NCBI RefSeq assembly: GCF_004345025.1
Contig: NZ_CP037745.1
Span: 186,001 to 250,000, forward strand
DNA length: 64,000 bases
Direction: 5' to 3'
Origin: Rheinheimera sp. D18
GTDB lineage: Bacteria > Pseudomonadota > Gammaproteobacteria > Enterobacterales > Alteromonadaceae
Below, piece after piece: positions 1 through 64,000 of this stretch; the first letter of the stretch is position 1; every line of letters starts with the position of its first letter. A program made the translations under genes and the position numbers. The notes beneath the pieces were generated by a model. That model ran no database searches. It was not told the DNA's origin and was given only the letters and a program-made list of their open reading frames with translations.

Positions 1-1317
1 ACCATCTTCCATTTCGGCGTTAAAGTACTGCGCGCCTAGCACAAAGTAATGATCTTGGTATTGCGACTCCAGTTTGGTATCAATAATTAAGTTATCAATT
101 TGCAGGGTACGGGTAGGGCGCGGTAAAAATTGCGTCTGTAATTGCTCGGCTAATGCTGGCGTTAAAGCGGGTTTACTCTTACCTTGAGCAATAACTTGCT
201 GGTTCCATATTGTTTGCAGCTCACCGCGCTCTTCTACGGTAAGCGGTAAAGAGCGGCCAAAGTTTTCACTGCGGCTTTGTGTAATGCTGCTGGTTAGTGT
301 ACCAAAATCAAACCGGCCAACGTGTGCCAGTATCCATTGCTCTCGCTCTACGCGCTGGTATGGCGTGTAGCCCACCCGAGGTTGGATCACACCTGCACCG
401 CTAGCACGCCATAAACTAGTTGCACTGTCTAAGGTGCCGGTTTGACCTTCAGTGTTATCGTAACGTTGTTTGGCAATATCGTATTCAAGGCTAATAAATT
501 GTTGTTCGCTAAGGGCGTAGTTTAACGTGCCGCCTAGGTTCCAGTTTTTTGCTGCAACAATTTTTTTATCGCCAAAGCTACCTTCATCTACCCAAGTAGA
601 GCCATCAGGCAAAGGCAAGTTTGCACTATAGGTTGGCGCACTTTCATCGCGGTCGTAAATACTACCACGCAGTGCATAGGTTAAGCTGCTCGCGCCAGTT
701 GGGCCAGTTAGATAAAGGTCAGCTTTTTTGTCATCACCGTATTGGCTATCTTGCTGTAGGTTGCTACTAACGGTAATACTGCCGTGGGTGCTATCTAGCT
801 GTTTACGCGTAATAATATTAATAACGCCACCAATAGCATCAGCACCATACAGTGTAGACATTGGCCCACGTACTACTTCAATACGTTCAATTGCTTCAAG
901 CGGTGGCATATACATAAACTGACTGTTGCCAAAGTTATTTGGCCCAATATCACCTACGTCGCTTTGCCGGCGGCCATCAATTAATACCAGCGTATAATCA
1001 GACGGTAAACCGCGCATAGTAATACTAATGTTGCCGTTTTTATCTTGGCCACTGCCGACGTCTATCCCTTCAATATCGCGTAGCGCATCAGCTAAGCTGG
1101 TAAAGGATTTATTTTGTAAATCTTCACGTGTTACTACTGACACACTGGCAGGGGCATCAACCAACTTTTGTTCATAACCTGACGCTGTTACTACAATAAC
1201 TTCTATATTGTGATCCGCTGCTGCCGCGCTGGCTGCAGTTACGCTTTCTGCTTGGGCAAAGGGTAACGAAAAAGCTGCAGCAATGGCACAAGCAACTGTG
1301 GTTAAACGAAACAACAT
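1..1317 (-). CDS. TonB-dependent outer-membrane receptor, CirA/FepA-like (C-terminus outside window)
   Basis: Outer-membrane gated channel that would import a metal chelate with energy from TonB. The ATG at 1317 follows AAGGAG at good spacing. A signal peptide of about 25 residues ends in AQA. The plug domain is clear, with SVVTREDL, MRGLPSDYTLVLIDG and YGADAIGGVINIITRK. The start of the barrel follows and the gene runs off the left edge after 439 codons. A Fur-box-like 15-mer lies about 70 bp upstream, so iron-repressed expression is likely. The ligand (catecholate, haem or other) cannot be told from this part. Confidence 0.9.
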   Translation of the reverse strand, partial: MLFRLTTVACAIAAAFSLPFAQAESVTAASAAAADHNIEVIVVTASGYEQKLVDAPASVSVVTREDLQNKSFTSLADALRDIEGIDVGSGQDKNGNISITMRGLPSDYTLVLIDGRRQSDVGDIGPNNFGNSQFMYMPPLEAIERIEVVRGPMSTLYGADAIGGVINIITRKQLDSTHGSITVSSNLQQDSQYGDDKKADLYLTGPTGASSLTYALRGSIYDRDESAPTYSANLPLPDGSTWVDEGSFGDKKIVAAKNWNLGGTLNYALSEQQFISLEYDIAKQRYDNTEGQTGTLDSATSLWRASGAGVIQPRVGYTPYQRVEREQWILAHVGRFDFGTLTSSITQSRSENFGRSLPLTVEERGELQTIWNQQVIAQGKSKPALTPALAEQLQTQFLPRPTRTLQIDNLIIDTKLESQYQDHYFVLGAQYFNAEMEDG

Positions 1318-1384
1318 GGAAACTCCTTGAGGGAAAGGTTTAGCTTAAAGCTGAAATAAATCGCTATGTAAACAATGTGGCGAA

Positions 1385-1399
1385 TGATAATTATTACCA
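1385..1399. promoter_or_regulatory. Fur box upstream of TonB-dependent receptor
   Basis: TGATAATTATTACCA matches the 7-1-7 Fur consensus TGATAATNATTATCA at all informative positions but one. It lies in the promoter region of the leftward receptor, where Fur-Fe would block transcription. Confidence 0.7.
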
Positions 1400-1521
1400 T
1401 TGAGTAAAGCAACAACAATTGGAATTAATCGTTGAATAAGTAGTGAATTACAGTGGGTAGTTAATTTACTGAAAAATAGGTAGGAATTAAAAGGCTGGCT
1501 GTTAAGTGGCCAGCCGCCGCT

Positions 1522-2226
1522 TTAGGCTGTTGCTGCGCCGTAAATTTGCTCGGCGTGGTTAAATAGAATCCAGCTGGTAAGAATGTACTTATCGTTTGAT
1601 ATGGGAATGCAGCCACGGTGGGTGTGGGTGAAGTAGGCCGGCGCAATTACCATGCGGCCTGCTTTAGGCTTAATCGACTTTTGCTGGTAATAAAATTCGG
1701 TTTCGCCACCTTCGGCCACGTCGTTTAAATAAAACATAAACAATAGGGCACGATGCAATGGCTCGGTGCTGCCTTGTTGCGGGTAAACTTCGCTGTGCCA
1801 GTAACCATAGTTGCCAACACCGGCTTGGTATTTTTGTGCCTGTATTGGCCCTAACCGATACAGTGCGCGCATAAAATCAACCGCTTTATTTGCCCCCAGC
1901 TCTGCATAATTATCTTGAGTAATAGCCACTGGTTTTCCGGTTTGCGGATGACTAATGGTTAAGCCGACCGGGCCTATTAAGGCAAAATGGTATTTCTTGA
2001 AATATTCAGCGGCGTAATGGGTAGTGGCCTGCAAAACAATCTGTAGTAATGACTGATATTCGGCATGCTGAAACAGGTATAAGTCGGTGCTGTTTTTTTT
2101 TGTTAAATCTACACCGCCACCGGTACGACCTTGGGTGGTATGTGGGCTGGTATCAAAGGTGTTGATCAGTTGCTGACAAAAATCAGTTGATAGGGCGTTG
2201 TCATAAATTTCAATAAAGTCGGTCAT
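1522..2226 (-). CDS. 2OG-Fe(II) oxygenase (prolyl-4-hydroxylase type)
   Basis: Probable 2-oxoglutarate/Fe(II)-dependent hydroxylase of 234 residues. The double-stranded beta-helix core is recognisable: WHSEVYP around residues 143-149 supplies the first metal ligands (H144 and E146), YLNDVAEGGETEF is the typical mid-domain strand, and FTHTHRG at 199-205 supplies the distal histidine and the 2OG-binding arginine. The first ligand motif is HxE rather than the commoner HxD. It sits between a Fur-controlled receptor and the TonB operon, but no siderophore genes are near. The substrate is unknown. Confidence 0.75.
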   Translation of the reverse strand: MTDFIEIYDNALSTDFCQQLINTFDTSPHTTQGRTGGGVDLTKKNSTDLYLFQHAEYQSLLQIVLQATTHYAAEYFKKYHFALIGPVGLTISHPQTGKPVAITQDNYAELGANKAVDFMRALYRLGPIQAQKYQAGVGNYGYWHSEVYPQQGSTEPLHRALLFMFYLNDVAEGGETEFYYQQKSIKPKAGRMVIAPAYFTHTHRGCIPISNDKYILTSWILFNHAEQIYGAATA

Positions 2227-2368
2227 TGCAGTTACTCAGGACTGATTTTTAGCAAGCTAGAGCGCAGAATAACATAAAAGTATAAAGCGCAGTGTGCGTT
2301 AATGGCCTGTTACCATACTGCATTCTGCGCTTGGGTGAAAGTGGCCTAACTTGCTATTTAATCTCGTT

Positions 2369-3757
2369 TTAACTTTGTTGCCGCACCAGTTGCTGCAAAC
2401 TACGAATGTTGTCAGCAATGTCTTGGCGTTGTGGGGCTAATTGTCGTACCTGTTGTAATAAGCGCAGCGCAATTTGATATTGTTGCCGATTAATTTCCAG
2501 TTGCGCTTGCCGTTGTAATGCTGACAATTTTACTTCGCTAATGGTAGCGGCACGGCTGTAGTTAATGCTGGCTAATTCAATATTGCCCTGAGTTTCGTAC
2601 CACTGGGCTAAAGCCAATATGGCATCACCGGCTAGTGGGTCTAACGCTACCGCTTGCTGTAAGGCCTTTAGCGCTTGTTTAGGTTGTTTATCTGCCGTTG
2701 CTAGCTGTGCTTGTACCAAGGCTAATTGTGACTGTTGTTTTACCGTTAAGCGTTCAGCAGGTAACGCTGGTTTTTGTAGCAAGCGCCGTAGGGCAGGCCA
2801 TTGTTGTTGGTAAGCTAGATACTGTACGGCCTGCAATAATGGCGTATGCCACGCATCGCTTTTGTTACCACCAGCGATAATGGCGCGTTGTAATAAGCTA
2901 ACACCATGCTCGGCGCTACCGTGGGCAAGGTGTAGTTGCGCCGCTAATAGCAGGTTTTCTGCGCTGTTTTCACCTAAACGCAGCGCCACTTCAATACTGC
3001 TTAAAGCTTGGTTTGAATTACCCTGGCTGAGCGCCAGTTGGCTACGCTGCAACCATAGCGTTTTATTGTCAGGCTGTTGCTGCAAGAGTTGTTCAAGCAT
3101 CGCTTGTGCTTGTGGCCACGCTTGGCTTTGAATTAGCGCATACAGTAAACCTTGCTGCCATTGGTTGTTATCGGGTTCAAGCATTAGTGCTTGTTGATAG
3201 CCCGCGACGGCGCTGGCCGGCTGGGCGGTTTGTAGGTTAATAAACGCCAACTGGCCATACACTTGGGCATCGGCAACGCCTAAATTAATGGCCGCGACTA
3301 AATGTGGTCGGGCTTGGGTATATTGCTGCTGTTGCATAAACACTAAGCTAATGGCTTGATGTGCTAGCGCTAAATCTGGCTGCTGCTTTAGTGCGGCTTG
3401 CAGGGCCGTTACGGCGTCGTCATAACGCTGTAGCGACAGCAGTACTTGGCCACGAAGCACTTGCAGTGCGGCGCTATCAGTTTGTAGCGGGCGCTGGTTA
3501 AATAGCTCGGCAATGGCTTTATAATCTTTTTGCTGTAATAACGGTTGTAGTTGGCGCGAAAAACCAAGTTCCACTGGGCTAACTGCGGCAGTGCGTTGAG
3601 CAATAGCGGTATTATTTAGCATAAGCTGCCAAACCGGCTCGGCCAGTTTCACTTGTAAAGTGTTAGCCCAGCTTGAACTGGCAAATATAACCAAACCCAC
3701 TACTGCTGTTTTTAATACTTTTGTATTGAATACGGCGATTTTATAAAAAGATGTCAT
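2369..3757 (-). CDS. TPR-repeat periplasmic protein of the TonB2 operon
   Basis: Last gene of the leftward TonB operon, 18 bp after tonB. A signal peptide ending near SSSWA is followed by tandem tetratricopeptide repeats through most of the 462 residues (for example LQRYDDAVTALQAAL). The protein is rich in Q and L. TPR proteins commonly end TtpC-type TonB2 clusters in Vibrio, Shewanella and relatives, where they are thought to act as periplasmic scaffolds of the energising complex. That role is inferred from position. No enzymatic motif is seen. Confidence 0.85.
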   Translation of the reverse strand: MTSFYKIAVFNTKVLKTAVVGLVIFASSSWANTLQVKLAEPVWQLMLNNTAIAQRTAAVSPVELGFSRQLQPLLQQKDYKAIAELFNQRPLQTDSAALQVLRGQVLLSLQRYDDAVTALQAALKQQPDLALAHQAISLVFMQQQQYTQARPHLVAAINLGVADAQVYGQLAFINLQTAQPASAVAGYQQALMLEPDNNQWQQGLLYALIQSQAWPQAQAMLEQLLQQQPDNKTLWLQRSQLALSQGNSNQALSSIEVALRLGENSAENLLLAAQLHLAHGSAEHGVSLLQRAIIAGGNKSDAWHTPLLQAVQYLAYQQQWPALRRLLQKPALPAERLTVKQQSQLALVQAQLATADKQPKQALKALQQAVALDPLAGDAILALAQWYETQGNIELASINYSRAATISEVKLSALQRQAQLEINRQQYQIALRLLQQVRQLAPQRQDIADNIRSLQQLVRQQS

Positions 3758-3775
3758 CGTTTAACCATTCCGCAG

Positions 3776-4408
3776 TTAAGGTTTAAATTCTACTGGCCAA
3801 ATAAACCGAGCGCTTACCGCTTCGTTAGCTTTAGTTGGCATACTAAAACGGCTATTGCGTACAATGCGTTCAATTTCAGGTTTAAGTTCAGGGTACGGGT
3901 TTTCGACAATATCAAGCAGGGTGATCTTGCCGTGCTCATCAATCAGTATATCTAGTTTTACGCGAGCGTTTTTTACGCCCTGTCGGCTTAAACTACGTGG
4001 AAATACGGCATTAAGCGGCGTTTGTAGCACAGGCAGTGCATCTAGTTGATCAAGGCTAAAGGCATTTATTTCCATCTGTAACGATTGCCATTGCAGCTGC
4101 TGCACCTGTGGTTTGGGTGCGTTGAGCTCTAATTGCGGTTTCGTTAGCGTAATATCCGGTGTGGGTATTTGCACGGCGCTATGGGTATTTACTTGCACAT
4201 CCAGTACTGGCGAAGTGGTAACCGGTTGTGGCGGGCTGGGTGGCGGCGGTGGTGGTGGTACCGGTAGGCTAGCAAGATCAATTGGCCGCACCAGTAACTT
4301 TTGTTCGGCTAATGGCTGAAATTGGCGGGAATACCACATCATGCCGAGCGCGGCTGTTAGTAATAAAATACTTAAACCAAAGGCGATTAAACGTATACGC
4401 GAGTGCAT
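3776..4408 (-). CDS. tonB: TonB energy-transducing protein
   Basis: Inner-membrane TonB that carries proton-motive energy to outer-membrane receptors. The N-terminal membrane anchor is at about residues 5-26. A proline-rich linker follows (PPPPPPPSPPQP near residue 52). The C-terminal TonB domain contains VKLDILIDEHGKITLLDIVENPYP and the terminal FIWPVEFKP. It starts 1 bp after the exbD stop and is plainly co-transcribed with it. At 210 residues it is short, as in TonB2 proteins. The two receptors in this window are natural partners. Confidence 0.92.
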   Translation of the reverse strand: MHSRIRLIAFGLSILLLTAALGMMWYSRQFQPLAEQKLLVRPIDLASLPVPPPPPPPSPPQPVTTSPVLDVQVNTHSAVQIPTPDITLTKPQLELNAPKPQVQQLQWQSLQMEINAFSLDQLDALPVLQTPLNAVFPRSLSRQGVKNARVKLDILIDEHGKITLLDIVENPYPELKPEIERIVRNSRFSMPTKANEAVSARFIWPVEFKP

Positions 4409-4409
4409 C

Positions 4410-4814
4410 TTACTCGGCTACCGTGGCTAGGCTTACTTGGCTGGCACCGGCAAGTTTGGCGGCATCAAGTACTTTCACTAATAAGTCAGCGGGTACGGTT
4501 TTGTCTACTTGCAGCACTACGGGGCGGGTACGTTCACGTAACAGCTGCTCAACGGTAGGTTGTACGCCGTCTACACCAATATTGCTGCCGTCATAATATA
4601 CTGCGCCCTGATCGGTAATGGCGATCAGTATGACCAATTGCTCAAGTTGACTGGCTGATACGGCTTGTGGCTTATCAACGTCTACACCGGTTTCACGCAC
4701 AAACACCGTAGTAACAATAAAGAAAATAAGCAGAATAAACACCACATCCAGCAACGGCGACATATCAATGCCCTGCTGCTGTTGCTCTAAACGCTGGCCT
4801 AATCGCTGCTGCAT
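4410..4814 (-). CDS. exbD: ExbD biopolymer transporter
   Basis: Single-span proton-channel subunit of the TonB complex. It contains the ExbD/TolR signature IDMSPLLDVVFILLIFFIV, whose aspartate in PLLDVVF is the conserved protonatable residue. A small periplasmic domain follows. The start chosen is the ATG at 4814, which overlaps the exbB stop as TAATG and gives MQQRLGQ, a normal short cytoplasmic ExbD tail of 134 residues. An in-frame ATG 18 bp upstream is possible but would overlap exbB more. Confidence 0.9.
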   Translation of the reverse strand: MQQRLGQRLEQQQQGIDMSPLLDVVFILLIFFIVTTVFVRETGVDVDKPQAVSASQLEQLVILIAITDQGAVYYDGSNIGVDGVQPTVEQLLRERTRPVVLQVDKTVPADLLVKVLDAAKLAGASQVSLATVAE

Positions 4815-5200
4815 TAGGCCTCCTGCAGGCACAGATGATTAATGCGCGCGCGGTTTAATTTGCTATTAACCGATGACTGCAATAGCCAAGCTGGAATGGC
4901 GCAAGTTAAACCCAGTTGCGTGGTAAATAGTGCCTCGCCAATGCCTGCACTTAAATCAGCGGCACCGCTGCCACCCGATGCCATACCAGCAAATACACTT
5001 AGCAAACCAACAATGGTGCCAAGCAAACCGCATAACGGCATACTCGCAATAAGTACGGTATTAAATTGTTGCCATTGCCCGCACTGTTGCCAGTTACCTT
5101 GGCGCAGCAATAGCCATTCTTGTAATAACAGCTGATAGCTGCCTAGCGCTGCGGCTAAAATTAGCCAACAAACAAGGTTGTCGAATAACATTGAGATCAT
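4814..5200 (-). CDS. exbB: ExbB proton-channel protein
   Basis: Three-span MotA/TolQ/ExbB-family protein of 128 residues, partner of the ExbD encoded next. The conserved C-terminal helices are present: LCGLLGTIVGLLSVF and GIGEALFTTQLGLTCAIPA. It overlaps the upstream TtpC-like gene by 4 bp (ATGA) and the exbD start by 1 bp, so translation is probably coupled. It is much shorter than E. coli ExbB, as is normal for the second ExbB of TonB2 clusters. Confidence 0.9.
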   Translation of the reverse strand: MISMLFDNLVCWLILAAALGSYQLLLQEWLLLRQGNWQQCGQWQQFNTVLIASMPLCGLLGTIVGLLSVFAGMASGGSGAADLSAGIGEALFTTQLGLTCAIPAWLLQSSVNSKLNRARINHLCLQEA

Positions 5201-6504
5201 GCTGCGTGCTCCTGAGTAATGGCGGACTGAGGTAACGGCTGTTGCGATAGGCTTAAGGCTAAAGCTTCAAGCTGGTGGTAATAGCTGCGGGCTTTGCGTG
5301 ACAGCAGCGCATGTAATACCAGCGCCGGTATGGCTACTACTAAGCCGAGTTCGGTAGTAATAAGCGCTTGGGCAATACCACCCGATACTACTTGCGGGTC
5401 GCCAGAGCCAAACAACGTCATCATATTAAAGGTTTCAATCATGCCGCTAACCGTACCGAGTAAGCCTAATAACGGTGCCACAGCCGCGGTTACGGCAATA
5501 GCACCCAACCTCGCATCTAACGTTAACCGGCTGTGTTGCAACACGGCAAATAGCGCGTCGTCACGTTGCTGGCCAATCGCATGTTTTTCGCTACAACTGG
5601 CTAATTGCTGGGCAAAACCACTGCTGTGCTGTACGCGAGCATTAGGTAGGCTTGCGCTTTGTACAGGTGGTAAGCGCCAAAGTTGCCACGCTTTATGCAG
5701 CGCAATAACTAAGGCCACCAAGGCAAAAGCTAAAATAGGCAGCGCCCAAACGCCGCCTTTACTAATATGACTAACCGCTGATTCATGCTGAGTGCTTTTC
5801 AGTAACGCCTTGTTTAAACTGGGATCAAACATCAGCTCGGCGCGTGATTGCTGTTGTAATTGCGCTAGCGCCGAGTTATCGCTAAATGGCAGCGCAACGG
5901 TAGGTACTTCTGCATCATTACTGCGATGAGCTAATAAACCGCCCTGCTGTTGTTGTGCTAACCAGTACCAACTAATGGGCCCAGCGCTAAGCACCTTGGC
6001 ATTAATTAATTCACCATTTGGCTGAATAATATCGCGGCTTTGCCATTGTGGATAAAGGCTATGTTGTAACTGTGCCGCATAAGCGCTGGCAGCTTGTAAC
6101 TGGTTATTCAGATTAGTATCGGTAACGGCTAAATGATGCTGACGAATAAAGCTGGCCAGCTGATTTTTCTGATACTGCTGCTGATCTTGCCAACCTTTTA
6201 AGCGCTCAGTTAGCTGGTTTAAGCCTAACGTGCTTTCATCTTCAGCCCGTCGCGCCACTGCGGTTTTTTCTCTAAGTTGCTGCACTTGCTGCTGCAACGC
6301 TTGATATTGCGTAGTGAGCTGCTGTTGTTGCTGACTAATTTGTTTTTCTGTGCTGCTTAATGTTTGTTGGGCTTTTTGAATATCGGCTAGTACTGAGGCA
6401 TTCACATCGGCTGCCGCTGCAGTTAGCGTTGTTGTTGCCAGTAACGCCATACCGGTAAGGGTAATAATCTGTTTTATACTAAGCAGAAAACGGCTTGGTT
6501 TCAT
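5197..6504 (-). CDS. TtpC-like MotA/TolQ/ExbB protein with periplasmic coiled coil
   Basis: A 435-residue membrane protein with a signal sequence (to about residue 32), a Q-rich coiled coil at about 35-120, a membrane helix near 250-270 (GVWALPILAFALVALVIAL), and a C-terminal ExbB/TolQ channel domain (LLGLLGTVSGMIETF, GGIAQALITTELGLVVAIPALVL). In Vibrio, TtpC is an extra component that TonB2 systems need for siderophore uptake. Domain order and neighbours (DUF3450 before; ExbB, ExbD, TonB, TPR after) match that cluster. It overlaps the neighbour genes by 4 bp on each side. Confidence 0.88.
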   Translation of the reverse strand: MKPSRFLLSIKQIITLTGMALLATTTLTAAAADVNASVLADIQKAQQTLSSTEKQISQQQQQLTTQYQALQQQVQQLREKTAVARRAEDESTLGLNQLTERLKGWQDQQQYQKNQLASFIRQHHLAVTDTNLNNQLQAASAYAAQLQHSLYPQWQSRDIIQPNGELINAKVLSAGPISWYWLAQQQQGGLLAHRSNDAEVPTVALPFSDNSALAQLQQQSRAELMFDPSLNKALLKSTQHESAVSHISKGGVWALPILAFALVALVIALHKAWQLWRLPPVQSASLPNARVQHSSGFAQQLASCSEKHAIGQQRDDALFAVLQHSRLTLDARLGAIAVTAAVAPLLGLLGTVSGMIETFNMMTLFGSGDPQVVSGGIAQALITTELGLVVAIPALVLHALLSRKARSYYHQLEALALSLSQQPLPQSAITQEHAA

Positions 6505-7328
6505 GGCGTTTTCTCCTGTTCGGCCGCGCTGGTAGGAGCAGATGTTTCGCCAGAAAGCTGAATAGGTAGGCTAATAAGCTCAGCTTGGGCACGCTTTTCT
6601 AGTATGGCAATGGCACTAAGTATTGGTGCGCTATCTATGCTGTTATCAAACTGCCAGGTCCAGCCGGTGCTGGCTGGGAAACCTATGCCGGTGTAGCTGC
6701 CATCAGCGCTACTAAACCAAGCTTGGCTGGCGCCTAAATACAGCTGGCGCACCCGTACTTGTTGGCCCTCTGCGGTAGTTAGCGTCATATCATCTAGGCT
6801 AAGCCGCTGTTGAAACTCGGCTAGCTTACCCAGTAAAAATAATGCCCGTTGTAATTTAATTGAGCTGTCAGCGCTATCTGACAAGCTATCTAGCTCTTGC
6901 TGCCATAACTGTTGTAACGGTGGCGGTAATTGCGGTTGCATTACTTGTACTTGTTGTAATAACGCCGCAATTTTTTTTGTGCCTTGCTGTTGCTGCTGTT
7001 CTAGTTGCTGCTGCTGGGCGAGCAGTTCGTTGCGCTTTTCGTCAACGGCATTGTTTTGCTTGTTGTTACGCTCAAGTACTTGTTGCAACTGCTTTTGTTC
7101 TGCCTGCAGTAAACTGATGCCCTGTTGCAGGCTTTGCTTACGCTGCTGGCCGTCTTGTTGAATTTGTAGCTGTTGCTGCTCTAAGGCTAACCATTGCTGC
7201 ACCAACGCATCTAATTGCTGAACAGCTTGCGGTGTAGTCGCGGCGCTAGAGAGTGGATATATAAGAAAAATAGCTAATAAACAATGCTTTAAGGCGATAT
7301 TTTTCGAGTTTTGATAAAGTTTTTGCAT
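6501..7328 (-). CDS. DUF3450 periplasmic coiled-coil protein
   Basis: First gene of the TonB2 operon. It has a signal peptide (cleavage near PLSSAATT), a long Q-rich coiled coil over about residues 35-130, and a C-terminal domain with LYLGASQAWFSSADGS and GFPASTGWTW, the part typical of DUF3450. The ATG at 7328 is preferred because it puts the signal peptide at the N-terminus. In-frame ATGs at 7376 and 7394 have no better ribosome site. The function is unknown; co-occurrence with TtpC suggests a role in the energising complex. A Fur-box-like site lies just upstream. Confidence 0.82.
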   Translation of the reverse strand: MQKLYQNSKNIALKHCLLAIFLIYPLSSAATTPQAVQQLDALVQQWLALEQQQLQIQQDGQQRKQSLQQGISLLQAEQKQLQQVLERNNKQNNAVDEKRNELLAQQQQLEQQQQQGTKKIAALLQQVQVMQPQLPPPLQQLWQQELDSLSDSADSSIKLQRALFLLGKLAEFQQRLSLDDMTLTTAEGQQVRVRQLYLGASQAWFSSADGSYTGIGFPASTGWTWQFDNSIDSAPILSAIAILEKRAQAELISLPIQLSGETSAPTSAAEQEKTP

Positions 7329-7404
7329 GTTTTGCCAGCGTTTGGGTCGTGACCACAAGGTTAACAGATGGTGCATTATGTCAAAACCGTGCATTGAATG
7401 CAAC

Positions 7405-7419
7405 TGATAATCTTTCTCA
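7405..7419. promoter_or_regulatory. Fur box in divergent TonB2-operon/receptor promoter region
   Basis: TGATAATCTTTCTCA fits the 7-1-7 Fur consensus with two mismatches. It is the only such site in the roughly 200 bp between the divergent DUF3450-tonB operon and the receptor at 7535, so it may repress both. Confidence 0.6.
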
Positions 7420-7534
7420 TTTACATTGCATTATCGCAGTGCTAGCATATTCGCCGATAAATAAATGCCGGCATACAACCGTCCGGATTGATGCGCTATT
7501 CGAGCGCTAGAACGACAAAAACATGGAGCAAAAC

Positions 7535-9739
7535 ATGACATTAAAGGCTGATTCTGCCAATAACGGTACCAAGTTTAATAAGGCGCCTCTGGCCCTAGCC
7601 GTTACGCTAGCCTGTGCTGTACTAGCTGCGCAAGCTCATGCGCAACAAACCGAACCGGTACAAGAGCTGGCCGTAGCTGAAGCAAAAACCAGTACTGAAG
7701 GCGACGTAAAAGTTGAACGTTCGGCTAATTTCAAACTTACTCAGCCATTACTAGACACTGCAAAAACCATTACCGTTATACCTCAAGCGGTTATGAAAGA
7801 TCGTTCAGTTGATAGCTTGCGTGATGCGCTGCGTAACGTGTCGGGTATTTCACTAGCGGCTGGTGAAGGTGGCGCGCCAAGCGGCGATAGCATGTCAATT
7901 CGTGGTTTTAGTGCTAGCACCGATATTTTTGTTGATGGTATTCGTGATATTGCCGGTTATAGCCGTGACACCTACAACTTAGAAAGCATTGAAGTAGCAA
8001 AAGGCCCAGGTTCTGCGGTGTCTGGCCGTGGCGCGACAGGCGGTAGCATCAACTTACAATCAAAAACTGCTAAATTAGACCAATTTACCGATGTTAGCCT
8101 GCGTTTAGGCACAGAGTCTGATTATCGCGCGATGCTTGATAGTAATATTGCTGTGGGCGAAACCACGGCCCTGCGGCTTAACTTATTATCGGACGATATT
8201 GACGTTGCTGGTCGCAACGAAGTGTTTAATAGTAAAAATGCTGCGGCATTGTCATTGGCAACCGGTATTGGTACCGAGCAGCGTTTTAGTATTAATGCTG
8301 AATATCAAAAACAAGATAACTTATCTGACTATGGCTTACCTTGGGTGTCGGATGCGGCAGCAATACCTGCGTTGGCGCCCTATATTAATAAAGCACCACC
8401 GGTAAGTTTTGATAATTTTTACGGTAACGTATTTCGTGATTACGAAGATATAAAAGGGCAATCGCTAACCGCGCGGTTTGAACAAGATATAAGCAATACA
8501 ACAACCTTGCGGGTTCAAGCACGGGTAGGCTCAGTCGCGCGTGAAAGCATTGTTACCGCACCGCGTTTTATTAATCAGAAAACCAGTACTGACGTGCGGC
8601 AAAGCGATGAAAAAACTCGTGATACGAAAAATTCATTATCGGCAGTGCAGTTTGATCTAATTGGTGAATACCAAACCGGCAGCGTAAAACATAACCTAGT
8701 CACTGGTGTCGAGTGGGCTAGTGAAACCTTTAAGCGCTGGAATATGGTTGATTTAGTGGACGACAATTTAGATAGCACACCGGTATTAGTCGATTTATAT
8801 AACCCAGACCCACGTAAAGCCTACACCGGCGTTTATGGCCGTGACGGCACTAGTACCAAAGCTAAAGGCAAAAGTACGGCATTATATGTGTTCGATACCA
8901 TGACACTAGATCCGCAATGGGAGCTGACCTTAGGTGCGCGTTGGGACAACTTTAAAACTGATTATCAGTATAACTACGCAGATCCTACGTTAACGGTTGA
9001 TACGAAAGATTCTATTTTAAGTTGGAACGCCGGCGTAGTGTACAAACCTGCAGCTAACGGCAGCATTTACTTTGCCTACGGTAATTCGTTTAACCCATCG
9101 GCTGAAGGCTTAACGGTATCAGCTACTGGCAATATGTCGGAATTAGACCCAGAGGAAACCCGTAGTATTGAACTTGGTACTAAATGGGACTTGCTAGATG
9201 GACGCCTATTAACTAGCGTGGCCCTATTTAGAACCGATAAAAACCATGCGCGCACACCAGATCCAGACTTTAGCGGTGAATATACGCTAAATGGCGAGCA
9301 GCGAGTGCAAGGCCTTGAGCTAAGTGCAGTAGGTTATTTACAGCCTAACTGGACAGTTATTGGTTCTTACACCTATCAAGACAGCGAAGTAATTAGCGCA
9401 GAAGGCAGTGCTGCCAACCAAGTGGGAATGGAGTTGGCTCGCACGCCTAAACATTCGTTAAGTGTTTGGAGCCGTTACGACTTTAACGACCAACTGGCAT
9501 TTGGTGGTGGTGCGCAATACGTGGGCGAGCGTTATAACGGTTCTACCGCAACGCGCAAAGTTGCCCCAGGTTACACCAGCTACGATATTATGTTGTCGTA
9601 CCAAGCCACAGAAAAGTTAGGCCTACAGCTAAACGGTGTTAACTTAACCGATAAACGTTATATCGAGCAGTTAGGTGGCGGGCACTTTATTCCTGGTGCT
9701 GGGCGTTATGTTAGTGTAACCGCAAGTTACAGTTTCTAA
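7535..9739 (+). CDS. TonB-dependent siderophore receptor, Fiu-like
   Basis: Full-length outer-membrane receptor of 734 residues. A signal peptide ends near AAQAHA. The plug contains TAKTITVIPQAVMKDR, SIRGFSASTDIFVDG and GRGATGGSINL, typical of catecholate-siderophore receptors. The beta-barrel runs to the terminal aromatic residue in SVTASYSF. The ATG at 7535 is chosen because GGAG lies 6 nt upstream; an ATG 12 bp earlier has no ribosome site. It is followed by a PiuC-type dioxygenase, the usual companion of Fiu/PiuA receptors. Fur repression is likely. Confidence 0.93.
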   Translation: MTLKADSANNGTKFNKAPLALAVTLACAVLAAQAHAQQTEPVQELAVAEAKTSTEGDVKVERSANFKLTQPLLDTAKTITVIPQAVMKDRSVDSLRDALRNVSGISLAAGEGGAPSGDSMSIRGFSASTDIFVDGIRDIAGYSRDTYNLESIEVAKGPGSAVSGRGATGGSINLQSKTAKLDQFTDVSLRLGTESDYRAMLDSNIAVGETTALRLNLLSDDIDVAGRNEVFNSKNAAALSLATGIGTEQRFSINAEYQKQDNLSDYGLPWVSDAAAIPALAPYINKAPPVSFDNFYGNVFRDYEDIKGQSLTARFEQDISNTTTLRVQARVGSVARESIVTAPRFINQKTSTDVRQSDEKTRDTKNSLSAVQFDLIGEYQTGSVKHNLVTGVEWASETFKRWNMVDLVDDNLDSTPVLVDLYNPDPRKAYTGVYGRDGTSTKAKGKSTALYVFDTMTLDPQWELTLGARWDNFKTDYQYNYADPTLTVDTKDSILSWNAGVVYKPAANGSIYFAYGNSFNPSAEGLTVSATGNMSELDPEETRSIELGTKWDLLDGRLLTSVALFRTDKNHARTPDPDFSGEYTLNGEQRVQGLELSAVGYLQPNWTVIGSYTYQDSEVISAEGSAANQVGMELARTPKHSLSVWSRYDFNDQLAFGGGAQYVGERYNGSTATRKVAPGYTSYDIMLSYQATEKLGLQLNGVNLTDKRYIEQLGGGHFIPGAGRYVSVTASYSF

Positions 9740-9754
9740 ATACACGCGAGTGTT

Positions 9755-9787
9755 AAGCCCCGCTAGCAGCAATGTGTGCGGGGTTTT
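9755..9787 (+). terminator. Hairpin terminator after siderophore receptor
   Basis: CCCCGC (9758-9763) pairs with GCGGGG (9778-9783), followed by TTTT. It lies between the receptor and the PiuC-like gene, so it may reduce downstream expression rather than end it. Confidence 0.65.
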
Positions 9788-9825
9788 CTCCGTTAAATAC
9801 CACGTTAATTTTCACCGGAGTTGAA

Positions 9826-10506
9826 ATGCTGTTAAAAATTCCACAGGTATTAAATAAAGCGCAGGTAGCTGCTGGCAAAGAGTTATTGCTAGCAGCTGAT
9901 TGGGCTGATGGTAATGTTACTGCCGGTTATCAGTCGGCGCAGGCCAAACATAACTTACAACTGCCAGAAAGTAGCCGTGAAGCTAAGCAATTAGGCGATA
10001 TGGTGCTTCAGGCGCTGGCGGTAAATAAACTATTTATGTCCGCCGCATTACCGCTAAAAATATTTCCGCCATTGTTTAACTGTTACCAAGGTGGCCAGTC
10101 GTTTGGCGTGCATGTTGATAATGCTATTCGGCAAGTGCTGGGCACACCGGTAAAAGTACGCACCGATTTATCAATGACGTTGTTTTTCTCTGAACCGGAT
10201 GAGTACGACGGTGGTGAATTAGTTATTGAAGATACCTTTGGCGCGCACAAAGTAAAACTGGCCGCCGGTGATATGGTGTTGTACCCGTCAACCAGCTTAC
10301 ACAAGGTGACACCGGTAACGCGAGGGCGACGTTTAGCCTCGTTTTTTTGGTTACAAAGTATGGTAGCCAGTGATGAAAAGCGTAGCTTGTTATTTGATAT
10401 GGATATGGCCATTCAGTCGTTACGCCAACAAGTAGCCGATAGCCAAGAAATAGTGCAGCTTACCGGTGTTTACCATAACTTGCTGCGGCAGTGGGCTCAA
10501 ACCTAG
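9826..10506 (+). CDS. PKHD-type Fe(II)/2OG dioxygenase (PiuC/YbiX family)
   Basis: Iron-regulated dioxygenase found beside Fiu/PiuA receptors. The 226-residue length from the ATG at 9826 (GGAG 5 nt upstream) equals the family norm. Metal ligands are visible in FGVHVDNA (H96, D98) and [10 protein letters not shown] (H159), with the 2OG-binding arginine in [10 protein letters not shown]. It has been proposed to modify siderophores or the receptor system after uptake; the true substrate is not established. It follows the receptor gene on the same strand after a hairpin. Confidence 0.92.
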
Positions 10507-10601
10507 CAATATTATTTGTCTAACCGGGTTACTTGTATCGAGTTTAATGCTGGCGCATGATAATCGTCGAATTTATATCTAGCGATTTATAGGACGATAT
10601 T

Positions 10602-10997
10602 ATGTTTAGTGAAGTACTACAGCCACGTTTTTCTGATACCGATGCCTTAGGCCATATTAATAACACGGTATTTGCCGTGTGGTTTGAAGGTGCGCGCCAA
10701 GGCGTATTTAAAATTTTTACGCCAGAGCTAAACCTGCAGCAATGGCCGCTTATTATTGCCAGTATTAAGCTTGATTATCACGCCCAAACCCAATACGGCG
10801 AGGAGGTTGAAGTACGCACCTATATTAGCCGTATTGGCGGCAGCTCGTTCGATGTGTACCAAGAAGCCTGGCAAGACGGGGTAAAAACCGTATCGGGTAC
10901 AGCAGTGATGGTGCAGTTCGATTATGTTGCCAATACAGCAAAACCGCTCTCAGTTGAGCAAAAACGTTTACTTAATCAGCATTTACTGTCGGTATAA
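10602..10997 (+). CDS. Acyl-CoA thioesterase, 4HBT/YbgC-like hot-dog fold
   Basis: 131-residue single-domain hot-dog thioesterase that would hydrolyse acyl-CoA esters in the cytoplasm. The YbgC-type active-site stretch RFSDTDALGHINNTVF at the N-terminus holds the catalytic aspartate. IASIKLDYHAQTQYGEEVEV is the conserved central helix-strand pair. It ends about 95 bp before the gamma-glutamyltransferase gene and does not look tied to it. The chain-length preference cannot be read from sequence. Confidence 0.85.
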   Translation: MFSEVLQPRFSDTDALGHINNTVFAVWFEGARQGVFKIFTPELNLQQWPLIIASIKLDYHAQTQYGEEVEVRTYISRIGGSSFDVYQEAWQDGVKTVSGTAVMVQFDYVANTAKPLSVEQKRLLNQHLLSV

Positions 10998-11091
10998 CTA
11001 CCGCAATTAGCCATTATTTGGTCGTAAAGTGATGGCGGCTTTGCCACTTGCCACGTAGTGTCATTAACACACTCATGTTAGGAACCCTGCT

Positions 11092-12816
11092 ATGAAAAGC
11101 CTTATTGTTGCTGTTGCTGCCAGTGTTGGCTTGGCTGTTGCTGGCCAAGCGCACGGTTATGACCGAATAACCGGTGCTGATTTTGCTAGCCGCTCTGAAG
11201 TTATCGCCCCTACTGCCATGGCGGCAACCAGCCAGCCACTTGCGACACAAATTGCCTTAGACGTAATGAAACGTGGCGGTAATGCTATTGATGCCGCTAT
11301 TGCTGCCAACGCGGCATTAGGCTTAATGGAACCCACAGGTAACGGCATTGGTGGCGACCTATACGCCATTGTTTGGGATGCTAAAACGCAAAAATTACAC
11401 GGCTTAAATGCGTCTGGCCGCTCGCCACTTAGTTTAAGTTACGACATGCTGGCACATGAGCTTAAAACGCTAAACCGTACCAGCTTGCCGCCACATGGTA
11501 TGTTACCTATTAGTGTGCCGGGTGCGGTAGATGGTTGGTTTGCGCTGCATAAAAAGTTTGGCAGCCTGCCAATGAGCGATATTTTACAACCGGCTATTAG
11601 CTATGCTGAGCAAGGTTTTCCGGTGAGTGAGCTCATTGCCTATTACTGGGATCGCAGTGTGCCAGTGCTTAGTAAACAACCGGGTGACTTTAGCGGCACT
11701 TTTACCATTAATGGTAAAGCACCGGCTAAAGGCGAAATGTTTAAAAACCCTGCGCTAGCCAGTACGTTAAAAAAATTAGCAAAAGAGGGCCGTGATGCGT
11801 TTTACAAAGGCGATATTGCGGTAGAAATAGACCGCTTTATGCGCGCTAACGGCGGTTATTTACGCTTTGCCGATTTTGCTAACCACCACTCCGATTGGGT
11901 AGAGCCCGTGGGTGTTGACTACAAAGGTTATACGTTATGGGAATTGCCGCCTAATGGCCAAGGCATTGCTGCGCTGCAAATGCTACAAATATTAAAGAAT
12001 TTTGATTTAAAGGCGGCAGGCTTTAATACCGTAGAAAGTTTACATTTATTAGTTGAAGCAAAAAAACTGGCGTTTGAAGACCGCGCCAAGTTTTATGCCG
12101 ATCAAGACTTTAATAAAGCGCCTATAGCCGGCTTAATTTCTGCAGAATATGGCCGCGAACGCGCAAAATTAATTGGCGACAAAGCCGCAAAACGAGTAGA
12201 CGCCGGTAACCCTGCGTTGTATCAAGGTGATACTATTTATATGACCACCGCCGATAAACACGGCAATATGGTGTCGCTCATTCAAAGTAACTACCGTGGT
12301 ATGGGTTCAGGTGTAGTAGTGCCGGGCTTAGGTTTTGTCTTTCAAGACCGCGGTGAAATGTTCTCGATGGATAAAAAGCACGCCAACGTATACCAACCGG
12401 GTAAGCGGCCATTTCAAACTATTATTCCGGCCTTTGTGACTAAAGATAACAAACCCCTTATCAGCTTTGGCGTAATGGGTGGCGCAATGCAGCCGCAAGG
12501 CCATGTGCAAATTTTAGTGAATATGGCCGATTATGGCATGAACTTACAAGAGGCCGGAGACGCTGCACGTTGGCAACATTTGGGTAATACCGAGCCAACC
12601 GATAACGCCGATATGTACTTAGACAATGGCGGTTATATTGAAGTGGAGCGCGGTGTGCCCTATGAAGCAGTGCGCGGCCTAATGCAAAAAGGCCATGATG
12701 TTCGCTACGGTTTAGGCGGTTATGGTGGTTATCAGGCCATTATGCGCGATCATAAAAATGGCGTATGGCTAGGTGCATCAGAATCACGTAAAGATGGTCA
12801 AGCAGCCGGTTACTAA
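11092..12816 (+). CDS. ggt: Gamma-glutamyltransferase
   Basis: Secreted Ntn-hydrolase that cleaves or transfers the gamma-glutamyl group of glutathione and related peptides. It has a signal peptide (to about residue 22), the family start MAATSQPLATQIALDVMKRGGNAIDAAIA-like region, and ANAALGLMEPTGNGIGGDLY. The self-processing threonine should lie in GDTIYMTTADKHGNMVS, the start of the small subunit. MGGAMQPQGHVQ is the usual C-terminal motif. At 574 residues the length is normal. Glutathione or peptide scavenging in the periplasm is the likely role. Confidence 0.9.
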   Translation: MKSLIVAVAASVGLAVAGQAHGYDRITGADFASRSEVIAPTAMAATSQPLATQIALDVMKRGGNAIDAAIAANAALGLMEPTGNGIGGDLYAIVWDAKTQKLHGLNASGRSPLSLSYDMLAHELKTLNRTSLPPHGMLPISVPGAVDGWFALHKKFGSLPMSDILQPAISYAEQGFPVSELIAYYWDRSVPVLSKQPGDFSGTFTINGKAPAKGEMFKNPALASTLKKLAKEGRDAFYKGDIAVEIDRFMRANGGYLRFADFANHHSDWVEPVGVDYKGYTLWELPPNGQGIAALQMLQILKNFDLKAAGFNTVESLHLLVEAKKLAFEDRAKFYADQDFNKAPIAGLISAEYGRERAKLIGDKAAKRVDAGNPALYQGDTIYMTTADKHGNMVSLIQSNYRGMGSGVVVPGLGFVFQDRGEMFSMDKKHANVYQPGKRPFQTIIPAFVTKDNKPLISFGVMGGAMQPQGHVQILVNMADYGMNLQEAGDAARWQHLGNTEPTDNADMYLDNGGYIEVERGVPYEAVRGLMQKGHDVRYGLGGYGGYQAIMRDHKNGVWLGASESRKDGQAAGY

Positions 12817-12828
12817 CAGTAAGTAGGC

Positions 12829-12864
12829 AAAACAGCACGGATAGTGGCCGCCCCGTGCTGTTTT
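12829..12864. terminator. Bidirectional terminator between convergent genes
   Basis: AAAACAGCACGG (12829-12840) pairs perfectly with CCGTGCTGTTTT (12853-12864). A-runs and T-runs on the two sides let it stop both the rightward ggt transcript and the leftward thioesterase transcript. Confidence 0.85.
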
Positions 12865-12887
12865 AGGGTTAATTTTGCGGGTAGCTA

Positions 12888-13439
12888 TTAAGGCAGCTGC
12901 ACCTGAGCGCCAAAATCTTGGGTAATTTTGTCTATGGCTTGTTGCATGTCGCCATCAAAATCGGTGCAAAGTTCAGCATAGCTTTGACGTAGTTTTAAAC
13001 GCTGCGTGGTTTTTACAAAGCGCAGCACTTCTTCTTTGCTGTTTAAAATTAGCCGGGGCACTCGCGCATTGTTGCCCTGTTCGTCTTTGGCGATCATGGT
13101 GAAATATGAGGAGTTACAATGCTTTACCTTGCCGGTTTGAATATTTTGCGCTTCTACGCGAATACCCACCACCATAGAGCTATTACCGACAAAAATAACC
13201 ATGGCTTTTAGCGTGACCAGTTCACCCACTTCAATGGGGTTAAGAAAATCTACCCGATCAACTGAGGCAGTAACGCAGTATTTACCACTATATTTAGAGC
13301 CACAAGCAAAGGCAATTTGGTCCATTAGCGACAGCAAATAGCCACCATGAATTTTACCGCTAAAATTAGAGTGTGATGGCAGCATTAACTGCGACAAGGT
13401 AACCCGCGAACTACTGCTTTTTTTATAGATATCGCTCAT
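12888..13439 (-). CDS. Acyl-CoA thioesterase, YciA/BACH-like
   Basis: Hot-dog-fold acyl-CoA hydrolase of 183 residues. The family signature is clear: LMLPSHSNFSGKIHGGYLLSLMDQIAFACGSKY, with the catalytic region at NFSGKIHGG, then VDRVDFLNPIEVGELV and a C-terminal hot-dog strand. An extension of about 50 residues follows the domain (from about 130). It is separated by 24 bp from the DUF2288 gene upstream and may share its transcript. The physiological substrate is unknown. Confidence 0.85.
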   Translation of the reverse strand: MSDIYKKSSSSRVTLSQLMLPSHSNFSGKIHGGYLLSLMDQIAFACGSKYSGKYCVTASVDRVDFLNPIEVGELVTLKAMVIFVGNSSMVVGIRVEAQNIQTGKVKHCNSSYFTMIAKDEQGNNARVPRLILNSKEEVLRFVKTTQRLKLRQSYAELCTDFDGDMQQAIDKITQDFGAQVQLP

Positions 13440-13463
13440 GTTGTTATACTGCTCTGCTAGGCG

Positions 13464-13823
13464 TTAATTTAAGGTGTTAGCTAACGGCTTATCTTGCACT
13501 AATATCCACGGTGATACCACAGCAGCCCATAGCTCGGTTTGTTGTTGATACCACATATTGGCATGTTGCTCTGAAGTGCGCTCGACTAAACCGCTTGCTA
13601 ACCAATTCGCCACGGCATTTTTATCATCACGGTTAAAGGCAAAAGCCACTTCAACTAAATCTAAGTTTGGCGCTACGGTAATAACCGAACCTGCAGCATA
13701 AAACTTTTGCAGTTCTCGCCAGTTAATGCGTGCGGTTTCGCTAATAATTTTCGCTTTTATTAGCTCTGGGTTGTGTTCGTCATCAATTAGATGTGCGTCA
13801 GATGGGGTAATAGCAGTCATCAA
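13464..13823 (-). CDS. DUF2288 family protein
   Basis: 119-residue cytoplasmic protein of unknown function. DUF2288 is recognised by ISETARINWRELQKFYAAG, NLDLVEVAFAF and LWAAVVSPWILVQ. It starts 2 bp after the glrR stop and so probably belongs to the glrK-qseG-glrR transcript. No catalytic motif, signal peptide or membrane segment is visible. Placement beside a sigma-54 regulator may be incidental. Confidence 0.8.
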   Translation of the reverse strand: MMTAITPSDAHLIDDEHNPELIKAKIISETARINWRELQKFYAAGSVITVAPNLDLVEVAFAFNRDDKNAVANWLASGLVERTSEQHANMWYQQQTELWAAVVSPWILVQDKPLANTLN

Positions 13824-13825
13824 TA

Positions 13826-15175
13826 TTACTCAGCTTCATCGTTTTGTTCAGTTATTTGCGCGGCACTAAGCTCATGCTTTTTCAATAACTTATAAAAATC
13901 GGTACGGTTGCGCCCAGCCAGTTCTGCGGCCCGGGTTACGTTACCTTCGGTCATCTGCAAAACCCGAACTAGATATTGGCGTTCAAATTGGTCACGCGCT
14001 TCGGTTAGCGTAGGCCAAAAGCTACTGTTTTGCGATAACGCTTGTTCTACCTGCGCCGCTGCAATAACGGGGCTATGGGTTAAGGCCACACATTGTTCGA
14101 CGACGTTGACCAGTTGGCGCACATTACCTGGCCATTTTGCAGTGGCAAGCAATTGCATGGCATCGTCGGAAAAACGGGTAACATCGACCTTATGCCGGCG
14201 TACGCTTTGCTGTAATACGTGGCGCGCCAGCAGTGGAATGTCTTCTGGTCGTTTTTCTAATGACGGTAGCTGTAAATTAACCACATTTAAGCGGTAGTAT
14301 AAGTCTTCACGAAAGCTGCCATCTTGCATAGCTTGTTGTAAATCGCGGTGGGTGGCCGACAGCACACGCACGTTAATAGGAATGGTTTTTGCGCTGCCAA
14401 CCGGCCGAATTTGTCGCTCTTGCAAGGCGCGTAATAATTTAACTTGTAATGATACCGGCATGTCGCCAATTTCATCTAAAAACAGTGTGCCGCCATCGGC
14501 TTCACGAAATAACCCGCCATGCTCGGTAACGGCACCGGTAAAAGCGCCCTTGGTATGACCAAACAGTTCAGACTCGAGTAAATGCTCTGGTAAGGCGCCG
14601 CAATTTATCGCAACAAAAGCATTAGCCGCACGCGGGCTAGCTTTATGAATGGCCTTAGCGAGCAATTCTTTACCGGTACCGCTGGCACCGGTGATCAATA
14701 TGCTAACGTCGCGTTGAGCTACGCGGTAGCTTTGCTCTAATACCTCTTCCATTAAGCGCGAGCGCGTAATAATTTCTGCACGCCACTCGGCTTGTTCTGG
14801 CACCGATAAGTGCACCGCATTTTGCAAAATGTCGCGCAGCTCTGCGGTATTAAGTGGCTTAGTTAAGAAGCCAAATACGCCGCGTTGGGTTGCGGCAACA
14901 GCCTCTGGTATCGAGCCGTGTGCCGTCATTAATACCACAGGTAAACCGGGGTAACGCTTGGCAATTTCATCAAATAGGCTCATGCCGTCTAACCCAGGCA
15001 TGCGTAAATCGCTTAGCACCACATCTACACTGTGCTTAGTCAGCAGCGGCAAGGCCGCTTCAGCACTGTCGGCGCTAATTACCTGATAACCTTCGCCTTC
15101 TAGGCGCAATGTTAACAACCGCAGCAGGCTGGGGTCGTCGTCTACAAGCAATAAGCGGGGCTTAGGGCTGGCCAT
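13826..15175 (-). CDS. glrR: Sigma-54-dependent response regulator GlrR/QseF-like
   Basis: NtrC-family activator of 449 residues: receiver domain (phospho-acceptor D56 in LSDLRMPG, K106), AAA+ domain with Walker A GASGTGKE at 163-170 and the sigma-54 contact loop GAFTGA at 210-215, and a C-terminal Fis-type helix-turn-helix (VTRAAELAGRNRTDFYKLL). In E. coli, GlrR is phosphorylated by GlrK and activates sigma-54 promoters of glmY and rpoE by binding TGTC-N10-GACA sites. Such sites occur in this window at 17751 and 17816. It overlaps the qseG end by 14 bp. Confidence 0.93.
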   Translation of the reverse strand: MASPKPRLLLVDDDPSLLRLLTLRLEGEGYQVISADSAEAALPLLTKHSVDVVLSDLRMPGLDGMSLFDEIAKRYPGLPVVLMTAHGSIPEAVAATQRGVFGFLTKPLNTAELRDILQNAVHLSVPEQAEWRAEIITRSRLMEEVLEQSYRVAQRDVSILITGASGTGKELLAKAIHKASPRAANAFVAINCGALPEHLLESELFGHTKGAFTGAVTEHGGLFREADGGTLFLDEIGDMPVSLQVKLLRALQERQIRPVGSAKTIPINVRVLSATHRDLQQAMQDGSFREDLYYRLNVVNLQLPSLEKRPEDIPLLARHVLQQSVRRHKVDVTRFSDDAMQLLATAKWPGNVRQLVNVVEQCVALTHSPVIAAAQVEQALSQNSSFWPTLTEARDQFERQYLVRVLQMTEGNVTRAAELAGRNRTDFYKLLKKHELSAAQITEQNDEAE

Positions 15176-15764
15176 TATGGTCCTCTTGCAGTTTGGTTGA
15201 CTGGTTTAGCTGGGCTTCAATTTGCGTTAGCGCATCTATTTTCTTTTGTAGCTCTTTATTGGTTTTTTGTAAGCGTTCAATATTGTCGTGCTGCTGCGCA
15301 TTTAGCCGAGTAAGAGCACTAACGGCAGACTCTGCTTCTAGCAGCTTTTGGTTAAAAGCCAGATCCCAGCTTAGTAATGCGGCTAAAGGTGCGGGCAAGG
15401 CGGCTAGTTGTTCGGCCAATTGCATTTGTATGCGTAACCGAGTTAAGTAGGGCGTATCAGGGTGTAGTTGCAATATAGTGCGCTTTAACTGCCATACGTC
15501 GTCTTGCACGCTGTCATTTGCCAGCAGTTCTCGCTCTTCGTTCATTTGGTTTAGTATGCTGGCGCGGTAATTTATCCAAGCTTGTAGTGTCAAAGCGTCG
15601 TCGTGCAAGCTAAGCGGCGTATCAACCGGCACGAGTTCTGGTGGATGGCTTACGGTTGGTTCTATTTGTGGCAGAGCTTGTGGTGCTGTTTCAGGTGCCA
15701 AGGGTGGAGTTAGCTGACAGCCGGCTAACGTTAGGCTGAACAGGATGATGAGTCCGGTTTTCAT
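15162..15764 (-). CDS. qseG: QseG-like lipoprotein
   Basis: 200-residue outer-membrane-type lipoprotein lying between sensor and regulator genes, exactly as qseG does in enterobacteria. The ATG at 15764 overlaps the glrK stop (ATGA) and gives a lipoprotein signal with lipobox LAGC. A proline-rich linker is followed by helical and coiled-coil segments at the C-terminus (about 130-190). In E. coli, QseG interacts with and activates the sensor kinase QseE/GlrK. Sequence similarity in this family is weak, so the name rests mainly on position and architecture. Confidence 0.75.
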   Translation of the reverse strand: MKTGLIILFSLTLAGCQLTPPLAPETAPQALPQIEPTVSHPPELVPVDTPLSLHDDALTLQAWINYRASILNQMNEERELLANDSVQDDVWQLKRTILQLHPDTPYLTRLRIQMQLAEQLAALPAPLAALLSWDLAFNQKLLEAESAVSALTRLNAQQHDNIERLQKTNKELQKKIDALTQIEAQLNQSTKLQEDHNGQP

Positions 15765-17179
15765 GCTGATTTTTCCTCTAACAGCGGTAATTTTACCCGA
15801 ATACAAACGTCGGCATAAATTACATCAACAATGTCGGCATGGCCACCTAGTAAGCGGGCGCAGTCGGCGACAATAGATAAACCTAAGCCTGAGCCTTGCA
15901 CTGCGTCAAACCTAGGTGTGGTGCCACGTTGAAATGGCTCAAATAGCTTTTCCCGCAACGCGGTAGGTATCGGGTTACCATTATTAGCAACATCCAAAAT
16001 TAATTGGTGTTCTTGCTGATACAACTTAACCCATACCGGGCTGCCTTGGCTACCGTAGGCTTGGGCATTGTTTATCAGGTTATCTAGTATACGCCGGAAT
16101 AGCGTCGCGTCGGTGTAAATTGTGCTTAGTGGGCAATTTAGCTCAATAGCCTGACCACGTTGCTGTAACGACAGGGCGTGGTCGTTAAAGCAATCGCTTA
16201 ACATCTGCTGTGGCGAATGCCAGTCAGGCTCAGGCTTAGCTTGCTGTAACAGTCGGTTGTAATCGAGTAACTGCTCGGTTAGCACGCTTAGGCGATCGGC
16301 ACTGCCATTTAATAAACCGACCACTTCGAGCTGCTGCGCATTAAGCGGGCCAACTAACTGCTCGCTTAATAGCGAACAACCTTCACGAATGCTGGATAAC
16401 GGTGTTTTTAATTCATGCGAAGCATGGCGCAGCAAAATAAGCCTTAGGGCCTCTAATTGCTGTAAGCGCGAGCTAAGCCAGCGTAATTGTTCACCAAGTT
16501 CTGTAAGCTCGCGCGGGCCAGTAAGCTTTTCATCAGGAAACTGATGCTGCTGACCTATAGCCCGGATCATTTTATCAAGTTTGCGCACTGGCGCGGTAAT
16601 GCGGCCCGATGCCCACAATACTAATAGCAAAGTTAAAACCACTAACACAACCGTTTGCCAAGCTAATAGCTGCTGGCTTTCAACCACAAACTGCTGCTGA
16701 TGCTGTAAATTTTGTTCTAGCCTTAACCAAATTTGCTGGGTTAATTGCTGCTGCTGTAAACGAAACTGCTGCATTATCGGCTCGAGTTCTTTGCTGTTAA
16801 GCGCACTAAAGGTGTCGAGTAAAATACTTAATTGATATTGCTGCTGTTGGCATAATTGTGGTTGGCCGACGTTGTCACACACTTGCTGTAGTAAGGCTTG
16901 GTAGTTATTTAGATGCGAACGCGCTACTCGGGCCAGCGCATCAGTTTTGACAACGGCGTGCTGGCGCACTGCACGTTCAATATCGACCACGAGATTTTGC
17001 ATGTTTTCTGCACGACGCACTGCGGCAATAGACGATTCTGCCTCGGTTACGGCATTTTGGCTGACACCGTTTAACGCGCGGTGGCTTTGCCACATTAATA
17101 CCGCCACTGGGATCAGTGCCAGAAAAAAGCTTAATAAAACCAATTGACGCAACGATGCAGTTTGTATTGAAAAGCGCAT
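15761..17179 (-). CDS. glrK: Sensor histidine kinase GlrK/QseE-like
   Basis: Inner-membrane sensor of 472 residues. TM1 lies at about 12-30, a Q-rich helical periplasmic domain at 31-172, TM2 at about 173-191, then HAMP. The dimerisation/phospho-acceptor helix has H255 in LLRHASHELKTPLSS, and the ATPase domain has NNAQAYG, FEPFQRGTTPR and GSGLGLSIVADCARLLGG. It is first in the glrK-qseG-glrR transcript and should respond to envelope signals by phosphorylating GlrR. Confidence 0.92.
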   Translation of the reverse strand: MRFSIQTASLRQLVLLSFFLALIPVAVLMWQSHRALNGVSQNAVTEAESSIAAVRRAENMQNLVVDIERAVRQHAVVKTDALARVARSHLNNYQALLQQVCDNVGQPQLCQQQQYQLSILLDTFSALNSKELEPIMQQFRLQQQQLTQQIWLRLEQNLQHQQQFVVESQQLLAWQTVVLVVLTLLLVLWASGRITAPVRKLDKMIRAIGQQHQFPDEKLTGPRELTELGEQLRWLSSRLQQLEALRLILLRHASHELKTPLSSIREGCSLLSEQLVGPLNAQQLEVVGLLNGSADRLSVLTEQLLDYNRLLQQAKPEPDWHSPQQMLSDCFNDHALSLQQRGQAIELNCPLSTIYTDATLFRRILDNLINNAQAYGSQGSPVWVKLYQQEHQLILDVANNGNPIPTALREKLFEPFQRGTTPRFDAVQGSGLGLSIVADCARLLGGHADIVDVIYADVCIRVKLPLLEEKSA

Positions 17180-17230
17180 AAATATCTGTCGTAAACACTG
17201 GGCCAGTAAGCATAACCCATTTTGCTGATT

Positions 17231-17258
17231 AAAAAAAAAGGCCAGTGGGGTACTGGCC
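17231..17258 (-). terminator. Terminator after the 66-residue protein gene (minus strand)
   Basis: On the minus strand GGCCAGT (17258-17252) and ACTGGCC (17246-17240) form a 7-bp stem with loop ACCCC, followed by nine T. It closes the sigma-54-driven transcript before glrK, so the kinase operon must have its own promoter or rely on read-through. Confidence 0.85.
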
Positions 17259-17305
17259 TATAAAATCAGCACAAAGGCTGAGTTAACGGGAATATGTAAC
17301 GAGTG

Positions 17306-17506
17306 CTAAGCAGCCTTAGCTAAATAAGTGGCTTGATAAGCGTGTGCTGCTAGCTCGATAGTTACTGGTTGAGCAGTAACGGCAAACTGAGCGTGCTCCC
17401 AAGCTAATACGCTATCGTTGTTCAGGTTTACCCGGCGTAACATGCTAACTACAACAGCAACGTTGGCTAGCAAAAACAGCATTGTACCCAGTAAGAAAAA
17501 GTCCAT
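17306..17506 (-). CDS. Small membrane protein under an apparent sigma-54/GlrR promoter
   Basis: 66-residue protein that I cannot place in a family. A hydrophobic helix at residues 3-23 (FFLLGTMLFLLANVAVVVSML) is followed by RR and a polar-to-amphipathic tail, suggesting a single-span inner-membrane protein with cytoplasmic C-terminus. GGAGG 6 nt before the ATG is a strong ribosome site. The gene stands alone between a sigma-54-type promoter at 17651-17666 and a strong terminator at 17231-17258, directly before glrK. A stable hairpin lies in its leader. It is probably a GlrR target acting in envelope stress, by inference. Confidence 0.7.
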   Translation of the reverse strand: MDFFLLGTMLFLLANVAVVVSMLRRVNLNNDSVLAWEHAQFAVTAQPVTIELAAHAYQATYLAKAA

Positions 17507-17564
17507 AACAACCTCCGATAAGTGCAGCCTGCTTACTTTAATGCGCTGCGTTAAGACAGTTCAA

Positions 17565-17627
17565 AGGAGAATGTGGCAAAGGCACCTGAGCTTAAAACTC
17601 TGAGACTTGCACTTGCGACATTCTCCT
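17565..17627 (-). ncRNA. Structured 5' leader hairpin (possible small RNA or UTR element)
   Basis: AGGAGAATGT (17627-17618 on the minus strand) pairs perfectly with ACATTCTCCT (17574-17565). After a C/C mismatch, GCAA pairs with TTGC. It starts about 13 nt after the predicted sigma-54 start site and ends 58 nt before the small-protein ATG. No T-run follows, so it is a leader element rather than a terminator. In enterobacteria the same position before glrK holds the sRNA gene glmY; no sequence similarity is claimed. Confidence 0.5.
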
Positions 17628-17650
17628 GTAACGTCGCTTATCTTTACTAA

Positions 17651-17666
17651 TGCAAAGCGCAGGCCA
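17651..17666 (-). promoter_or_regulatory. Sigma-54 promoter (-24/-12)
   Basis: The minus strand reads TGGCCTGCGCTTTGCA, with GG and GC at the fixed sigma-54 spacing and the TTGCA -12 half intact (consensus TGGCAC-N5-TTGCA). The predicted start is near 17640. Confidence 0.75.
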
Positions 17667-17750
17667 ACTCTGAAATTTATTTTTAAGTTGTTTAATTACA
17701 TTGGGTTATGTTTTGTTGTTGCTAGGCTGGGTTAAGATAAGCAGATTAAC

Positions 17751-17768
17751 TGTTGCTGATTTGCGACA
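17751..17768. promoter_or_regulatory. GlrR-type upstream activator site 1
   Basis: TGTTGCTGATTTGCGACA matches TGTC-N10-GACA at 7 of 8 defined bases and is flanked by TTAAC/GTTAA, extending the dyad. It lies about 100 bp upstream of the sigma-54 promoter, a normal enhancer distance. Confidence 0.6.
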
Positions 17769-17815
17769 GTTAATCTGGCTTGTAAATATATGCTATATAT
17801 TTCAGATGGTTACAG

Positions 17816-17833
17816 TGTATGCTTTTTGCGACA
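17816..17833. promoter_or_regulatory. GlrR-type upstream activator site 2
   Basis: TGTATGCTTTTTGCGACA matches TGTC-N10-GACA at 7 of 8 bases and shares TTTGCGACA with site 1. The centre-to-centre distance of 65 bp is about six helical turns, so both sites face the same side of DNA. It lies just past the add stop codon. Confidence 0.6.
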
Positions 17834-17856
17834 CTGTGTTTAAGTTGTTGTTTTTA

Positions 17857-19083
17857 TTAGGTAAGATTGTGTCGCTTTGCAACGAGATCAAAATATTCTA
17901 AACAGCGTTTAGCATATTCACGCTTTTCTACATAGCTGCCAGGGAAAAAGCTTTTTTTAAAACCGTAAGCAACAATATCTTTTAGACGCTTAAGTGGAAT
18001 ATCAAAGTTATCTAACGCCAGTTGGTATTCTTTGCAAACTGTAGTATTCGAGACTAGTCGGTTGTCGGTACAAATAACGGTGGCAATGCGATGCTCAAGC
18101 ATATCTTTAAATTTATGCTTTTTGATATCGTCAAGCGCGGGGTTGGTTTGTAGGTTACTGGTTAAGCACACCTCAACCGCGATACGCTTGTCGGCAAGAT
18201 AGGACGCTAGGTTACGGATATACGCTGCTTTATCGGTAATACTTGGCTCGGTAATCATCTCTGGAATAAACATAGAATAACCATGGCCAATGCGATCGGC
18301 GTAGCATTCAGTCAGCGCTTCAAATACGCTTTCTGCACCGTAAGCCTCACCGGCATGCAGGGTTTTTAGTAAAAAGTGTTGATGAGCATATTCATAAACT
18401 TCTTTAAATTTGCTAGCGGGATAGCCCGATTCTTGTCCAGCTAAGTCTAAGCCAACAATTGGAATACCCTCAGTGTCGCGTAAGCGTACACTGGCACGTA
18501 CTAATTCCATGGCCGCTAGCTTAATCACGTCCATAGGCGCAAAGTCATGCATTAATTGAAACAAATTAGTGTAATAAGGTGAAAAGCCTTTATCAGCAAA
18601 CATGCGCATAGCGCAGTTAATAATGCCATAAGCAAATGGCGGCTTGTGGCCGTTTTTAACGTCAGCGCTTTGGTTATATTCTTGCATTGCGCGTTTTAAG
18701 CCATTATTTACCGCATGCATTACCTTGTCTAAGTTAATACCCTTGGCAAGGTCAATCAGCAGCTGTGGTGCAAAGCGCACTTCAATATAGTTAACGCCTT
18801 CTAGCTGGTTATCAATAGCGAGCTCGTAAGCGGCACGCTCTAAATTATCCATATCGCGCAGCACCGCGCAGGTATATTGGAAGCAATGTAAGTATTCGCC
18901 AAGGTTTTGATATTTATCTTTAAATACCAATTTTTTTAAACCGGCGACAGTATCGGCAGGTAATTGCACACCACTGCGTTTTGCCATTTCAATAAGGCTT
19001 TCTAAGCGCAAACTGCCATCTAAGTGCAGATGTAAATCCGACTTAGGCATGTCTTTGATAAATTCAGCAGAATAATGTGGCAT
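17857..19083 (-). CDS. Adenosine deaminase family protein
   Basis: Zinc hydrolase converting adenosine to inosine in purine salvage. Metal and catalytic motifs are present: SDLHLHLDGS (H18, H20), LKTLHAGEAYG, DRIGHG and VEVCLTSN. At 408 residues it is longer than the roughly 340-residue bacterial enzyme, with an insert near residues 140-175 (VKNGHKPPF region), so a related deaminase is possible. The ATG at 19083 is preceded by AAGGAG. It stands alone in the leftward direction. Confidence 0.85.
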   Translation of the reverse strand: MPHYSAEFIKDMPKSDLHLHLDGSLRLESLIEMAKRSGVQLPADTVAGLKKLVFKDKYQNLGEYLHCFQYTCAVLRDMDNLERAAYELAIDNQLEGVNYIEVRFAPQLLIDLAKGINLDKVMHAVNNGLKRAMQEYNQSADVKNGHKPPFAYGIINCAMRMFADKGFSPYYTNLFQLMHDFAPMDVIKLAAMELVRASVRLRDTEGIPIVGLDLAGQESGYPASKFKEVYEYAHQHFLLKTLHAGEAYGAESVFEALTECYADRIGHGYSMFIPEMITEPSITDKAAYIRNLASYLADKRIAVEVCLTSNLQTNPALDDIKKHKFKDMLEHRIATVICTDNRLVSNTTVCKEYQLALDNFDIPLKRLKDIVAYGFKKSFFPGSYVEKREYAKRCLEYFDLVAKRHNLT

Positions 19084-19305
19084 AAGCGCTCCTTTTTCGT
19101 TGTGCAGTGAATAGTGTATCGCAAATATGCTGGCTTTCGTCGGCTAAAAATAATAATCACCTAGTAAGTGGCTTATGTGTTAAAAAATACTGAAACAGAG
19201 GCACCAAAAGGCTTACGTGATGCTTTAGCTACCGGTAATCGTTGGCTGGCATTTAGTGCGCTAACGGTTAGTCGTGCTGCGTTTATACGTTAACAGGCAC
19301 AGCTA

Positions 19306-20448
19306 TTAGCCCAACACTACAGGCACCTTATGAAAGCCACCTACAGGCGCAGTTTCTCGCTCTACTGGCTGGTTAAGCGCAAAGCTAATACTTTGCGTGC
19401 TATCCAGTAGTGCTTGTAGCGCAATGCGCAGCTCCCAAGTAGCAAGTAGTCGCCCTGGGCAAACGTGTTTGCCTATACCGTAAACAAGGTTGGCGTCGGC
19501 ATTGCCAGACGGATCAAATTTGTTGTTATTAAAAATAGACTCATCGCGATTGGCTGACGTCCAATTTAATTTAACCTTAGCACCACTGGGAATAGTTTGA
19601 CCGCCAATATCAACGGGGCAGGTAGTAATGCGTCGGTTTGAGACAAAGGGGTCGTCAAGGCGTAATATTTCATCAATAAACGCATCTATCTGGCTATTTG
19701 TTGCTGTGCGAAGAGTAGGAATGCATTCGGGGTTCTGAGCAATATGCGCGACAATAACCCCAACACACAGCGCAATAGAGCCCAGATCGCCACCGGTCCA
19801 ATTGCGTAAAATAGACACTAGTTCAGGCTCGCTTAATAGGCGGCCATCAATGCGTTCTTGACATAGTTTGCTGGTTACGTCGTCGTGCTGGTGGTTCGCT
19901 AGCTCACGCCTTGGCATAATGACTGAGCGAATAATATTATCAAACTCATGGGCAACATCAGCCATCTTATTGTGATCGGCTGAGCGGGTAGCGGCATGGT
20001 TTTTCGCCATCCAGCCCAATAATTGCGGTTCTAGCTCTGCTGGCCAACCCAACCACGCACATTGCGCACGCACCGCAAATACCGCGCCAATATCTTGTAC
20101 TGCATCTAGCACTACACCTTTAGGCAGTTCTGAAACTAATGTGGCGGCCACCTGTTTAAACACGGGTATAAAGGGGGCTAAAGCCTCATGACTTAGATGG
20201 CGGTCAATTATGGCTCTATATTGGGTATGCTTGTCGCCATCTAAACCATTAGGTATTTGGAGAAAACGCGACGCATTGCTAGAAAAGCGCTGATGATCTA
20301 ACGCCGCAGTAACGACGTCGGCATGCCGCAGCAGCACCCACTCGCCATACGCATTTCGCACCACGGGATGTTTAGGGCGCAATTCATCGGTATAGGCGCG
20401 TAAGTCACGGCCCATAATAGATAAATCATCAGGCATATGGTCGGTCAT
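19306..20448 (-). CDS. Cytochrome P450
   Basis: Soluble haem-thiolate monooxygenase of 380 residues. The haem loop YGIGKHVCPGRLLA holds the cysteine ligand. The ExxR helix is DEILRL, and NWTGGDLGSIALCVGVI is the I-helix, although the usual acid/alcohol pair is replaced by DLGS. The ATG at 20448 has GGAG 5 nt upstream; an in-frame ATG 27 bp earlier lacks one. No ferredoxin or reductase gene is adjacent, so redox partners must come from elsewhere. The substrate is unknown. Confidence 0.9.
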   Translation of the reverse strand: MTDHMPDDLSIMGRDLRAYTDELRPKHPVVRNAYGEWVLLRHADVVTAALDHQRFSSNASRFLQIPNGLDGDKHTQYRAIIDRHLSHEALAPFIPVFKQVAATLVSELPKGVVLDAVQDIGAVFAVRAQCAWLGWPAELEPQLLGWMAKNHAATRSADHNKMADVAHEFDNIIRSVIMPRRELANHQHDDVTSKLCQERIDGRLLSEPELVSILRNWTGGDLGSIALCVGVIVAHIAQNPECIPTLRTATNSQIDAFIDEILRLDDPFVSNRRITTCPVDIGGQTIPSGAKVKLNWTSANRDESIFNNNKFDPSGNADANLVYGIGKHVCPGRLLATWELRIALQALLDSTQSISFALNQPVERETAPVGGFHKVPVVLG

Positions 20449-20661
20449 CGGGGCTCCTACAGTGGGGTGGCGCAATTCAGCTTACAGCTGGTCTATTTTG
20501 CCGTATCGCTTTGCCGCTGGGCAATACTGCAAAATAAGTAGCCTTACCTACTCTGTAGTGCTAATAATGAGGACAAAAATCGACAATGTGTTGCTTAATT
20601 GTACAATTGGCGTTAGCTTTAATTTGTTAACGCGGCCTAGGTTAAAGGTAATAACCAGCAG

Positions 20662-21414
20662 ATGAACTTAAGAATCATGCTACTCACTTTTTTAGTGTGT
20701 TTGCCAGCCCAAGCAGAGCTATTAAAGTTATGCCAAGAATCTGCCGCAGAAGACCCCTTTCTTGCCGAGTTCAAAGTAGATAACCAATCTTATTTTGGCC
20801 AGCATTCAGCGATAACAGCACACGCGTTACAACAGCAGGGCATCTCGTTTTCTCTTGTTCGTTTACCTTGGCGTCGGTGTGTGTCGGCGACAATGAATGG
20901 CGAATACGATGGCGTAATTGGTATGGGCTGGGACGAAGAGCGTAGTCAAAACCTCATTTTTCCAACCGCAGATGACAATAGCGTCAATGCGTCTTTAAGG
21001 CTGTATTTTGTCAATTATCCAATTTATACCCTGAGAACCAGCGCTTTGACCTGGGACGGCGTTAAGTTTGACAATGTAAAATATGGCTTGGCCGCACCCA
21101 AAGGTTTTGTCATAGAAAGCAAACTAAAGACGTTAGGGGTATTACAACCGATACAAGATGGTGTTAATGCCAGCGTATCGTTACTTGGCAGTGGTAGAGT
21201 AGACGGTGTGGTGTTAGCCGAAGAAGTCGGTGATAAAATGCTCGCGCAGCAAAGTCAGGCAAATATAAAGAAGTTAGATATTATGTTCTACAGTCAGCCA
21301 ATATTTTTCGCTATAAATCGTAAGCAAAATAAGCTAACCACAGCACAGGTTCAGGCGGTATGGGAACAGATCCCAAGCTCGCGCTTAGCCATTCTAGGTA
21401 GTACTGATTTATAA
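20662..21414 (+). CDS. Periplasmic substrate-binding protein (SBP_bac_3-like)
   Basis: 250-residue exported protein with a signal peptide ending in PAQA and the bilobed fold of family-3 amino-acid-binding proteins (LVRLPWRRCVSATMNGEYDGVIGMGWDEERSQ; later LLGSGRVDGVVLAEE). No ABC permease or ATPase gene is beside it. Orphan proteins of this kind are frequent in Alteromonadales and may serve in sensing rather than transport. The ligand is unknown. It is transcribed divergently from the P450. Confidence 0.8.
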   Translation: MNLRIMLLTFLVCLPAQAELLKLCQESAAEDPFLAEFKVDNQSYFGQHSAITAHALQQQGISFSLVRLPWRRCVSATMNGEYDGVIGMGWDEERSQNLIFPTADDNSVNASLRLYFVNYPIYTLRTSALTWDGVKFDNVKYGLAAPKGFVIESKLKTLGVLQPIQDGVNASVSLLGSGRVDGVVLAEEVGDKMLAQQSQANIKKLDIMFYSQPIFFAINRKQNKLTTAQVQAVWEQIPSSRLAILGSTDL

Positions 21415-21446
21415 AGAGTTTGATTTGTTGTTACATGGAAGATAAA

Positions 21447-21533
21447 TGGTGCCCGGGGCCGGACTTGAACCGGCATGCCCTTTCGAGCGAGGGATTTTAA
21501 ATCCCTTGTGTCTACCGATTTCACCACCCGGGC
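21447..21533 (-). tRNA. tRNA-Leu (anticodon TAA)
   Basis: 87 nt with encoded CCA. The acceptor stem GCCCGGG/CCCGGGC, the D-arm GTGGTGAAATCGGTAGACAC, the anticodon stem-loop GGGATTTAAAATCCC with anticodon TAA, a long variable arm and the T-loop GGTTCAAGTCC are all visible, as expected for a class II leucine tRNA decoding TTA/TTG. Confidence 0.96.
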
Positions 21534-21574
21534 AGAGTCGCTGTCGCGTAAATACGCTTGGTAAGACGGCGCGC

Positions 21575-21603
21575 ATCTTATGCAACCTTTTCATATTATG
21601 CAA
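21575..21603 (-). promoter_or_regulatory. Probable promoter of tRNA-Leu
   Basis: The minus strand reads TTGCAT, a 17-bp spacer, then TAAGAT, ending about 41 bp before the tRNA 5' end. This is a plausible sigma-70 promoter by spacing and similarity only. Confidence 0.45.
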
Positions 21604-21757
21604 GCACTTTTCGTCAAAAGCTGCAGTTTTTGTTCTGGTGCTGTTTATTTTGTTGCAATGTATCAAGGTGTTATTCGTTATTTTTTACTGTAACCATTGC
21701 TTAATCTGCGCGTAATGCTACAACTTAATTTTGCTGTCTGCATAAAATGGAGCTGTA

Positions 21758-23692
21758 ATGCAAAAGTTTAAGCTACGTACCGTATTTATTGCTTTTGTTG
21801 GTTTGGCACTGGTGTTACTTACCTTGGTTTCAACCTTAATTAATATTAACCAATTTTCTGGCTTGTATTACGAGCAAACCGCCAACGAATATTTACCCAA
21901 CAGCGTAGGCCGTATTGCTGAGCAAACTCGTGCTGAGCTGATGCCATCAATAAACCTATCTGAAAATTTAGCGGCAAATAGTATGCTACATAATTGGATG
22001 AAAGAGGGTGAAACCACCGCGGCAAATCATGCTCAGGTTATGGCATATTTTAGACAGTTACAGCAAGATTCTGGCGCATCAACCTTATTTTGGGTATCAG
22101 ATTTCAGTAAAAACTACTATACCGATGCCGGCTTATTTAAAACGGTGTCTGCTACTGAACCGCGTGATGATTGGTTTTTCTCGATGCTAAAAGGCAATAC
22201 TAAACGCTCATTAAGTTTAGACCCCGACGAGCGTAGCGGTAAGTTAACTTTGTTTGTTAACGTGAAAGTTATTGTTGATGGTAAAGCCGTTGCCGTAGCC
22301 GGTTTAGGCTATGACGTATCCACCATGGCTAGCCTTATTACTAGCTATAAATTGGGTGAAAATGGCTTTTTATTTTTAGTTGATGCTAACGGCATGATTG
22401 TTGTGCATCGCGATTTATCACTAGCAGAAAAAAATATTCAGCAGTTACCGCAGTATCAAGCTGTGGCGCAGCAAATGCAAAAGCACAGCACCGGTTTTAG
22501 CTTACAGCAGACCGAGGTGTCAGGCCAAGATATGTATATTGGTATTCAAGATATTCGCGATACTGGGCTTAAGTTAGTCGCCGTGTTGCCGTCGGCGGAA
22601 ATAAGTGGTGCCATTAATAGCGTTATTTTATTTTCTGTCATTGCCAGCCTTTTACTTACGTTAGTCTTTATAGGCTTAACGGTAGTGTTTGCTAATTCGC
22701 TGAGTAATTCTATTCGCCAAGTGGGCGATAATTTACTTGAGATGTCGGGCGACGGTGGTGACCTAACTAAGCGTTTAGATCAAAGCCACGACAACGAGCT
22801 GGGACACTTGGCTAAAGGTTTTAATGCCATTATTGGTAAAATTCGCGAAATGGTTGCTGAAATTCAACAAACCGAAGTAGCCATTAAGGTGCAGATAGAA
22901 CAGCTTGTACAGCTGGCAAATGACACCTTTAAATCTACTGAATTACAGCGCGCACAAACGGATCAGGTTGCCACTGCTATTACTGAAATGGGCCAAACTA
23001 TTTCAGAAGTATCGGGTATTGCGCATAACACCGCCGAAGACACTGAACTTGCGGTACAAGATACGCATAAAACTAACGATAACATGGCGTTAACGTCGCG
23101 TACTATGCAGCAGTTAACCAGTATTATGGGTGATATAGAGCGCACTATTGTTGATTTCGCTAATCAGGCGTCGTCGATTAACTCGGTAGTTGAAGTGATA
23201 AACGCTATTTCTGAACAAACTAACTTACTGGCGCTTAATGCTGCGATTGAAGCGGCTAGAGCGGGTGAACAAGGGCGTGGTTTTGCCGTAGTTGCTGATG
23301 AAGTACGAAACCTAGCAAAACGCACGCAGGAGTCTACCTTAGAAATACGCGACCAAATTACCCGCTTACAACAAACTGCGAATCAATCTACGGCAGCAAT
23401 ACAACAGGGCACGGCCAGTAGCCGGCAAGTTGCCGATAGCACCGAGCTCTCGGTCGCGGCGCTAATTAATATTAAGCAGAAGTTTGAAGCCATTAGTGCA
23501 GGTAACCATCAGGTTGCGGCAGCCACAGAAGAGCAGGGCACAGTAGTAGAGCACATTAATGAATCGGCACATTTAATTTCTGACAGCGCATCTAGCATTC
23601 ATAGTAATGCAGAACAACAGCTTAAGGCGATTAGTGTGTTGCAGCAACGCGCAGAGCAACTGCGTCGGCTTGTTACTCAATTTAAGGTATAA
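21758..23692 (+). CDS. Methyl-accepting chemotaxis protein (dCache-type sensor)
   Basis: 644-residue chemoreceptor: TM1 at about 8-30, a large periplasmic double-Cache sensor at about 35-285 ([21 protein letters not shown]), TM2 at about 288-312, HAMP with [25 protein letters not shown], and the signalling hairpin [37 protein letters not shown]. It signals to CheA/CheW. The ligand is unknown; dCache domains often bind amino acids or polyamines. The next gene starts 3 bp after its stop. Confidence 0.95.
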
Positions 23693-23695
23693 GCC

Positions 23696-24418
23696 ATGCG
23701 GTCATTGTTAGTTATAAGCACAATGCTGTTGGTGTCGGCGCAAGCGCAAGCGGATATGTTATGGCAAGACGCTAGCCTAACCTATTTAAATGGCAGTAAC
23801 TATCGCGTAGACGGTGCCAAGCAGCAGGTGCTTACATTTGAACATGCCGCTGGTGCGAGTTGGGGTGATAGCTTCTTCTTTCTTGATCATTTACGCGGTA
23901 AAAACGGTGAGCGTACCAACTATGCAGAATGGTCGCCGCGGCTAAGTTTTAGCAAATTTAGTAGCAACGACTGGCAATTTGGCCTGATAAAAGATGTGCT
24001 GTTTACCAGCACTATAGAGATGTCGGCACTGCAAACTAATGTTTTGTATGGTATTGCCACCGATCTCAACCTACCGGGTTTTAGTTATTTAAACCTAAAT
24101 TTTTATCGGCGTAATAATGACGGCGTGGCCGATAACTGGCAACTTACTACCACTTGGGCGTTGCCTTTTGCTATTGGTACCCAGCAATTTGTTTACGACG
24201 GCTTTATTGATTGGGCTAGCAGCAGCGTTGACCAACGGGCAAATCTTAACTTTACCTCACAGCTAAAGTGGGCGCTGCACCCGGTTTTAGGTTTAAAAAA
24301 TAAACTCTATCTTGGTGTTGAGTACGTGTATTGGCTGAATAAATACGGTATTGCCGACACCCCAGGGTTTCGTACCAACGAGTCAAATGTGAATTTATTG
24401 CTAAAGGGTCATTTTTAG
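23696..24418 (+). CDS. Tsx-like nucleoside-type outer-membrane channel
   Basis: 240-residue outer-membrane beta-barrel with a signal peptide ending in AQA and the Tsx-family pattern WGDSFFFLDHL, WSPRLSFSK, IATDLNLPGFSYLNLNFYRRNN and a C-terminal strand ending in HF. It follows the chemoreceptor by 3 bp, so the pair is probably one transcript. Coupling of a channel and a receptor suggests sensing and uptake of a shared small solute, possibly a nucleoside, but that is inference. Confidence 0.82.
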   Translation: MRSLLVISTMLLVSAQAQADMLWQDASLTYLNGSNYRVDGAKQQVLTFEHAAGASWGDSFFFLDHLRGKNGERTNYAEWSPRLSFSKFSSNDWQFGLIKDVLFTSTIEMSALQTNVLYGIATDLNLPGFSYLNLNFYRRNNDGVADNWQLTTTWALPFAIGTQQFVYDGFIDWASSSVDQRANLNFTSQLKWALHPVLGLKNKLYLGVEYVYWLNKYGIADTPGFRTNESNVNLLLKGHF

Positions 24419-24537
24419 TGTTTTAGCCATCTGTACTGTTGCAGATAAAAATTAGCCATGTTATTACTATTAGCGCTTTGCTAACTCGGCTGCAATTGAT
24501 CAAACCTATTTGCAGCATTAAACCATAAGAGCAATAA

Positions 24538-24615
24538 ATGAATTTAACGCGTCGCATTTTTACTATTAACCTCCTCGTGCTCCAAAGCGGTGCGCGGGGC
24601 TGTGCTTATTGGTAA
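24538..24615 (+). CDS. leuL: leu operon leader peptide
   Basis: 25-codon reading frame, MNLTRRIFTINLLVLQSG then ARGCAYW. It contains the control stretch CTC CTC GTG CTC (Leu-Leu-Val-Leu), using the CTC codon. It lies about 120 bp before leuA, directly upstream of a T-rich terminator hairpin. This is the classic arrangement of transcription attenuation by charged tRNA-Leu. The ribosome site is weak (GAG 6 nt upstream). Confidence 0.7.
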   Translation: MNLTRRIFTINLLVLQSGARGCAYW

Positions 24616-24640
24616 AAATGTAACCAAACCGATACAGCAA

Positions 24641-24668
24641 AACCCCGTGCCATTGGCCGGGGTTTTTT
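24641..24668 (+). terminator. leu attenuator terminator
   Basis: AACCCCG (24641-24647) pairs with CGGGGTT (24658-24664), with an inner GCC/GGC extension and a T-run to 24668. An upstream segment CGCGGGG at 24594-24600, at the end of the leader peptide frame, can pair with CCCCGTG (24643-24649, one G-T pair) and would act as antiterminator when ribosomes stall at the leucine codons. Confidence 0.75.
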
Positions 24669-24733
24669 GCATTTAAGCCCCGCCACCATTGTCAGCTGCA
24701 ACCACACCGAATTAACGGAACAGGATACACAAG

Positions 24734-27459
<2,726 letters not shown>

Positions 27460-27460
27460 T

Positions 27461-28897
27461 ATGAGTCAAGCTAACATGGGTAAAACGTTGTTTCAAAAAA
27501 TTTATGCCAGCCACATAGTAGGCAAAATAAACCCCAGTACCGACTTACTGTATGTTGACCGGCATTTAATTCATGAGGTTACCTCACCACAGGCATTTTC
27601 GGGTTTAAAGCTGGCTAAGCGCAACGTGCGCCGGCCCGACTTAACCTTCGCCACTATGGACCACAATGTTTCTACGCAAATACGCACTTTAGAAGCCGCA
27701 GGCGACATTGCCCGGCAGCAACTAGAAGCGTTAGCAAAAAACTGTGATGAAAACCTAATTGAACTGTTCGACCTTACTCACCCAGATCAAGGCATAGTGC
27801 ACGTTATTGGCCCAGAGCAAGGCTTAACTCAACCGGGTATGATTATTGTGTGTGGCGATTCACATACCTCAACTCACGGCGCTTTTGGTGCCTTAGCCTT
27901 TGGTATTGGCACCTCAGAAGTTGAGCATGTATTAGCTACGCAAACTTTGCCGCAACAACAGGCAAAAACGCTAAAAATTGAAATTAACGGCAAATTAAGC
28001 GCCCATGTTACGCCGAAAGACATTATTTTAGCGGTTATTGGTAAGCTAGGCACCGCTGGCGGTAATGGTTATGTTGCCGAGTTTTGTGGCACAGCCATTA
28101 GCAGCATGAGCATGGAAGGGCGCATGACACTGTGCAATATGAGCATAGAAATGGGCGCCAAAGCCGGTTTAATTGCCCCGGATCAAATAACCTTTACTTA
28201 TCTAAAAGGTAAACCACATGCGCCCAAAGCCGAACACTGGCCAAGTGCAGTGCAGTATTGGCAAAGCCTGTATTCAGACGACAACGCCGTGTTTGATAAA
28301 GCTATCACCTTAGACGCTGCTAGCGTTTCGCCACAAATTACTTGGGGCACTAACCCCGAGCAGGTTATTGCCGTAGACCAAGCCGTGCCAGCACCAAGCA
28401 GCTTTGCCGACGCCAGCAAGCGCGACGCGGCCGAACGCGCGTTAGCTTATATGGGGCTAAAGGCAGGACAAAAATTAACCGACTGCCAGGTCGATGTGGT
28501 GTTTATCGGTAGTTGTACTAATAGCCGCATTGAAGACTTACGCGCTGCCGCCAGCGTAGTGCAGGGCAAAACCGTTGCCGCCGGGGTGCGGGCATTAGTG
28601 GTGCCGGGTTCTGGCGTAGTAAAGCGCCAAGCTGAGCAAGAAGGCTTAGCCCGCATTTTTCAACAGGCGGGTTTTGAATGGCGCGAACCCGGTTGCAGCA
28701 TGTGCTTGGGTATGAATGACGATCGCGTTGGCGCAGGCCAGCGCTGCGCTTCTACAAGCAACCGTAACTTTGAAGGCCGCCAAGGGCGGGGTTCACGCAC
28801 GCATTTAGTTAGCCCAGCTATGGCCGCCGCTGCCGCTATTGCCGGTAAGTTTGTCAACATTGCCGCCATTGAACAACCACAAGGAGAGCCAGCATGA
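27461..28897 (+). CDS. leuC: 3-isopropylmalate dehydratase large subunit
   Basis: Aconitase-family [4Fe-4S] subunit that isomerises isopropylmalate together with LeuD. Cluster-binding cysteines are in GSCTNSR and [40 protein letters not shown] is the conserved substrate region. At 478 residues it is a little longer than the usual 466 because of the first few residues and the C-terminal [12 protein letters not shown]. It overlaps leuD by 4 bp. Confidence 0.97.
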
Positions 28898-29496
28898 GCC
28901 ACTTTTTCGCCCAAGGCTTAGTCTGCCCATTAGATAAAAACAACGTCGACACCGACCAAATTATACCTAAGCAGTTTTTAACTAGTGTCAGCCGCGACGG
29001 CTTTGCCAAGGCGCTATTCTATGACTGGCGCTACCTAGCCGACGGCAGCGCCAACCCTAGCTTTGTTGTTAACCAACCCGAATATAACGCGGCCTCTATT
29101 TTGCTAACTCGTGCTAATTTCGGCTGTGGTTCTAGCCGAGAACACGCGCCGTGGGCTATTCAGCAATTTGGCTTTAACGTTATTATTGCACAAAGCTTTG
29201 CCGATATTTTCTTTAATAACTGCGTAAACAACGGCATGTTATTAATTCAATTAAGTAAAGCCGATATTGAACTGCTATTTAACCGCTGCGAACAAGGGCC
29301 ACAACAGTGGCAAGTTGACTTAGAAAACCAAGAAATACTGTTCGGTAACAATGCCGCTATGGGCTTTAATATCGACCCCGATATTAAACAGCGCTTGTTA
29401 TCAGGGCTAGATTTTATCGGCAGCAGCGAGCAGTTAAACCCACAAATAGCCAGTTACGAGCAACAGCGTAAAGCCAATCAGCCGTGGTTAGGCTAA
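28894..29496 (+). CDS. leuD: 3-isopropylmalate dehydratase small subunit
   Basis: 200-residue partner of LeuC. The swivelling domain has [18 protein letters not shown] and [13 protein letters not shown]. It starts within the end of leuC (ATGA), so translation is coupled. It ends the leuABCD transcript; a hairpin with T-rich tail follows 33 bp later, then the convergent integron integrase gene. Confidence 0.97.
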
Positions 29497-29528
29497 TACC
29501 TACTTTTTAACGTTTTTTCTTATATACA

Positions 29529-29560
29529 AAAACCAGCTGGTGTAAATGCTAGTTGGTTTT
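29529..29560 (+). terminator. Terminator after leuD
   Basis: AAAACCAGCT (29529-29538) pairs with AGTTGGTTTT (29551-29560, one G-T pair), followed by ATTTCTT. The A-rich left arm could also stop the leftward integrase transcript arriving from the other side. Confidence 0.7.
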
Positions 29561-29579
29561 ATTTCTTACTGCTTACATG

Positions 29580-30554
29580 TTAAAGCGTTAATTGCGACAA
29601 CGGGCTTTTCACCGCATTGCCGCCTTGCTTTAGTACATGAGTATAAATTTGTGTGGTTTTAACATCAGAATGGCCAAGCTGCTCTTGCACAGTGCGAATA
29701 TCCATACCTGCTTCTAAAAGATGCGTGGCAAAGCTATGGCGCAAAGTGTGGCAGGTTACGTTTTTGGCTATGGCAGCTTTTTTCGCAGCAGTGCGTACGG
29801 CCTTTTGTAAACCTGACTCATCAATATGATGCCGCCGCAAACAGGTTGATTGCGGTTCAATACTTAAGCGCGCTGACGGAAACAAGTATTGCCAGCCTAA
29901 TTCTTTTGGTGCGGCGGGGTACTTACGCGCCAACGCAAACGGTAACCATACCCCTGCAAAGCTATCCGTTTGCATATCCTGTTGATAAAAGGCGTCGACC
30001 AGACTAATTTGCCGGCGTAGCGGTTCTATTAATTCTGGCGCTAGCGTAACCCTGCGGTGTTTACCGCCTTTACCATGCCATACCATTAACGATAAATAGT
30101 CAAAATCAATGGCATTTACTCGCAATCTAATAGCCTCCATTAACCGCAAGCCACTGCCGTATAGTAGCTGCGTTAATAGCAAATACTGCGGATCAATAGT
30201 AGCCAATAACCGCTTAACTTCGGTTTGGGTTAACACCACGGGTAATTTTCGGGCTTTGGTAGACTGATTAAAATTAAGGTTCAACGCCAGCGGCCGTTTC
30301 AATATCTCTTTATAAAGAAAACTTAACGCATTAAGTGCTAAAGCTTGAGTTTGCACCGCAACGTGTCGCGTTACGGTCAAATGAGTTAAAAATTGCTCTA
30401 CATGCTCATTAGACAGATCTTTGGGGTGCTGCTTTTTATGGAATAAAATAAAAAATTTAATCCAATACAAGTAAGTTTCTATAGTGCGTTTCGCATAACG
30501 ACGAGTATGCATTTCTTCTGCAATATATTGTAAGAATGGTGACGACGCAGGCAT
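29580..30554 (-). CDS. intI: Integron integrase
   Basis: Tyrosine recombinase of 324 residues that inserts and excises cassettes at attI and attC. Catalytic residues are R137 (SGLRLME), H269 and R272 (CHTLRHSF), H295 (LGHSD) and Y304 (TQIYTHV). The integron-specific extra helix lies at about 218-250 (LGWQYLFPSARLSIEPQS, RRHHIDES), which separates it from XerC/XerD. All key residues are intact. The ATG at 30554 follows AGGAGG. A LexA box 20 bp upstream indicates SOS induction. Confidence 0.97.
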   Translation of the reverse strand: MPASSPFLQYIAEEMHTRRYAKRTIETYLYWIKFFILFHKKQHPKDLSNEHVEQFLTHLTVTRHVAVQTQALALNALSFLYKEILKRPLALNLNFNQSTKARKLPVVLTQTEVKRLLATIDPQYLLLTQLLYGSGLRLMEAIRLRVNAIDFDYLSLMVWHGKGGKHRRVTLAPELIEPLRRQISLVDAFYQQDMQTDSFAGVWLPFALARKYPAAPKELGWQYLFPSARLSIEPQSTCLRRHHIDESGLQKAVRTAAKKAAIAKNVTCHTLRHSFATHLLEAGMDIRTVQEQLGHSDVKTTQIYTHVLKQGGNAVKSPLSQLTL

Positions 30555-30574
30555 AACTTCCCTCCTAAGATATA

Positions 30575-30590
30575 CTGTTTAAATAAACAG
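30575..30590. promoter_or_regulatory. LexA operator of intI
   Basis: CTGTTTAAATAAACAG is a full CTGT-N8-ACAG SOS box, 20 bp before the integrase start. It overlaps a minus-strand -10-like TATACT (30594-30589), so LexA binding would block intI transcription until DNA damage. Confidence 0.85.
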
Positions 30591-30659
30591 TATAGTTGAA
30601 AGTGTTACTTGTGCCTTGTTAGATGGAAATTTCCGTATTTCACACCAAACAAAGTTATT

Positions 30660-30772
30660 CTAAGCATTTAATCTATTGTAAATTCGTAAATTATTACGTA
30701 ATGTTCCACACAATAAATTTACAAAAACGGAAAAGTCCGTGTTTAAATACGGATATTTCCGCCCAATAAGCG
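30660..30772. other. attI recombination site
   Basis: Region between the integrase promoter and the first cassette. The crossover point is in GCGTTAGGGC, between G30772 and T30773, where cassette 1 begins. Upstream simple sites cannot be set by eye, so the left border is approximate. Confidence 0.75.
30718..30747 (+). promoter_or_regulatory. Candidate cassette promoter Pc
   Basis: TTTACA (30718-30723), an 18-bp spacer and TTTAAA (30742-30747), pointing into the array from within attI. It matches sigma-70 boxes moderately (about 5 and 4 of 6). A weaker alternative is TTGTAA-17-TAATGT starting near 30677. Confidence 0.4.
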
Positions 30773-30793
30773 TTAGGGCAATAAGGACGTTCA

Positions 30794-31222
30794 GTGAATA
30801 AATCAAATCTACTAGTAGTTTCGGCGCTCTTTGCGCTAAGTGCCTGTTCAACAGTAAATCAAACAGTTGTAACGGAATCTCTAGATTTAGTTGGTAACAA
30901 AGAAGCCGTTGAAAAGTATTGGGTAGTTGAGCGTAAAGTTGCTCCAGAATATCCGCTGGCGGCTGGCAAAAATGGTATATCGGGTTGCGTGGAATTTAAG
31001 CTTTTAATTGATGGTGACGGTAAGCCTCAAAATTTGACGGTAATTAAAAGTTTCCCTGGTTCAACCTTCAACAAAAAGGCCTATGAAGCAATGAGAAAAT
31101 GGCAGTGGACACCCGCTGCTAGCAATACTCAAAAGCAGCCAGTTCTGACAACGATACAATTAGACTTCACTACTCAAAAGTCAGTTAATCATGCTGAGGC
31201 CTATGCAGCATGCAAAATTTAA
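30794..31222 (+). CDS. Cassette 1: lipoprotein with TonB C-terminal-like domain
   Basis: 142 residues from a GTG start with GGAC upstream. The lipoprotein signal has lipobox LSAC. The rest resembles a TonB/TolA C-terminal domain: VAPEYPLAAGKNGISGCVEFKLLIDGDGKPQNL, then AYEAMRKWQWTPA. It lacks a membrane anchor and proline linker, so it is not a full TonB and probably stays lipid-anchored. As the first cassette it is nearest to the candidate Pc promoter and the most likely to be expressed. Confidence 0.8.
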   Translation: MNKSNLLVVSALFALSACSTVNQTVVTESLDLVGNKEAVEKYWVVERKVAPEYPLAAGKNGISGCVEFKLLIDGDGKPQNLTVIKSFPGSTFNKKAYEAMRKWQWTPAASNTQKQPVLTTIQLDFTTQKSVNHAEAYAACKI

Positions 31223-31225
31223 ATT

Positions 31226-31317
31226 GCCCTAACAAACAAATTTTATCGCCAGCAAAAAGCGCTGGCTGCGACGTCAACCCGCTGCGCGGCTTTCCGCGCT
31301 AAATTTGGGCGTTATGT
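31226..31317 (+). repeat. attC of cassette 1 (group A)
   Basis: R'' GCCCTAAC is the exact complement of the cassette 5' end GTTAGGGC; R' is GTTATGT at 31311. Inner arms are CGCCAGC/GCTGGC and GCGCGG-type stems. Near-identical to the sites at 37326 and 51169. Confidence 0.9.
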
Positions 31318-31332
31318 TTTAAAGGAAATGAC

Positions 31333-31749
31333 ATGGATGTAATCTTCGACTTAGAAAAAGAAAATGCTGATTGGGCTTCTGAAATAAACAACGAGCTTCA
31401 ATCGTCATTCCCTGAATTTTTTACGGAACACCCTCACATTGGCACCTCTGAATGGTGGGCTTCATTGTCGCCGGATATCTCAAAGGGCAAAATTACGCAT
31501 GTTGGCCCATTCGTCGAAGATGGCCAGCTTTACGACATTGTTTCAATCGAGCCTTTGGATGACGATCTAAATGGGGCTCAACCTGGCGCTATCGGACAAC
31601 CTGAGTTTTCTTTGGCAAGAGAAGATTATTGGCTTTCTGATAGTGTTCGTGAAGGTAAGTTTGTTCAGATTGAGTCAGTCACTTTGCTGCCTACTGGTGA
31701 GCTGGATGAGCATTCAATCTACATCGAGACAAAGGTATCGGTGTGGTAA
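31333..31749 (+). CDS. Cassette 2: hypothetical acidic protein
   Basis: 138 residues, not recognised. Strongly acidic, with no signal peptide or membrane segment, so probably cytoplasmic. The N-terminal third is helical (EKENADWASEINNELQSSF). The rest has alternating strands, with KITHVGPFVEDGQLYDIVSIEPLDDDL suggesting a small beta domain. AAAGGAA lies 8 nt before the ATG. It fills its cassette, ending just before attC. Confidence 0.7.
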   Translation: MDVIFDLEKENADWASEINNELQSSFPEFFTEHPHIGTSEWWASLSPDISKGKITHVGPFVEDGQLYDIVSIEPLDDDLNGAQPGAIGQPEFSLAREDYWLSDSVREGKFVQIESVTLLPTGELDEHSIYIETKVSVW

Positions 31750-31750
31750 A

Positions 31751-31828
31751 ACATAACAATCCGCGTCATTCGGGGCCTGCGTCCCCTGCGACGCTCACAC
31801 GTTCGCGCGCATGCGCGGGGCGTTATGC
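31751..31828 (+). repeat. attC of cassette 2 (group B)
   Basis: R'' ACATAAC complements the cassette start TTATGT; R' is GTTATGC at 31822. The core carries CCGCGTCATTCGGGGCCTGCG, shared with sites at 42695 and 52253. Confidence 0.9.
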
Positions 31829-31841
31829 CTAAGGAAGTCAG

Positions 31842-32204
31842 TTGAATCGTCGAGAAAGGATTTTCAGAGTCGTCTTAACGTTAATATTCGTTGCAGCGGG
31901 GCTGCTTTGCCTGAATCAAAGTATGGCCTCGTTTTGGGTTGCGGGCGGGCCGCCAACCGACTTTCCAAATGCTTGGTATCAAAACGGCATCATTTGGGGC
32001 TGGCGTGGGTTAGCGTTACTGGTTTTCGGTATATTTTTGCAGTTTAAATGGCACAGCTTACGCTCCAGTTGGTTAGCCAAATTAATAACAGCAATTGTAA
32101 TTTTGGGTATGCTGTATCCCTATGCAAGGGAGCAGCTTTTAATCGATTCGTGTCTTGATGGTGGTGGTGCATGGTCAACACAGCACTTCGATTGCAAAAA
32201 GTAA
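31842..32204 (+). CDS. Cassette 3: hypothetical membrane protein
   Basis: 120 residues from a TTG start with AAGGAAG 5 nt upstream; no ATG gives a complete frame. Three hydrophobic helices (about 8-28, 50-68 and 80-95) and a short C-terminal tail with two cysteines (IDSCLDGGGAWSTQHFDCKK). No family recognised. The tail, if periplasmic, could form a disulfide. It ends just before attC. Confidence 0.65.
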   Translation: MNRRERIFRVVLTLIFVAAGLLCLNQSMASFWVAGGPPTDFPNAWYQNGIIWGWRGLALLVFGIFLQFKWHSLRSSWLAKLITAIVILGMLYPYAREQLLIDSCLDGGGAWSTQHFDCKK

Positions 32205-32289
32205 GGCATAACAAGGCGCTGTTGTCGCCACTGTCGTGGCTGGGACGGCTTACGCTACGCTCCAGCCGCCCCAAAGCTTTGCGTTAGGT
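32205..32289 (+). repeat. attC of cassette 3 (group C)
   Basis: R'' GGCATAAC matches the cassette start TTATGCC; R' is GTTAGGT at 32283. The group core GGCTGGGACGGCTTACGCT recurs at 34395, 38248 and 50002. Confidence 0.9.
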
Positions 32290-32305
32290 GCACATGGGAG
32301 CTTAG

Positions 32306-32782
32306 GTGAAATTATCGATTATATTTATATTTTCATTCTTGTGTTTATTTGTAGTTAAAGCTGAAGATAAGCATGGGTTGGTTAATCTTTCAGAAAAACT
32401 GCCAAAGATTACAGTACGCCCTCTTGAACTCTCTGAAAATAAAGAATTCAGCCTTTATCATCACCCCTTTAATTCTGAGGTATATTGGGTTGTAAATGAT
32501 TCTCTGTTTGACTCATCACTAGATCAAGTTACAACATATGGCTTTAGTATTTCTTTACCTTCCGCGCAAACAATTAAGTCGGTGTTTGATGGTTTAGACA
32601 AATCAATAAGATTCACAACGCATTCTTTTGGTAAAAATAAGTACTGCAAATTTGGCTACATAAACGAATCCAAGTCTAAAGTTATTATCAAGTTGTACTT
32701 TAATAATCAATTGCTTGTTGTTTCTGGTAATGAATTTTTTGTTAAACAAAACGTAGATCTAGCTTATTATTGCAACAGGTGA
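32306..32782 (+). CDS. Cassette 4: hypothetical exported protein
   Basis: 158 residues from a GTG start preceded by GGGAG. A signal peptide of about 20 residues ends near VVKAED. The mature part is beta-rich with no known motif; it contains one cysteine near the middle (KYCKF) and a C-terminal YYCNR, which could pair. Low GC compared with chromosomal genes here. Function unknown. Confidence 0.65.
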   Translation: MKLSIIFIFSFLCLFVVKAEDKHGLVNLSEKLPKITVRPLELSENKEFSLYHHPFNSEVYWVVNDSLFDSSLDQVTTYGFSISLPSAQTIKSVFDGLDKSIRFTTHSFGKNKYCKFGYINESKSKVIIKLYFNNQLLVVSGNEFFVKQNVDLAYYCNR

Positions 32783-32788
32783 ATAGTG

Positions 32789-32903
32789 CACCTAACAAAC
32801 CACTGTAGTCGCCCGCAAGCGGGCTGGGACAAATACACGTAGGCTCAGTCGCTTCGCTCCCATTTTAGCCTACGTGTATTTGCCCCTAAGTGGGGCGTTA
32901 TGT
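32789..32903 (+). repeat. attC of cassette 4 (group H, long)
   Basis: R'' GCACCTAAC matches the cassette start TTAGGTGC; R' is GTTATGT at 32897. Long inner arms (AAATACACGTAGGCT/AGCCTACGTGTATTT) give a 109-bp site, related to the one at 46585. Confidence 0.9.
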
Positions 32904-32944
32904 GACTCTCAGCATCAAGCTGATCTTTAAAAAAGGGTATCTAA

Positions 32945-33208
32945 ATGGATTTATATTTTAATAGTTTAAACTCAGGCCAAGTAATGGCGTTTGGCTTTAT
33001 GTGGAATATATTGCCAATTATAGGTGCTATCTTAGTTCATCTTGCTTTCAGTGCTGCAGTATTTAACGACGCCAACAAATTACAAAGAGAGCATGGATCT
33101 CTAGCATTTGTAAATTCTTGGTTGTGGTCTTTGGCTGTTTTAGTTGGTGGTGTATTTGTTGCTTTAGCTTATTGGGTTATGCACCATTCAACAATTGCTA
33201 AACATTAA
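32945..33208 (+). CDS. Cassette 5: hypothetical two-span membrane protein
   Basis: 87 residues with two hydrophobic helices (about 20-40 and 58-80) around a short polar loop rich in charged residues (NDANKLQREHGS). No family recognised. GGG lies about 8 nt before the ATG. Probably an inner-membrane protein. Confidence 0.6.
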   Translation: MDLYFNSLNSGQVMAFGFMWNILPIIGAILVHLAFSAAVFNDANKLQREHGSLAFVNSWLWSLAVLVGGVFVALAYWVMHHSTIAKH

Positions 33209-33211
33209 ATG

Positions 33212-33312
33212 TCACATAACAAATTACTAAATTGCGTTCCGGCCACAAAAAGCGTGGCCTCCACGGGACTGCCTACGCTGCGCTGCGGCAGCCCATTAGT
33301 AATGCGTTAGCA
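33212..33312 (+). repeat. attC of cassette 5 (group D)
   Basis: R'' TCACATAAC matches the cassette start TTATGTGA; R' is GTTAGCA at 33306. The group D core TTCCGGCCAC...GTGGCCTCCAC also occurs at 34829 and 36065. Confidence 0.88.
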
Positions 33313-33641
33313 GGTTTTCGGGTTTTAACGGTTTTAGTTTGTAGTTCTATTTTGGCTTTGCTCGTGTTTAGTTTTCTTAGCGGCAGCGCCAAAAGTTAAC
33401 GTGCGCCAGTTTGTTGGTTTGGTGCAATCTTTGTTGGCACAGCGGCGTTGTTCTTTGTGGCTTCGCTTAAATTGTTTTACAGGTTCCAGTTGGCGCACCG
33501 TTTCGCAGCTTACTGGTTTAGTTTTAATTAAAAGCAGTTTGCCATTGTTTAGGTTTGCCAGTGCGGCAAGCCGCGCAAGTTTGGTGCAGGCTGCTAACAA
33601 ACAAAGGCACGGCGACGCGTACCGCGCGCTTGCTTTGGGCG
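33307..33641 (+). mobile_element. Cassette 6: ORFless conserved cassette, copy 1
   Basis: 335-bp cassette of a family present eight times. It starts TTAGCAGGTTTTCGGG and ends at CTGCTAAC plus a 51-bp attC. Frames of 85-88 codons exist on both strands here but are broken or shifted in sister copies. A conserved GC hairpin (GCGGCAAGCCGC) lies just before attC. May encode an RNA or be a transcriptional element. Confidence 0.8.
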
Positions 33642-33647
33642 TTATAT
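33591..33647 (+). repeat. attC of cassette 6 (group E, short)
   Basis: R'' CTGCTAAC complements the cassette start TTAGCAG; R' is GTTATAT at 33641. The 51-bp group E core GGCACGGCGACGCGTACCGC recurs at 37697, 38610, 40241 and 50367. Confidence 0.88.
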
Positions 33648-33660
33648 TTTTTGAGTAGTC

Positions 33661-34077
33661 ATGAGCACGATAATTAGAACTGTATCAACGTCACTACTTT
33701 TATTTATGTTGCCGATAACCGCTTATCAGGCATACAAAATATTGCTTATTGGTAGCTGTGATCCAAAATTTGGCTGTTGGGGCACCTTCGAACTTAGCTT
33801 GTTAATTGGCTCAGCGTACGGTTTTATATCTTTAGTTGCACTAATCACGGTTCAGTTGGTATCCAAAGTAAACATGCTCAACGGACTAGCTGTGCTGGTA
33901 ACACTGCTACTCGGAGCAGCACATTGGTTTGTGCTTTCGATTGAGCTTTTAGATTCACTAACCATGCAAGTGCTATTTTGGCTGGCGTTGTCAGGTGTGT
34001 TTTATTCACTTGCAGCTGTAATTTCAAAAAAATATAACAAGCAAAGCCAGCCGACGCGTACCGCGCAGCTGCTTTGA
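33661..34077 (+). CDS. Cassette 7: hypothetical four-span membrane protein
   Basis: 138 residues with hydrophobic helices at about 8-26, 38-60, 68-90 and 100-122. No family recognised. The reading frame runs into its attC site, so the last 15 or so residues (YNKQSQPTRTAQLL) are encoded by recombination-site DNA. The ribosome site is weak. It follows an ORFless cassette, which might supply a promoter. Confidence 0.6.
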   Translation: MSTIIRTVSTSLLLFMLPITAYQAYKILLIGSCDPKFGCWGTFELSLLIGSAYGFISLVALITVQLVSKVNMLNGLAVLVTLLLGAAHWFVLSIELLDSLTMQVLFWLALSGVFYSLAAVISKKYNKQSQPTRTAQLL

Positions 34078-34086
34078 GCGTTATGC
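34032..34086 (+). repeat. attC of cassette 7 (short)
   Basis: R'' AATATAAC matches the cassette start TTATATT; R' is GTTATGC at 34080. 49 bp, overlapping the 3' end of the cassette gene. The core GCCAGCCGACGCGTACCGCGC resembles group E. Confidence 0.85.
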
Positions 34087-34401
34087 ATGAGTAAGACCGT
34101 GGCATCAATGGATATAGCTAGAAGAGTACAGATCGCAATGCTAGGCGAGGTTCCTCATACACTTCGCTTTCTTTACGTGTCGCTAATTGATAACAAGTTG
34201 AGTTTCCATGCGGTTTTTACTGATGATGCAACAGACGATCATCTTGAATCAGCAAGTTGCGTGTTAACGGAAATAATTGCTAGTTGTCCACGTAATGTAG
34301 TTCTCAATGAAATTATTGAACGAGATAGTAAAAAGCGATGGAAAATAGGTGGCGGTGACAATCTTATGTATTTAAGGTACGGAGAGTTAAGTCATGCATA
34401 A
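34087..34401 (+). CDS. Cassette 8: hypothetical protein
   Basis: 104 residues, not recognised, cytoplasmic by composition. It starts only 6 bp into the cassette without an evident ribosome site; an in-frame ATG at 34108 is an alternative. LRFLYVSLIDNKLSFHAVFTDDATDDHLE and EIIASCPRNVVLNEIIE suggest a small alpha-beta domain. The TAA stop is part of the R'' box. Confidence 0.6.
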   Translation: MSKTVASMDIARRVQIAMLGEVPHTLRFLYVSLIDNKLSFHAVFTDDATDDHLESASCVLTEIIASCPRNVVLNEIIERDSKKRWKIGGGDNLMYLRYGELSHA

Positions 34402-34479
34402 CAAGGCGCTGTTGTCGCCACTGACGTGGCTGGGACGGCTTACGCTGCGCTCCAGCCGCCCCAAAGCTTTGCGTTAAGT
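34395..34479 (+). repeat. attC of cassette 8 (group C)
   Basis: R'' TGCATAAC matches the cassette start TTATGCA; R' is GTTAAGT at 34473. Differs from the cassette 3 site at only a few bases. Confidence 0.9.
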
Positions 34480-34496
34480 GTCATGGAGAACATGAG

Positions 34497-34835
34497 ATGG
34501 ATATGAAAGTAATCGACGGTATTATTGTCGGCGCTTTTGGCGGCGCAGCAGCAGGAGTTGTTGTTTATGCTGTCCAATATTTTCATCAGAAAATAGTTTT
34601 CTTCGTTGAATGTCGTCGAGTCCATAAGTGGTTGGCGGAGCACACAACATTGGAACTAGGGAAAGAATTTAGGTCTACTAGAACAATTGCCAGTTGGAAT
34701 AACATTACAGAAGACCGCGCTCGTTTTATCTGTAGTGCCCACAAAAAAATATACCTTTCGACTGGCCCAAAAGAAGACATGTGGGGCATTCATTTAAAAC
34801 AGTTTCCGCGGAAAGATTTTGGCAATGACACTTAA
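34497..34835 (+). CDS. Cassette 9: hypothetical membrane-anchored protein
   Basis: 112 residues. A glycine/alanine-rich helix at about 8-30 (VGAFGGAAAGVVVYAVQYF) is followed by a soluble tail with W and R residues (TRTIASWNNITEDRARFICSAHKKIYLS). This tail has the look of a small DNA- or RNA-binding helical unit, but no family match is claimed. GGAG lies upstream of the ATG. Confidence 0.6.
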   Translation: MDMKVIDGIIVGAFGGAAAGVVVYAVQYFHQKIVFFVECRRVHKWLAEHTTLELGKEFRSTRTIASWNNITEDRARFICSAHKKIYLSTGPKEDMWGIHLKQFPRKDFGNDT

Positions 34836-34928
34836 CAAGTTGCTTAATTTCGTTCCGGCCACAAACAGCGTGGCCTCCACTGGACTGCCTACGCTGCGCT
34901 GCGGCAGCCAATTAGCAAAGCGTTCTGT
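34829..34928 (+). repeat. attC of cassette 9 (group D, altered R')
   Basis: R'' CACTTAAC matches the cassette start TTAAGTG. The downstream core is GTTCTGT at 34922, which departs from GTTRRRY at the first R position. Confidence 0.8.
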
Positions 34929-35237
34929 CTCGCCGGAAGCACGGTTAGATTCAAATGTAATTTAAAGGTTAATTGTTAATAACGAAATCGGATTGAAGAG
35001 TTTGTACTTTTATGCAACGCTTGAAGCGCTTGCGTCGCAGCTGATGCTAGCATGCAGTCGGACAAAGCCAGCCAGCTTCAAGTAAGGTTCAAACTGTCAC
35101 GTCCCCGGCGAGTCGTTCCCAAGAGAACGATCTATTCGCAAAACAACAAGGAAAGTTGCAGTATGTTGTTCCGAAACGAATTAACACAGAACAAGACGCT
35201 ACAACGGACGCGCCAAGCCGCGCCGTTGAGCTAAGCG
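34923..35237 (+). mobile_element. Cassette 10: no convincing gene
   Basis: 315 bp between an off-consensus GTTCTGT and a short attC whose R'' (ACAGAAC) pairs with it, so both ends share the same deviation and the cassette is self-consistent. Frames present are short: 30 codons from a TTG at 34993 and 60 codons from 35052. Neither has a ribosome site or recognisable features. Treat as gene-free or decayed. Confidence 0.55.
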
Positions 35238-35243
35238 TTATGC
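35186..35243 (+). repeat. attC of cassette 10
   Basis: R'' ACAGAAC complements GTTCTGT at the cassette start; R' is GTTATGC at 35237. 52 bp with CGGCGCGGCTTGGCGCG-type arms. Confidence 0.7.
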
Positions 35244-35253
35244 GTAAGTAATT

Positions 35254-35556
35254 ATGAAGCAAATCTATAAAATCACTTACTTAGCTACGAATAAGATTTA
35301 TATCGGCAAAGTTGCTTACGAAAGCTTTCGTTATTTTGGTAGCCCGGATATTGAAGTCGTAAATGAGGACTTCAGTAAATTGCCAATAGAACAACAAAAA
35401 GATTACACCGTTAGAAAGCAAATATTATGGGAATCTGATAGCTGCACAGATGCAGAGCTAGCTGAGAAAGAAATTGAATTCATAAGACTGTACCAGTCAA
35501 ACAACCCTGAGATTGGCTATAACAGGTGGCCTAAGTTTAATGTAGGTAGCGCATAA
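35254..35556 (+). CDS. Cassette 11: GIY-YIG-like nuclease domain protein
   Basis: 100 residues. The N-terminus IYKITYLATNKIYIGKV fits the GIY-YIG nuclease core, and AELAEKEIEFIRLYQSNNPEIGYNRW fits the C-terminal half with its metal-binding glutamate and the GYN motif. The middle arginine of the family may be the R in ESFRYFG. It is little more than the catalytic domain, with no DNA-binding extension. A possible role is DNA cleavage or repair; activity is not assured. Confidence 0.7.
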   Translation: MKQIYKITYLATNKIYIGKVAYESFRYFGSPDIEVVNEDFSKLPIEQQKDYTVRKQILWESDSCTDAELAEKEIEFIRLYQSNNPEIGYNRWPKFNVGSA

Positions 35557-35628
35557 CAAACGCCACCAAAACGCCGCTTCGCGGCTCGACTCGCAACAAG
35601 TTGCTCGCGTTTGTGGCGGGCGTTATGT
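35550..35628 (+). repeat. attC of cassette 11 (group G)
   Basis: R'' GCATAAC matches the cassette start TTATGC; R' is GTTATGT at 35622. Group G carries GCTCGACTCGCAACAAGTTG and GTTTGTGGCGGGCGTT and is the commonest group in the array. Confidence 0.9.
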
Positions 35629-35649
35629 TGTTAGAGAGAGTAGCGAAAT

Positions 35650-36054
35650 ATGCAACATTTGAGAGACTTAAAATATTGGTCGAAAGGATTAGCAATATTT
35701 CTATGGTCACTTTATTTGACAGTTTATTTATTTCTTTTTAAGCAAATTGAACCTGAAGAAACTAATAACTTAAAGACCTTCATAGGTCTTGCAATATCAG
35801 TTTTGATTGGTGGTACGTGGTGGAACTTTATAACCAACTTGTATAACACACCACGAAACTATTATGACCATAAGTATTTTTTTGCTGCATTATCGGCATT
35901 GCTAATTCTGGGAAGCGCAATTTGGGTTTTAAGCTTATTTCCGCTTTATAACGGCTCAGATAAAGAGCTTTATACAAAATTTACAGCGGCGTTTGTATTA
36001 GTGCATATGGCATGTATATTTATTGTGCCAACTTGGATGATGACTAGAAAATAA
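35650..36054 (+). CDS. Cassette 12: hypothetical four-span membrane protein
   Basis: 134 residues with hydrophobic segments at about 12-32, 43-62, 78-98 and 110-130. There is a polar loop before TM3 (NLYNTPRNYYDHKY). No family recognised. Its AT-rich codon use differs from the surrounding chromosome. GAG lies about 9 nt before the ATG. Confidence 0.6.
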   Translation: MQHLRDLKYWSKGLAIFLWSLYLTVYLFLFKQIEPEETNNLKTFIGLAISVLIGGTWWNFITNLYNTPRNYYDHKYFFAALSALLILGSAIWVLSLFPLYNGSDKELYTKFTAAFVLVHMACIFIVPTWMMTRK

Positions 36055-36064
36055 TATGTACAAC

Positions 36065-36164
36065 CACATAACAAGTTGCTTAATTTCGTTCCGGCCACGA
36101 AAAGCGTGGCCTCCACTGGACTGCCTACGCTGCGCTGCGGCAGCCAATTAGCAAAGCGTTAGCC
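36065..36164 (+). repeat. attC of cassette 12 (group D)
   Basis: R'' ACATAAC matches the cassette start TTATGT; R' is GTTAGCC at 36158. The core is almost identical to the cassette 9 site. Confidence 0.88.
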
Positions 36165-36183
36165 ATTCACAAGGAGAAATGCA

Positions 36184-36594
36184 ATGAAGAAGTTCATTTT
36201 ACATTCAGTGGTATTGATAACAGGAATTTCCATAGGCTATGCCCTTAATTACATTGGCGATAGTGGCTCTAAATTAAACAGTTTAGAGCAAAAGGATATT
36301 TCCTTTTATGTCTACGAAATAAAGTCTCAGCTATCTGAGGATTTTGAAAGTTTTAACGAAAGTGCCGCAAGGACATATCAGCTTTCAGATGGGAAAGAGG
36401 TTGATGTCAAATTTAGTACATCAATTGATGACAAGACCAAGATGCCAATCGTAAAGGTCTATGTTGACGATGAAGCAATCAATATTGACCGCAATGGAAC
36501 AGCTGTAATCGATAACGTCTTAGTAAGTCTGATAGATTTAGATGCTTACTCCAAAATAAATAAAGAGTACATCGCTGGTGCAAATAATGGCTAA
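36184..36594 (+). CDS. Cassette 13: hypothetical exported or anchored protein
   Basis: 136 residues with an N-terminal hydrophobic helix at about 4-22 that may be a signal or anchor (FILHSVVLITGISIGYAL). The rest is acidic and soluble (FEEDFESFNESAARTYQLSDGKEVDVKF-like composition) with no recognised motif. GGAGAAAT lies just before the ATG. The function is unknown. Confidence 0.65.
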   Translation: MKKFILHSVVLITGISIGYALNYIGDSGSKLNSLEQKDISFYVYEIKSQLSEDFESFNESAARTYQLSDGKEVDVKFSTSIDDKTKMPIVKVYVDDEAINIDRNGTAVIDNVLVSLIDLDAYSKINKEYIAGANNG

Positions 36595-36675
36595 CAATAC
36601 GCATCACTCGCGGCCTATGGCCGCTGGGATGCCAACCCGCTTCGCGGCTCGCCGCCCGTGTGCTTAGCGTTAGCA
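36588..36675 (+). repeat. attC of cassette 13 (group F variant)
   Basis: R'' TGGCTAAC complements the cassette start TTAGCCA; R' is GTTAGCA at 36669. The core is GCATCACTCGCGGCC...CCGTGTGCTTAGCGTT. Confidence 0.88.
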
Positions 36676-37006
36676 GGTGTTCGGGTTTTAACGGTTTTAG
36701 TCAGTGGTTTTGTTCGGGCATTGCTCGCGTTTGGCTTACCAAACGGCACTGGCAAATAGTCAAAGCTCGCCCGTTTGTGGGTTGGCTGCAAAAGGTTAGT
36801 AAGTTTGCGTTGTTCTTCGTGGCTTCGCTTAACAGTTTTACAGGTTCCGGTTGGCTCGCTGCATCGCAGCTGGCTGGTTTAGTTTTTAATTAATAGCAGC
36901 TTGCCGTTGTTCAGGTTTGCCAGTGCGGCAAGCCGCGCAAGTCCGGTGTAGGCTGCTAACAAGGCCAGTCAAGCGACGCCAAACAGCGTCGCGCTTGCTG
37001 GCAGCG
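36670..37006 (+). mobile_element. Cassette 14: ORFless conserved cassette, copy 2
   Basis: 337 bp. The body matches copy 1 in blocks (GTGGCTTCGCTTAACAGTTT, GGTTCCGGTTGGC, TTTGCCAGTGCGGCAAGCCG) but carries a different, 54-bp attC. The first 90 bp belong to a sub-type (GTTCGGGTTTTAACGG, TTTAGTCAGTGG) shared with copies 5-7. Confidence 0.8.
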
Positions 37007-37012
37007 TTATAT
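36953..37012 (+). repeat. attC of cassette 14
   Basis: R'' CTGCTAAC matches the cassette start TTAGCAG; R' is GTTATAT at 37006. The core GCGACGCCAAACAGCGTCGC forms a strong hairpin and is unlike the group E site on sister bodies. Confidence 0.88.
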
Positions 37013-37023
37013 GACTCGATAAG

Positions 37024-37332
37024 ATGAAATTACCAACAAAGAGTGAAGTCATTGTAGGGTTTATATTTATATCCGTTGGTGTTCTGACGCTGAGTTTCTT
37101 TCCAGCGTTTGTAACATCCGGCTGGTATGCGATACTTTTTGGTGTAGGCTTTTTTCTTTTTCCTGGGCCTCAACTCAGAGAAAAATACAAACAAACTGAA
37201 GAAACAAAAGAGCGTTGGCGGCAGAGTGCCAAAGTTGAAAGTTCAAAAAGCTTAAGTTGGTGGGCGTCTCCGTTTCCGTGGGCTTTATTCGTCTGTTTAG
37301 TAGTGGTGGTTGTTTTTGCAATCGTCACATAA
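37024..37332 (+). CDS. Cassette 15: hypothetical membrane protein
   Basis: 102 residues. Hydrophobic segments lie at about 8-27, 31-47 and 80-101, with a charged helical loop between the second and third (REKYKQTEETKERWRQSAK). No family recognised. The start lies 17 bp inside the cassette and the ribosome site is weak (ATAAG). It ends at the R'' box of its attC. Confidence 0.6.
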   Translation: MKLPTKSEVIVGFIFISVGVLTLSFFPAFVTSGWYAILFGVGFFLFPGPQLREKYKQTEETKERWRQSAKVESSKSLSWWASPFPWALFVCLVVVVVFAIVT

Positions 37333-37417
37333 CAAACAAATATTAACGCCAGCAAAAAGCGCTGGCTGCGACGTCAACCCGCTGCGCGGCTTTCCGCGCT
37401 AAATTTGGGCGTTAGCA
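37326..37417 (+). repeat. attC of cassette 15 (group A)
   Basis: R'' ACATAAC, one mismatch to the complement of the cassette start TTATAT; R' is GTTAGCA at 37411. The core is essentially that of the cassette 1 site. Confidence 0.88.
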
Positions 37418-37747
37418 GGTTTTCGAGTGTTAATGGCTTTAGTTTATCGTTTTGTTGCGGCTTTGCTCGTGTTTCGTTTTCTATAGCAGCAAAACCAAGC
37501 CATTAAAGTTCGCCAGTTTGTTGGTTTGGTGCAATCTTTGTTGGCACAGTGGCGTTGTTCTTTGTGGCTTCGCTTTACATATTTTTAAGTTCCGGTTAGT
37601 GCGTTGTTTCGCAGTTAACTGGTTTAGTTTTAATTAAAAGCAGTCTGCCGTTGTTTAGGTTTGCCAGTGCGGCAAGCCGCGCAAGTATGGTGCAGGCTGC
37701 TAACAAACAAAGGCACGGCGACGCGTACCGCGCGCTTGCTTTGGGCG
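37412..37747 (+). mobile_element. Cassette 16: ORFless conserved cassette, copy 3
   Basis: 336 bp with group E attC. The region after CGTTTTC differs from copy 1 (TATAGCAGCAAAACCAAGCC in place of TTAGCGGCAGCGCC), a variant shared only with copy 8. The rest follows copies 1 and 4 closely. Confidence 0.8.
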
Positions 37748-37753
37748 TTATGT
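37697..37753 (+). repeat. attC of cassette 16 (group E)
   Basis: R'' CTGCTAAC; R' is GTTATGT at 37747. Identical core to the cassette 6 site. Confidence 0.88.
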
Positions 37754-37767
37754 GCTGGGAGGCATTT

Positions 37768-38211
37768 TTGCGCAACAAAATTAAATATTTTACTTTTGCA
37801 TTCTTTATTTTATCTGCATTATTCCAATCCACAGTACACGGCAAGGAAGAGCGCATGTCAGGGCCAGCGCAAAACGGTGTTCTTATCTACTCTGGCGATT
37901 TGAGCAACCTATCAGAGTTTTATGAAAAACTTTTTGGTATGCGAGTTGTTCGCAAAACCAATGATTTTATTAGCTTAGAAACGAATGGCTTCAACTTAAT
38001 CATTCATGTGCCACCATTCGATATTCCGACTAAAGCCTTCAGCTCCATTAAGCTTTTCCTCACGGTAGATGATATGGCTATGTCGCGTGAGGAGGCTGTT
38101 AAATTAGGTGGTCAAGCATTTGAGGGCGAGTGGAGCAATCCAATATTTAAAGTATCAAACATCGCAGATCGTGATGGTAACCACATTCAACTTCGTCAAT
38201 TTAATAAATGA
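37768..38211 (+). CDS. Cassette 17: exported VOC (glyoxalase-like) protein, copy 1
   Basis: 147 residues from a TTG start with GGGAGG upstream; the paralogue at 49528 has ATG at the same codon. A signal peptide (ALFQSTVHG, cleavage before KEE) precedes a single VOC domain: NGVLIYSGDLSNLSEFYEKLFGMRVV, LETNGFNLIIHVP and ADRDGNHIQLRQF. The HIQL motif supplies the usual metal-side glutamine/histidine region. A periplasmic VOC protein is unusual. An internal ATG after the signal would give a cytoplasmic form. Confidence 0.8.
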   Translation: MRNKIKYFTFAFFILSALFQSTVHGKEERMSGPAQNGVLIYSGDLSNLSEFYEKLFGMRVVRKTNDFISLETNGFNLIIHVPPFDIPTKAFSSIKLFLTVDDMAMSREEAVKLGGQAFEGEWSNPIFKVSNIADRDGNHIQLRQFNK

Positions 38212-38247
38212 TAAAAAGTACGTTATTGGCAATAGTAATGGTTAAAG

Positions 38248-38332
38248 CACATAACAATGCGCTGTTGTCGCCGCTATCGCGGCTGGGACGGCTTACGCTG
38301 CGCTTCAGCCGCCCCAAAGCTTTGCGTTAGCA
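38248..38332 (+). repeat. attC of cassette 17 (group C)
   Basis: R'' CACATAAC matches the cassette start TTATGTG; R' is GTTAGCA at 38326. Same group as the site of its paralogue at 50002. Confidence 0.9.
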
Positions 38333-38660
38333 GGTTTCCGGTGTTATCGGTTTTAGTTTATCGTTTTGTTGCGGCATTGCTCACGTTTGGTTTTCTTAGC
38401 GGCAGCGCCAAAAGTTAACGTGCGCCAGTTTGTTGGTTTGGTGCAATCTTTGTTGGCACAATGGCGTTGCTCTTTGTGGCTTCGCTTAAACAGTTTTACA
38501 AGTTCCAGTTGGCGCGTTGTTTCGCAGTTAACTGGCTTAGTTTTAATTAAAAGCAGCCTGCCATTGTTTAGGTTTGCTAGTGCGGCAAGCCGCGCAAGTT
38601 TGGTGCAGGCTGCTAACAAACAAAGGCACGGCGACGCGTACCGCGCGCATGCTTTGGGCG
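38327..38660 (+). mobile_element. Cassette 18: ORFless conserved cassette, copy 4
   Basis: 334 bp, the closest relative of copy 1 (shares TTAGCGGCAGCGCCAAAAGT and TTGGTGCAATCTTTGTTGGC). Group E attC. It sits directly downstream of the VOC cassette, as copy 8 does after the second VOC cassette. Confidence 0.8.
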
Positions 38661-38666
38661 TTAGCA
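38610..38666 (+). repeat. attC of cassette 18 (group E)
   Basis: R'' CTGCTAAC; R' is GTTAGCA at 38660. One base differs from the cassette 6 core. Confidence 0.88.
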
Positions 38667-38688
38667 ATCATAGGGAATGCGAAATATT

Positions 38689-39948
38689 ATGGTAAAAGTG
38701 GCGGCAGTATGGGTGGCTCTATTGCTATCTTCGTGCGGGTATGCGCAAGACGATACGACACGTTGGCAAGAGGATGTTGACGTTTACGCAAAAAAACTGA
38801 TCGAAGGGCATATAGATCCTTTTCACACACTTTCACAAGAACGCTTTGATGATGAGATCGTAAGGATTAGCGAAAACATACCTCATAAAACAGAAAACGA
38901 AATACTGATAGAGCTCATGAGGCTAACCCGGAAAATTAACGATGGGCACACCTCTTTTCCGCTATGGGGGCTGGAGTATGACAGCTTCCCTCTAGAGCTG
39001 AAATTATTTGGCAATGACTTATATGTACTAAGCACAACAAGCCAACATAAAGACCTTCTGGGATCGAAGCTTGTCTCCATCAACGGCGTGCCTTCTCTCG
39101 ATGTTATCCGTCTCTTGTCAGAAATAACGCCTTTCTCTGAAAACGAATTCTCCACTGCCGTAAGATCTGCTAGCTATTTCCCCAATGCTGCCATTCTAAG
39201 TGGGCTTGGAATAGTTGAGAATGAAGACGATGTAAAATTCGTATTCGATGTTCAAGGAGAAAAAAGGGAGACTAACCTTGAATCCAGCCGTTCACCAAAG
39301 CTTAATGCTCGAATATCACACTTCAACGACGCAATATTCTCTGCTGATGAGAAGGTGGATAATAATCTTTGGTATGGATCTTCATCAGATAATAAAACCG
39401 TATACGTTAAATTTAGAAGATACACATCCATTCCCAAAATGGAACATTTTTCGAGGGAGCTGCTTGGCTTTATTAACAAAAACAAATCTGAGAACCTCGT
39501 TATCGACCTTAGAGACAATTATGGTGGAGATTTCTTCGTAGGCCTGAAATTAGCACAACAGCTGGTACTCGCAGATACCATCAACTGGAAATCGGGAGTT
39601 TACACACTAATCGACAATGTTACATTTTCCGCAGCAATGAGCAATGCGGCTCAATTTTCACAAATTTTAAACAGCAAGCTGGTGGGATCACCAACGGGTG
39701 CCAGACCCTCTGGGTATCAAGACATGGGGCAGTTTACACTTCCGAATTCTGGACTTGAAGTCACCTTTTCGAAGCGGCTGTATAGCTTCAAAGACACTCA
39801 ACGAGACGCGCTGTACCCTGATGTCCACATCGAAACATCAATTGAAGATTACAAAAATGCATACGACAGGCAGTTGAGGTGGGTGTTGAGCGATATAAAA
39901 GATAGAGGTAGCCATGATAACAAAACATTGCAGCGGACAAGCCGCTGA
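38689..39948 (+). CDS. Cassette 19: S41-family peptidase-like lipoprotein
   Basis: 419 residues from the ATG at 38689; an ATG 12 bp earlier is possible. The lipoprotein signal has lipobox LSSC. The fold is that of tail-specific (C-terminal processing) proteases: KINDGHTSFPL, LVIDLRDNYGGD and the nucleophile region NVTFSAAMSNAAQF, followed by LVGSPTGARPSGYQD. A probable envelope serine peptidase. The frame ends inside the attC site (KTLQRTSR). This is the largest cassette in the array. Confidence 0.8.
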   Translation: MVKVAAVWVALLLSSCGYAQDDTTRWQEDVDVYAKKLIEGHIDPFHTLSQERFDDEIVRISENIPHKTENEILIELMRLTRKINDGHTSFPLWGLEYDSFPLELKLFGNDLYVLSTTSQHKDLLGSKLVSINGVPSLDVIRLLSEITPFSENEFSTAVRSASYFPNAAILSGLGIVENEDDVKFVFDVQGEKRETNLESSRSPKLNARISHFNDAIFSADEKVDNNLWYGSSSDNKTVYVKFRRYTSIPKMEHFSRELLGFINKNKSENLVIDLRDNYGGDFFVGLKLAQQLVLADTINWKSGVYTLIDNVTFSAAMSNAAQFSQILNSKLVGSPTGARPSGYQDMGQFTLPNSGLEVTFSKRLYSFKDTQRDALYPDVHIETSIEDYKNAYDRQLRWVLSDIKDRGSHDNKTLQRTSR

Positions 39949-39962
39949 ATGCGACGTTAGCA
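39915..39962 (+). repeat. attC of cassette 19 (short, divergent)
   Basis: TGATAAC then CATTGCAGCGG/CCGCTGAATG arms and R' GTTAGCA at 39956, about 42 bp. R'' does not fully complement the cassette start TTAGCAA. Confidence 0.65.
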
Positions 39963-40291
39963 GGTGTTCGGCTTTTAACGGTTTTAGTCAGTAGTTTTGT
40001 TCGGGCATTGCTCGCGTTTGGTCTTCTTAGCGGCAGCGCCAAAAGGTTAAGTTCGCCAGTTTGTGGGTTTGCTGCAAACGGTGGTGGCGGTGGCGTTGTT
40101 CTTTGTGGCTTCGCTTAAATCAGTTTTACAGGTTCCGGTTGGCTCGCCGTATCGCAGTTGGCTGGTTAAGTTTTTAATAAAAGCAGCCTTGCCGTTGTTT
40201 GGGTTTGCCAGTGCGGCAAGCCGCGCAAGTTCGGTGTAGGCTGCTAACAAACAAAGGCACGGCGACGCGTACCGCGCGCTTGCTTTGGGCG
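39957..40291 (+). mobile_element. Cassette 20: ORFless conserved cassette, copy 5
   Basis: 335 bp. It belongs to the sub-type with GTTTAGTCAGTAG-like 5' region and GCTGCAAACGGTGGTGGCGG in the middle, yet carries the group E attC. This body is thus intermediate between copies 1-4 and copies 6-7. Confidence 0.8.
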
Positions 40292-40297
40292 TTAGCA
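40241..40297 (+). repeat. attC of cassette 20 (group E)
   Basis: R'' CTGCTAAC; R' is GTTAGCA at 40291. Core identical to the cassette 6 site. Confidence 0.88.
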
Positions 40298-40332
40298 GTG
40301 CAATTAACCTCAACCTTAAAAGGAAGTAAAAA

Positions 40333-40674
40333 ATGAAGAAATTACTACTCAGTGCAGTTGTTTTAGGAATGAGTCTAGCTGTTTCAGCGGAAACCTATGA
40401 CGTTTCCGCTTCTTACAGTGCCGGTACAGAATACTCCGGCGAGCTAGTTTTCCGTGTTGATGAAGGCAAAAGTGCATCTTTTTCAAACGAGCAAGTGCAG
40501 AGTTTTGCGGTTGTAGTGAGTAAAAAAACAGATAGTCAGGTTCTAGTTAACTTTGATTTTGCAGGTGGGGCTTACAAAAGCGAAGCAGAGGTTGTCTTAG
40601 AGCTTGACCAACCAACAGAATTTAATTTTAACGATCAAAAATTTACTTTTTTAGTTAAAAAGCATTCCAGTTAA
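40333..40674 (+). CDS. Cassette 21: hypothetical exported protein
   Basis: 113 residues with a clear signal peptide ending in AVSAE. The mature part (about 93 residues) has alternating hydrophobic patterning typical of a small beta-sandwich (YSGELVFRVDEGKSASF, VLVNFDFAGG, FTFLVKKHSS). No family recognised. AGGAAG lies 7 nt before the ATG. A periplasmic location is likely. Confidence 0.7.
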   Translation: MKKLLLSAVVLGMSLAVSAETYDVSASYSAGTEYSGELVFRVDEGKSASFSNEQVQSFAVVVSKKTDSQVLVNFDFAGGAYKSEAEVVLELDQPTEFNFNDQKFTFLVKKHSS

Positions 40675-40694
40675 ATATTTGTGGCAGCACACGC

Positions 40695-40781
40695 ACTGCT
40701 AACAAGGCGCATCACTCGCGGCCTTCGGCCGCTGGGATGCCAACCGCTACGCGGTCGTCACCCGTGTGCTTTGCGTTATGT
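40695..40781 (+). repeat. attC of cassette 21 (group F)
   Basis: R'' GCACTGCTAAC complements the cassette start TTAGCAGTGC over ten bases; R' is GTTATGT at 40775. The core has CGCGGCC/GGCCGC and CGCTACGCGG arms. Confidence 0.9.
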
Positions 40782-40804
40782 GAATCTTTAAGAAAGGAGT
40801 TTTT

Positions 40805-41263
40805 GTGAAAAAATTATTTATCTGTTTGGCTGGTTTTACGTTTTTCAGTGCAAGTACTTTAGCTGATGATTTTGACTATGATGCCTTCGTTAAAGCGTAT
40901 TACCATGCAGAAGTGATGACTCAGCAACCGAGCGCAACAAAGGAAGACCTTGAACACTATTTGTCTTTTCTGACGGAGGATATTGGATATCAGCATTTTC
41001 CCAATGCACCTGATGATTCGCGTGAACCAGATGGCAAAGCCATGATGCGTAAAGGCATGAGCTACTACCTTGGTGTTCACACAGAATACAAATCGGAACT
41101 CATCGACTATCAATATGGTTACAATGCAGTTTCTATCAAGCACAAATTCTCAGCAAAAGGTAAGCGGTCAGATGGTTCAGACTTTAGCTACAGCAAAGTC
41201 GCTCTGGATGTTCTTGAACTTGAAAATGGCAAAGTTTCTGTTATCCGTCGGTACAGTGAATAA
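40805..41263 (+). CDS. Cassette 22: exported SnoaL/NTF2-like protein
   Basis: 152 residues from a GTG start with AAAGGAG 6 nt upstream. A signal peptide (to about residue 20, STLADD) is followed by an NTF2-like cone fold: DAFVKAYYHAEVMTQ, LEHYLSFLTEDIGYQHFP, a central FSAKGKRSDGSDFSYSKVALDVLELENGKVSVI. The fold assignment is moderately certain. Such proteins bind or act on small hydrophobic molecules. The substrate is unknown. Confidence 0.7.
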   Translation: MKKLFICLAGFTFFSASTLADDFDYDAFVKAYYHAEVMTQQPSATKEDLEHYLSFLTEDIGYQHFPNAPDDSREPDGKAMMRKGMSYYLGVHTEYKSELIDYQYGYNAVSIKHKFSAKGKRSDGSDFSYSKVALDVLELENGKVSVIRRYSE

Positions 41264-41265
41264 TT

Positions 41266-41325
41266 CACATAACAAAAAAAGCCAGCCGACACCAAACAGC
41301 GGCGCGGCTGCTTTTGGCGTTATGC
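41266..41325 (+). repeat. attC of cassette 22 (short)
   Basis: R'' TTCACATAAC complements the cassette start TTATGTGAA; R' is GTTATGC at 41319. 54 bp with AGCCAGCCG/CGGCTGCTTT-type arms. Confidence 0.85.
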
Positions 41326-41347
41326 CAAATAAGGGTATATTCGAGCA

Positions 41348-42073
41348 ATGAATTACAGATTGGTCGCAGTGGAAGTGGGGGACTTGCTTAAATACGATAC
41401 GTCTGTGAATCAGATTAATCGAATTGGGCAGGCTCTATTTCGGTTTCAGCGGGAGAACTTTCCGAATGATTCGATTACTTCTGTAAGGGCTCAAGCTATC
41501 CACGATTGGATTCTTTCGCTTGCTAAGCAGCAAATGGAGAACGACAAGAGGAATGATCTTCTTGTGACATTCTGCAGGCAAATATGTCCTGATCAGTTCT
41601 CCCGCGAAATTGAAAATATTCTTGATAAAGCAGGCATAAACTCGGCTTCTGTAAACAAAGAGGCATTAGCAGAATTCATGGGGCGGTCTTATCATTCTGA
41701 GATAACTAAGCACTGCAAGACGCTATTCCTACAGTCACATTATTTTCATGCAGTGTTCGAGGCGTGCAAGGTATATAACAAGCTTGTTCAGTCAAAATCA
41801 CTTTCCCATAAGGACGGGCAAGCATTAATGCTTGAAGTTTGGGGTGCCGATAATGGCGTTCTTAAAATTACTCCTTGTCAAACCGACACAGACAAAAACA
41901 CTCAAAATGGTATAAAGTTTTTATCTGCTGGTCTAATGCAGGCAATTCGAAATCCTACTGCACATGAGCCAGCCATTGACTGGCCTGTAAGCAAGCAAGA
42001 TTGTCTTGACCTATTGGGCTTTTTGTCTTTTTTGTTTAGGCAGCTAGATAAAGCCGTGTATTTCAAGGCATAA
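41348..42073 (+). CDS. Cassette 23: TIGR02391/Ymh-type HEPN-like protein
   Basis: 241 residues, cytoplasmic and helical. The C-terminal half has the TIGR02391 pattern: FLQSHYFHAVFEACKVYNKLV, FLSAGLMQAIRNPTAHEPA and a final hydrophobic helix (LGFLSFLFRQLDKAV). RNPTAHE is the conserved Rx4-6H-like motif of HEPN domains, which are frequent in RNA-cleaving defence and toxin proteins. A defence role is inference. No partner antitoxin is in the cassette. Confidence 0.75.
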   Translation: MNYRLVAVEVGDLLKYDTSVNQINRIGQALFRFQRENFPNDSITSVRAQAIHDWILSLAKQQMENDKRNDLLVTFCRQICPDQFSREIENILDKAGINSASVNKEALAEFMGRSYHSEITKHCKTLFLQSHYFHAVFEACKVYNKLVQSKSLSHKDGQALMLEVWGADNGVLKITPCQTDTDKNTQNGIKFLSAGLMQAIRNPTAHEPAIDWPVSKQDCLDLLGFLSFLFRQLDKAVYFKA

Positions 42074-42127
42074 CAAGTCGTTCAAGCCGACAGCGCTCCG
42101 CGCTGCGGCTTAACTCCGGCGTTATGT
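42067..42127 (+). repeat. attC of cassette 23 (short)
   Basis: R'' GGCATAAC matches the cassette start TTATGCC; R' is GTTATGT at 42121. Arms are CAAGCCG...CGGCTT and AGCGC/GCGCT. 55 bp. Confidence 0.88.
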
Positions 42128-42143
42128 TGAAAAAGGAATTTAG

Positions 42144-42701
42144 ATGGTATTTCCATCACTAGAAACTGATCGGCTATTACTTACAGAACTTTGTGTTGAT
42201 GATGAAGCTGATCTATTCAATTTGTTTTCCAACCCATCTGTGGTCGAATACTACGATTTAGATGTGTTTCGCGAACATAGCCAAGCAGCAAATTTGATTA
42301 GTCTTTTTAAATCAAGATATGAGGAGCAGCAAGGTATCAGGTGGGCTATCCGGTTAAAGTCATCAGGTCGATTGATAGGCACCTGCGGCTTTAATTCGTG
42401 GAGCAGCAAAATGAGTAATGCCGTTATTGGTTATGATCTGCTGCCTGAGTTTTGGCGGAAAGGGTATTCCTCAGAAGCTGTTCGCGCCATTATTAGTGCT
42501 GGATTTGCAGGGATTCTTCCCTGTGGTGAATTGCATCGAGTCCAAGCTGATACAGTTCCAGGCAATCGTGCCTCTGAATCATTGCTGCGTCGGCTTGGAT
42601 TTAAAGAAGAAGGGCTTCGGCGTGAGTGTGGTTATTGGAAGAATAAGTTTCATGATCTCAAATGTTTCGGTTTGCTCCGTTCAGAGTTCAGTGCAACATA
42701 A
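42144..42701 (+). CDS. Cassette 24: GNAT acetyltransferase, RimJ/RimL-like
   Basis: 185 residues with AAAGGAA upstream of the ATG. Acetyl-CoA-dependent N-acetyltransferase: ETDRLLLTELCVDDEADLFNLF at the N-terminus, IGTCGFNSWS, then the acetyl-CoA loop region EFWRKGYSSEAVRAII and NRASESLLRRLGFKEEG. It could acetylate a protein N-terminus, an antibiotic or a small metabolite. The target cannot be inferred. Confidence 0.88.
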   Translation: MVFPSLETDRLLLTELCVDDEADLFNLFSNPSVVEYYDLDVFREHSQAANLISLFKSRYEEQQGIRWAIRLKSSGRLIGTCGFNSWSSKMSNAVIGYDLLPEFWRKGYSSEAVRAIISAGFAGILPCGELHRVQADTVPGNRASESLLRRLGFKEEGLRRECGYWKNKFHDLKCFGLLRSEFSAT

Positions 42702-42773
42702 CAATCCGCGTCATTCAGGGCCTGTGGCCCTTGCGACGCTCACAAGTTCGCGCGCATGCGCGGGGCGTTAGCA
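42695..42773 (+). repeat. attC of cassette 24 (group B)
   Basis: R'' CAACATAAC complements the cassette start TTATGTTG; R' is GTTAGCA at 42767. A truncated relative is present at 53598. Confidence 0.9.
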
Positions 42774-43134
42774 GGTGTTCGGGTTTTAACGGTTTTAGTC
42801 AGTAGTTTTATTCCGGCTTTGCTCTCGTTTGGTTTTCTTAGCGGCAGCGCCAAAAGGTTTAGCTCGCCAGTTTATGGGTTTGCTGCAAACGGTGGTGGCG
42901 GTAGCGTTGCTCTTTGTGGCTTCGCTTAAATCAGTTTTACAGGTTCCGGTTGGCTCGCCGTATCGCAGTTGGCTGGTTAAGTTTTTAAATTTGCACAGTG
43001 GTGCATTTGTTCAGCTTCGCCAGTGCGGCAGTGCCGCGCGGGTTTTAATTTAAGCTGCTAACAAGGCGCATCACTCGCGGCCTGCGGCCGCTGGGATGCC
43101 AACCGCTACGCGGTCGTCACCCGTGTGCTTTGCG
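42768..43134 (+). mobile_element. Cassette 25: ORFless conserved cassette, copy 6
   Basis: 367 bp. The 5' two-thirds match copy 5. The 3' part is replaced by TTTGCACAGTGGTGCA and GCGGCAGTGCCGC, and the attC is group F. The terminal hairpin therefore has stem GCGGC/GCCGC with loop AGT in place of AA. Confidence 0.8.
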
Positions 43135-43140
43135 TTATAT
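43055..43140 (+). repeat. attC of cassette 25 (group F)
   Basis: R'' CTGCTAAC matches the cassette start TTAGCAG; R' is GTTATAT at 43134. The core matches the cassette 21 site almost base for base. Confidence 0.9.
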
Positions 43141-43153
43141 GCAAAGGATGTTC

Positions 43154-43504
43154 ATGCTCAGGTTCTTAGTTTCTAGTTTTATTCTGGTGGCCTCAATTTT
43201 TTCCGCTCAGGCCAAAGGTGACTGCGATATTTCGGGTATTTGGAATCATTCAGATAAGCCTGCAAAACTATTAATCGACTTAAACAAAGCTGAAGCCACA
43301 GTCTATTCCCATGACAACCATATGAAAGCCGTTGGATTAGTTGTTTTGAAAGCTGTAAAGCCAGCATCACATGCTTCGTTATGGGATGCGCAGATGTATA
43401 GTGCAGAAGACGATTCATTTGTTGATGTTCAAATAACTTCGAAAGACTGTAATCAGTTAAATGTTGTTTATCAGGGCGACAAGGTTCTAAATCTTGTTAG
43501 GTAA
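43154..43504 (+). CDS. Cassette 26: hypothetical exported protein
   Basis: 116 residues from the ATG at 43154 (AAAGGA 6-7 nt upstream; upstream in-frame ATGs lie on the attC core). A signal peptide ends near SAQAKG. The mature part has two cysteines (DCDISGIW, SKDCNQ) and a small beta pattern with GIWNHSDKPAKLLIDL, resembling lipocalin-like or DUF2147-type starts, but no firm match. Probably periplasmic. Confidence 0.65.
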   Translation: MLRFLVSSFILVASIFSAQAKGDCDISGIWNHSDKPAKLLIDLNKAEATVYSHDNHMKAVGLVVLKAVKPASHASLWDAQMYSAEDDSFVDVQITSKDCNQLNVVYQGDKVLNLVR

Positions 43505-43509
43505 ATTTG

Positions 43510-43591
43510 CATATAACAATCGCCATCAAAAGCGCGCCCGTTGGGCGCTCGACTCGCAACAAGTTGCTCGCGTTTGTGGCGGGCGTTAGAG
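43510..43591 (+). repeat. attC of cassette 26 (group G)
   Basis: R'' GCATATAAC complements the cassette start TTATATGC; R' is GTTAGAG at 43585. Confidence 0.9.
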
Positions 43592-43603
43592 CTAAGGAAA
43601 GTC

Positions 43604-44041
43604 ATGAGTATCACACTGGAAGAAGTTACTAGTTCAAATTATGAAGCGGTTTGCGACTTGGATGTCACAGATGAGCAGCAGGAGTATGTTGCCAGCAATA
43701 TGTGGTCGCTAGTTGAATCACATTATTGCCAAGGCCATACCTGCAGAGCAATATACCAGAACGACATCCCTGTAGGTTTTTTTATGTGGGTATCTGAAAC
43801 GCCTGAGAAAGTATCTATCTGGCGTTTTATGGTTGATCAGCGCTATCAAAAAGCAGGGATTGGTAGAGCGGCTTTAAATTTGGCTTTAAATGAAATCAAA
43901 GCTTGCGACAAAGTAAAAGAAATAGAAATTTGCTATGACCCTGAAAACCCAGTGGCCAAAGATTTTTACTCAAGTTTTGGCTTTCAGGAAGTGGGTTTGG
44001 ATGAAGATGGTGAAGATATGTTGGCAATAATCAAGCTGTGA
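43604..44041 (+). CDS. Cassette 27: GNAT acetyltransferase, spermidine-acetyltransferase-like
   Basis: 145 residues from the ATG at 43604 with AAGGAAAG upstream. Single GNAT domain: SNYEAVCDLDVTDEQQEYVASN resembles BltD/PaiA-type polyamine or amine acetyltransferases. The acetyl-CoA motif is WRFMVDQRYQKAGIGRAAL and the C-terminal strand is NPVAKDFYSSFGFQEVG. Upstream in-frame codons lie in the preceding attC and are excluded. Confidence 0.85.
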   Translation: MSITLEEVTSSNYEAVCDLDVTDEQQEYVASNMWSLVESHYCQGHTCRAIYQNDIPVGFFMWVSETPEKVSIWRFMVDQRYQKAGIGRAALNLALNEIKACDKVKEIEICYDPENPVAKDFYSSFGFQEVGLDEDGEDMLAIIKL

Positions 44042-44120
44042 GCTCTAACAATCGCCAGCACAACGCGCCTGCGGCGCTCGACTCGCAACAAGTTGCTCGC
44101 GTGTGTGGCGGGCGTTAGGC
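44042..44120 (+). repeat. attC of cassette 27 (group G)
   Basis: R'' AGCTCTAAC complements the cassette start TTAGAGCT; R' is GTTAGGC at 44114. Confidence 0.9.
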
Positions 44121-44142
44121 TTAATGGAGTATTTAGAAAGTA

Positions 44143-44442
44143 ATGGATTTATTTCTGGCTAATGTAATCACCGTATTTTTCTTTGTTTCAGCGTATTTGC
44201 TGGTGAAAAAGTGTCGCTTAATCAGGCAGCGTACTTCATATCTTTCCGCATTTTCTGTTGCTGCTGGACTTGCTGTAGCGCTCTTATTGGTAAGCTTCTG
44301 TTTCGCTTTAATTTTAGGTGCGGCGCTACCTGATATTTATGTAAAAACCTTTGCTTATAAAGCTGTATTTGTTTGGCTTATTCTGGCAATAAACTGGTTT
44401 TGGCAAATGGTTAAGCAGCAATCGGGTAGTAATTATGCCTAA
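44143..44442 (+). CDS. Cassette 28: hypothetical three-span membrane protein
   Basis: 99 residues with hydrophobic helices at about 2-21, 38-60 and 70-90, joined by a short basic loop (KKCRLIRQR). No family recognised. It has weak upstream ribosome-site features (GGAG 18 nt before). It ends in its attC R'' box. Confidence 0.6.
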   Translation: MDLFLANVITVFFFVSAYLLVKKCRLIRQRTSYLSAFSVAAGLAVALLLVSFCFALILGAALPDIYVKTFAYKAVFVWLILAINWFWQMVKQQSGSNYA

Positions 44443-44517
44443 CAAGCGCCATCAAAAACGCGCCCCTTGGGCGCTCGACTCGCAACAAGTTGCTCGCGTT
44501 TGTGGCAGGCGTTAGCA
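44436..44517 (+). repeat. attC of cassette 28 (group G)
   Basis: R'' GCCTAAC complements the cassette start TTAGGC; R' is GTTAGCA at 44511. Confidence 0.9.
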
Positions 44518-44863
44518 GGCATTCGGGGTTTTAACAGTTTTAGTCAGTGGTTTTGTTCGGGCATTGCTCGCGCTTGGTTTTCTTAGCAGCAAAGCCAAAA
44601 GGTTTAGTTCGCCAGTTTGTGGGTTCACTGCAAACGGTTGTGGCGGTAGCGTTGTTCTTCCGGGCTTCGCTTAACAGTTTTACAGGTTCCGGTTGGCTCG
44701 CCGTATCGCAGCTGGCCGGTGTAGCTTTAAATTTGCACAGTGGTGCACTTGTTCAGCTTCGCCAGTGCGGCAGTGCCGCGCGGGTCTTAACAAGGCGCAT
44801 CACTCGCGGCCTGCGTCCGCTGGGATGCCAACCGCTACGCGGTCGTCACCCGTGTGCTTTGCG
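44512..44863 (+). mobile_element. Cassette 29: ORFless conserved cassette, copy 7
   Basis: 352 bp, most like copy 6 (TTTGCACAGTGGTGCA, GCGGCAGTGCCGC). A deletion of about 14 bp relative to copy 6 removed the CTGCTAAC R'' box, leaving GTCTTAAC. The cassette start TTAGCAG therefore no longer complements its attC. Confidence 0.78.
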
Positions 44864-44869
44864 TTAGCA
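44784..44869 (+). repeat. attC of cassette 29 (group F, damaged R'')
   Basis: The core is group F; R' is GTTAGCA at 44863. R'' reads GTCTTAAC in place of CTGCTAAC. Confidence 0.8.
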
Positions 44870-44891
44870 TTCTCCTATTAAGAGGATCGTG

Positions 44892-45692
44892 ATGAACACT
44901 AAACCTCAAATATTATTTTTGTCTCATGGCGGCGGGCCGATGCCACTTCTAGGTGATGTTGGGCATAAAGAAATGATTGATTGCTTGCAAAAAATCTCAT
45001 CTATTTTGCGTAAGCCATCAGCCATTTTAGTGGTAAGTGCGCACTGGGAAGAAAAAATCCCAACCATTACTTCGGGCGCCAACCCTTCCCTTATTTACGA
45101 TTACTATGGATTTCCAGAAAAGTCTTATAGTATTACCTATCCTTGTCAGGGAGAGCCATCACTGGCGGAGCAGACCTATAAGCGGCTGGAGCATTCAGGT
45201 ATTTCCGCAAAACTTGATGAGCAGCGCGGTTTTGACCACGGTCTATTTATTCCTCTGAAAATCATGTACCCGGAGGCAGATATTCCGTGCATTCAGCTCT
45301 CTCTTGTCGATAATCTCAGTCCAGCAGCTCATGTCGGGATAGGGCGAGCAATCCAAGACTTGGAGTATGAAAATTTACTTATAATTGGTTCTGGTTTCTC
45401 CTTTCATAATATGAAAGCATTTTTTTCATCTGAAACCAGTGAATCAAAAACTTTAAATGAATCTTTTGAAGCGTGGCTGCTAGAGACTTGCACTAACAGT
45501 AGTATTACTGAAGAAGAAAGAGAACAAAGATTTATCCAATGGGAAAAAGCCCCCGGTGCTCGTTACTGTCACCCAAGAGAAGAGCATTTATTGCCGTTGC
45601 ACGTTTGCTATGGAATAGCTAATAGTGTTTGCACTAAGTCGTTTGAGCTAAAGATTCTAAATAAAAAATCGAGCATGTACATCTGGTCATAA
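44892..45692 (+). CDS. Cassette 30: 4,5-DOPA extradiol dioxygenase-like (YgiD family)
   Basis: 266 residues; the ATG at 44892 follows GAGG by 6 nt. Class III extradiol ring-cleavage dioxygenase fold with metal ligands expected in LSHGGGP, VVSAHWEE, RGFDHGLFIPL and YCHPREEHLLPLH. Family members open catechol rings such as DOPA. The size and all four histidine regions are intact. This is one of few cassette genes with a clear metabolic fold. Confidence 0.88.
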   Translation: MNTKPQILFLSHGGGPMPLLGDVGHKEMIDCLQKISSILRKPSAILVVSAHWEEKIPTITSGANPSLIYDYYGFPEKSYSITYPCQGEPSLAEQTYKRLEHSGISAKLDEQRGFDHGLFIPLKIMYPEADIPCIQLSLVDNLSPAAHVGIGRAIQDLEYENLLIIGSGFSFHNMKAFFSSETSESKTLNESFEAWLLETCTNSSITEEEREQRFIQWEKAPGARYCHPREEHLLPLHVCYGIANSVCTKSFELKILNKKSSMYIWS

Positions 45693-45693
45693 A

Positions 45694-45755
45694 ATGCTAA
45701 CAAACGCGTCAATTAGGACGCTCGCAAGCTCTCGCCTATTACCCGGGCGTTAGGC
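45694..45755 (+). repeat. attC of cassette 30 (short)
   Basis: R'' AATGCTAAC complements the cassette start TTAGCATT; R' is GTTAGGC at 45749. 56 bp with CGTCAATTAGGACG-type arms. Confidence 0.88.
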
Positions 45756-45773
45756 ATATAAAAAGGTTTCTGA

Positions 45774-46613
45774 GTGTTATTCGAAAAATCATCAAAAAAT
45801 AAGAAAAAAAGGTATGAACTCGTATTTGATTTTTTTGCTTACGGGTATATTGCTCTTATTTTTATTATATTGTTCTCTTTAGCTTTAACAGCAATAGCTT
45901 CGATAACTGGTGATAAAATTAAAGGTATAGATGTTTTAAATTCTTTAGCGCAAATAGCAACTGCGGCTGCATTCATTTTTGCCGTATACCAATACAGAAA
46001 AAATGGGGATAAAGAGCGTCAAAATATTATTGCGGCTGAAGCAAAATTACTCACAACAAGAATGGCAACGGTAGCTGACAAATCTAAAGAAAACACAAAA
46101 TACACAATTGAAGATATCAACGATTTCATAGCTTTAATGTCGAACTTAGGTACTGATTTTATGGCTCTTTATGAGGCTTTGACTGATGATATTCATAAAG
46201 CGATGGTTAGGATGAGGTGGCAAGATATGCACTACAATCATCTTTCTAAAGCCTTACAAGTATTCACCATCGATCAGCTTTTTGAAAACTTGAGTCTCGA
46301 AAAAGACTTTAGGGGGTATTCTTTTTATAATTCACGTTTTGATCATTCAATCACTTCAAAGCATAAAATTTTTCAAGAGTATTTTTTCTCATTAAAAGTG
46401 TTAAATGAGATGAGTATAGGTGAGGAAATCACGCCAAAATTTGAAGGTTTATTATTATTTGAAACATATTTCTTTGACGCTAAAGAAACAAATGATCTTA
46501 TGTATGGCTTACTTTCGCAATTAGATTTAAGAGCTACAGCTCCTTTACTTGCAGCCATTAAAGAAAAGCAGAAAGTGTATAATATGCCTAACAAGCCAAT
46601 TAAGCGGGACTAA
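45774..46613 (+). CDS. Cassette 31: hypothetical two-span membrane protein
   Basis: 279 residues from a GTG start with AAAGG upstream. Two membrane helices at about 22-45 and 58-75 are followed by a long cytoplasmic, mostly helical domain (MATVADKSKENTKYTIEDINDFIALM, then an alpha-helical run to the end). No family recognised. The layout resembles two-TM effectors of some defence systems, but this is only an analogy. The frame ends inside attC, giving the tail NMPNKPIKRD. Confidence 0.65.
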   Translation: MLFEKSSKNKKKRYELVFDFFAYGYIALIFIILFSLALTAIASITGDKIKGIDVLNSLAQIATAAAFIFAVYQYRKNGDKERQNIIAAEAKLLTTRMATVADKSKENTKYTIEDINDFIALMSNLGTDFMALYEALTDDIHKAMVRMRWQDMHYNHLSKALQVFTIDQLFENLSLEKDFRGYSFYNSRFDHSITSKHKIFQEYFFSLKVLNEMSIGEEITPKFEGLLLFETYFFDAKETNDLMYGLLSQLDLRATAPLLAAIKEKQKVYNMPNKPIKRD

Positions 46614-46686
46614 AAACAGTTTGCTCGGTTTCGCTTCGCTACACATTTTAGCAAACAATTTTTAGCCCCTTATTGGGGCGTTAGGC
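46585..46686 (+). repeat. attC of cassette 31 (group H)
   Basis: R'' ATGCCTAAC complements the cassette start TTAGGCAT; R' is GTTAGGC at 46680. Long inner arms, related to the cassette 4 site. Confidence 0.88.
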
Positions 46687-46725
46687 GTCCTCCGTGCTAA
46701 CCATATAAAGATATTCGAGTACACC

Positions 46726-47325
46726 ATGATCTTTGTCGAACCTGTCACTCTCACTGCGCGCGGCTTAAGGCTCGTGCCGCTCGAACTCAATCATGAAGCC
46801 GGCCTGCGATCCGCCGCCGCGGATGGAGAGTTGTGGAACCTACGCATCACATCGGTGCCAGCCCCCGATGAGACACGCGGATACATTGATACTGCCCTGC
46901 AAGCCAGAGAGGAGGGCCATCGTATGGCATTCGCTGTTATCGAAGAGGCTAGCGGTGCGGTGCTTGGATCCACGAGCTACCACGATATTCTGCCTGCCGT
47001 AAAACGAGTGGAAATTGGCTACACTTGGTATGCAAAGCGTGTTCAGCGCACCCATGTCAATACCACCTGCAAGCTATTGCTCTTGACACACGCTTTCGAC
47101 ACGTTGGGCTGTAACGTGGTCGGCTGGCGAACCGACAACTTCAACTACGTCAGCCAGCGTGCGATCGAGCGTCTAGGCGCGAAGAAGGACGGTGTGATAC
47201 GGGGCAACGTACTTCGCCGCGACGGCACCATTCGGGACACGGTGATGTACAGTCTGCACAAGGGCGAATGGCCTGAGGTTCGCGCACAACTCAATTATTT
47301 GTTAAGCCGGCCAGGCGTTCAATGA
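46726..47325 (+). CDS. Cassette 32: GNAT acetyltransferase of high-GC origin
   Basis: 199 residues, RimJ/RimL-like: LTARGLRLVPLELNHEAGLRSAA, VLGSTSYHDILPAVKRVEIGYTWY, and the acetyl-CoA and C-terminal strand region FNYVSQRAIERLGAKKDGVIRGN. Base composition is strikingly GC-rich against all neighbouring cassettes and the chromosome, so the gene came recently from a high-GC donor. The acetyl acceptor is unknown. Confidence 0.88.
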   Translation: MIFVEPVTLTARGLRLVPLELNHEAGLRSAAADGELWNLRITSVPAPDETRGYIDTALQAREEGHRMAFAVIEEASGAVLGSTSYHDILPAVKRVEIGYTWYAKRVQRTHVNTTCKLLLLTHAFDTLGCNVVGWRTDNFNYVSQRAIERLGAKKDGVIRGNVLRRDGTIRDTVMYSLHKGEWPEVRAQLNYLLSRPGVQ

Positions 47326-47352
47326 GGGAGATTATGCGCTTGGTTGGCAAAA

Positions 47353-47467
47353 CGCCTAACAAGGCGCTCAAGACGGACGCAATAGACTCCGCGCCGGTTG
47401 CGCATGGCTTCGCCATTTTATGCACAACCGGTGCTCCGCTATTGCGCCGCTTAGCTTGGCGTTAGGC
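47353..47467 (+). repeat. attC of cassette 32 (long)
   Basis: R'' ACGCCTAAC complements the cassette start TTAGGCGT; R' is GTTAGGC at 47461. The 109-bp site has GCGCAATAG/CTATTGCGC and CCGGTTGCGCAT/ATGCACAACCGG-type arms and is unique here. Confidence 0.88.
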
Positions 47468-47482
47468 ATTTTGGAGAGTTCA

Positions 47483-47941
47483 TTGGCAGTTTATGAAGTT
47501 AAGTGGAAAGAATTAGCAAAGTATATGACGCGTCAATTGTCTATTACTTTGGCGGTTGGTTTTGTCGTTCTAATGCTTATCAGGTACGTATCTACGGGTT
47601 TTAGCATCGAAACAACATTTGAGCACATACATTTGAATCACATACCTTTCGTATTTTTAGGTATTTTCCTTTTTAGTCTCACGTTTGCTTTCTTAATAAG
47701 TGCCTTATTGCGATGCGCTCGAGTTACCATTAGTAATGAAACTATTTCGGGTAGAAACTACTGGCTTTTTAAAAAAGAATTCAAATTGGAAGATATTGAA
47801 AAATCTTTTCTTTTTTCGAGTAATGGCATGCCTGTTGTAGTAGTTGATGCTGGTAAGAACGGGGATATTTATATACCTATTCATATTGAGAATTCTGAAG
47901 AGCTATTTTCTATCTTGGATAAATATCAGAAAAGTGCCTAA
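47483..47941 (+). CDS. Cassette 33: hypothetical two-span membrane protein
   Basis: 152 residues from a TTG start with TTGGAGAG 6 nt upstream; codons further upstream lie in the preceding attC. Two membrane helices at about 20-37 and 55-77 are followed by a soluble PH-like or DUF-type tail (RVTISNETISGRNYWLFKKEFKLEDIEKSFLF, VVVVDAGKNGDIYIPIHI). The tail pattern recalls bacterial PH domains but is not a firm match. Confidence 0.65.
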   Translation: MAVYEVKWKELAKYMTRQLSITLAVGFVVLMLIRYVSTGFSIETTFEHIHLNHIPFVFLGIFLFSLTFAFLISALLRCARVTISNETISGRNYWLFKKEFKLEDIEKSFLFSSNGMPVVVVDAGKNGDIYIPIHIENSEELFSILDKYQKSA

Positions 47942-48016
47942 CAATCGCCATCAAAAACGCGCCCGTTGGGCGCTCGACTCGCAACAAGTTGCTCGCGTTT
48001 GTGGCGGGCGTTATAA
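47935..48016 (+). repeat. attC of cassette 33 (group G)
   Basis: R'' TGCCTAAC complements the cassette start TTAGGCA; R' is GTTATAA at 48010. Confidence 0.9.
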
Positions 48017-48375
48017 ATGTTTAAAGGTTAAACGTCAGCTTCGGATAGATTGCGGTATTTACTTTTGAATTATGTGCTAGCTTTCAAAAGCCCGTAGCGT
48101 TGTTCCGGTGCCGTTAGGAAGTTTTGTAAAAACCCACTTCGCATTGTGGGTTGCTAATAAGAAAGGTCGTTGCCATCATCGGCAGCAGTAATTTAAACGG
48201 GTGCAACGGAATAGCATTTGTATTCTTAGTAAATTCATTTCGTGCATTTATAACAAATCGCAGCAGGTTCGCACGCTTCGCGTGCTGGACAGTTTGTAAG
48301 TCGCGTCTTTGCGGTTTTGCTACGCAAAAGTAATCCGCAAAGCCACAACTTACAAACTGCCCCCTGTGCTCAGCG
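48011..48375 (+). mobile_element. Cassette 34: no clear gene, very long attC
   Basis: 365 bp. The body before attC is only about 235 bp. A 60-codon frame from a TTG at 48151 runs into attC but has no recognisable domain. A hairpin AACCCAC/GTGGGTT lies at about 48128-48149. Unrelated in sequence to the eight-copy ORFless family. Confidence 0.6.
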
Positions 48376-48381
48376 TTATAT
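48245..48381 (+). repeat. attC of cassette 34 (131 bp)
   Basis: R'' CATTTATAAC complements the cassette start TTATAAATG; R' is GTTATAT at 48375. Long arms CAGTTTGTAAGTCG.../...CAACTTACAAACTG make it the longest attC in the array. Confidence 0.88.
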
Positions 48382-48398
48382 GACTCAGGAAGAACCTA

Positions 48399-49412
48399 GT
48401 GCTTAAATTCTTAGCAGGTGTTTTGTTTATACCTTATGTAACTTTTGCTGACACGACAGTAAGCCCAGATAGGCTGGAAATTATCAGTAACCTGAAGCAA
48501 GAAATTGCTAAACAATATGTCCTCGAGGACAAAAACCCTGCGATATTAGATTCATTAAAAATATTATCTTCATCTGAAGAGCTACAGCTTGTTTCGGGTG
48601 ATAAAGAATTTGCAGAAGTAATTGATAGTAATCTAAAAAAGTTTGATAAGCACTTTAGCTTTTCATGGAAAGCTAATGAAAAAACAGGCACCAATCAATC
48701 GTCAGAAAGTTATTGGGAAAAACTTGAGCGTAAAAACTCTGGATTTAGTAAAGTTGAAATACTGGCAGGTAATGTTGGTTATATTGATTTTTGGGGTTTT
48801 GATAAAGTAAACAGTAATTCAACAGAGCGTGTAGCCAATGTAATGGCGATGGTTTCTGATGCTAGCGCTGTTATTTTCGATCTCAGGAATAACGGTGGCG
48901 GACATCCAGAGATGTCACAGCTAATTAGTAGTTATCTATTTAAAAATAGGACTCATCTGAACAGTATTTATTGGCGTTATTCTGGTGAAGTTGATGAGTT
49001 TTGGACCTTCAGAAAGGTTAAAGGAAAAAAGCTTGTCGATGTTCCCATATACATTTTAACAAGCAACAAGACGTTTTCCGCCGCTGAAGATTTTGCTTAT
49101 AGTCTACAGAGCTTAAAACGAGCTGTAGTTGTTGGTGAAGTTACTGGCGGCGGTGCTCACCCTATGCGCTTTTTAGACTTTGGCAATGGTTTTGTTGCAG
49201 GTATCCCATACGGAAAAGCAATCAATCCGGTAACTAAAACAAATTGGGAATGGGTTGGTGTAAAACCTGACTTAATTTCATCGAAAGAAGACGCTTTTAA
49301 TCTCGCATATTTCACGGTGCTGGAAAACTTAGTAAAAGCAGAATTGAGCTTTGCCGCGAAGAATGAAATAGAGAATAAAGTAGAAGAGTTGGCTATGGCT
49401 CTGCGAGATTGA
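48399..49412 (+). CDS. Cassette 35: S41-family peptidase-like exported protein
   Basis: 337 residues from a GTG start with CAGGAAG upstream. It has a signal peptide (to about residue 18), an N-terminal helical domain, and the S41/IRBP-type catalytic core: VGYIDFWGFDKV, AVIFDLRNNGGGHPEM, the nucleophile region NKTFSAAEDFAYSL and VVVGEVTGGGAHP. A probable periplasmic serine peptidase. It is a distant relative of the cassette 19 product; both lie beside a VOC cassette. Confidence 0.82.
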   Translation: MLKFLAGVLFIPYVTFADTTVSPDRLEIISNLKQEIAKQYVLEDKNPAILDSLKILSSSEELQLVSGDKEFAEVIDSNLKKFDKHFSFSWKANEKTGTNQSSESYWEKLERKNSGFSKVEILAGNVGYIDFWGFDKVNSNSTERVANVMAMVSDASAVIFDLRNNGGGHPEMSQLISSYLFKNRTHLNSIYWRYSGEVDEFWTFRKVKGKKLVDVPIYILTSNKTFSAAEDFAYSLQSLKRAVVVGEVTGGGAHPMRFLDFGNGFVAGIPYGKAINPVTKTNWEWVGVKPDLISSKEDAFNLAYFTVLENLVKAELSFAAKNEIENKVEELAMALRD

Positions 49413-49431
49413 GCGATGAGGTTTAAACCGT

Positions 49432-49513
49432 CATATAACAATCGCCATCAAAAACGCGCCCGTTGGGCGCTCGACTCGCAACAAGTTGCTCGCGTTTGTG
49501 GCGGGCGTTATGT
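49432..49513 (+). repeat. attC of cassette 35 (group G)
   Basis: R'' TCATATAAC complements the cassette start TTATATGA; R' is GTTATGT at 49507. Confidence 0.9.
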
Positions 49514-49527
49514 GCTTGGAGGCATCT

Positions 49528-49971
49528 ATGCGCAACAAGTTTAGTTATTTTGCTTTTGTATTATTTGTTTTATCTGCATTATTTCAATCCACAGCACACG
49601 GCAAGGAAAAGCACATGTCAGGGCCAGCGCAAAATGGTGTTCTTATCTACTCTGGCGATTTGAGCAACTTATCAGAGTTTTATGAAAAACTTTTCGGGAT
49701 GCGAGTTGTTCGTAAGACCAATGATTTTATTAGTTTGGAAACGAATGGTTTCAATTTAATCATTCATGTTCCACCATTCGATATGCCGACCAAAGCGTTC
49801 AGTCCTATTAAACTTTTCCTTACGGTAGAAGATATGGCCATGTCGAGAGAAGAAGCTGTTAAATTAGGTGGCCAATCATTCAAGGGTGAGTGGAGTAATC
49901 CAATATTTAAAGTGTCAAACATCGCTGATCGTGATGGTAACCATATCCAACTCCGTCAATTCAGCAAGTAA
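49528..49971 (+). CDS. Cassette 36: exported VOC (glyoxalase-like) protein, copy 2
   Basis: 147 residues; the ATG at 49528 follows GGAGG by 5 nt. By eye it differs from the cassette 17 protein at about 16 positions, ten of them in the signal peptide, so the VOC domain is held almost constant. Motifs are SEFYEKLFGMRVVRK, NGFNLIIHVPPFD and ADRDGNHIQLRQF. It is followed by an ORFless cassette, as in the first copy. Substrate unknown; export is predicted from a typical n-h-c signal. Confidence 0.82.
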   Translation: MRNKFSYFAFVLFVLSALFQSTAHGKEKHMSGPAQNGVLIYSGDLSNLSEFYEKLFGMRVVRKTNDFISLETNGFNLIIHVPPFDMPTKAFSPIKLFLTVEDMAMSREEAVKLGGQSFKGEWSNPIFKVSNIADRDGNHIQLRQFSK

Positions 49972-50001
49972 AGGCATATTAAATTACGACAATGGTTAAG
50001 G

Positions 50002-50086
50002 CACATAACAATACGCTGTTGTCGCCACTATCATGGCTGGGACGGCTTACGCTGCGCTCCAGCCGCCCCAAAGCTTTGCGTTAGCA
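50002..50086 (+). repeat. attC of cassette 36 (group C)
   Basis: R'' CACATAAC matches the cassette start TTATGTG; R' is GTTAGCA at 50080. Confidence 0.9.
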
Positions 50087-50417
50087 GGTTTTCGGGTTTT
50101 AACGGATTCAGTTTGTAGTTTTATTTTGGCTTTGCTCGTGTTTCGTTTTCTATAGCAGCAAAACCAAGCCATTAAAGTACGCCAGTTTGTGGGTTTAGTG
50201 CAATCTTTGTTGGCACAGTGACGTTGTTCTTTGTGGCTTCGTTTAAACAGTTTTACAAGTTCCGGTTGGCGCGCTGTTTCGCAGTTAACTGGTTTAGTTT
50301 TAATTAAAGCAGTCTGACGTTGTTAAGGTTTGCTAGTGCGGCAAGCCGCGCAAGTTTTGGTGTAGGCTGCTAACAAACAAAGGCACGGCGACGCTTACCG
50401 CGCGCTTGCTTTGGGCG
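50081..50417 (+). mobile_element. Cassette 37: ORFless conserved cassette, copy 8
   Basis: 337 bp. It shares TATAGCAGCAAAACCAAGCC with copy 3 and has several single-base indels relative to it (AATTAAAGCAG for AATTAAAAGCAG; TTGTTAAGG for TTGTTTAGG), which shift any reading frame. Group E attC. No long frame on either strand. Confidence 0.8.
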
Positions 50418-50423
50418 TTATAT
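50367..50423 (+). repeat. attC of cassette 37 (group E)
   Basis: R'' CTGCTAAC; R' is GTTATAT at 50417. One base differs from the cassette 6 core. Confidence 0.88.
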
Positions 50424-50437
50424 TTCAAGGAGGATTG

Positions 50438-51175
50438 GTGAAGCATTTAGTTTTAGTTTTTTCTTTTCTGGTCGTTGGTTGTACTAGTTTAAATAATGCT
50501 GGTGAAAGTAGCCAAAATGCTGAAATTTATGTTGGTATCAAAAACGGAAATCTCATTTATCAGGGCAAAATAACTGAGGCTTCAAATAACGCAATTTTTT
50601 CATTACTTAATGATGCTGAATTAAAACCAAGTCGTCTTGTTATAACCAGCAATGGCGGTGAGATAGGTGCGGGGATGGATTTAGGGCGTTGGGTCAAAGA
50701 TAACAAGTTGGATGTTGAAGTTAATGGCGTATGTGCATCATCTTGTGCAAACTACGTATTTCCAGCTGCTCATACAAAGTACTTAAGAAAAGACTCGGTT
50801 TTGGTATGGCATGGGAGCGCTTGGCAATCCGATTGGGATGTTGAAGAAGAATTTGTCGACATGTTTAATACTCACATAACTTTAATGCGGAAGCAGGAAA
50901 CTAAATTTTATTCAGATATCGGCATTGATAATCTAGTTACCATCTATGGTCAGACCAAATTTAATTTCTGGGATTATATTCAGAATTTTTTGGGCAAGGG
51001 AGCGGTTGGGTATGACTACTCGTTGGCTGACTTGCAGAAATTTGGACTTACTAATATCGTACTCTTAGATGGCGAATGGGATTGGAGAAAATATCGGCCT
51101 GATAGAGCAAATCTGGTTAAGCGTATCAAGGTTGACGATAATTTTGAGTTTGAGCTCCGTAGATTTGAAATATAA
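50438..51175 (+). CDS. Cassette 38: ClpP/crotonase-like lipoprotein (COG3904 type)
   Basis: 245 residues from a GTG start with AAGGAGG upstream. The lipoprotein signal has lipobox VVGC. The core resembles periplasmic ClpP-fold proteins: LVITSNGGEIGAGMDLGRW and NGVCASSCANYVFPAA, where the second serine in CASSCANY is in the place of the nucleophile. A probable envelope-anchored peptidase-like protein. The C-terminal 60 residues are specific to this protein. The target is unknown. Confidence 0.75.
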   Translation: MKHLVLVFSFLVVGCTSLNNAGESSQNAEIYVGIKNGNLIYQGKITEASNNAIFSLLNDAELKPSRLVITSNGGEIGAGMDLGRWVKDNKLDVEVNGVCASSCANYVFPAAHTKYLRKDSVLVWHGSAWQSDWDVEEEFVDMFNTHITLMRKQETKFYSDIGIDNLVTIYGQTKFNFWDYIQNFLGKGAVGYDYSLADLQKFGLTNIVLLDGEWDWRKYRPDRANLVKRIKVDDNFEFELRRFEI

Positions 51176-51260
51176 CAAAAAAATTTTATCGCCAGCAAAA
51201 AGCGCTAGCTGCGACGTCAACCCGCTGCGCGGCTTTCCGCGCTTGCTTTGGGCGTTATAC
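51169..51260 (+). repeat. attC of cassette 38 (A/E hybrid)
   Basis: R'' AAATATAAC complements the cassette start TTATATTT; R' is GTTATAC at 51254. Most is group A, but the last 17 bp (GCTTGCTTTGGGCGTT) are the end of group E. Confidence 0.88.
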
Positions 51261-51277
51261 ATTTTGGAGAGTTTAGC

Positions 51278-51559
51278 GTGAGCAATATAGCACCCGCTCA
51301 GAATCCAGCTCTTGCAGTTATTTGGCTTGTACTCGGGCTTGCTGTTGTTTCTGCTGCAATTGCAGCGCTAATGGGTAACGGGCCTTTTATTGCTCCGGCG
51401 CTACTTGTGATGTCAGTAATACTATTTATGTTAAGCGCGCAGCGGACACAGCGTTTTGCGATGGAGCCAACTAAATTTCAAAGGCGTATGCGGTTTGTCG
51501 CATTTGCTACGGTTATTCTGAGTAGCCTTTCAATTGTGTTTAATTCAGCGGTGCAGTAA
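51278..51559 (+). CDS. Cassette 39: hypothetical membrane protein
   Basis: 93 residues from a GTG start with TTTGGAG 8 nt upstream. Two adjacent membrane helices at about 12-55 (AVIWLVLGLAVVSAAIAAL, then APALLVMSVILFML) and a third at about 75-90 are separated by a basic loop (KFQRRMR). No family recognised. Confidence 0.62.
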   Translation: MSNIAPAQNPALAVIWLVLGLAVVSAAIAALMGNGPFIAPALLVMSVILFMLSAQRTQRFAMEPTKFQRRMRFVAFATVILSSLSIVFNSAVQ

Positions 51560-51560
51560 A

Positions 51561-51648
51561 TGTATAACAAGTCGCATCACTCGTGGCCTGCGGCCACTGT
51601 GACGTCAAACGCTAACGCGTTTTTCCGCCCGTGTGCTTTGCGTTAGCT
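51561..51648 (+). repeat. attC of cassette 39 (group F variant)
   Basis: R'' TGTATAAC complements the cassette start TTATACA; R' is GTTAGCT at 51642. Confidence 0.88.
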
Positions 51649-51652
51649 GGAA

Positions 51653-51688
51653 TTGCCTTACCTGCAAAGTGATACTATAGTGTCACTT
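51653..51688 (+). promoter_or_regulatory. Promoter and operator of cassette 40 toxin-antitoxin pair
   Basis: TTGCCT (51653-51658), a 17-bp spacer and TATAGT (51676-51681). The -10 lies inside a 22-bp near-perfect palindrome (51667-51688) with outer arms AAGTGA and TCACTT, the expected site for autorepression by the antitoxin complex. Confidence 0.75.
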
Positions 51689-51711
51689 GAAATTTAGAAC
51701 AGGGTGAACCC

Positions 51712-51969
51712 ATGAAAGTTGAGCTAGTTACGAACCTCAAGCGCCAAGCTACAAAGATTCTCGCAGATCTGCACTTGTCGAAAGAGCCCGTATTGATTAC
51801 GGAGCATGGCCAGCCATCTGCATACCTTGTTGATGTGCAAGATTATGAATTCATGCAGCGTCGGCTTGAGCTGCTTGAGGGGCTCTCTCGGGGAGAGCGT
51901 GCTGTACTTGAGGGAAGAACGTATAGCCAAAGTGAGGCCAGAGAGAAAATGAGTAAATGGCTGAAGTAA
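51712..51969 (+). CDS. Cassette 40: Phd/YefM-type antitoxin
   Basis: 85 residues. The N-terminal Phd fold has LKRQATKILADLHLSKEPVLITEHGQPSAYLVDVQDYE, the DNA-binding part. The C-terminal tail (EGRTYSQSEAREKMSKWLK) would wrap the toxin. It precedes and overlaps the toxin gene by 13 bp, so translation is coupled. It probably represses its own promoter at the palindrome just upstream. Confidence 0.9.
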   Translation: MKVELVTNLKRQATKILADLHLSKEPVLITEHGQPSAYLVDVQDYEFMQRRLELLEGLSRGERAVLEGRTYSQSEAREKMSKWLK

Positions 51970-52259
51970 TCTGGACAGAGCCAGCCCTCCAAGAACTTGA
52001 TGCTATTGCTGAGTATATTGCTTTGGACAATCCTGCTGCCGCAAGCGATCTCGTTAAGGAAGTTTTCGGTAAGGCAGAGCGTTTGGAAAATTTCCCCAAA
52101 TCGGGGCGAATTCCTCCAGAGCTCCCGGATTCGGTATACAGGGAGGTAGTGGTTCCACCGTGTCGCATTTTTTATCGTGAGGATGAGCAGCGGGTTCTCG
52201 TCCTCTATGTCATGCGAGAGGAGCGGCAACTTCGTGCGTTCATGCTTGGAAACAGCTAA
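51957..52259 (+). CDS. Cassette 40: RelE/ParE-type toxin
   Basis: 100 residues. ParE/RelE superfamily: VIWTEPALQELDAIAEYIALDNPAAASDLVKEVF at the N-terminus, LENFPKSGRIPPEL in the middle, and the C-terminal strands YREVVVPPCRIFYREDEQRVLVLYVMREER. The AEYIA...NP pattern is closer to ParE (gyrase-type) than to ribosome-dependent RelE, but the target is not certain. Such pairs stabilise integron arrays against cassette loss. Confidence 0.88.
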   Translation: MAEVIWTEPALQELDAIAEYIALDNPAAASDLVKEVFGKAERLENFPKSGRIPPELPDSVYREVVVPPCRIFYREDEQRVLVLYVMREERQLRAFMLGNS

Positions 52260-52331
52260 CAATCCGCGTCATTCGGGGTCTTCGACCCCTGCGACGCTCA
52301 CAAGTTCGCGCGCATGCGCGGGGCGTTATAG
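52253..52331 (+). repeat. attC of cassette 40 (group B)
   Basis: R'' CAGCTAAC complements the cassette start TTAGCTG; R' is GTTATAG at 52325. Confidence 0.9.
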
Positions 52332-52354
52332 ATTAAGAGCGCAGGGAAAAATAT

Positions 52355-52897
52355 ATGCTTTTATGGTTAATCATAGGTTGTGAAATTGGCTTCTGGCTAT
52401 TTCTCTTTTTGGGTTTATTCGTTCGCTATATCCTTGGCTCGCCTAAAACTGGAAAAGTAGTTCTATTGTGTGTTCCTTTGCTTGATCTTACTCTTCTACT
52501 CGCAACTGCAATTGATCTTCATAATGGAGCTGTAGCTGAATTTGCACATGGACTCGCTGCCGTGTATTTGGGTTTCACCGTTGTTTATGGCCCAGAAGTA
52601 ATTAAATGGCTAGACCGTTTAGCAGCTCAAAGATTTAACAATACGGAAAGGGTTGTGGACGTCGAACGTTATGGCTGGGATCACGCCCTTTACGAGTGGC
52701 GCCAATGGTTAAAGGCTGTTTTGGCTGGTGTCATATCATCTTTTTTGCTTTATGCAGCCATACTATACGTTGGAAACTCAGTGAGAACCGCTCAGCTTAG
52801 TGAGTGGTTAAGCTATATTTTTTGGGTTCTTTTAATTTGGCTGGCATGCTGGCCGTTGTGGCATACGGTATTTCCAAAGAAACAAGCAAAACTATAA
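52355..52897 (+). CDS. Cassette 41: hypothetical four-span membrane protein
   Basis: 180 residues with AGGGA upstream of the ATG. Membrane helices at about 3-26, 35-52, 58-78 (near HGLAAVYLGFTVVYG), 118-138 and 148-168; a polar loop with YGWDHALYEWRQWLKA lies in the middle. Similar membrane proteins of this layout occur widely in bacteria but carry no functional name that I can assign. Confidence 0.65.
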   Translation: MLLWLIIGCEIGFWLFLFLGLFVRYILGSPKTGKVVLLCVPLLDLTLLLATAIDLHNGAVAEFAHGLAAVYLGFTVVYGPEVIKWLDRLAAQRFNNTERVVDVERYGWDHALYEWRQWLKAVLAGVISSFLLYAAILYVGNSVRTAQLSEWLSYIFWVLLIWLACWPLWHTVFPKKQAKL

Positions 52898-52929
52898 CAA
52901 GTTGCTCGCGTTTGTGGCGGGCGTTAAAT
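52892..52929 (+). repeat. Truncated attC of cassette 41 (group G remnant)
   Basis: CTATAACAA is joined directly to GTTGCTCGCGTTTGTGGCGG and GTTAAAT at 52923. The 5' half of the group G hairpin is missing, as if deleted between the two AACAA repeats of that site. Only 32 bp remain. Confidence 0.8.
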
Positions 52930-52969
52930 TGCTTTGCGAGCCCTTGTTAACTACAATGTATTACATTGT
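52929..52969 (+). promoter_or_regulatory. Promoter and operator of cassette 42 toxin-antitoxin pair
   Basis: TTGCTT (52929-52934), a 17-bp spacer and TACAAT (52952-52957). The -10 overlaps the perfect 17-bp palindrome ACAATGTATTACATTGT at 52953-52969, a likely operator for the RHH antitoxin. Confidence 0.78.
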
Positions 52970-52992
52970 TTTTGTTTGAGAGGGGTGTCATC

Positions 52993-53265
52993 ATGAGTGT
53001 TACCACAGTTCGCTTACAGGCAGAGGTTGAGCAACAGTTAGAAGCTATTGCGAGCAGGCTTGAACGGAGCAAAGGATGGGTGATCAATCAAGCCTTATCG
53101 GAATATATTGAAAAACAGCATTTACAGCAAGAGCGCTGGAAACAAACCTTGGATGCGATGGAGTCAGCTGCTCAAGGAAAAGTGGTTGACGCTAGTGAAG
53201 TGCACAACTGGTTAAACAGTTGGGGTGCAGAAAAAGAGCAGGATGCTCCGAGGTCTGGTAAGTGA
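52993..53265 (+). CDS. Cassette 42: ribbon-helix-helix antitoxin
   Basis: 90 residues from the ATG at 52993 (GAGGGG upstream). An N-terminal RHH DNA-binding domain of CopG/ParD type: TTVRLQAEVEQQLEAIASRLERSKGWVINQALSEYIEKQ. The C-terminal region (MESAAQGKVVDASEVHNWLNSWG) is the usual toxin-binding tail. It overlaps the toxin gene by 4 bp (GTGA). It probably binds the palindrome 25 bp upstream. Confidence 0.9.
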   Translation: MSVTTVRLQAEVEQQLEAIASRLERSKGWVINQALSEYIEKQHLQQERWKQTLDAMESAAQGKVVDASEVHNWLNSWGAEKEQDAPRSGK

Positions 53266-53543
53266 AGCTAGTGTATACCAATGATGCAATCGAAGATTTA
53301 AAGCGTTTGCGAGAGTTTATTGCAGTTCATAATCCAACCGCAGCTAGAAGAATAGCAGCAGAATTGATCGCAAAAATGGAGTTGTTGCCAGAATTTCCAA
53401 GGCTGGGCACGCCGGTTCAGATGGCTCCTGTTCCAGATGTCATCCGTGATATGGTTTTTGGAAAATACGTTGTTCGCTACTCTATTCACACCAGTGCAGT
53501 CATTGTTCTTCGAGTATGGCATGAGCTTGAAAGTGCGCGATAG
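53262..53543 (+). CDS. Cassette 42: ParE/RelE-type toxin
   Basis: 93 residues from a GTG start within the antitoxin stop. The family pattern is VYTNDAIEDLKRLREFIAVHNPTAARRIAAEL, LLPEFPRLGTPV and C-terminal strands VIRDMVFGKYVVRYSIHTSAVIVLRVWHELE. The VLRVWHE ending fits the ParE branch with RHH antitoxins. No normal attC follows, so this module may no longer be mobile on its own. Confidence 0.88.
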   Translation: MKLVYTNDAIEDLKRLREFIAVHNPTAARRIAAELIAKMELLPEFPRLGTPVQMAPVPDVIRDMVFGKYVVRYSIHTSAVIVLRVWHELESAR

Positions 53544-53597
53544 CTGTGCCAGTTACCTGTTAGGGGATGATCAACATTTTTGGATGGTAGAGTTTCA

Positions 53598-53618
53598 CCG
53601 CGTTATTCAGGGCCTGTG
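53598..53618 (+). repeat. Remnant of a group B attC
   Basis: A 21-bp block beginning CCGCGTTATTCAGGGCCTG differs from the attC at 42695 at one base. R'' and R' boxes are gone on both sides. It marks a former cassette border between the toxin gene and the methyltransferase-like gene. Confidence 0.7.
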
Positions 53619-53640
53619 TTATCCATATTAGGCGAGTAGC

Positions 53641-54093
53641 ATGAACATAAAAAATAAAATTCCCCCACCTGCTGTCGCGTTATTTTTTGGCGTGGTGATG
53701 TGGCTTATATCCGCTGGCATACCAGATTCAGTTAGTACGACGAGAATTTTTGGCGTTGCTGTGTGTTTGCTTGTAGGCGCATTTTTTTCATTGGCTGGCA
53801 TTGCTTCATTTCGCAAAGCCAAGACAACGGTTAATCCCTTAAAACCTAATCTTGCTACAACATTGGTAGTGTCCGGGATATTCAGCGTGTCACGCAACCC
53901 TATGTATGTAGGTATAACCTTTATTTTGTTAGCATGGTCTATATATTTAGGGGTAGTGTGGGCGCTGTTGGGTGTTATTGGTTTTGTTATTTTTATTAAC
54001 CAATTTCAAGTGATCCCAGAAGAAAAGGTAATGTTGGCTTTGTTCGGTGAAGAATACGTCAGCTATTCAAAGAGAGTGAGACGTTGGCTATGA
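53641..54093 (+). CDS. Isoprenylcysteine-carboxyl-methyltransferase-like membrane protein
   Basis: 150 residues with four or five membrane helices (about 10-28, 38-55, 78-98, 100-122). The ICMT/PEMT family core is at the C-terminus: VSGIFSVSRNPMYVG binds S-adenosylmethionine, and QVIPEEKVMLALFGEEYVSYSKRVRRWL is the signature end. Lipid or small-molecule methylation is likely. The gene lies in the degenerate end of the integron, downstream of an attC remnant. Confidence 0.82.
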   Translation: MNIKNKIPPPAVALFFGVVMWLISAGIPDSVSTTRIFGVAVCLLVGAFFSLAGIASFRKAKTTVNPLKPNLATTLVVSGIFSVSRNPMYVGITFILLAWSIYLGVVWALLGVIGFVIFINQFQVIPEEKVMLALFGEEYVSYSKRVRRWL

Positions 54094-54136
54094 CGCGCAG
54101 CTTGTGCTGCAAATTGTTGTTATTTAGGATGCTTTT

Positions 54137-54283
54137 ATGAGGGCAACATGCAGGCCTATGATTAGAAAGATGAGAATTTCGTTTCTACCCATGGTTTCAC
54201 TACTTTTTATGAATACTCTTATGGCATGTGCGCACCACCAGCGTACCAAAATTGGGGATCCTGAAAGTTTCTTCAGAAAATGA
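54137..54283 (+). CDS. Small lipoprotein-like protein (48 residues)
   Basis: A short frame starting MRATCRPMIRKMRISF with an internal ATG at residue 12 that gives a classic lipoprotein signal: basic n-region, hydrophobic stretch and lipobox LMAC followed by AHHQRTK. The mature part would be only about 18 residues. No family recognised. It could be an entericidin-like lipoprotein or the remains of a longer gene, as the surrounding DNA is decayed. Confidence 0.45.
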   Translation: MRATCRPMIRKMRISFLPMVSLLFMNTLMACAHHQRTKIGDPESFFRK

Positions 54284-54289
54284 TTTAAA

Positions 54290-54374
54290 AGATTCAAAAC
54301 AAGATAATATCGTGCGCACCCCAGACCGATAGCCGGCATGCACGAATTGTTCGCTCGGTTGCTAAGCGTTAGGC
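54290..54374 (+). repeat. Degenerate attC before the last cassette
   Basis: R' GTTAGGC at 54368 is intact in AAGCGTTAGGC. Arms ACCGA/TCGGT are present, but no good R'' is seen (nearest candidate is near 54293). Confidence 0.5.
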
Positions 54375-54381
54375 AGATATA

Positions 54382-54657
54382 ATGGATCAGAAAGGTTTAA
54401 GGCCAATCGCAATATTTGAGGCATTAAAAGGCGTGCTGGCACTATTGGTTGGCCTGGGCATGCATGAGATGTCGAACGCCAGCATTCAGCAAGGTGCTGA
54501 ATATTTGGTTTCACACTTACATTTAAATCCTGCAAGTCACTATCCCAGTATATTCATAAGCTCAGTTGGTAAGCTTGACAGCTCAAATATGGAAGTTAAG
54601 TTTTCAGAAAATAATGCTGGTTATGTCGCGGTATTTGACGATGTGAAAAGTACCTAA
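54382..54657 (+). pseudogene. Cassette 44: truncated DUF2127 protein
   Basis: 91 residues. The N-terminal 60 (GLRPIAIFEALKGVLALLVGLGMHE, QGAEYLVSHLHLNPASHYPSIFI) match the start of DUF2127 membrane proteins, which usually continue with three more helices to about 150 residues. Here the sequence changes after residue 65 to a polar end (NNAGYVAVFDDVKST). A shortened or frame-altered gene is likely. Confidence 0.65.
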
Positions 54658-54705
54658 CCAAGAGATATAAGCTGAGGATAGCTTGGCTTAATTTATTGGT
54701 TAGAT
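54652..54705 (+). repeat. Terminal attC-like site
   Basis: R'' ACCTAAC (54652-54658) and R' GTTAGAT (54699-54705) are both consensus. CTAACCAA/TTGGTTAG and AAGCT/AGCTT form the arms. This is the right border of the array; chromosomal sequence follows. Confidence 0.75.
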
Positions 54706-54770
54706 GTTTCGCTGGTAATATAGCCTTGTTACTCTAGTATAAGAATTTAATGCGAAAAATAGGAATAATA

Positions 54771-55610
54771 ATGAATTTCAGAACCGTTTTTGTGCTGTTA
54801 GGTTTGGTGTTTCTGGCGTCGTGTAGCGCGTTAATCAGTGATAATACCGGCAAGAGAACGCAATCTAGTAGCCTTATCGATTTTCTCTACCCTAATTCAC
54901 AAAGCCGTGCTGAGCATAAGCCTGAAATACCGTTATTAACCTTGCCGGTTAAAGTTGGCGTGGCCTTTGTGCCGAATAATAATAAATATAACACCGGCAT
55001 TAACAACAAAGATCAGCTTGAATTGCTGGAAAAGGTGAAGAAAGCATTTGTTAAGTATGATTATATTGACCGTATTGAAATAATACCCAGCACTTATTTA
55101 GCTGGTGGCGATGGTTTTGCAACGTTAGAGCAAGTAGGGCGGTTGTATGATGTTGATATTATGGCGTTGGTGTCGTATGACCAAGTAAGCCAATCGCTGG
55201 AAAATAATGCCGCGTTACTTTATTGGACCATCGTGGGCATGTATCTTATTCCGGGTAACGACAACTCGGTGCAAACCTTTGTTGATACTGCGGTGTTTGA
55301 TATAAAAAGTAAAAAGCTGCTGTTTAGGGCTCCGGGTATTAGTAAGCTTGAAAAAAGAACAACCGCAGTAAGTATTGATAGTGTGTTGTCGGAAAAGTCG
55401 CTGGAGGGCTTTAGTTTGGCTGTTGCTGATATGACCACAAATTTAGATGCTGAACTGGCGCAATTTAAGCGAAGAGTAAAAGAAGAAAATATTGCCAAAG
55501 TAGAGCAACGTGACGGTTATAGTGGTGGTTCAAGTGGCCAATACTTTTTAACGTTGCTCCTAATTATGTTTTTTGCCAAGTTAGGCTTAGGCAATAGTCG
55601 CCGAGTATAG
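54771..55610 (+). CDS. Rhombotail-type lipoprotein
   Basis: 279 residues. The ATG at 54771 (AGGA 7 nt upstream) gives a lipoprotein signal with lipobox LASC. A conserved middle domain (LPVKVGVAFVPNN, YDVDIMALVSYDQVSQS, FDIKSKKLLFRAPG) is followed by a Gly/Ser-rich stretch (YSGGSSGQ), a hydrophobic helix and a basic end (NSRRV). This C-terminal arrangement is the tail cleaved by rhombosortase-type rhomboid proteases. Function unknown; surface sorting is the inferred fate. Confidence 0.75.
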   Translation: MNFRTVFVLLGLVFLASCSALISDNTGKRTQSSSLIDFLYPNSQSRAEHKPEIPLLTLPVKVGVAFVPNNNKYNTGINNKDQLELLEKVKKAFVKYDYIDRIEIIPSTYLAGGDGFATLEQVGRLYDVDIMALVSYDQVSQSLENNAALLYWTIVGMYLIPGNDNSVQTFVDTAVFDIKSKKLLFRAPGISKLEKRTTAVSIDSVLSEKSLEGFSLAVADMTTNLDAELAQFKRRVKEENIAKVEQRDGYSGGSSGQYFLTLLLIMFFAKLGLGNSRRV

Positions 55611-55653
55611 CCAGTAGGTTGCAGGTTTTATTTCACTTTAAAAGGACGTTTTA

Positions 55654-56181
55654 GTGTCGGCATTGCATGATGATTATTTAGTTTATGTGAAAGAACATGA
55701 ATTAAGCGCATTTTCAAAAATTAAAAAACTGGTTTGGCTGTTAACTAAAACGACATTTCCAATTGTACTGTTTTATCGGCTTGCGCATCATAACGTAAGT
55801 CTAGTCAGATATTTATCTATTCCTGTGTATAAAATTGTGCGAATTATATCGGGTGTACAAATTCCTCGCGGCACGATTATTGGTAAGGGCCTGTTTTTAC
55901 CTCATTTCGGTATGATAGTGCTAAATAAAAAAGCCGTGTATGGTGAATTTTTAACGATTTATCACGGCGTAACCGTTGGTGCCAAAGGCGGTGCTAGCGG
56001 CGATGTTAAAAGCCCGGTTATTGGCAATAACGTGCGACTATCAACCGGTTCTATCATTCTTGGTGATGTAACCATTGGCGATAATGCAACAATAGGCGCC
56101 GGTGCAGTTGTGGTTAAAAGTATTCCGGCAAATTGCGTTGCAGTTGGCAACCCAGCAAAACCCTTAGTGGTAAATAGTTAA
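55654..56181 (+). CDS. Serine-acetyltransferase-like hexapeptide protein
   Basis: 175 residues from a GTG start with AAAGGAC upstream. An N-terminal helical part (about 1-65) precedes left-handed beta-helix repeats: IPRGTIIGKGLFLPHFGMIVL, YHGVTVGAKGG, VIGNNVRLSTGSIILGDVTIGDNATIGAGAVVVKSIP. The active-site histidines of CysE-type acyltransferases are in LPHFGM and YHGVT. It is shorter than CysE, so it may act on a serine-like or sugar substrate. Not linked to a cysteine pathway here. Confidence 0.82.
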   Translation: MSALHDDYLVYVKEHELSAFSKIKKLVWLLTKTTFPIVLFYRLAHHNVSLVRYLSIPVYKIVRIISGVQIPRGTIIGKGLFLPHFGMIVLNKKAVYGEFLTIYHGVTVGAKGGASGDVKSPVIGNNVRLSTGSIILGDVTIGDNATIGAGAVVVKSIPANCVAVGNPAKPLVVNS

Positions 56182-56536
56182 TGTTGCGAGCGGTAGCGTT
56201 GGTCTAGTTACACTAAGCTGTGCAGAATATAAAAGCACACTGTGATCAACACACCGCGAAAAACTAGGCTTAGCATGTTATTAATACTAATGTTTTTACG
56301 TTAACCAACTTAACGTATTAGAAACCGAGATGCCTTACAGCGGTAAATGCGGAATCTGCAGAACGGGATGCCGAGTTGATTGTTGCGGCACAAAGTATTG
56401 CTGACGGTTTAAGATGGTGTTGAGTAAATGGATAATCCTCTAGGGGTTTATTTTAGATCTGCTAAGCCGTTTAGGCATTGTTAGGCGCAAATAGTATGAC
56501 TGAAGTGAAGGGCTTAACTGTAGGTGAGGCGTATTT
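56182..56536. other. Intergenic region with possible gene remnant
   Basis: 355 bp without a convincing gene. A short frame at about 56340-56424 reads like coding sequence (ESAERDAELIVAAQSIADGL) but has no start or ribosome site, so it may be a relic. The segment CTGCTAAGCCGTTTAGGCATTG near 56459 looks weakly attC-like but lacks a proper pair of boxes. Confidence 0.35.
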
Positions 56537-56881
56537 ATGCACCCGATTTTAATTTCTATTGGGCTACTTATTATCAGCAATGTGTTTATGACCTTTGCTT
56601 GGTATGCGCATTTAAAAGAGCTGAATAATAAACCCTGGATTATTGCTGCCTTTGTTAGCTGGGGTATTGCGCTGTTGGAATACCTGTTCCAAGTGCCGGC
56701 CAATCGTATTGGCTTTACCGTACTATCGGTTGGACAATTAAAGATTATTCAAGAGGTTATTACACTATCGGTGTTTATCCCATTTTCGGTTATGTACCTT
56801 AAAGAACCATTAAAACTCGATTATTTGTGGGCAGGTATTTGCTTGTGTGGTGCAGTGTATTTTATGTTTCGTGGCAATTAA
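56537..56881 (+). CDS. DMT-family (DUF486) membrane protein
   Basis: 114 residues with four membrane helices covering most of the protein. The DUF486 signature is clear: FMTFAWYAHLK, WGIALLEYLFQVPANRIG, LKIIQEVITLSVFIPFSVMYLKEPLKLDYLWAGICLCGAVYFMF. Related to half-size drug/metabolite transporters that work as dimers. The substrate is unknown. Confidence 0.88.
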   Translation: MHPILISIGLLIISNVFMTFAWYAHLKELNNKPWIIAAFVSWGIALLEYLFQVPANRIGFTVLSVGQLKIIQEVITLSVFIPFSVMYLKEPLKLDYLWAGICLCGAVYFMFRGN

Positions 56882-56962
56882 TGCTAGGTAGCAATGTTTT
56901 CGCCGTGTTTGGTACGGCTGCTAGTATTAGCACTGAACAACATCAGTTAAATAGAGGGCACG

Positions 56963-57550
56963 ATGACGCAGGCTACTAAGCTACTTAACGAGGTACGCGA
57001 TTGCACACTATGCGCCAAATTTTTACCGCTTGAGCCAAAACCTATTTTACAGTGGCAGCCACAAGCGCGTATTTTAATTGCTGGGCAAGCGCCAGGGCGT
57101 AAAGCGCATGATGCTGGCGTGCCATTTCATGATGCAAGCGGTGCTAGGTTACGAGCTTGGTTAGGTATATCGGCAGAGGTGTTTTATAACCCCCAATGCG
57201 TGGCTATTTTACCTATGGGTTTTTGCTTTCCTGGCACGGGAAAATCGGGTGACTTACCGCCACGGCCAGAATGCGCGCCGGCATGGCGTGAACAGTTATT
57301 ACAGCCACTAACGCAATTAAAGTTAACCTTAGTGATTGGTGGGTATGCACAGGCCTATCATTTACCTAATGCGGCAAAGACGGTGACTGAACGGGTAGAA
57401 GCGTGGCAAGAGAGTTGGCCAGAAATAGTGCCATTACCACACCCAAGCCCACGGAATAATATTTGGTTACGGCGTAACCCTTGGTTTGAACAAGAGTTAC
57501 TGCCGAAGCTGCAAGCGAGGGTTGCAGCAGTCTTGAGTAGCAAAAACTAA
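56963..57550 (+). CDS. Uracil-DNA-glycosylase family protein
   Basis: 195 residues. The UDG fold is recognised by IAGQAPGRKAHDAGVPFHDASGARLRAWLG (motif 1 region) and PLPHPSPRNNIWL (motif 3). Two N-terminal cysteines (RDCTLCAKF) with later cysteines recall the Fe-S cluster of family 4 enzymes, but their spacing is not complete. It could be a DNA-repair glycosylase or a family member of unknown action. It ends convergently with the next gene. Confidence 0.82.
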   Translation: MTQATKLLNEVRDCTLCAKFLPLEPKPILQWQPQARILIAGQAPGRKAHDAGVPFHDASGARLRAWLGISAEVFYNPQCVAILPMGFCFPGTGKSGDLPPRPECAPAWREQLLQPLTQLKLTLVIGGYAQAYHLPNAAKTVTERVEAWQESWPEIVPLPHPSPRNNIWLRRNPWFEQELLPKLQARVAAVLSSKN

Positions 57551-57567
57551 AACTGCCTAAAGCTTAT

Positions 57568-57587
57568 AACGAACCAATTAGTTCGTT
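57568..57587. terminator. Short hairpin between convergent genes
   Basis: AACGAAC (57568-57574) and GTTCGTT (57581-57587) pair perfectly around a 6-nt loop. It overlaps the stop codon of the leftward gene. T-runs are weak, so it is only a possible bidirectional terminator. Confidence 0.45.
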
Positions 57588-58536
57588 AGTTTGCTTTAAG
57601 TTGTAAGTTAGCAAATTCAATAAAGGCTTCTGGCGAGCTTAACTGCAACATTAACTCACCGTTTTGCACTTTGGCAAACTCTAGCGGCTTTTCAAAGCTA
57701 AAGCTTAATTTTAGTTTTTCTGGTTTGGTGACAAACTCAGCCAAGGCATCTTTCATCTGCTGAGGTAAGGGTTCTAACATTGAAATATTCAGCAGTGCCA
57801 TGCCTTTTATTGCTTCTAAATCAGGCGTTTGGCCTTGTTTAGCGGTCATGGCTAAGGTGCGTTCTATAAAACCATTGTTTTCAATCGATAGCTCGCCATT
57901 ACTTAGTGCCGCAGTAATGAGTTTAGCCATAATTTGTTCGGCATAACCTTCGTCGTTTACTATTGCCTGTTGTTGTTCTGGCGACAATGCAGAGAACTCG
58001 CGCATGTACTGCCAAAATTGCTGCATTTGAGCAAAAGTAAAGTCGTAGCCAAGACTAAACTCATCGTTAATGCGGGTTTGTTGCTTAAACAATAACGTGC
58101 CGTTATCTTTATATTCGTAGCTGTAGTCGCCGTGCAACGCTAAACTTTTTACAAATTCACTCGCATCTGGTGGTAACATTTGCAGTGCTGCGTCTGTCGC
58201 TTTTGCGCCACTAAAGTGCATACTGCCTTTGTCAGACAGTTTGCGCGGGTTAACATCTTTGGCGGTTATAAGCTCGATCGTAGCAACACTGCCTAGTTCT
58301 GCTACTGAGACATCTAAACCGCTAATGCTATAGGTGGACGTAAGCACGTTAGCTGAAACAGCTTGATAAGACATAGAAATTAATGGCATTTCGCCATTAG
58401 CAGCCATATTGCGATAGCTTTGATTTGCTTGTTCTAATTGTTGTTTAATGGCATTTTCGGCCTGAGTATTGGCATAATATACGCCACCCGCGGCAACTGC
58501 GGCTATTACGACCAATGCTATCACTGACTTATTCAT
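57586..58536 (-). CDS. Hypothetical exported or anchored protein
   Basis: 316 residues with an N-terminal hydrophobic helix (about 4-22, IALVVIAAVAAGGVYYA) acting as signal or anchor. The rest is a repeated beta-strand and helix pattern with SYQAVSANVLTSTYSISGLDV, resembling the YdgA/DUF945 type, though the match is not firm. Probably periplasmic and anchored. It stands alone on the minus strand. Confidence 0.65.
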   Translation of the reverse strand: MNKSVIALVVIAAVAAGGVYYANTQAENAIKQQLEQANQSYRNMAANGEMPLISMSYQAVSANVLTSTYSISGLDVSVAELGSVATIELITAKDVNPRKLSDKGSMHFSGAKATDAALQMLPPDASEFVKSLALHGDYSYEYKDNGTLLFKQQTRINDEFSLGYDFTFAQMQQFWQYMREFSALSPEQQQAIVNDEGYAEQIMAKLITAALSNGELSIENNGFIERTLAMTAKQGQTPDLEAIKGMALLNISMLEPLPQQMKDALAEFVTKPEKLKLSFSFEKPLEFAKVQNGELMLQLSSPEAFIEFANLQLKAN

Positions 58537-58653
58537 ACTAATCCTTTATCGGTAACTGTTAAAAAAAACGCTAAATGTTAACATAAGCGGCCTAAAGGTA
58601 ACAGTAAACTACGCTGATTTTTAACCGCTGTTGTAAGTGTGGGTGCACATAAT

Positions 58654-59286
58654 ATGGAACTGTATTTTCATTGGTTTGATTTACTAGGTATTGCGGTGTT
58701 TGCCGTTTCAGGCACCCTCGCGGCATGGCGTAATCAAATGGACGGGTTTGGCGTTATTGTACTGGCCAGTGTAACTGCCATTGGTGGCGGCACTTTGCGC
58801 GATGTTATTTTAGACCTACCGGTTATCTGGATAAATGATAACTCGTATTTTTATGCCATTGTGGTGGCCGCAGTTGCAACTATTTTATTGGTGCGCAACC
58901 GCTTAACTATTCCGCATAATACCTTGCAGTTTTTTGATGCACTGGGCTTAGCCTTTTTTGTCATAATGGGCACACAAAAGGCATTAGATCACGGCACATC
59001 CACTATGGTAGCGATATTGTTAGGTACAATGAGTGGTGTGTGCGGTGGTATGATCCGTGACGTGCTGTGCCGAGAAATACCGATGGTGTTTCGTGGTGAA
59101 CTGTACGCGGTAACCTGCATTGTTGGTGGTGTAGTGTATACCAGTTTATTAGCGTTTGGCGTTAGCCAGCTGGTGGCTATGCTTTGTGGCATGGTGTCGT
59201 TGCTACTGATGCGCCTTGCGGCACTTAAATGGCAAATTACCGTGCCGGTATTTGTAAAACACCATAATGAATTAAATGAGCCTTAA
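58654..59286 (+). CDS. TRIC-family (YicG/UPF0126) cation channel protein
   Basis: 210 residues, seven membrane helices in two repeats, each with the conserved glycine-rich and arginine motif: GGGTLRDVILDLP and GGMIRDVLCREIPMVFRGELYA. Bacterial TRIC homologues form trimeric cation channels, and some YicG-type proteins are linked to glycine uptake. The ATG at 58654 is chosen; an upstream in-frame GTG 15 bp earlier is possible. The mksB gene begins 14 bp after its end. Confidence 0.88.
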   Translation: MELYFHWFDLLGIAVFAVSGTLAAWRNQMDGFGVIVLASVTAIGGGTLRDVILDLPVIWINDNSYFYAIVVAAVATILLVRNRLTIPHNTLQFFDALGLAFFVIMGTQKALDHGTSTMVAILLGTMSGVCGGMIRDVLCREIPMVFRGELYAVTCIVGGVVYTSLLAFGVSQLVAMLCGMVSLLLMRLAALKWQITVPVFVKHHNELNEP

Positions 59287-59299
59287 GACAGGACACGCT

Positions 59300-62200
59300 A
59301 TGTCACAACTTCTTCGTATTGTGTTAATACATACTCATTTGCCGGGTGTGGTAGAGCTACAGTTAGATCAGCATACTAATATTTGTGGCACCAATGCTTC
59401 AGGCAAAACTACATTGCAGCGTTTAGTGCCAGTATTTTTTGGTGAGCAGCCCAATCGTGTAGTACCTAAAACCCGTAAAAAGTTTGATGAGTTTTACCTA
59501 CCGTTTTCTAATAGTTATATTATTTATGAATATCAGCGTGACAGCGGTGAGCTGTGCCAAGTCGTGTTAACTCGCAAAAGCGAGGGCGGGGTAGATTACC
59601 GTTTTATTAGCGCACCCTATGTCAGCGAGCACTATTTACAGCATACCGAAGAGGGCGTTAAAGCCTATAGCTACCATGACTGGGCCGCTGCTATGCGTAG
59701 CATACCCGAAGTGCAGGTATCAGCTAAAATTGGTGCCACTAGCGAGTATCGCAGTATTATTCAAAACGATGCTGGCGCACTGCGCGGTAACAGCGCGGAC
59801 AACGTTAAGCTACGTCGGTTAGCGGCTGGTTTTAGCTTGGTAGGCAGTGGCCATAAATTACGACATATAGAAAAGCTGGTTAGTGCCGTGCATGCCAAAG
59901 AAGGCAAAATGGATACGCTAAAGGCTATGCTGGCAGCTATTTTTGAAGAAGACGGCGTTACTTTACCTACCACCAAAGTTAAAAATACCAAAGCGCGCGA
60001 ATGGATCCAGCAAATGCGCCAGTCAATGCGCTTAGATAAACTGCAACAAGATTTTGACCGTCTAAAACAATTGGCAGTGCAGCTTGATGGCAGCGAAGCA
60101 ACATTAGCCGCGCTGTTACCTTTGTTACAACAAGATGAGCAGCAGCAAAGCCAGAAAAAGGCCGATAGCGAACAGCAAGTGCATGCGCTACGCGGCCAGT
60201 TGCAACAGCTTAAGCAGCAGTTTGAACAACAACAAATGCAGCACAATAGTACGTTAAGTAAAACTGAAGCCGATTTAAACGAAACCAGCGCTAGGCTAGA
60301 TCAGTTACAGCAACAATACGATAGCTTTGAAAGCCGTGATTTAAGCAAGCTACAGCGCGATTCAGATGCTTTGCCATTATGGCGCGATACGCTACAAGAC
60401 GTGGTTGAGCAGTACCAGTTAATGGTAGAACAGCATGGCGACATGGAGCGCCAACTTGAACAGCGCAAAATTAAACTGGCCGAAGCCTTTAACCGCTTAA
60501 GCGAGCAGCAGCGGGTTAAGGCTAAGCAACTACAGCAGCAAAAAGACAGCACCCGCGAGCAGCAAGATAACAAACTGGCTGCGTTAGAAACTGCGTTTCA
60601 GCAGCGTTTGCAGCAACAACAGCAGCGATTTGCCGAGCAGCTAACCTTAGGCAGCAGCACTATTGCAGTATTACAAAGCCAAATTAATGCGTCGGCGTTA
60701 ACCGATGGTGAGCATGATGAAATGCGCCAAGCTACGCTTAGGTTAGAGCAAGCGCAGCAACAGGCGCAACAACAAGCAAAACAAGTTCAGCAAGTGCAGC
60801 AGGAATGGCAACAAGCTAGGCAGCAACGCGAGCAAGCCGATAGCCAGCTAGAACAGGCACGTAAAGCACAGCACCAAGCCGAACAGCATTTGCAACAGCT
60901 ACACCGCCAACTTACGCCAGAACAAGGCAGCCTGCGCCATTATTTACGCTTGCATTACAGCGGTTGGGAGCAAAAGCTAGGCAAGGTACTAGATGAACGC
61001 TTGTTAGAGCGCCATGATTTACAGCCGCATATTAGCGATTTAACGCAGAATTTATATGGCCTACAGCTAGATCTCGCGGCGATAGACACGCCTTATTACG
61101 CGCAAGACGAAGCCGCTATTCGCCATAATATTCACAGTAGTGAGCAGCAGTTAGAGCAAGCAACACAGCATAAGCTGCAGGCAGAGAGGCAGCTGCAAGA
61201 TGCGCATCAGCAAGCTGAACTAGTGCGTGCGCGGCTAGAGCAAGCACAGTGGCAATATACCCAACTAGAACAAAATATTGATTACGCCCGTGATGCAAGT
61301 AGCCGTTTAGAGGCTGCGCAGCGCGAACTAACGCAACAGCGCCAAGCCAGTGCGCGTGCTGAGCTTAGTTTGCAACAGCAGCAGTTAGAGTTATTAAATC
61401 AGCAACAAACGCAAGATGTACAGGCGTTAACCGCCGATCATCAAGCGCAGAAACTAGAGCTAAAAGCTGACTGGCAAGCTGAGCTACAAATATTTGATGA
61501 GCAAATAGATGAGCTAGACCGGCAACTTGAACACAAACGTGACGATAATAAAAATCAGATTAAAGAATTACAGCAAGCGTTTAATGACGAGCTATCAGCC
61601 AAGGGCATTGATCCACGGCGTTTAACCGATTTAAAACAGCGCCAAGAGCAGCTGAAAACTGAAATTAAAGCAGTAGAAAATCGTCAAGATGAATTAACGC
61701 AATGGCAGCGTTTTATGCAGCTCGATTGGCAACAGCGCCGTCCGCAGTTGCTTGAGCAAGAAACCGCACTAAAGCAGCAACAGCGTGAATTGACGCAACA
61801 GCTTAGCCAATTAAAAACCGACTTTAATAGCAAACAAAAACAGTTAGATGAGCAAAGGCGACAGTGGCAAGACAGTATGCAGCAAGCCGAGCAGGCGCTA
61901 AGTCAGTTAAAACAGGCGTTAAGTAAACTGGCTGATATACATTTAGCCACAGTAACGCCGACAGTGCTAAGTGGCTCGGCAGATTTAACCGAACGTTTAG
62001 CGCGTAGCCATGAAGCACTAGAGCAGCGCAGTAAGCTAGATCAGCAATTAAAACAGCAGTTAGAGCAGTTTGAAGCCAGCTTAAGTAAAGATGCTGGCAC
62101 GGAGTTTCTGGATCGCTTAGAACATGAAAAGCGTAAGTTGCCAGACTATGCAGGCAAACGGCAGCAACTGCCTATTTTAGTAGATTTACTGCATATTTTG

Positions 62201-62965
62201 CATGACCAGCAACAACAGTTATTGGAAATGGGCGAAAATATCGGCGGCGATTTAAAGAAATTCTTTACCGTGTTTAGCGATATAAACCGCCGTATTGCCG
62301 CGCAAAGCAAACGTTTAAGCGAAGCGGTGGCAGATGATCTGGTGCTAGATGGCATTAGTAAATCAGAAGTGCGTATTTTATCAACCATTGATGAGCTAGG
62401 CTTTTGGTTGCCGTTAAAGCAATTTGCCAAGTTATACGATGATTGGCGCGCATCGGGTAAGGCGTTGCCATCAGAGCACTATCTTAATGCGTTAGCTGAT
62501 GTGGTAGAGCTGCTGCGTGCTGATGAACAATACAGTATTGAATCATTGCTGCGTTTAGAGCTGCATTTAAGTGAAGGCGGCTCGGAGCTAGTGATTAAAA
62601 ATGACCGTCAGTTATTAGAGTCGTCTAGTCACGGCATGGCTTACCTTATTTTATGTAAATACTTACTGGCGTTCACCCGATTATTGCGCGGCGATGCTAA
62701 GGTAGCTATTCACTGGCCAATAGATGAAATTGGCACTTTAGCCTATCACAACGTTGAAAAACTGTTTGCTGCCTGTAGTGCCAATAATATTATTGTTGTT
62801 GGTGCCTTTCCTAACCCAGAATCTGATGTATTAATGCTGTTTAAACATCGTTATTTAATTGAAGCCAGCCAACAACACCCGAACCAGCGCCAGTTAAAAC
62901 GCATTCAACCTAAAGTAAGCCGACTCGCCGAACGGCTAGCACAACGTCAGCAGGAGGTAAGCTAA
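59300..62965 (+). CDS. mksB: SMC-like ATPase MksB (DUF3584 type)
   Basis: 1,221 residues: head, long coiled coil, hinge, coiled coil, head. Walker A is GTNASGKT at 30-37. The coiled coil (about 260-1000) is extremely rich in Q, L and E with a hinge near the middle (about 520-640). The C-terminal head has an ABC signature-like SSSHGMAYLILCKYL and Walker B AIHWPIDEIG. MukB-like condensins compact chromosomes; relatives in Wadjet systems cleave plasmids. The ATG at 59300 has AGGA upstream and avoids overlap with the TRIC gene. Confidence 0.9.
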   Translation: MSQLLRIVLIHTHLPGVVELQLDQHTNICGTNASGKTTLQRLVPVFFGEQPNRVVPKTRKKFDEFYLPFSNSYIIYEYQRDSGELCQVVLTRKSEGGVDYRFISAPYVSEHYLQHTEEGVKAYSYHDWAAAMRSIPEVQVSAKIGATSEYRSIIQNDAGALRGNSADNVKLRRLAAGFSLVGSGHKLRHIEKLVSAVHAKEGKMDTLKAMLAAIFEEDGVTLPTTKVKNTKAREWIQQMRQSMRLDKLQQDFDRLKQLAVQLDGSEATLAALLPLLQQDEQQQSQKKADSEQQVHALRGQLQQLKQQFEQQQMQHNSTLSKTEADLNETSARLDQLQQQYDSFESRDLSKLQRDSDALPLWRDTLQDVVEQYQLMVEQHGDMERQLEQRKIKLAEAFNRLSEQQRVKAKQLQQQKDSTREQQDNKLAALETAFQQRLQQQQQRFAEQLTLGSSTIAVLQSQINASALTDGEHDEMRQATLRLEQAQQQAQQQAKQVQQVQQEWQQARQQREQADSQLEQARKAQHQAEQHLQQLHRQLTPEQGSLRHYLRLHYSGWEQKLGKVLDERLLERHDLQPHISDLTQNLYGLQLDLAAIDTPYYAQDEAAIRHNIHSSEQQLEQATQHKLQAERQLQDAHQQAELVRARLEQAQWQYTQLEQNIDYARDASSRLEAAQRELTQQRQASARAELSLQQQQLELLNQQQTQDVQALTADHQAQKLELKADWQAELQIFDEQIDELDRQLEHKRDDNKNQIKELQQAFNDELSAKGIDPRRLTDLKQRQEQLKTEIKAVENRQDELTQWQRFMQLDWQQRRPQLLEQETALKQQQRELTQQLSQLKTDFNSKQKQLDEQRRQWQDSMQQAEQALSQLKQALSKLADIHLATVTPTVLSGSADLTERLARSHEALEQRSKLDQQLKQQLEQFEASLSKDAGTEFLDRLEHEKRKLPDYAGKRQQLPILVDLLHILHDQQQQLLEMGENIGGDLKKFFTVFSDINRRIAAQSKRLSEAVADDLVLDGISKSEVRILSTIDELGFWLPLKQFAKLYDDWRASGKALPSEHYLNALADVVELLRADEQYSIESLLRLELHLSEGGSELVIKNDRQLLESSSHGMAYLILCKYLLAFTRLLRGDAKVAIHWPIDEIGTLAYHNVEKLFAACSANNIIVVGAFPNPESDVLMLFKHRYLIEASQQHPNQRQLKRIQPKVSRLAERLAQRQQEVS

Positions 62966-63585
62966 TGTTGCAACACGGCGCCTTACTAGAACGGCTATTA
63001 GCCGGCAGCTTTATTTGCCAAATTACCGATGAAGACGGTTTTCGGCATTTAAGTAATGAACAAACCCAGCAAGATATTAACCATTACTTACGGCCGTTAA
63101 ACCGGCGTTTGGTGTGTAATGATGATAACAGCGTGTATTTCTTGGCGTATCACGAGCTAAACAAAACTGCGCGCGAGCACTTAAGCAGTCAGTTTACGCT
63201 AACGGCACAGTCGTTATTGCCGCTACTAGAATGGTTGCAATTAGTGCAAGAAACGCTGGGTCGTGACAGTGCGCTAACTGCGGGTGACACCATTAAGTTA
63301 CAAGAATTTGTACTGCGCACTGAAGATAACCAAAGCCTACGTCAGCGTTTAAACCAACTAGCGGCAGACAGGTTTTTTAATAGCCAAAGCGATGCGTTAG
63401 ATAATCAGGTAAAGCTGATTTTTCGCCGTTTAAAAGAGCATGGTTATTTACTGCAACCACACACCGATCGGCAGTACTATATTGTTACTGGCAAAATTGA
63501 CCACCTAATTGACGTGATCCGCTTTATTCGTGATGAAGAACACTTGCCAGTAGAAGATACGCCAATGCAGGATGAGCTAATTTAA
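62965..63585 (+). CDS. mksE: Condensin subunit MksE
   Basis: 206 residues, winged-helix kite-type subunit that binds the kleisin MksF. It starts within the mksB stop (TAATG) with AGGAGG upstream, so it is translationally coupled. Recognisable parts are LLAGSFICQITDEDGFRHLSN, LLPLLEWLQLVQETL, and KLIFRRLKEHGYLLQPH near the C-terminus. The size matches MksE/JetB proteins. Confidence 0.85.
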   Translation: MLQHGALLERLLAGSFICQITDEDGFRHLSNEQTQQDINHYLRPLNRRLVCNDDNSVYFLAYHELNKTAREHLSSQFTLTAQSLLPLLEWLQLVQETLGRDSALTAGDTIKLQEFVLRTEDNQSLRQRLNQLAADRFFNSQSDALDNQVKLIFRRLKEHGYLLQPHTDRQYYIVTGKIDHLIDVIRFIRDEEHLPVEDTPMQDELI

Positions 63586-64000
63586 TGGCGGCGTTTGATA
63601 GCAAAACTGGGTCTAACTTATTTAGTATTGGTAGCGAGCGGCTTGCCTTACTCGGTAAGCACCATAAAGCGCTAATGCAAGGCTACCTGGATGGCTTTGT
63701 TGATGAAACTGCGTTCAGTGATATTGCGTTAAAAAAACTGATTAACGCGCGCATTTTATGGCGACCAGACGAGCAGCAACCATTAGCACTAAGGCCGCTA
63801 GTCAGCGAATTAATTGCTAGTATGGTTGCCGATGAAAATCGTCGGCAAATTAATGCTGACGTAGCCGAAAAGCTCGAGCAAATTCGTAATCGCGTACAGG
63901 CCTACCGTGATTCACAGTTTAAAGGTGATTACAGCGTAGCTGAACTGCAATTGCAGCGCCTTACTGAGCATGTGCATGATTTAAGCGGCCAGTTTGAAGA
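63585..64000 (+). CDS. mksF: Kleisin subunit MksF (3' part outside window)
   Basis: The first 138 residues of a protein whose N-terminal winged-helix and helical region (SNLFSIGSERLALLGKHHKALMQGYLDGF, ALKKLINARILWRPDEQQPLALRPLVSELI, then a coiled coil) resembles MksF/JetA. It starts in the mksE stop as TAATG. The window ends before the stop codon, so a following JetD/MksG-type nuclease gene can be neither seen nor excluded. Confidence 0.8.
   Translation, partial: MAAFDSKTGSNLFSIGSERLALLGKHHKALMQGYLDGFVDETAFSDIALKKLINARILWRPDEQQPLALRPLVSELIASMVADENRRQINADVAEKLEQIRNRVQAYRDSQFKGDYSVAELQLQRLTEHVHDLSGQFE

Follow-up and report, generated by a model that had tools for sequence, protein, structure and literature searches.

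Gene-less (ORF-less) cassettes are, in the part of the integron literature available to us, an accepted subtype, and their role has been a question since at least 2006. In that year, conserved paralogous families of non-coding cassettes were described in Vibrio chromosomal integrons, with six copies in strain DAT722 and, among V. vulnificus strains, 45 in CMCP6 and 34 in a second one (Boucher et al. 2006, PMC1382264). Their homologues in sister species were more than 80% identical and confined to one group, and the same report proposed purifying selection, with selfishness or a promoter or RNA role as the options.

Here, we analysed a window of 64,000 nucleotides from Rheinheimera sp. D18 (contig NZ_CP037745.1, positions 186,001 to 250,000), which contains a chromosomal integron of the Rheinheimera group in which a gene-less family accounts for eight of the 41 delimited cassettes (Table 1). 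The original prediction had listed these copies as cassettes 6, 14, 16, 18, 20, 25, 29 and 37 (c6 to c37), of 334-367 bp, and all eight were recovered on the + strand under a numbering that fits the 41 delimited cassettes. The conserved blocks it quoted are likewise present in the copies, with GTGGCTTCGCTTAA exact in c6, c14, c18, c20 and c25, altered once in c16 and in c37, and altered twice in c29. Every window copy is a complete cassette that starts at a G^TTAGCAGG core site and finishes with the copy's own attC. In all eight, G^TTRRRY core sites mark the borders, and the R'' box of the 3' attC matches. Mean column identity over the eight copies is 81%, and pairwise identity among the seven with a complete body (c29 excluded) is 75-90%. 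Cassette borders were set by core sites, the one preceding cassette 10 being atypical, and cassettes beyond position 52923 lie outside the count of 41. None of the eight copies is adjacent to another, a spacing that is uninformative (chance about 0.2); adjacent copies occur in other genomes.

Table 1. Integron platform, gene-less cassette copies and candidate RNA elements (positions in the window)
Feature	Positions	Strand	Basis or size
Integron integrase gene (intI) of the platform	29580..30554	-	ORF with Phage_integrase and SAM-like N-terminal domain
intI upstream region with attI; first crossover 30772/30773	30555..30772	.	First core site; extent inferred
Cassette array, 41 cassettes delimited	30773..52923	+	Core sites and ORFs
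Gene-less cassette c6, body and attC	33307..33641	+	335 bp
Gene-less cassette c14	36670..37006	+	337 bp
Gene-less cassette c16	37412..37747	+	336 bp
Gene-less cassette c18	38327..38660	+	334 bp
Gene-less cassette c20	39957..40291	+	335 bp
Gene-less cassette c25, longer attC type	42768..43134	+	367 bp
Gene-less cassette c29, longer attC type; body end before attC missing	44512..44863	+	352 bp
Gene-less cassette c37	50081..50417	+	337 bp
Candidate hairpin HP1 (RGCG...CGCT), example c20, consensus 137-160	40092..40115	+	Pairs shared by A and B/C, products up to 0.76; 96.7% of cells paired
Candidate hairpin HP2 (CCRGYY...RRCYGG), example c20, consensus 178-208	40135..40165	+	Seven pairs in both folds, products 0.82-0.99
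T-rich tail behind HP2, terminator-like, example c20	40166..40180	+	8-11 T per 15 aligned columns, 77/77 copies
Candidate hairpin HP3 (TTGC-CAGT-GCGGC-AA-GCCGC-GCAA), example c20	40205..40228	+	Inner stem invariant in 30-sequence alignment

With c6 as a DNA query against the genome, the other copies were recovered at E values of 1e-168 to 5e-44, and three more copies were found outside the window at about 1.98 Mb, a second site with no intI match at E<=1e-60 within 1.2 Mb. The family matched 21 of 31 genus genomes and falls into three subfamilies (A, B and C); intI itself is matched at E<=1e-60 in 29 of the 31. Extending the search to other Alteromonadales integrons, as originally suggested, did reveal homologues, and as far as sequence matches in the searched genomes go they are essentially restricted to the Rheinheimera/Alishewanella/Arsukibacterium group. 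Outside the genus, a sample of 394 genomes of the order, scored for two to four candidates per genome, yielded one real B-type copy (genome G383); the remaining short matches in other genera of that sample were isolated stretches of 25-43 bases in which a core site or attC was not seen by eye. A sample of 369 genomes of the class (four candidates scored per genome) gave a match only in the present genome, and a phage search with c20 gave none. The cassettes form a multi-copy gene-less integron cassette family native to the Rheinheimera group.

The copies also show signs of movement. They stand first at attI in three genomes (G018, G026 and G029), lie near the integrase on a Shewanella plasmid and occur head-to-tail in another genome (G020). 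In addition, class 1 integrons on plasmids also carry the family: three such records each have a copy upstream of dfrA1, and plasmids of Pseudomonas, Vibrio, Phytobacter and E. coli bear one copy, flanked by resistance cassettes, to which the incomplete PLSDB gene table assigns no gene. The fetched loci contained 88 distinct places (at least 88 exist overall), of which 11 were dropped, four because they contain N and the rest, c29 among them, because they are partial; the 77 full-length copies that were used comprise 58 of type A and 19 of types B and C. Their distribution over hosts is near-random (57 host changes against 61.6 when shuffled and a minimum of 25), and recombination among them is strong (none of 2000 permutations as high). 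Judged from these comparisons, the copies act like a freely exchanging mobile population that passes between species and is inserted at attI, a picture that also fits a parasite.

Comparison of the copies also shows that purifying constraint acts on the body site by site. The 292 sites average 4.85 parsimony changes each, and 55 of them are unchanged throughout; invariant sites were found only a few bases from variable ones. The A and B/C copies are 64% identical, yet their conserved sites coincide (Spearman 0.435 over 271 sites; none of 261 circular shifts reached this value), and 43 sites are unchanged in both groups against 21.4 expected. The constrained sites are distributed along all 290 nt, including positions far from attC. 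As a control, the gene-less cassette 34 of the same array lacks such conservation of its body: its matches in the genus lie at the attC end, except for one of 63 bases.

A protein gene, intact or decayed, was rejected, as neither a shared frame nor a codon signal was found in the 77 copies. The stop column of any ORF of at least 25 codons is common to at most 21 of the 77, and a codon-substitution test on three indel-free blocks in six frames (18 tests) gave no coding signal (z -1.6 to 1.5). Since both tests were negative, the coding signal that had been set beforehand as grounds for abandoning the original prediction did not appear, and its statement that no frame is kept holds across the 77 copies, though single copies hold mechanical, unshared ORFs of more than 50 codons and up to 106, over the 150 bp ORF limit of Boucher 2006 (106 codons on + in c29, 104 on - in c18, 85 on + and 88 on - in c6). 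The family does not carry a gene, as an integron gene cassette would. The persistence of such open frames, and the degenerate genes held by some Vibrio gene-less cassettes (Blanco 2024, PMC11014356), could suggest that the copies descend from a single protein gene that has decayed. We consider this very improbable, as many indels are not multiples of three (subfamilies differ by 8 bases in one case), none of the 77 copies showed an intact homologous ORF with codon-like substitutions, and the constraint pattern persists across subfamilies, unlike that of a dead gene. Functionless, neutral repeats kept alike by gene conversion alone would fit the strong recombination and the moderate identity within the array; this too is improbable, if less extremely so, because it cannot explain the same unchanged sites in A and B/C copies or invariant sites so close to variable ones. 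Because the bodies are gene-less and share site-specific constraint across subfamilies, a selected non-coding role for the family is likely. To this extent the original prediction, which offered a small RNA, an internal promoter or an element parasitic on the integron as examples of such a role, is borne out in part.

Of these options, it is possible, although we think it doubtful, that the body holds a sense promoter transcribing promoterless cassettes downstream. There are precedents in gene-less Vibrio cassettes, most of 29 of which had sense promoter activity that in silico prediction missed (PMC11014356), and in gene-less Treponema cassettes (PMC6557892). The best average sigma-70-like site here, TTTAAT at consensus 216, ranks first in 21 of the 77 copies and lies in array orientation about 70 nt before attC, and the copies upstream of dfrA1 would be suitably placed. 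However, this site scores no higher over the alignment than expected by chance (p 0.375) and a clear -35 hexamer is absent, the best sigma-70 scores of the copies do not exceed those of shuffled sequences (6.40 vs 6.39), and constraint extends along all 290 nt instead of marking out a stretch the size of a promoter. Nor are the elements AT-rich, a property proposed as a possible promoter source in Vibrio gene-less cassettes (PMC11014356): their G+C, computed without the last 60 bases of each cassette, is 0.47, against 0.466 in the flanking chromosome and 0.403 in other cassettes. A sigma-70 promoter at a conserved place was not above chance on either strand, and motifs of other sigma factors, inspected by eye, gave no basis for a claim. 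In a simple scan of 30501-50500, promoter-like sites were fewer than in shuffles (20 vs 35.8) and terminator-like sites more numerous (51 vs 24.2), many of the latter being attC or HP3 stems by position. A selfish or hitchhiking cassette, which would spread by efficient recombination or duplication without host benefit and whose body would aid its own mobility, is also unlikely, and somewhat more so, even though the high copy number, the head-to-tail and attI-proximal copies, the near-random host distribution and the recombination all speak for it, and the same option was raised for Vibrio (PMC1382264). The family encodes no protein and hence no recombinase, the gene-less cassette 34 did not spread, and the body is constrained far from attC.

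A sense-strand RNA is the reading we tentatively prefer. When A and B/C copies were folded separately, their + strand consensus folds agreed (pair-probability overlap 12.26 vs a null of 2.65, sd 2.32, for blocks of 3 columns), converging on two sense-strand hairpins, HP1 and HP2, whereas - strand agreement was 0.89, a value that 46 of 100 nulls equalled or exceeded. An initial test by single-column permutation (25 nulls) was redone with blocks of 3, 6 and 10 columns, for which 0/100, 2/90 and 1/90 nulls, respectively, were as high on the + strand. HP2 has GU, AU and GC alternatives among copies and an MFE of -12.7, and the HP3 motif GCGGCA(0-2 bases)GCCGC occurs in 75 of 77 copies; the 30-sequence alignment derives from thinning at 90% identity to 31 sequences, one of which (L084) was not entered. 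The three hairpins were picked after inspecting the data. Of 690 cells, 92.5% are paired (0/500 shuffles as high; 30-42% when slid), and the covariation score was reached by 1/500 shuffles. Local folding z-scores on the + strand were -2.3, -2.4 and -1.8 for HP1, HP2 and HP3, compared with -1.4, -1.2 and -0.4 on the - strand, HP3 reaching only -0.4 in B/C copies. It is moderately supported that the sense strand forms the conserved RNA hairpins HP1 and HP2, the latter with a U-rich tail, accompanied by the invariant inner stem of HP3.

Several other measures were less favourable. The structural covariation check that had been proposed came out negative once phylogeny was controlled, as no Watson-Crick pair emerged and the sole pair at E<0.05 was short-range and mostly C/A. 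Against nulls in which each column evolved along the tree on its own, HP1, HP2 and HP3 had unexceptional paired fractions (p 0.43-0.86), tree-based counts being complicated by recombination among copies. Pairs changed on both sides and further pair types in the hairpins were both ordinary (94/500 and 247/500 shuffles as high), the stem count was only mildly raised (156 vs 118, sd 20), and a second fold-agreement measure, the 14 pairs common to the two best folds, was reached by 6/100 nulls. For 53 A-type copies, an early run of RNAalifold returned energy z-scores of -5.7 (+) and -3.4 (-) with a covariation term not above the null; we did not rely on it because single-column shuffles break neighbour effects. 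Constraint continues beyond the HP2 tail, a poor fit to a transcript ending there, and a simple terminator scan restricted to loops of 3-8 did not have HP2 among its matches. A stable RNA over the whole body is unsupported by folding energy, which was ordinary in the sample of 16 of the 77 copies that was folded with terminal repeats excluded (mean z -0.31 on +, -1.11 on -). A known RNA family was rejected, an Rfam scan of 29000-58000 to E 5 giving three chance-level matches, none within a copy, and the same interval contains no tRNA or tmRNA. Antisense action on intI, attI or other cassettes was likewise rejected, as the 76 13-mers common to four or more copies are all absent from the rest of the window, on both strands.

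The likeliest reading, though still short of an even chance, is that the family encodes a sense-strand non-coding RNA or leader with a regulatory effect on the array, and that it owes its spread to the integrase. On this view the cassette would be a regulatory RNA module, read through by transcription in array orientation. Its folded RNA might be a small RNA, or might serve array transcripts as leader or punctuation, and would change how the neighbouring cassette or a target in trans is expressed. Scattered copies could then set expression blocks along the array far from the single Pc promoter. A broader and unlikely extension would be that integrons carry genus-specific families of RNA cassettes, in effect mobile non-coding RNA genes, whose product or hairpin with U-rich tail punctuates transcription so that blocks of a long array are expressed separately; such cassettes would now be entering clinical class 1 integrons unnoticed. 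Any effect of the resistance-plasmid copy without a listed gene on neighbouring cassettes may be overlooked. The 77 natural variants in three subfamilies, with mapped constrained sites and defined hairpins, make the function testable by mutation and reporter assays.

Taken together, our results place this family within a kind already known from the Vibrio families, and what is new is the family itself, the evidence for constraint and the candidate RNA. As the available text of Boucher 2006 describes them, the Vibrio families resemble it in being gene-less, present in several copies per array (eight of 41 here) and conserved across one group (21 of 31 genomes here). Judged by description, they probably differ in sequence and belong to another bacterial group, and the Rheinheimera family additionally has a site-wise constraint test, sense hairpins and copies in mobile class 1 integrons. 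The promoter cassettes of Vibrio and Treponema are also gene-less and carry attC; in the available portions of those reports (PMC11014356, PMC6557892) they have measured activity and are not described as a conserved multi-copy family, whereas the Rheinheimera family has no promoter signal above chance. Its candidate RNA finds a parallel in sRNA-Xcc1, a non-coding RNA borne by Xanthomonas integron cassettes that spreads between species (PMC12444791, PMC6557892). According to the accessible text, sRNA-Xcc1 lies beside symE and is oriented against the array, whereas the Rheinheimera RNA signal is in array orientation, with no gene and no Rfam match. That the family is conserved and passes between species is probably due to a function as RNA or as a regulatory switch.

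Eight cassettes in the array next to the integron integrase gene (c6, c14, c16, c18, c20, c25, c29 and c37) are, as had been predicted, copies of one unit, the element, 334-367 bp long with a mean column identity of 81%. Each runs from G^TTAGCAGG to attC, which is of a longer type in c25 and c29. The 33 remaining cassettes include 31 with an ORF 87 codons long or longer, the exceptions being cassettes 10 and 34 (longest ORF 60 codons). Neither was matched in searches for the element family in this genome, and cassette 10 had no match in the plasmid collection. The cassettes scanned include two S41 peptidase and three GNAT acetyltransferase cassettes, and two 87% identical glyoxalase-like cassettes adjoin element copies (order c16-17-c18 and 36-c37). 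The genome is a single contig of 3.31 Mb and carries three further element copies at ~1.98 Mb, with no integrase match (E<=1e-60) closer than 1.2 Mb. In this second array, lacking a nearby integrase match, an ORF for a nucleotidyltransferase, by eye a candidate AadA-type enzyme, directly precedes two element copies.

Coordinates of features in the window, in fetched loci and in the element consensus
Feature	Sequence	Position	Strand	Remark
Integron integrase gene	window	29580-30554	minus	ORF and domain scan
Cassette array	window	30773-52923		41 cassettes delimited; adjoins integron integrase
Cassette 10, gene-less	window	34922-35237		
Cassette 34, gene-less	window	48011-48375		
Glyoxalase-like cassettes	window	37748-38326, 49508-50080		
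S41 peptidase cassettes	window	38677-39948, 48399-49412		
GNAT acetyltransferase cassettes	window	42144-42701, 43541-44041, 46726-47325		
Cassette 40	window	51643-52325		encodes Phd/YefM-ParE toxin-antitoxin pair
Nucleotidyltransferase ORF	L048 (genome 1972000-1990000)	10192-10983		second array
Element, S. xiamenensis plasmid	L016	5001-5293		
Hypothetical ORF, class 1 integrons	L015	5362-5634		90 codons, WP_023622806.1
Hairpin HP1	consensus	137-160	plus	
Hairpin HP2	consensus	178-208	plus	

Profile searches resolved three subfamilies, A (GTTAGCAGG...), B (GTTAGCAGC...) and C (GTTAGCCGG...), and the element is present in genomes of the host's own genus. With c6 as query, 26 of 60 relatives matched, all from one genus and partly through attC only, while a B-type query (body plus first attC bases) matched 21 of 31 genus genomes, each within the body. 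Most named relatives having the element belong to Rheinheimera, Alishewanella or Arsukibacterium, and with the copies in the host's genus this puts the host very probably in that group; copies beyond the genus occur in Shewanella profunda, Vreelandella titanicae and a genome of another genus (G383). The plasmid collection holds the element in 17 records (one, from Proteus, 4.09 Mb long), 15 of which show 91.2% identity to c20 across 86% of its length. The three of these that we opened are class 1 integrons with the order catB, element, hypothetical ORF, dfrA1, ending in qacE-delta-1 and sul1; this copy was found in one of 5,426 E. coli genomes, and phage records gave no match to the element.

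In three genus genomes (G018, G026 and G029) the integrase gene and the start of an element copy are ~220 bp apart, as are the integrase gene and the first cassette in the window, so that the element is the first cassette there. It lies ~300 bp from the integrase gene on an S. xiamenensis plasmid, where its attC is broken right behind GCTGCTAA and is followed by a gene for a group II intron reverse transcriptase, and G020 carries a head-to-tail run of four copies. Element copies are distributed nearly at random over hosts, with 57 host changes on the copy tree (minimum 25; shuffled 61.6, sd 1.7); for the full copies in this genome, 10 in number, six changes are needed. G021, whose intI is the most similar, shares three gene-cassette stretches that are 99.4-99.8% identical while 17.5% of synonymous intI sites differ, indicating recent cassette transfer here. 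G021 also has a relative, 99.7% identical, of the second glyoxalase-like cassette, directly 3' of an element copy. A-type copies recombine among themselves (53 copies, 69 sites; Phi 0.242 versus 0.335, sd 0.017; 0 of 2000 permutations).

The original prediction that no reading frame is kept was borne out in 77 full copies (58 A, 19 B/C): for ORFs of 25 codons upward, any one stop column was common to at most 21 copies on the plus and 13 copies on the minus strand. None of 18 codon-substitution tests, run in six frames on each of three blocks free of indels (37, 40 and 50 columns), gave a coding signal (z -1.6 to 1.5). Across the body, 55 of 292 sites lacked any change (mean 4.85 parsimony changes). 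Because recombination distorts parsimony counts, we compared A with B/C copies, two groups 64% identical. The number of changes per site was correlated between them (Spearman 0.435, 271 sites; none of 261 circular shifts reached this value). Sites unchanged in both groups numbered 43, where 21.4 were expected. These spread over the whole body and are densest, core sites aside, at 141-160, 181-220 and 241-280. The body of gene-less cassette 34, used as a control, showed no comparable conservation in genus genomes; its matches in five others cover the attC end, save one 63-base body match.

The roles proposed for the element included an RNA and a promoter. Separately computed A and B/C consensus folds agree on HP1 and HP2 on the plus strand, an overlap reached by 0/100, 2/90 and 1/90 nulls, and do not agree on the minus strand. 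Pair types vary in HP2 (AU, GU and GC at one pair; UG, CG and UA at others), a T-rich tail lies 3' of it in 77/77 copies, and the inner stem of a third hairpin, HP3, is invariant in a 30-sequence alignment. Against an RNA, the suggested covariation check yielded no Watson-Crick pair once phylogeny was controlled for, and with columns evolved independently the paired fractions of the stems were as expected; pairs common to the two best folds had a count that 6/100 nulls reached as well, and two of five measures in a stem pairing and covariation shuffle test were ordinary, as was the folding energy of the whole body. Nor did a simple terminator scan list HP2 or Rfam return a family match. Taken together, a sense-strand RNA structure in the element is likely. 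The element may instead be a promoter cassette: the best-average sigma-70-like site, TTTAAT at 216, ranks first in 21/77 copies, with an alignment-wide score matched by 37.5% of permutations and no clear -35 hexamer. Since promoter prediction fails for Vibrio gene-less cassettes, according to excerpts of Blanco 2024 (PMC11014356), this chance-level score does not decide against a promoter.

We found no paper on this cassette family in the parts of the open-licence literature consulted. Conserved non-coding cassettes as such are already known: as excerpted, Boucher et al. 2006 (PMC1382264) describe those of Vibrio arrays as tending to be paralogous, conserved between species and group-confined, and infer purifying selection, with selfishness, a promoter or an RNA as options. 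Promoter activity has been measured for gene-less cassettes of Vibrio (PMC11014356) and Treponema (PMC6557892). Excerpts of two further papers (PMC12444791, PMC6557892) describe sRNA-Xcc1 as a cassette-borne RNA of Xanthomonas. As far as we have seen, what is new here is this family, the constraint test and the hairpins.
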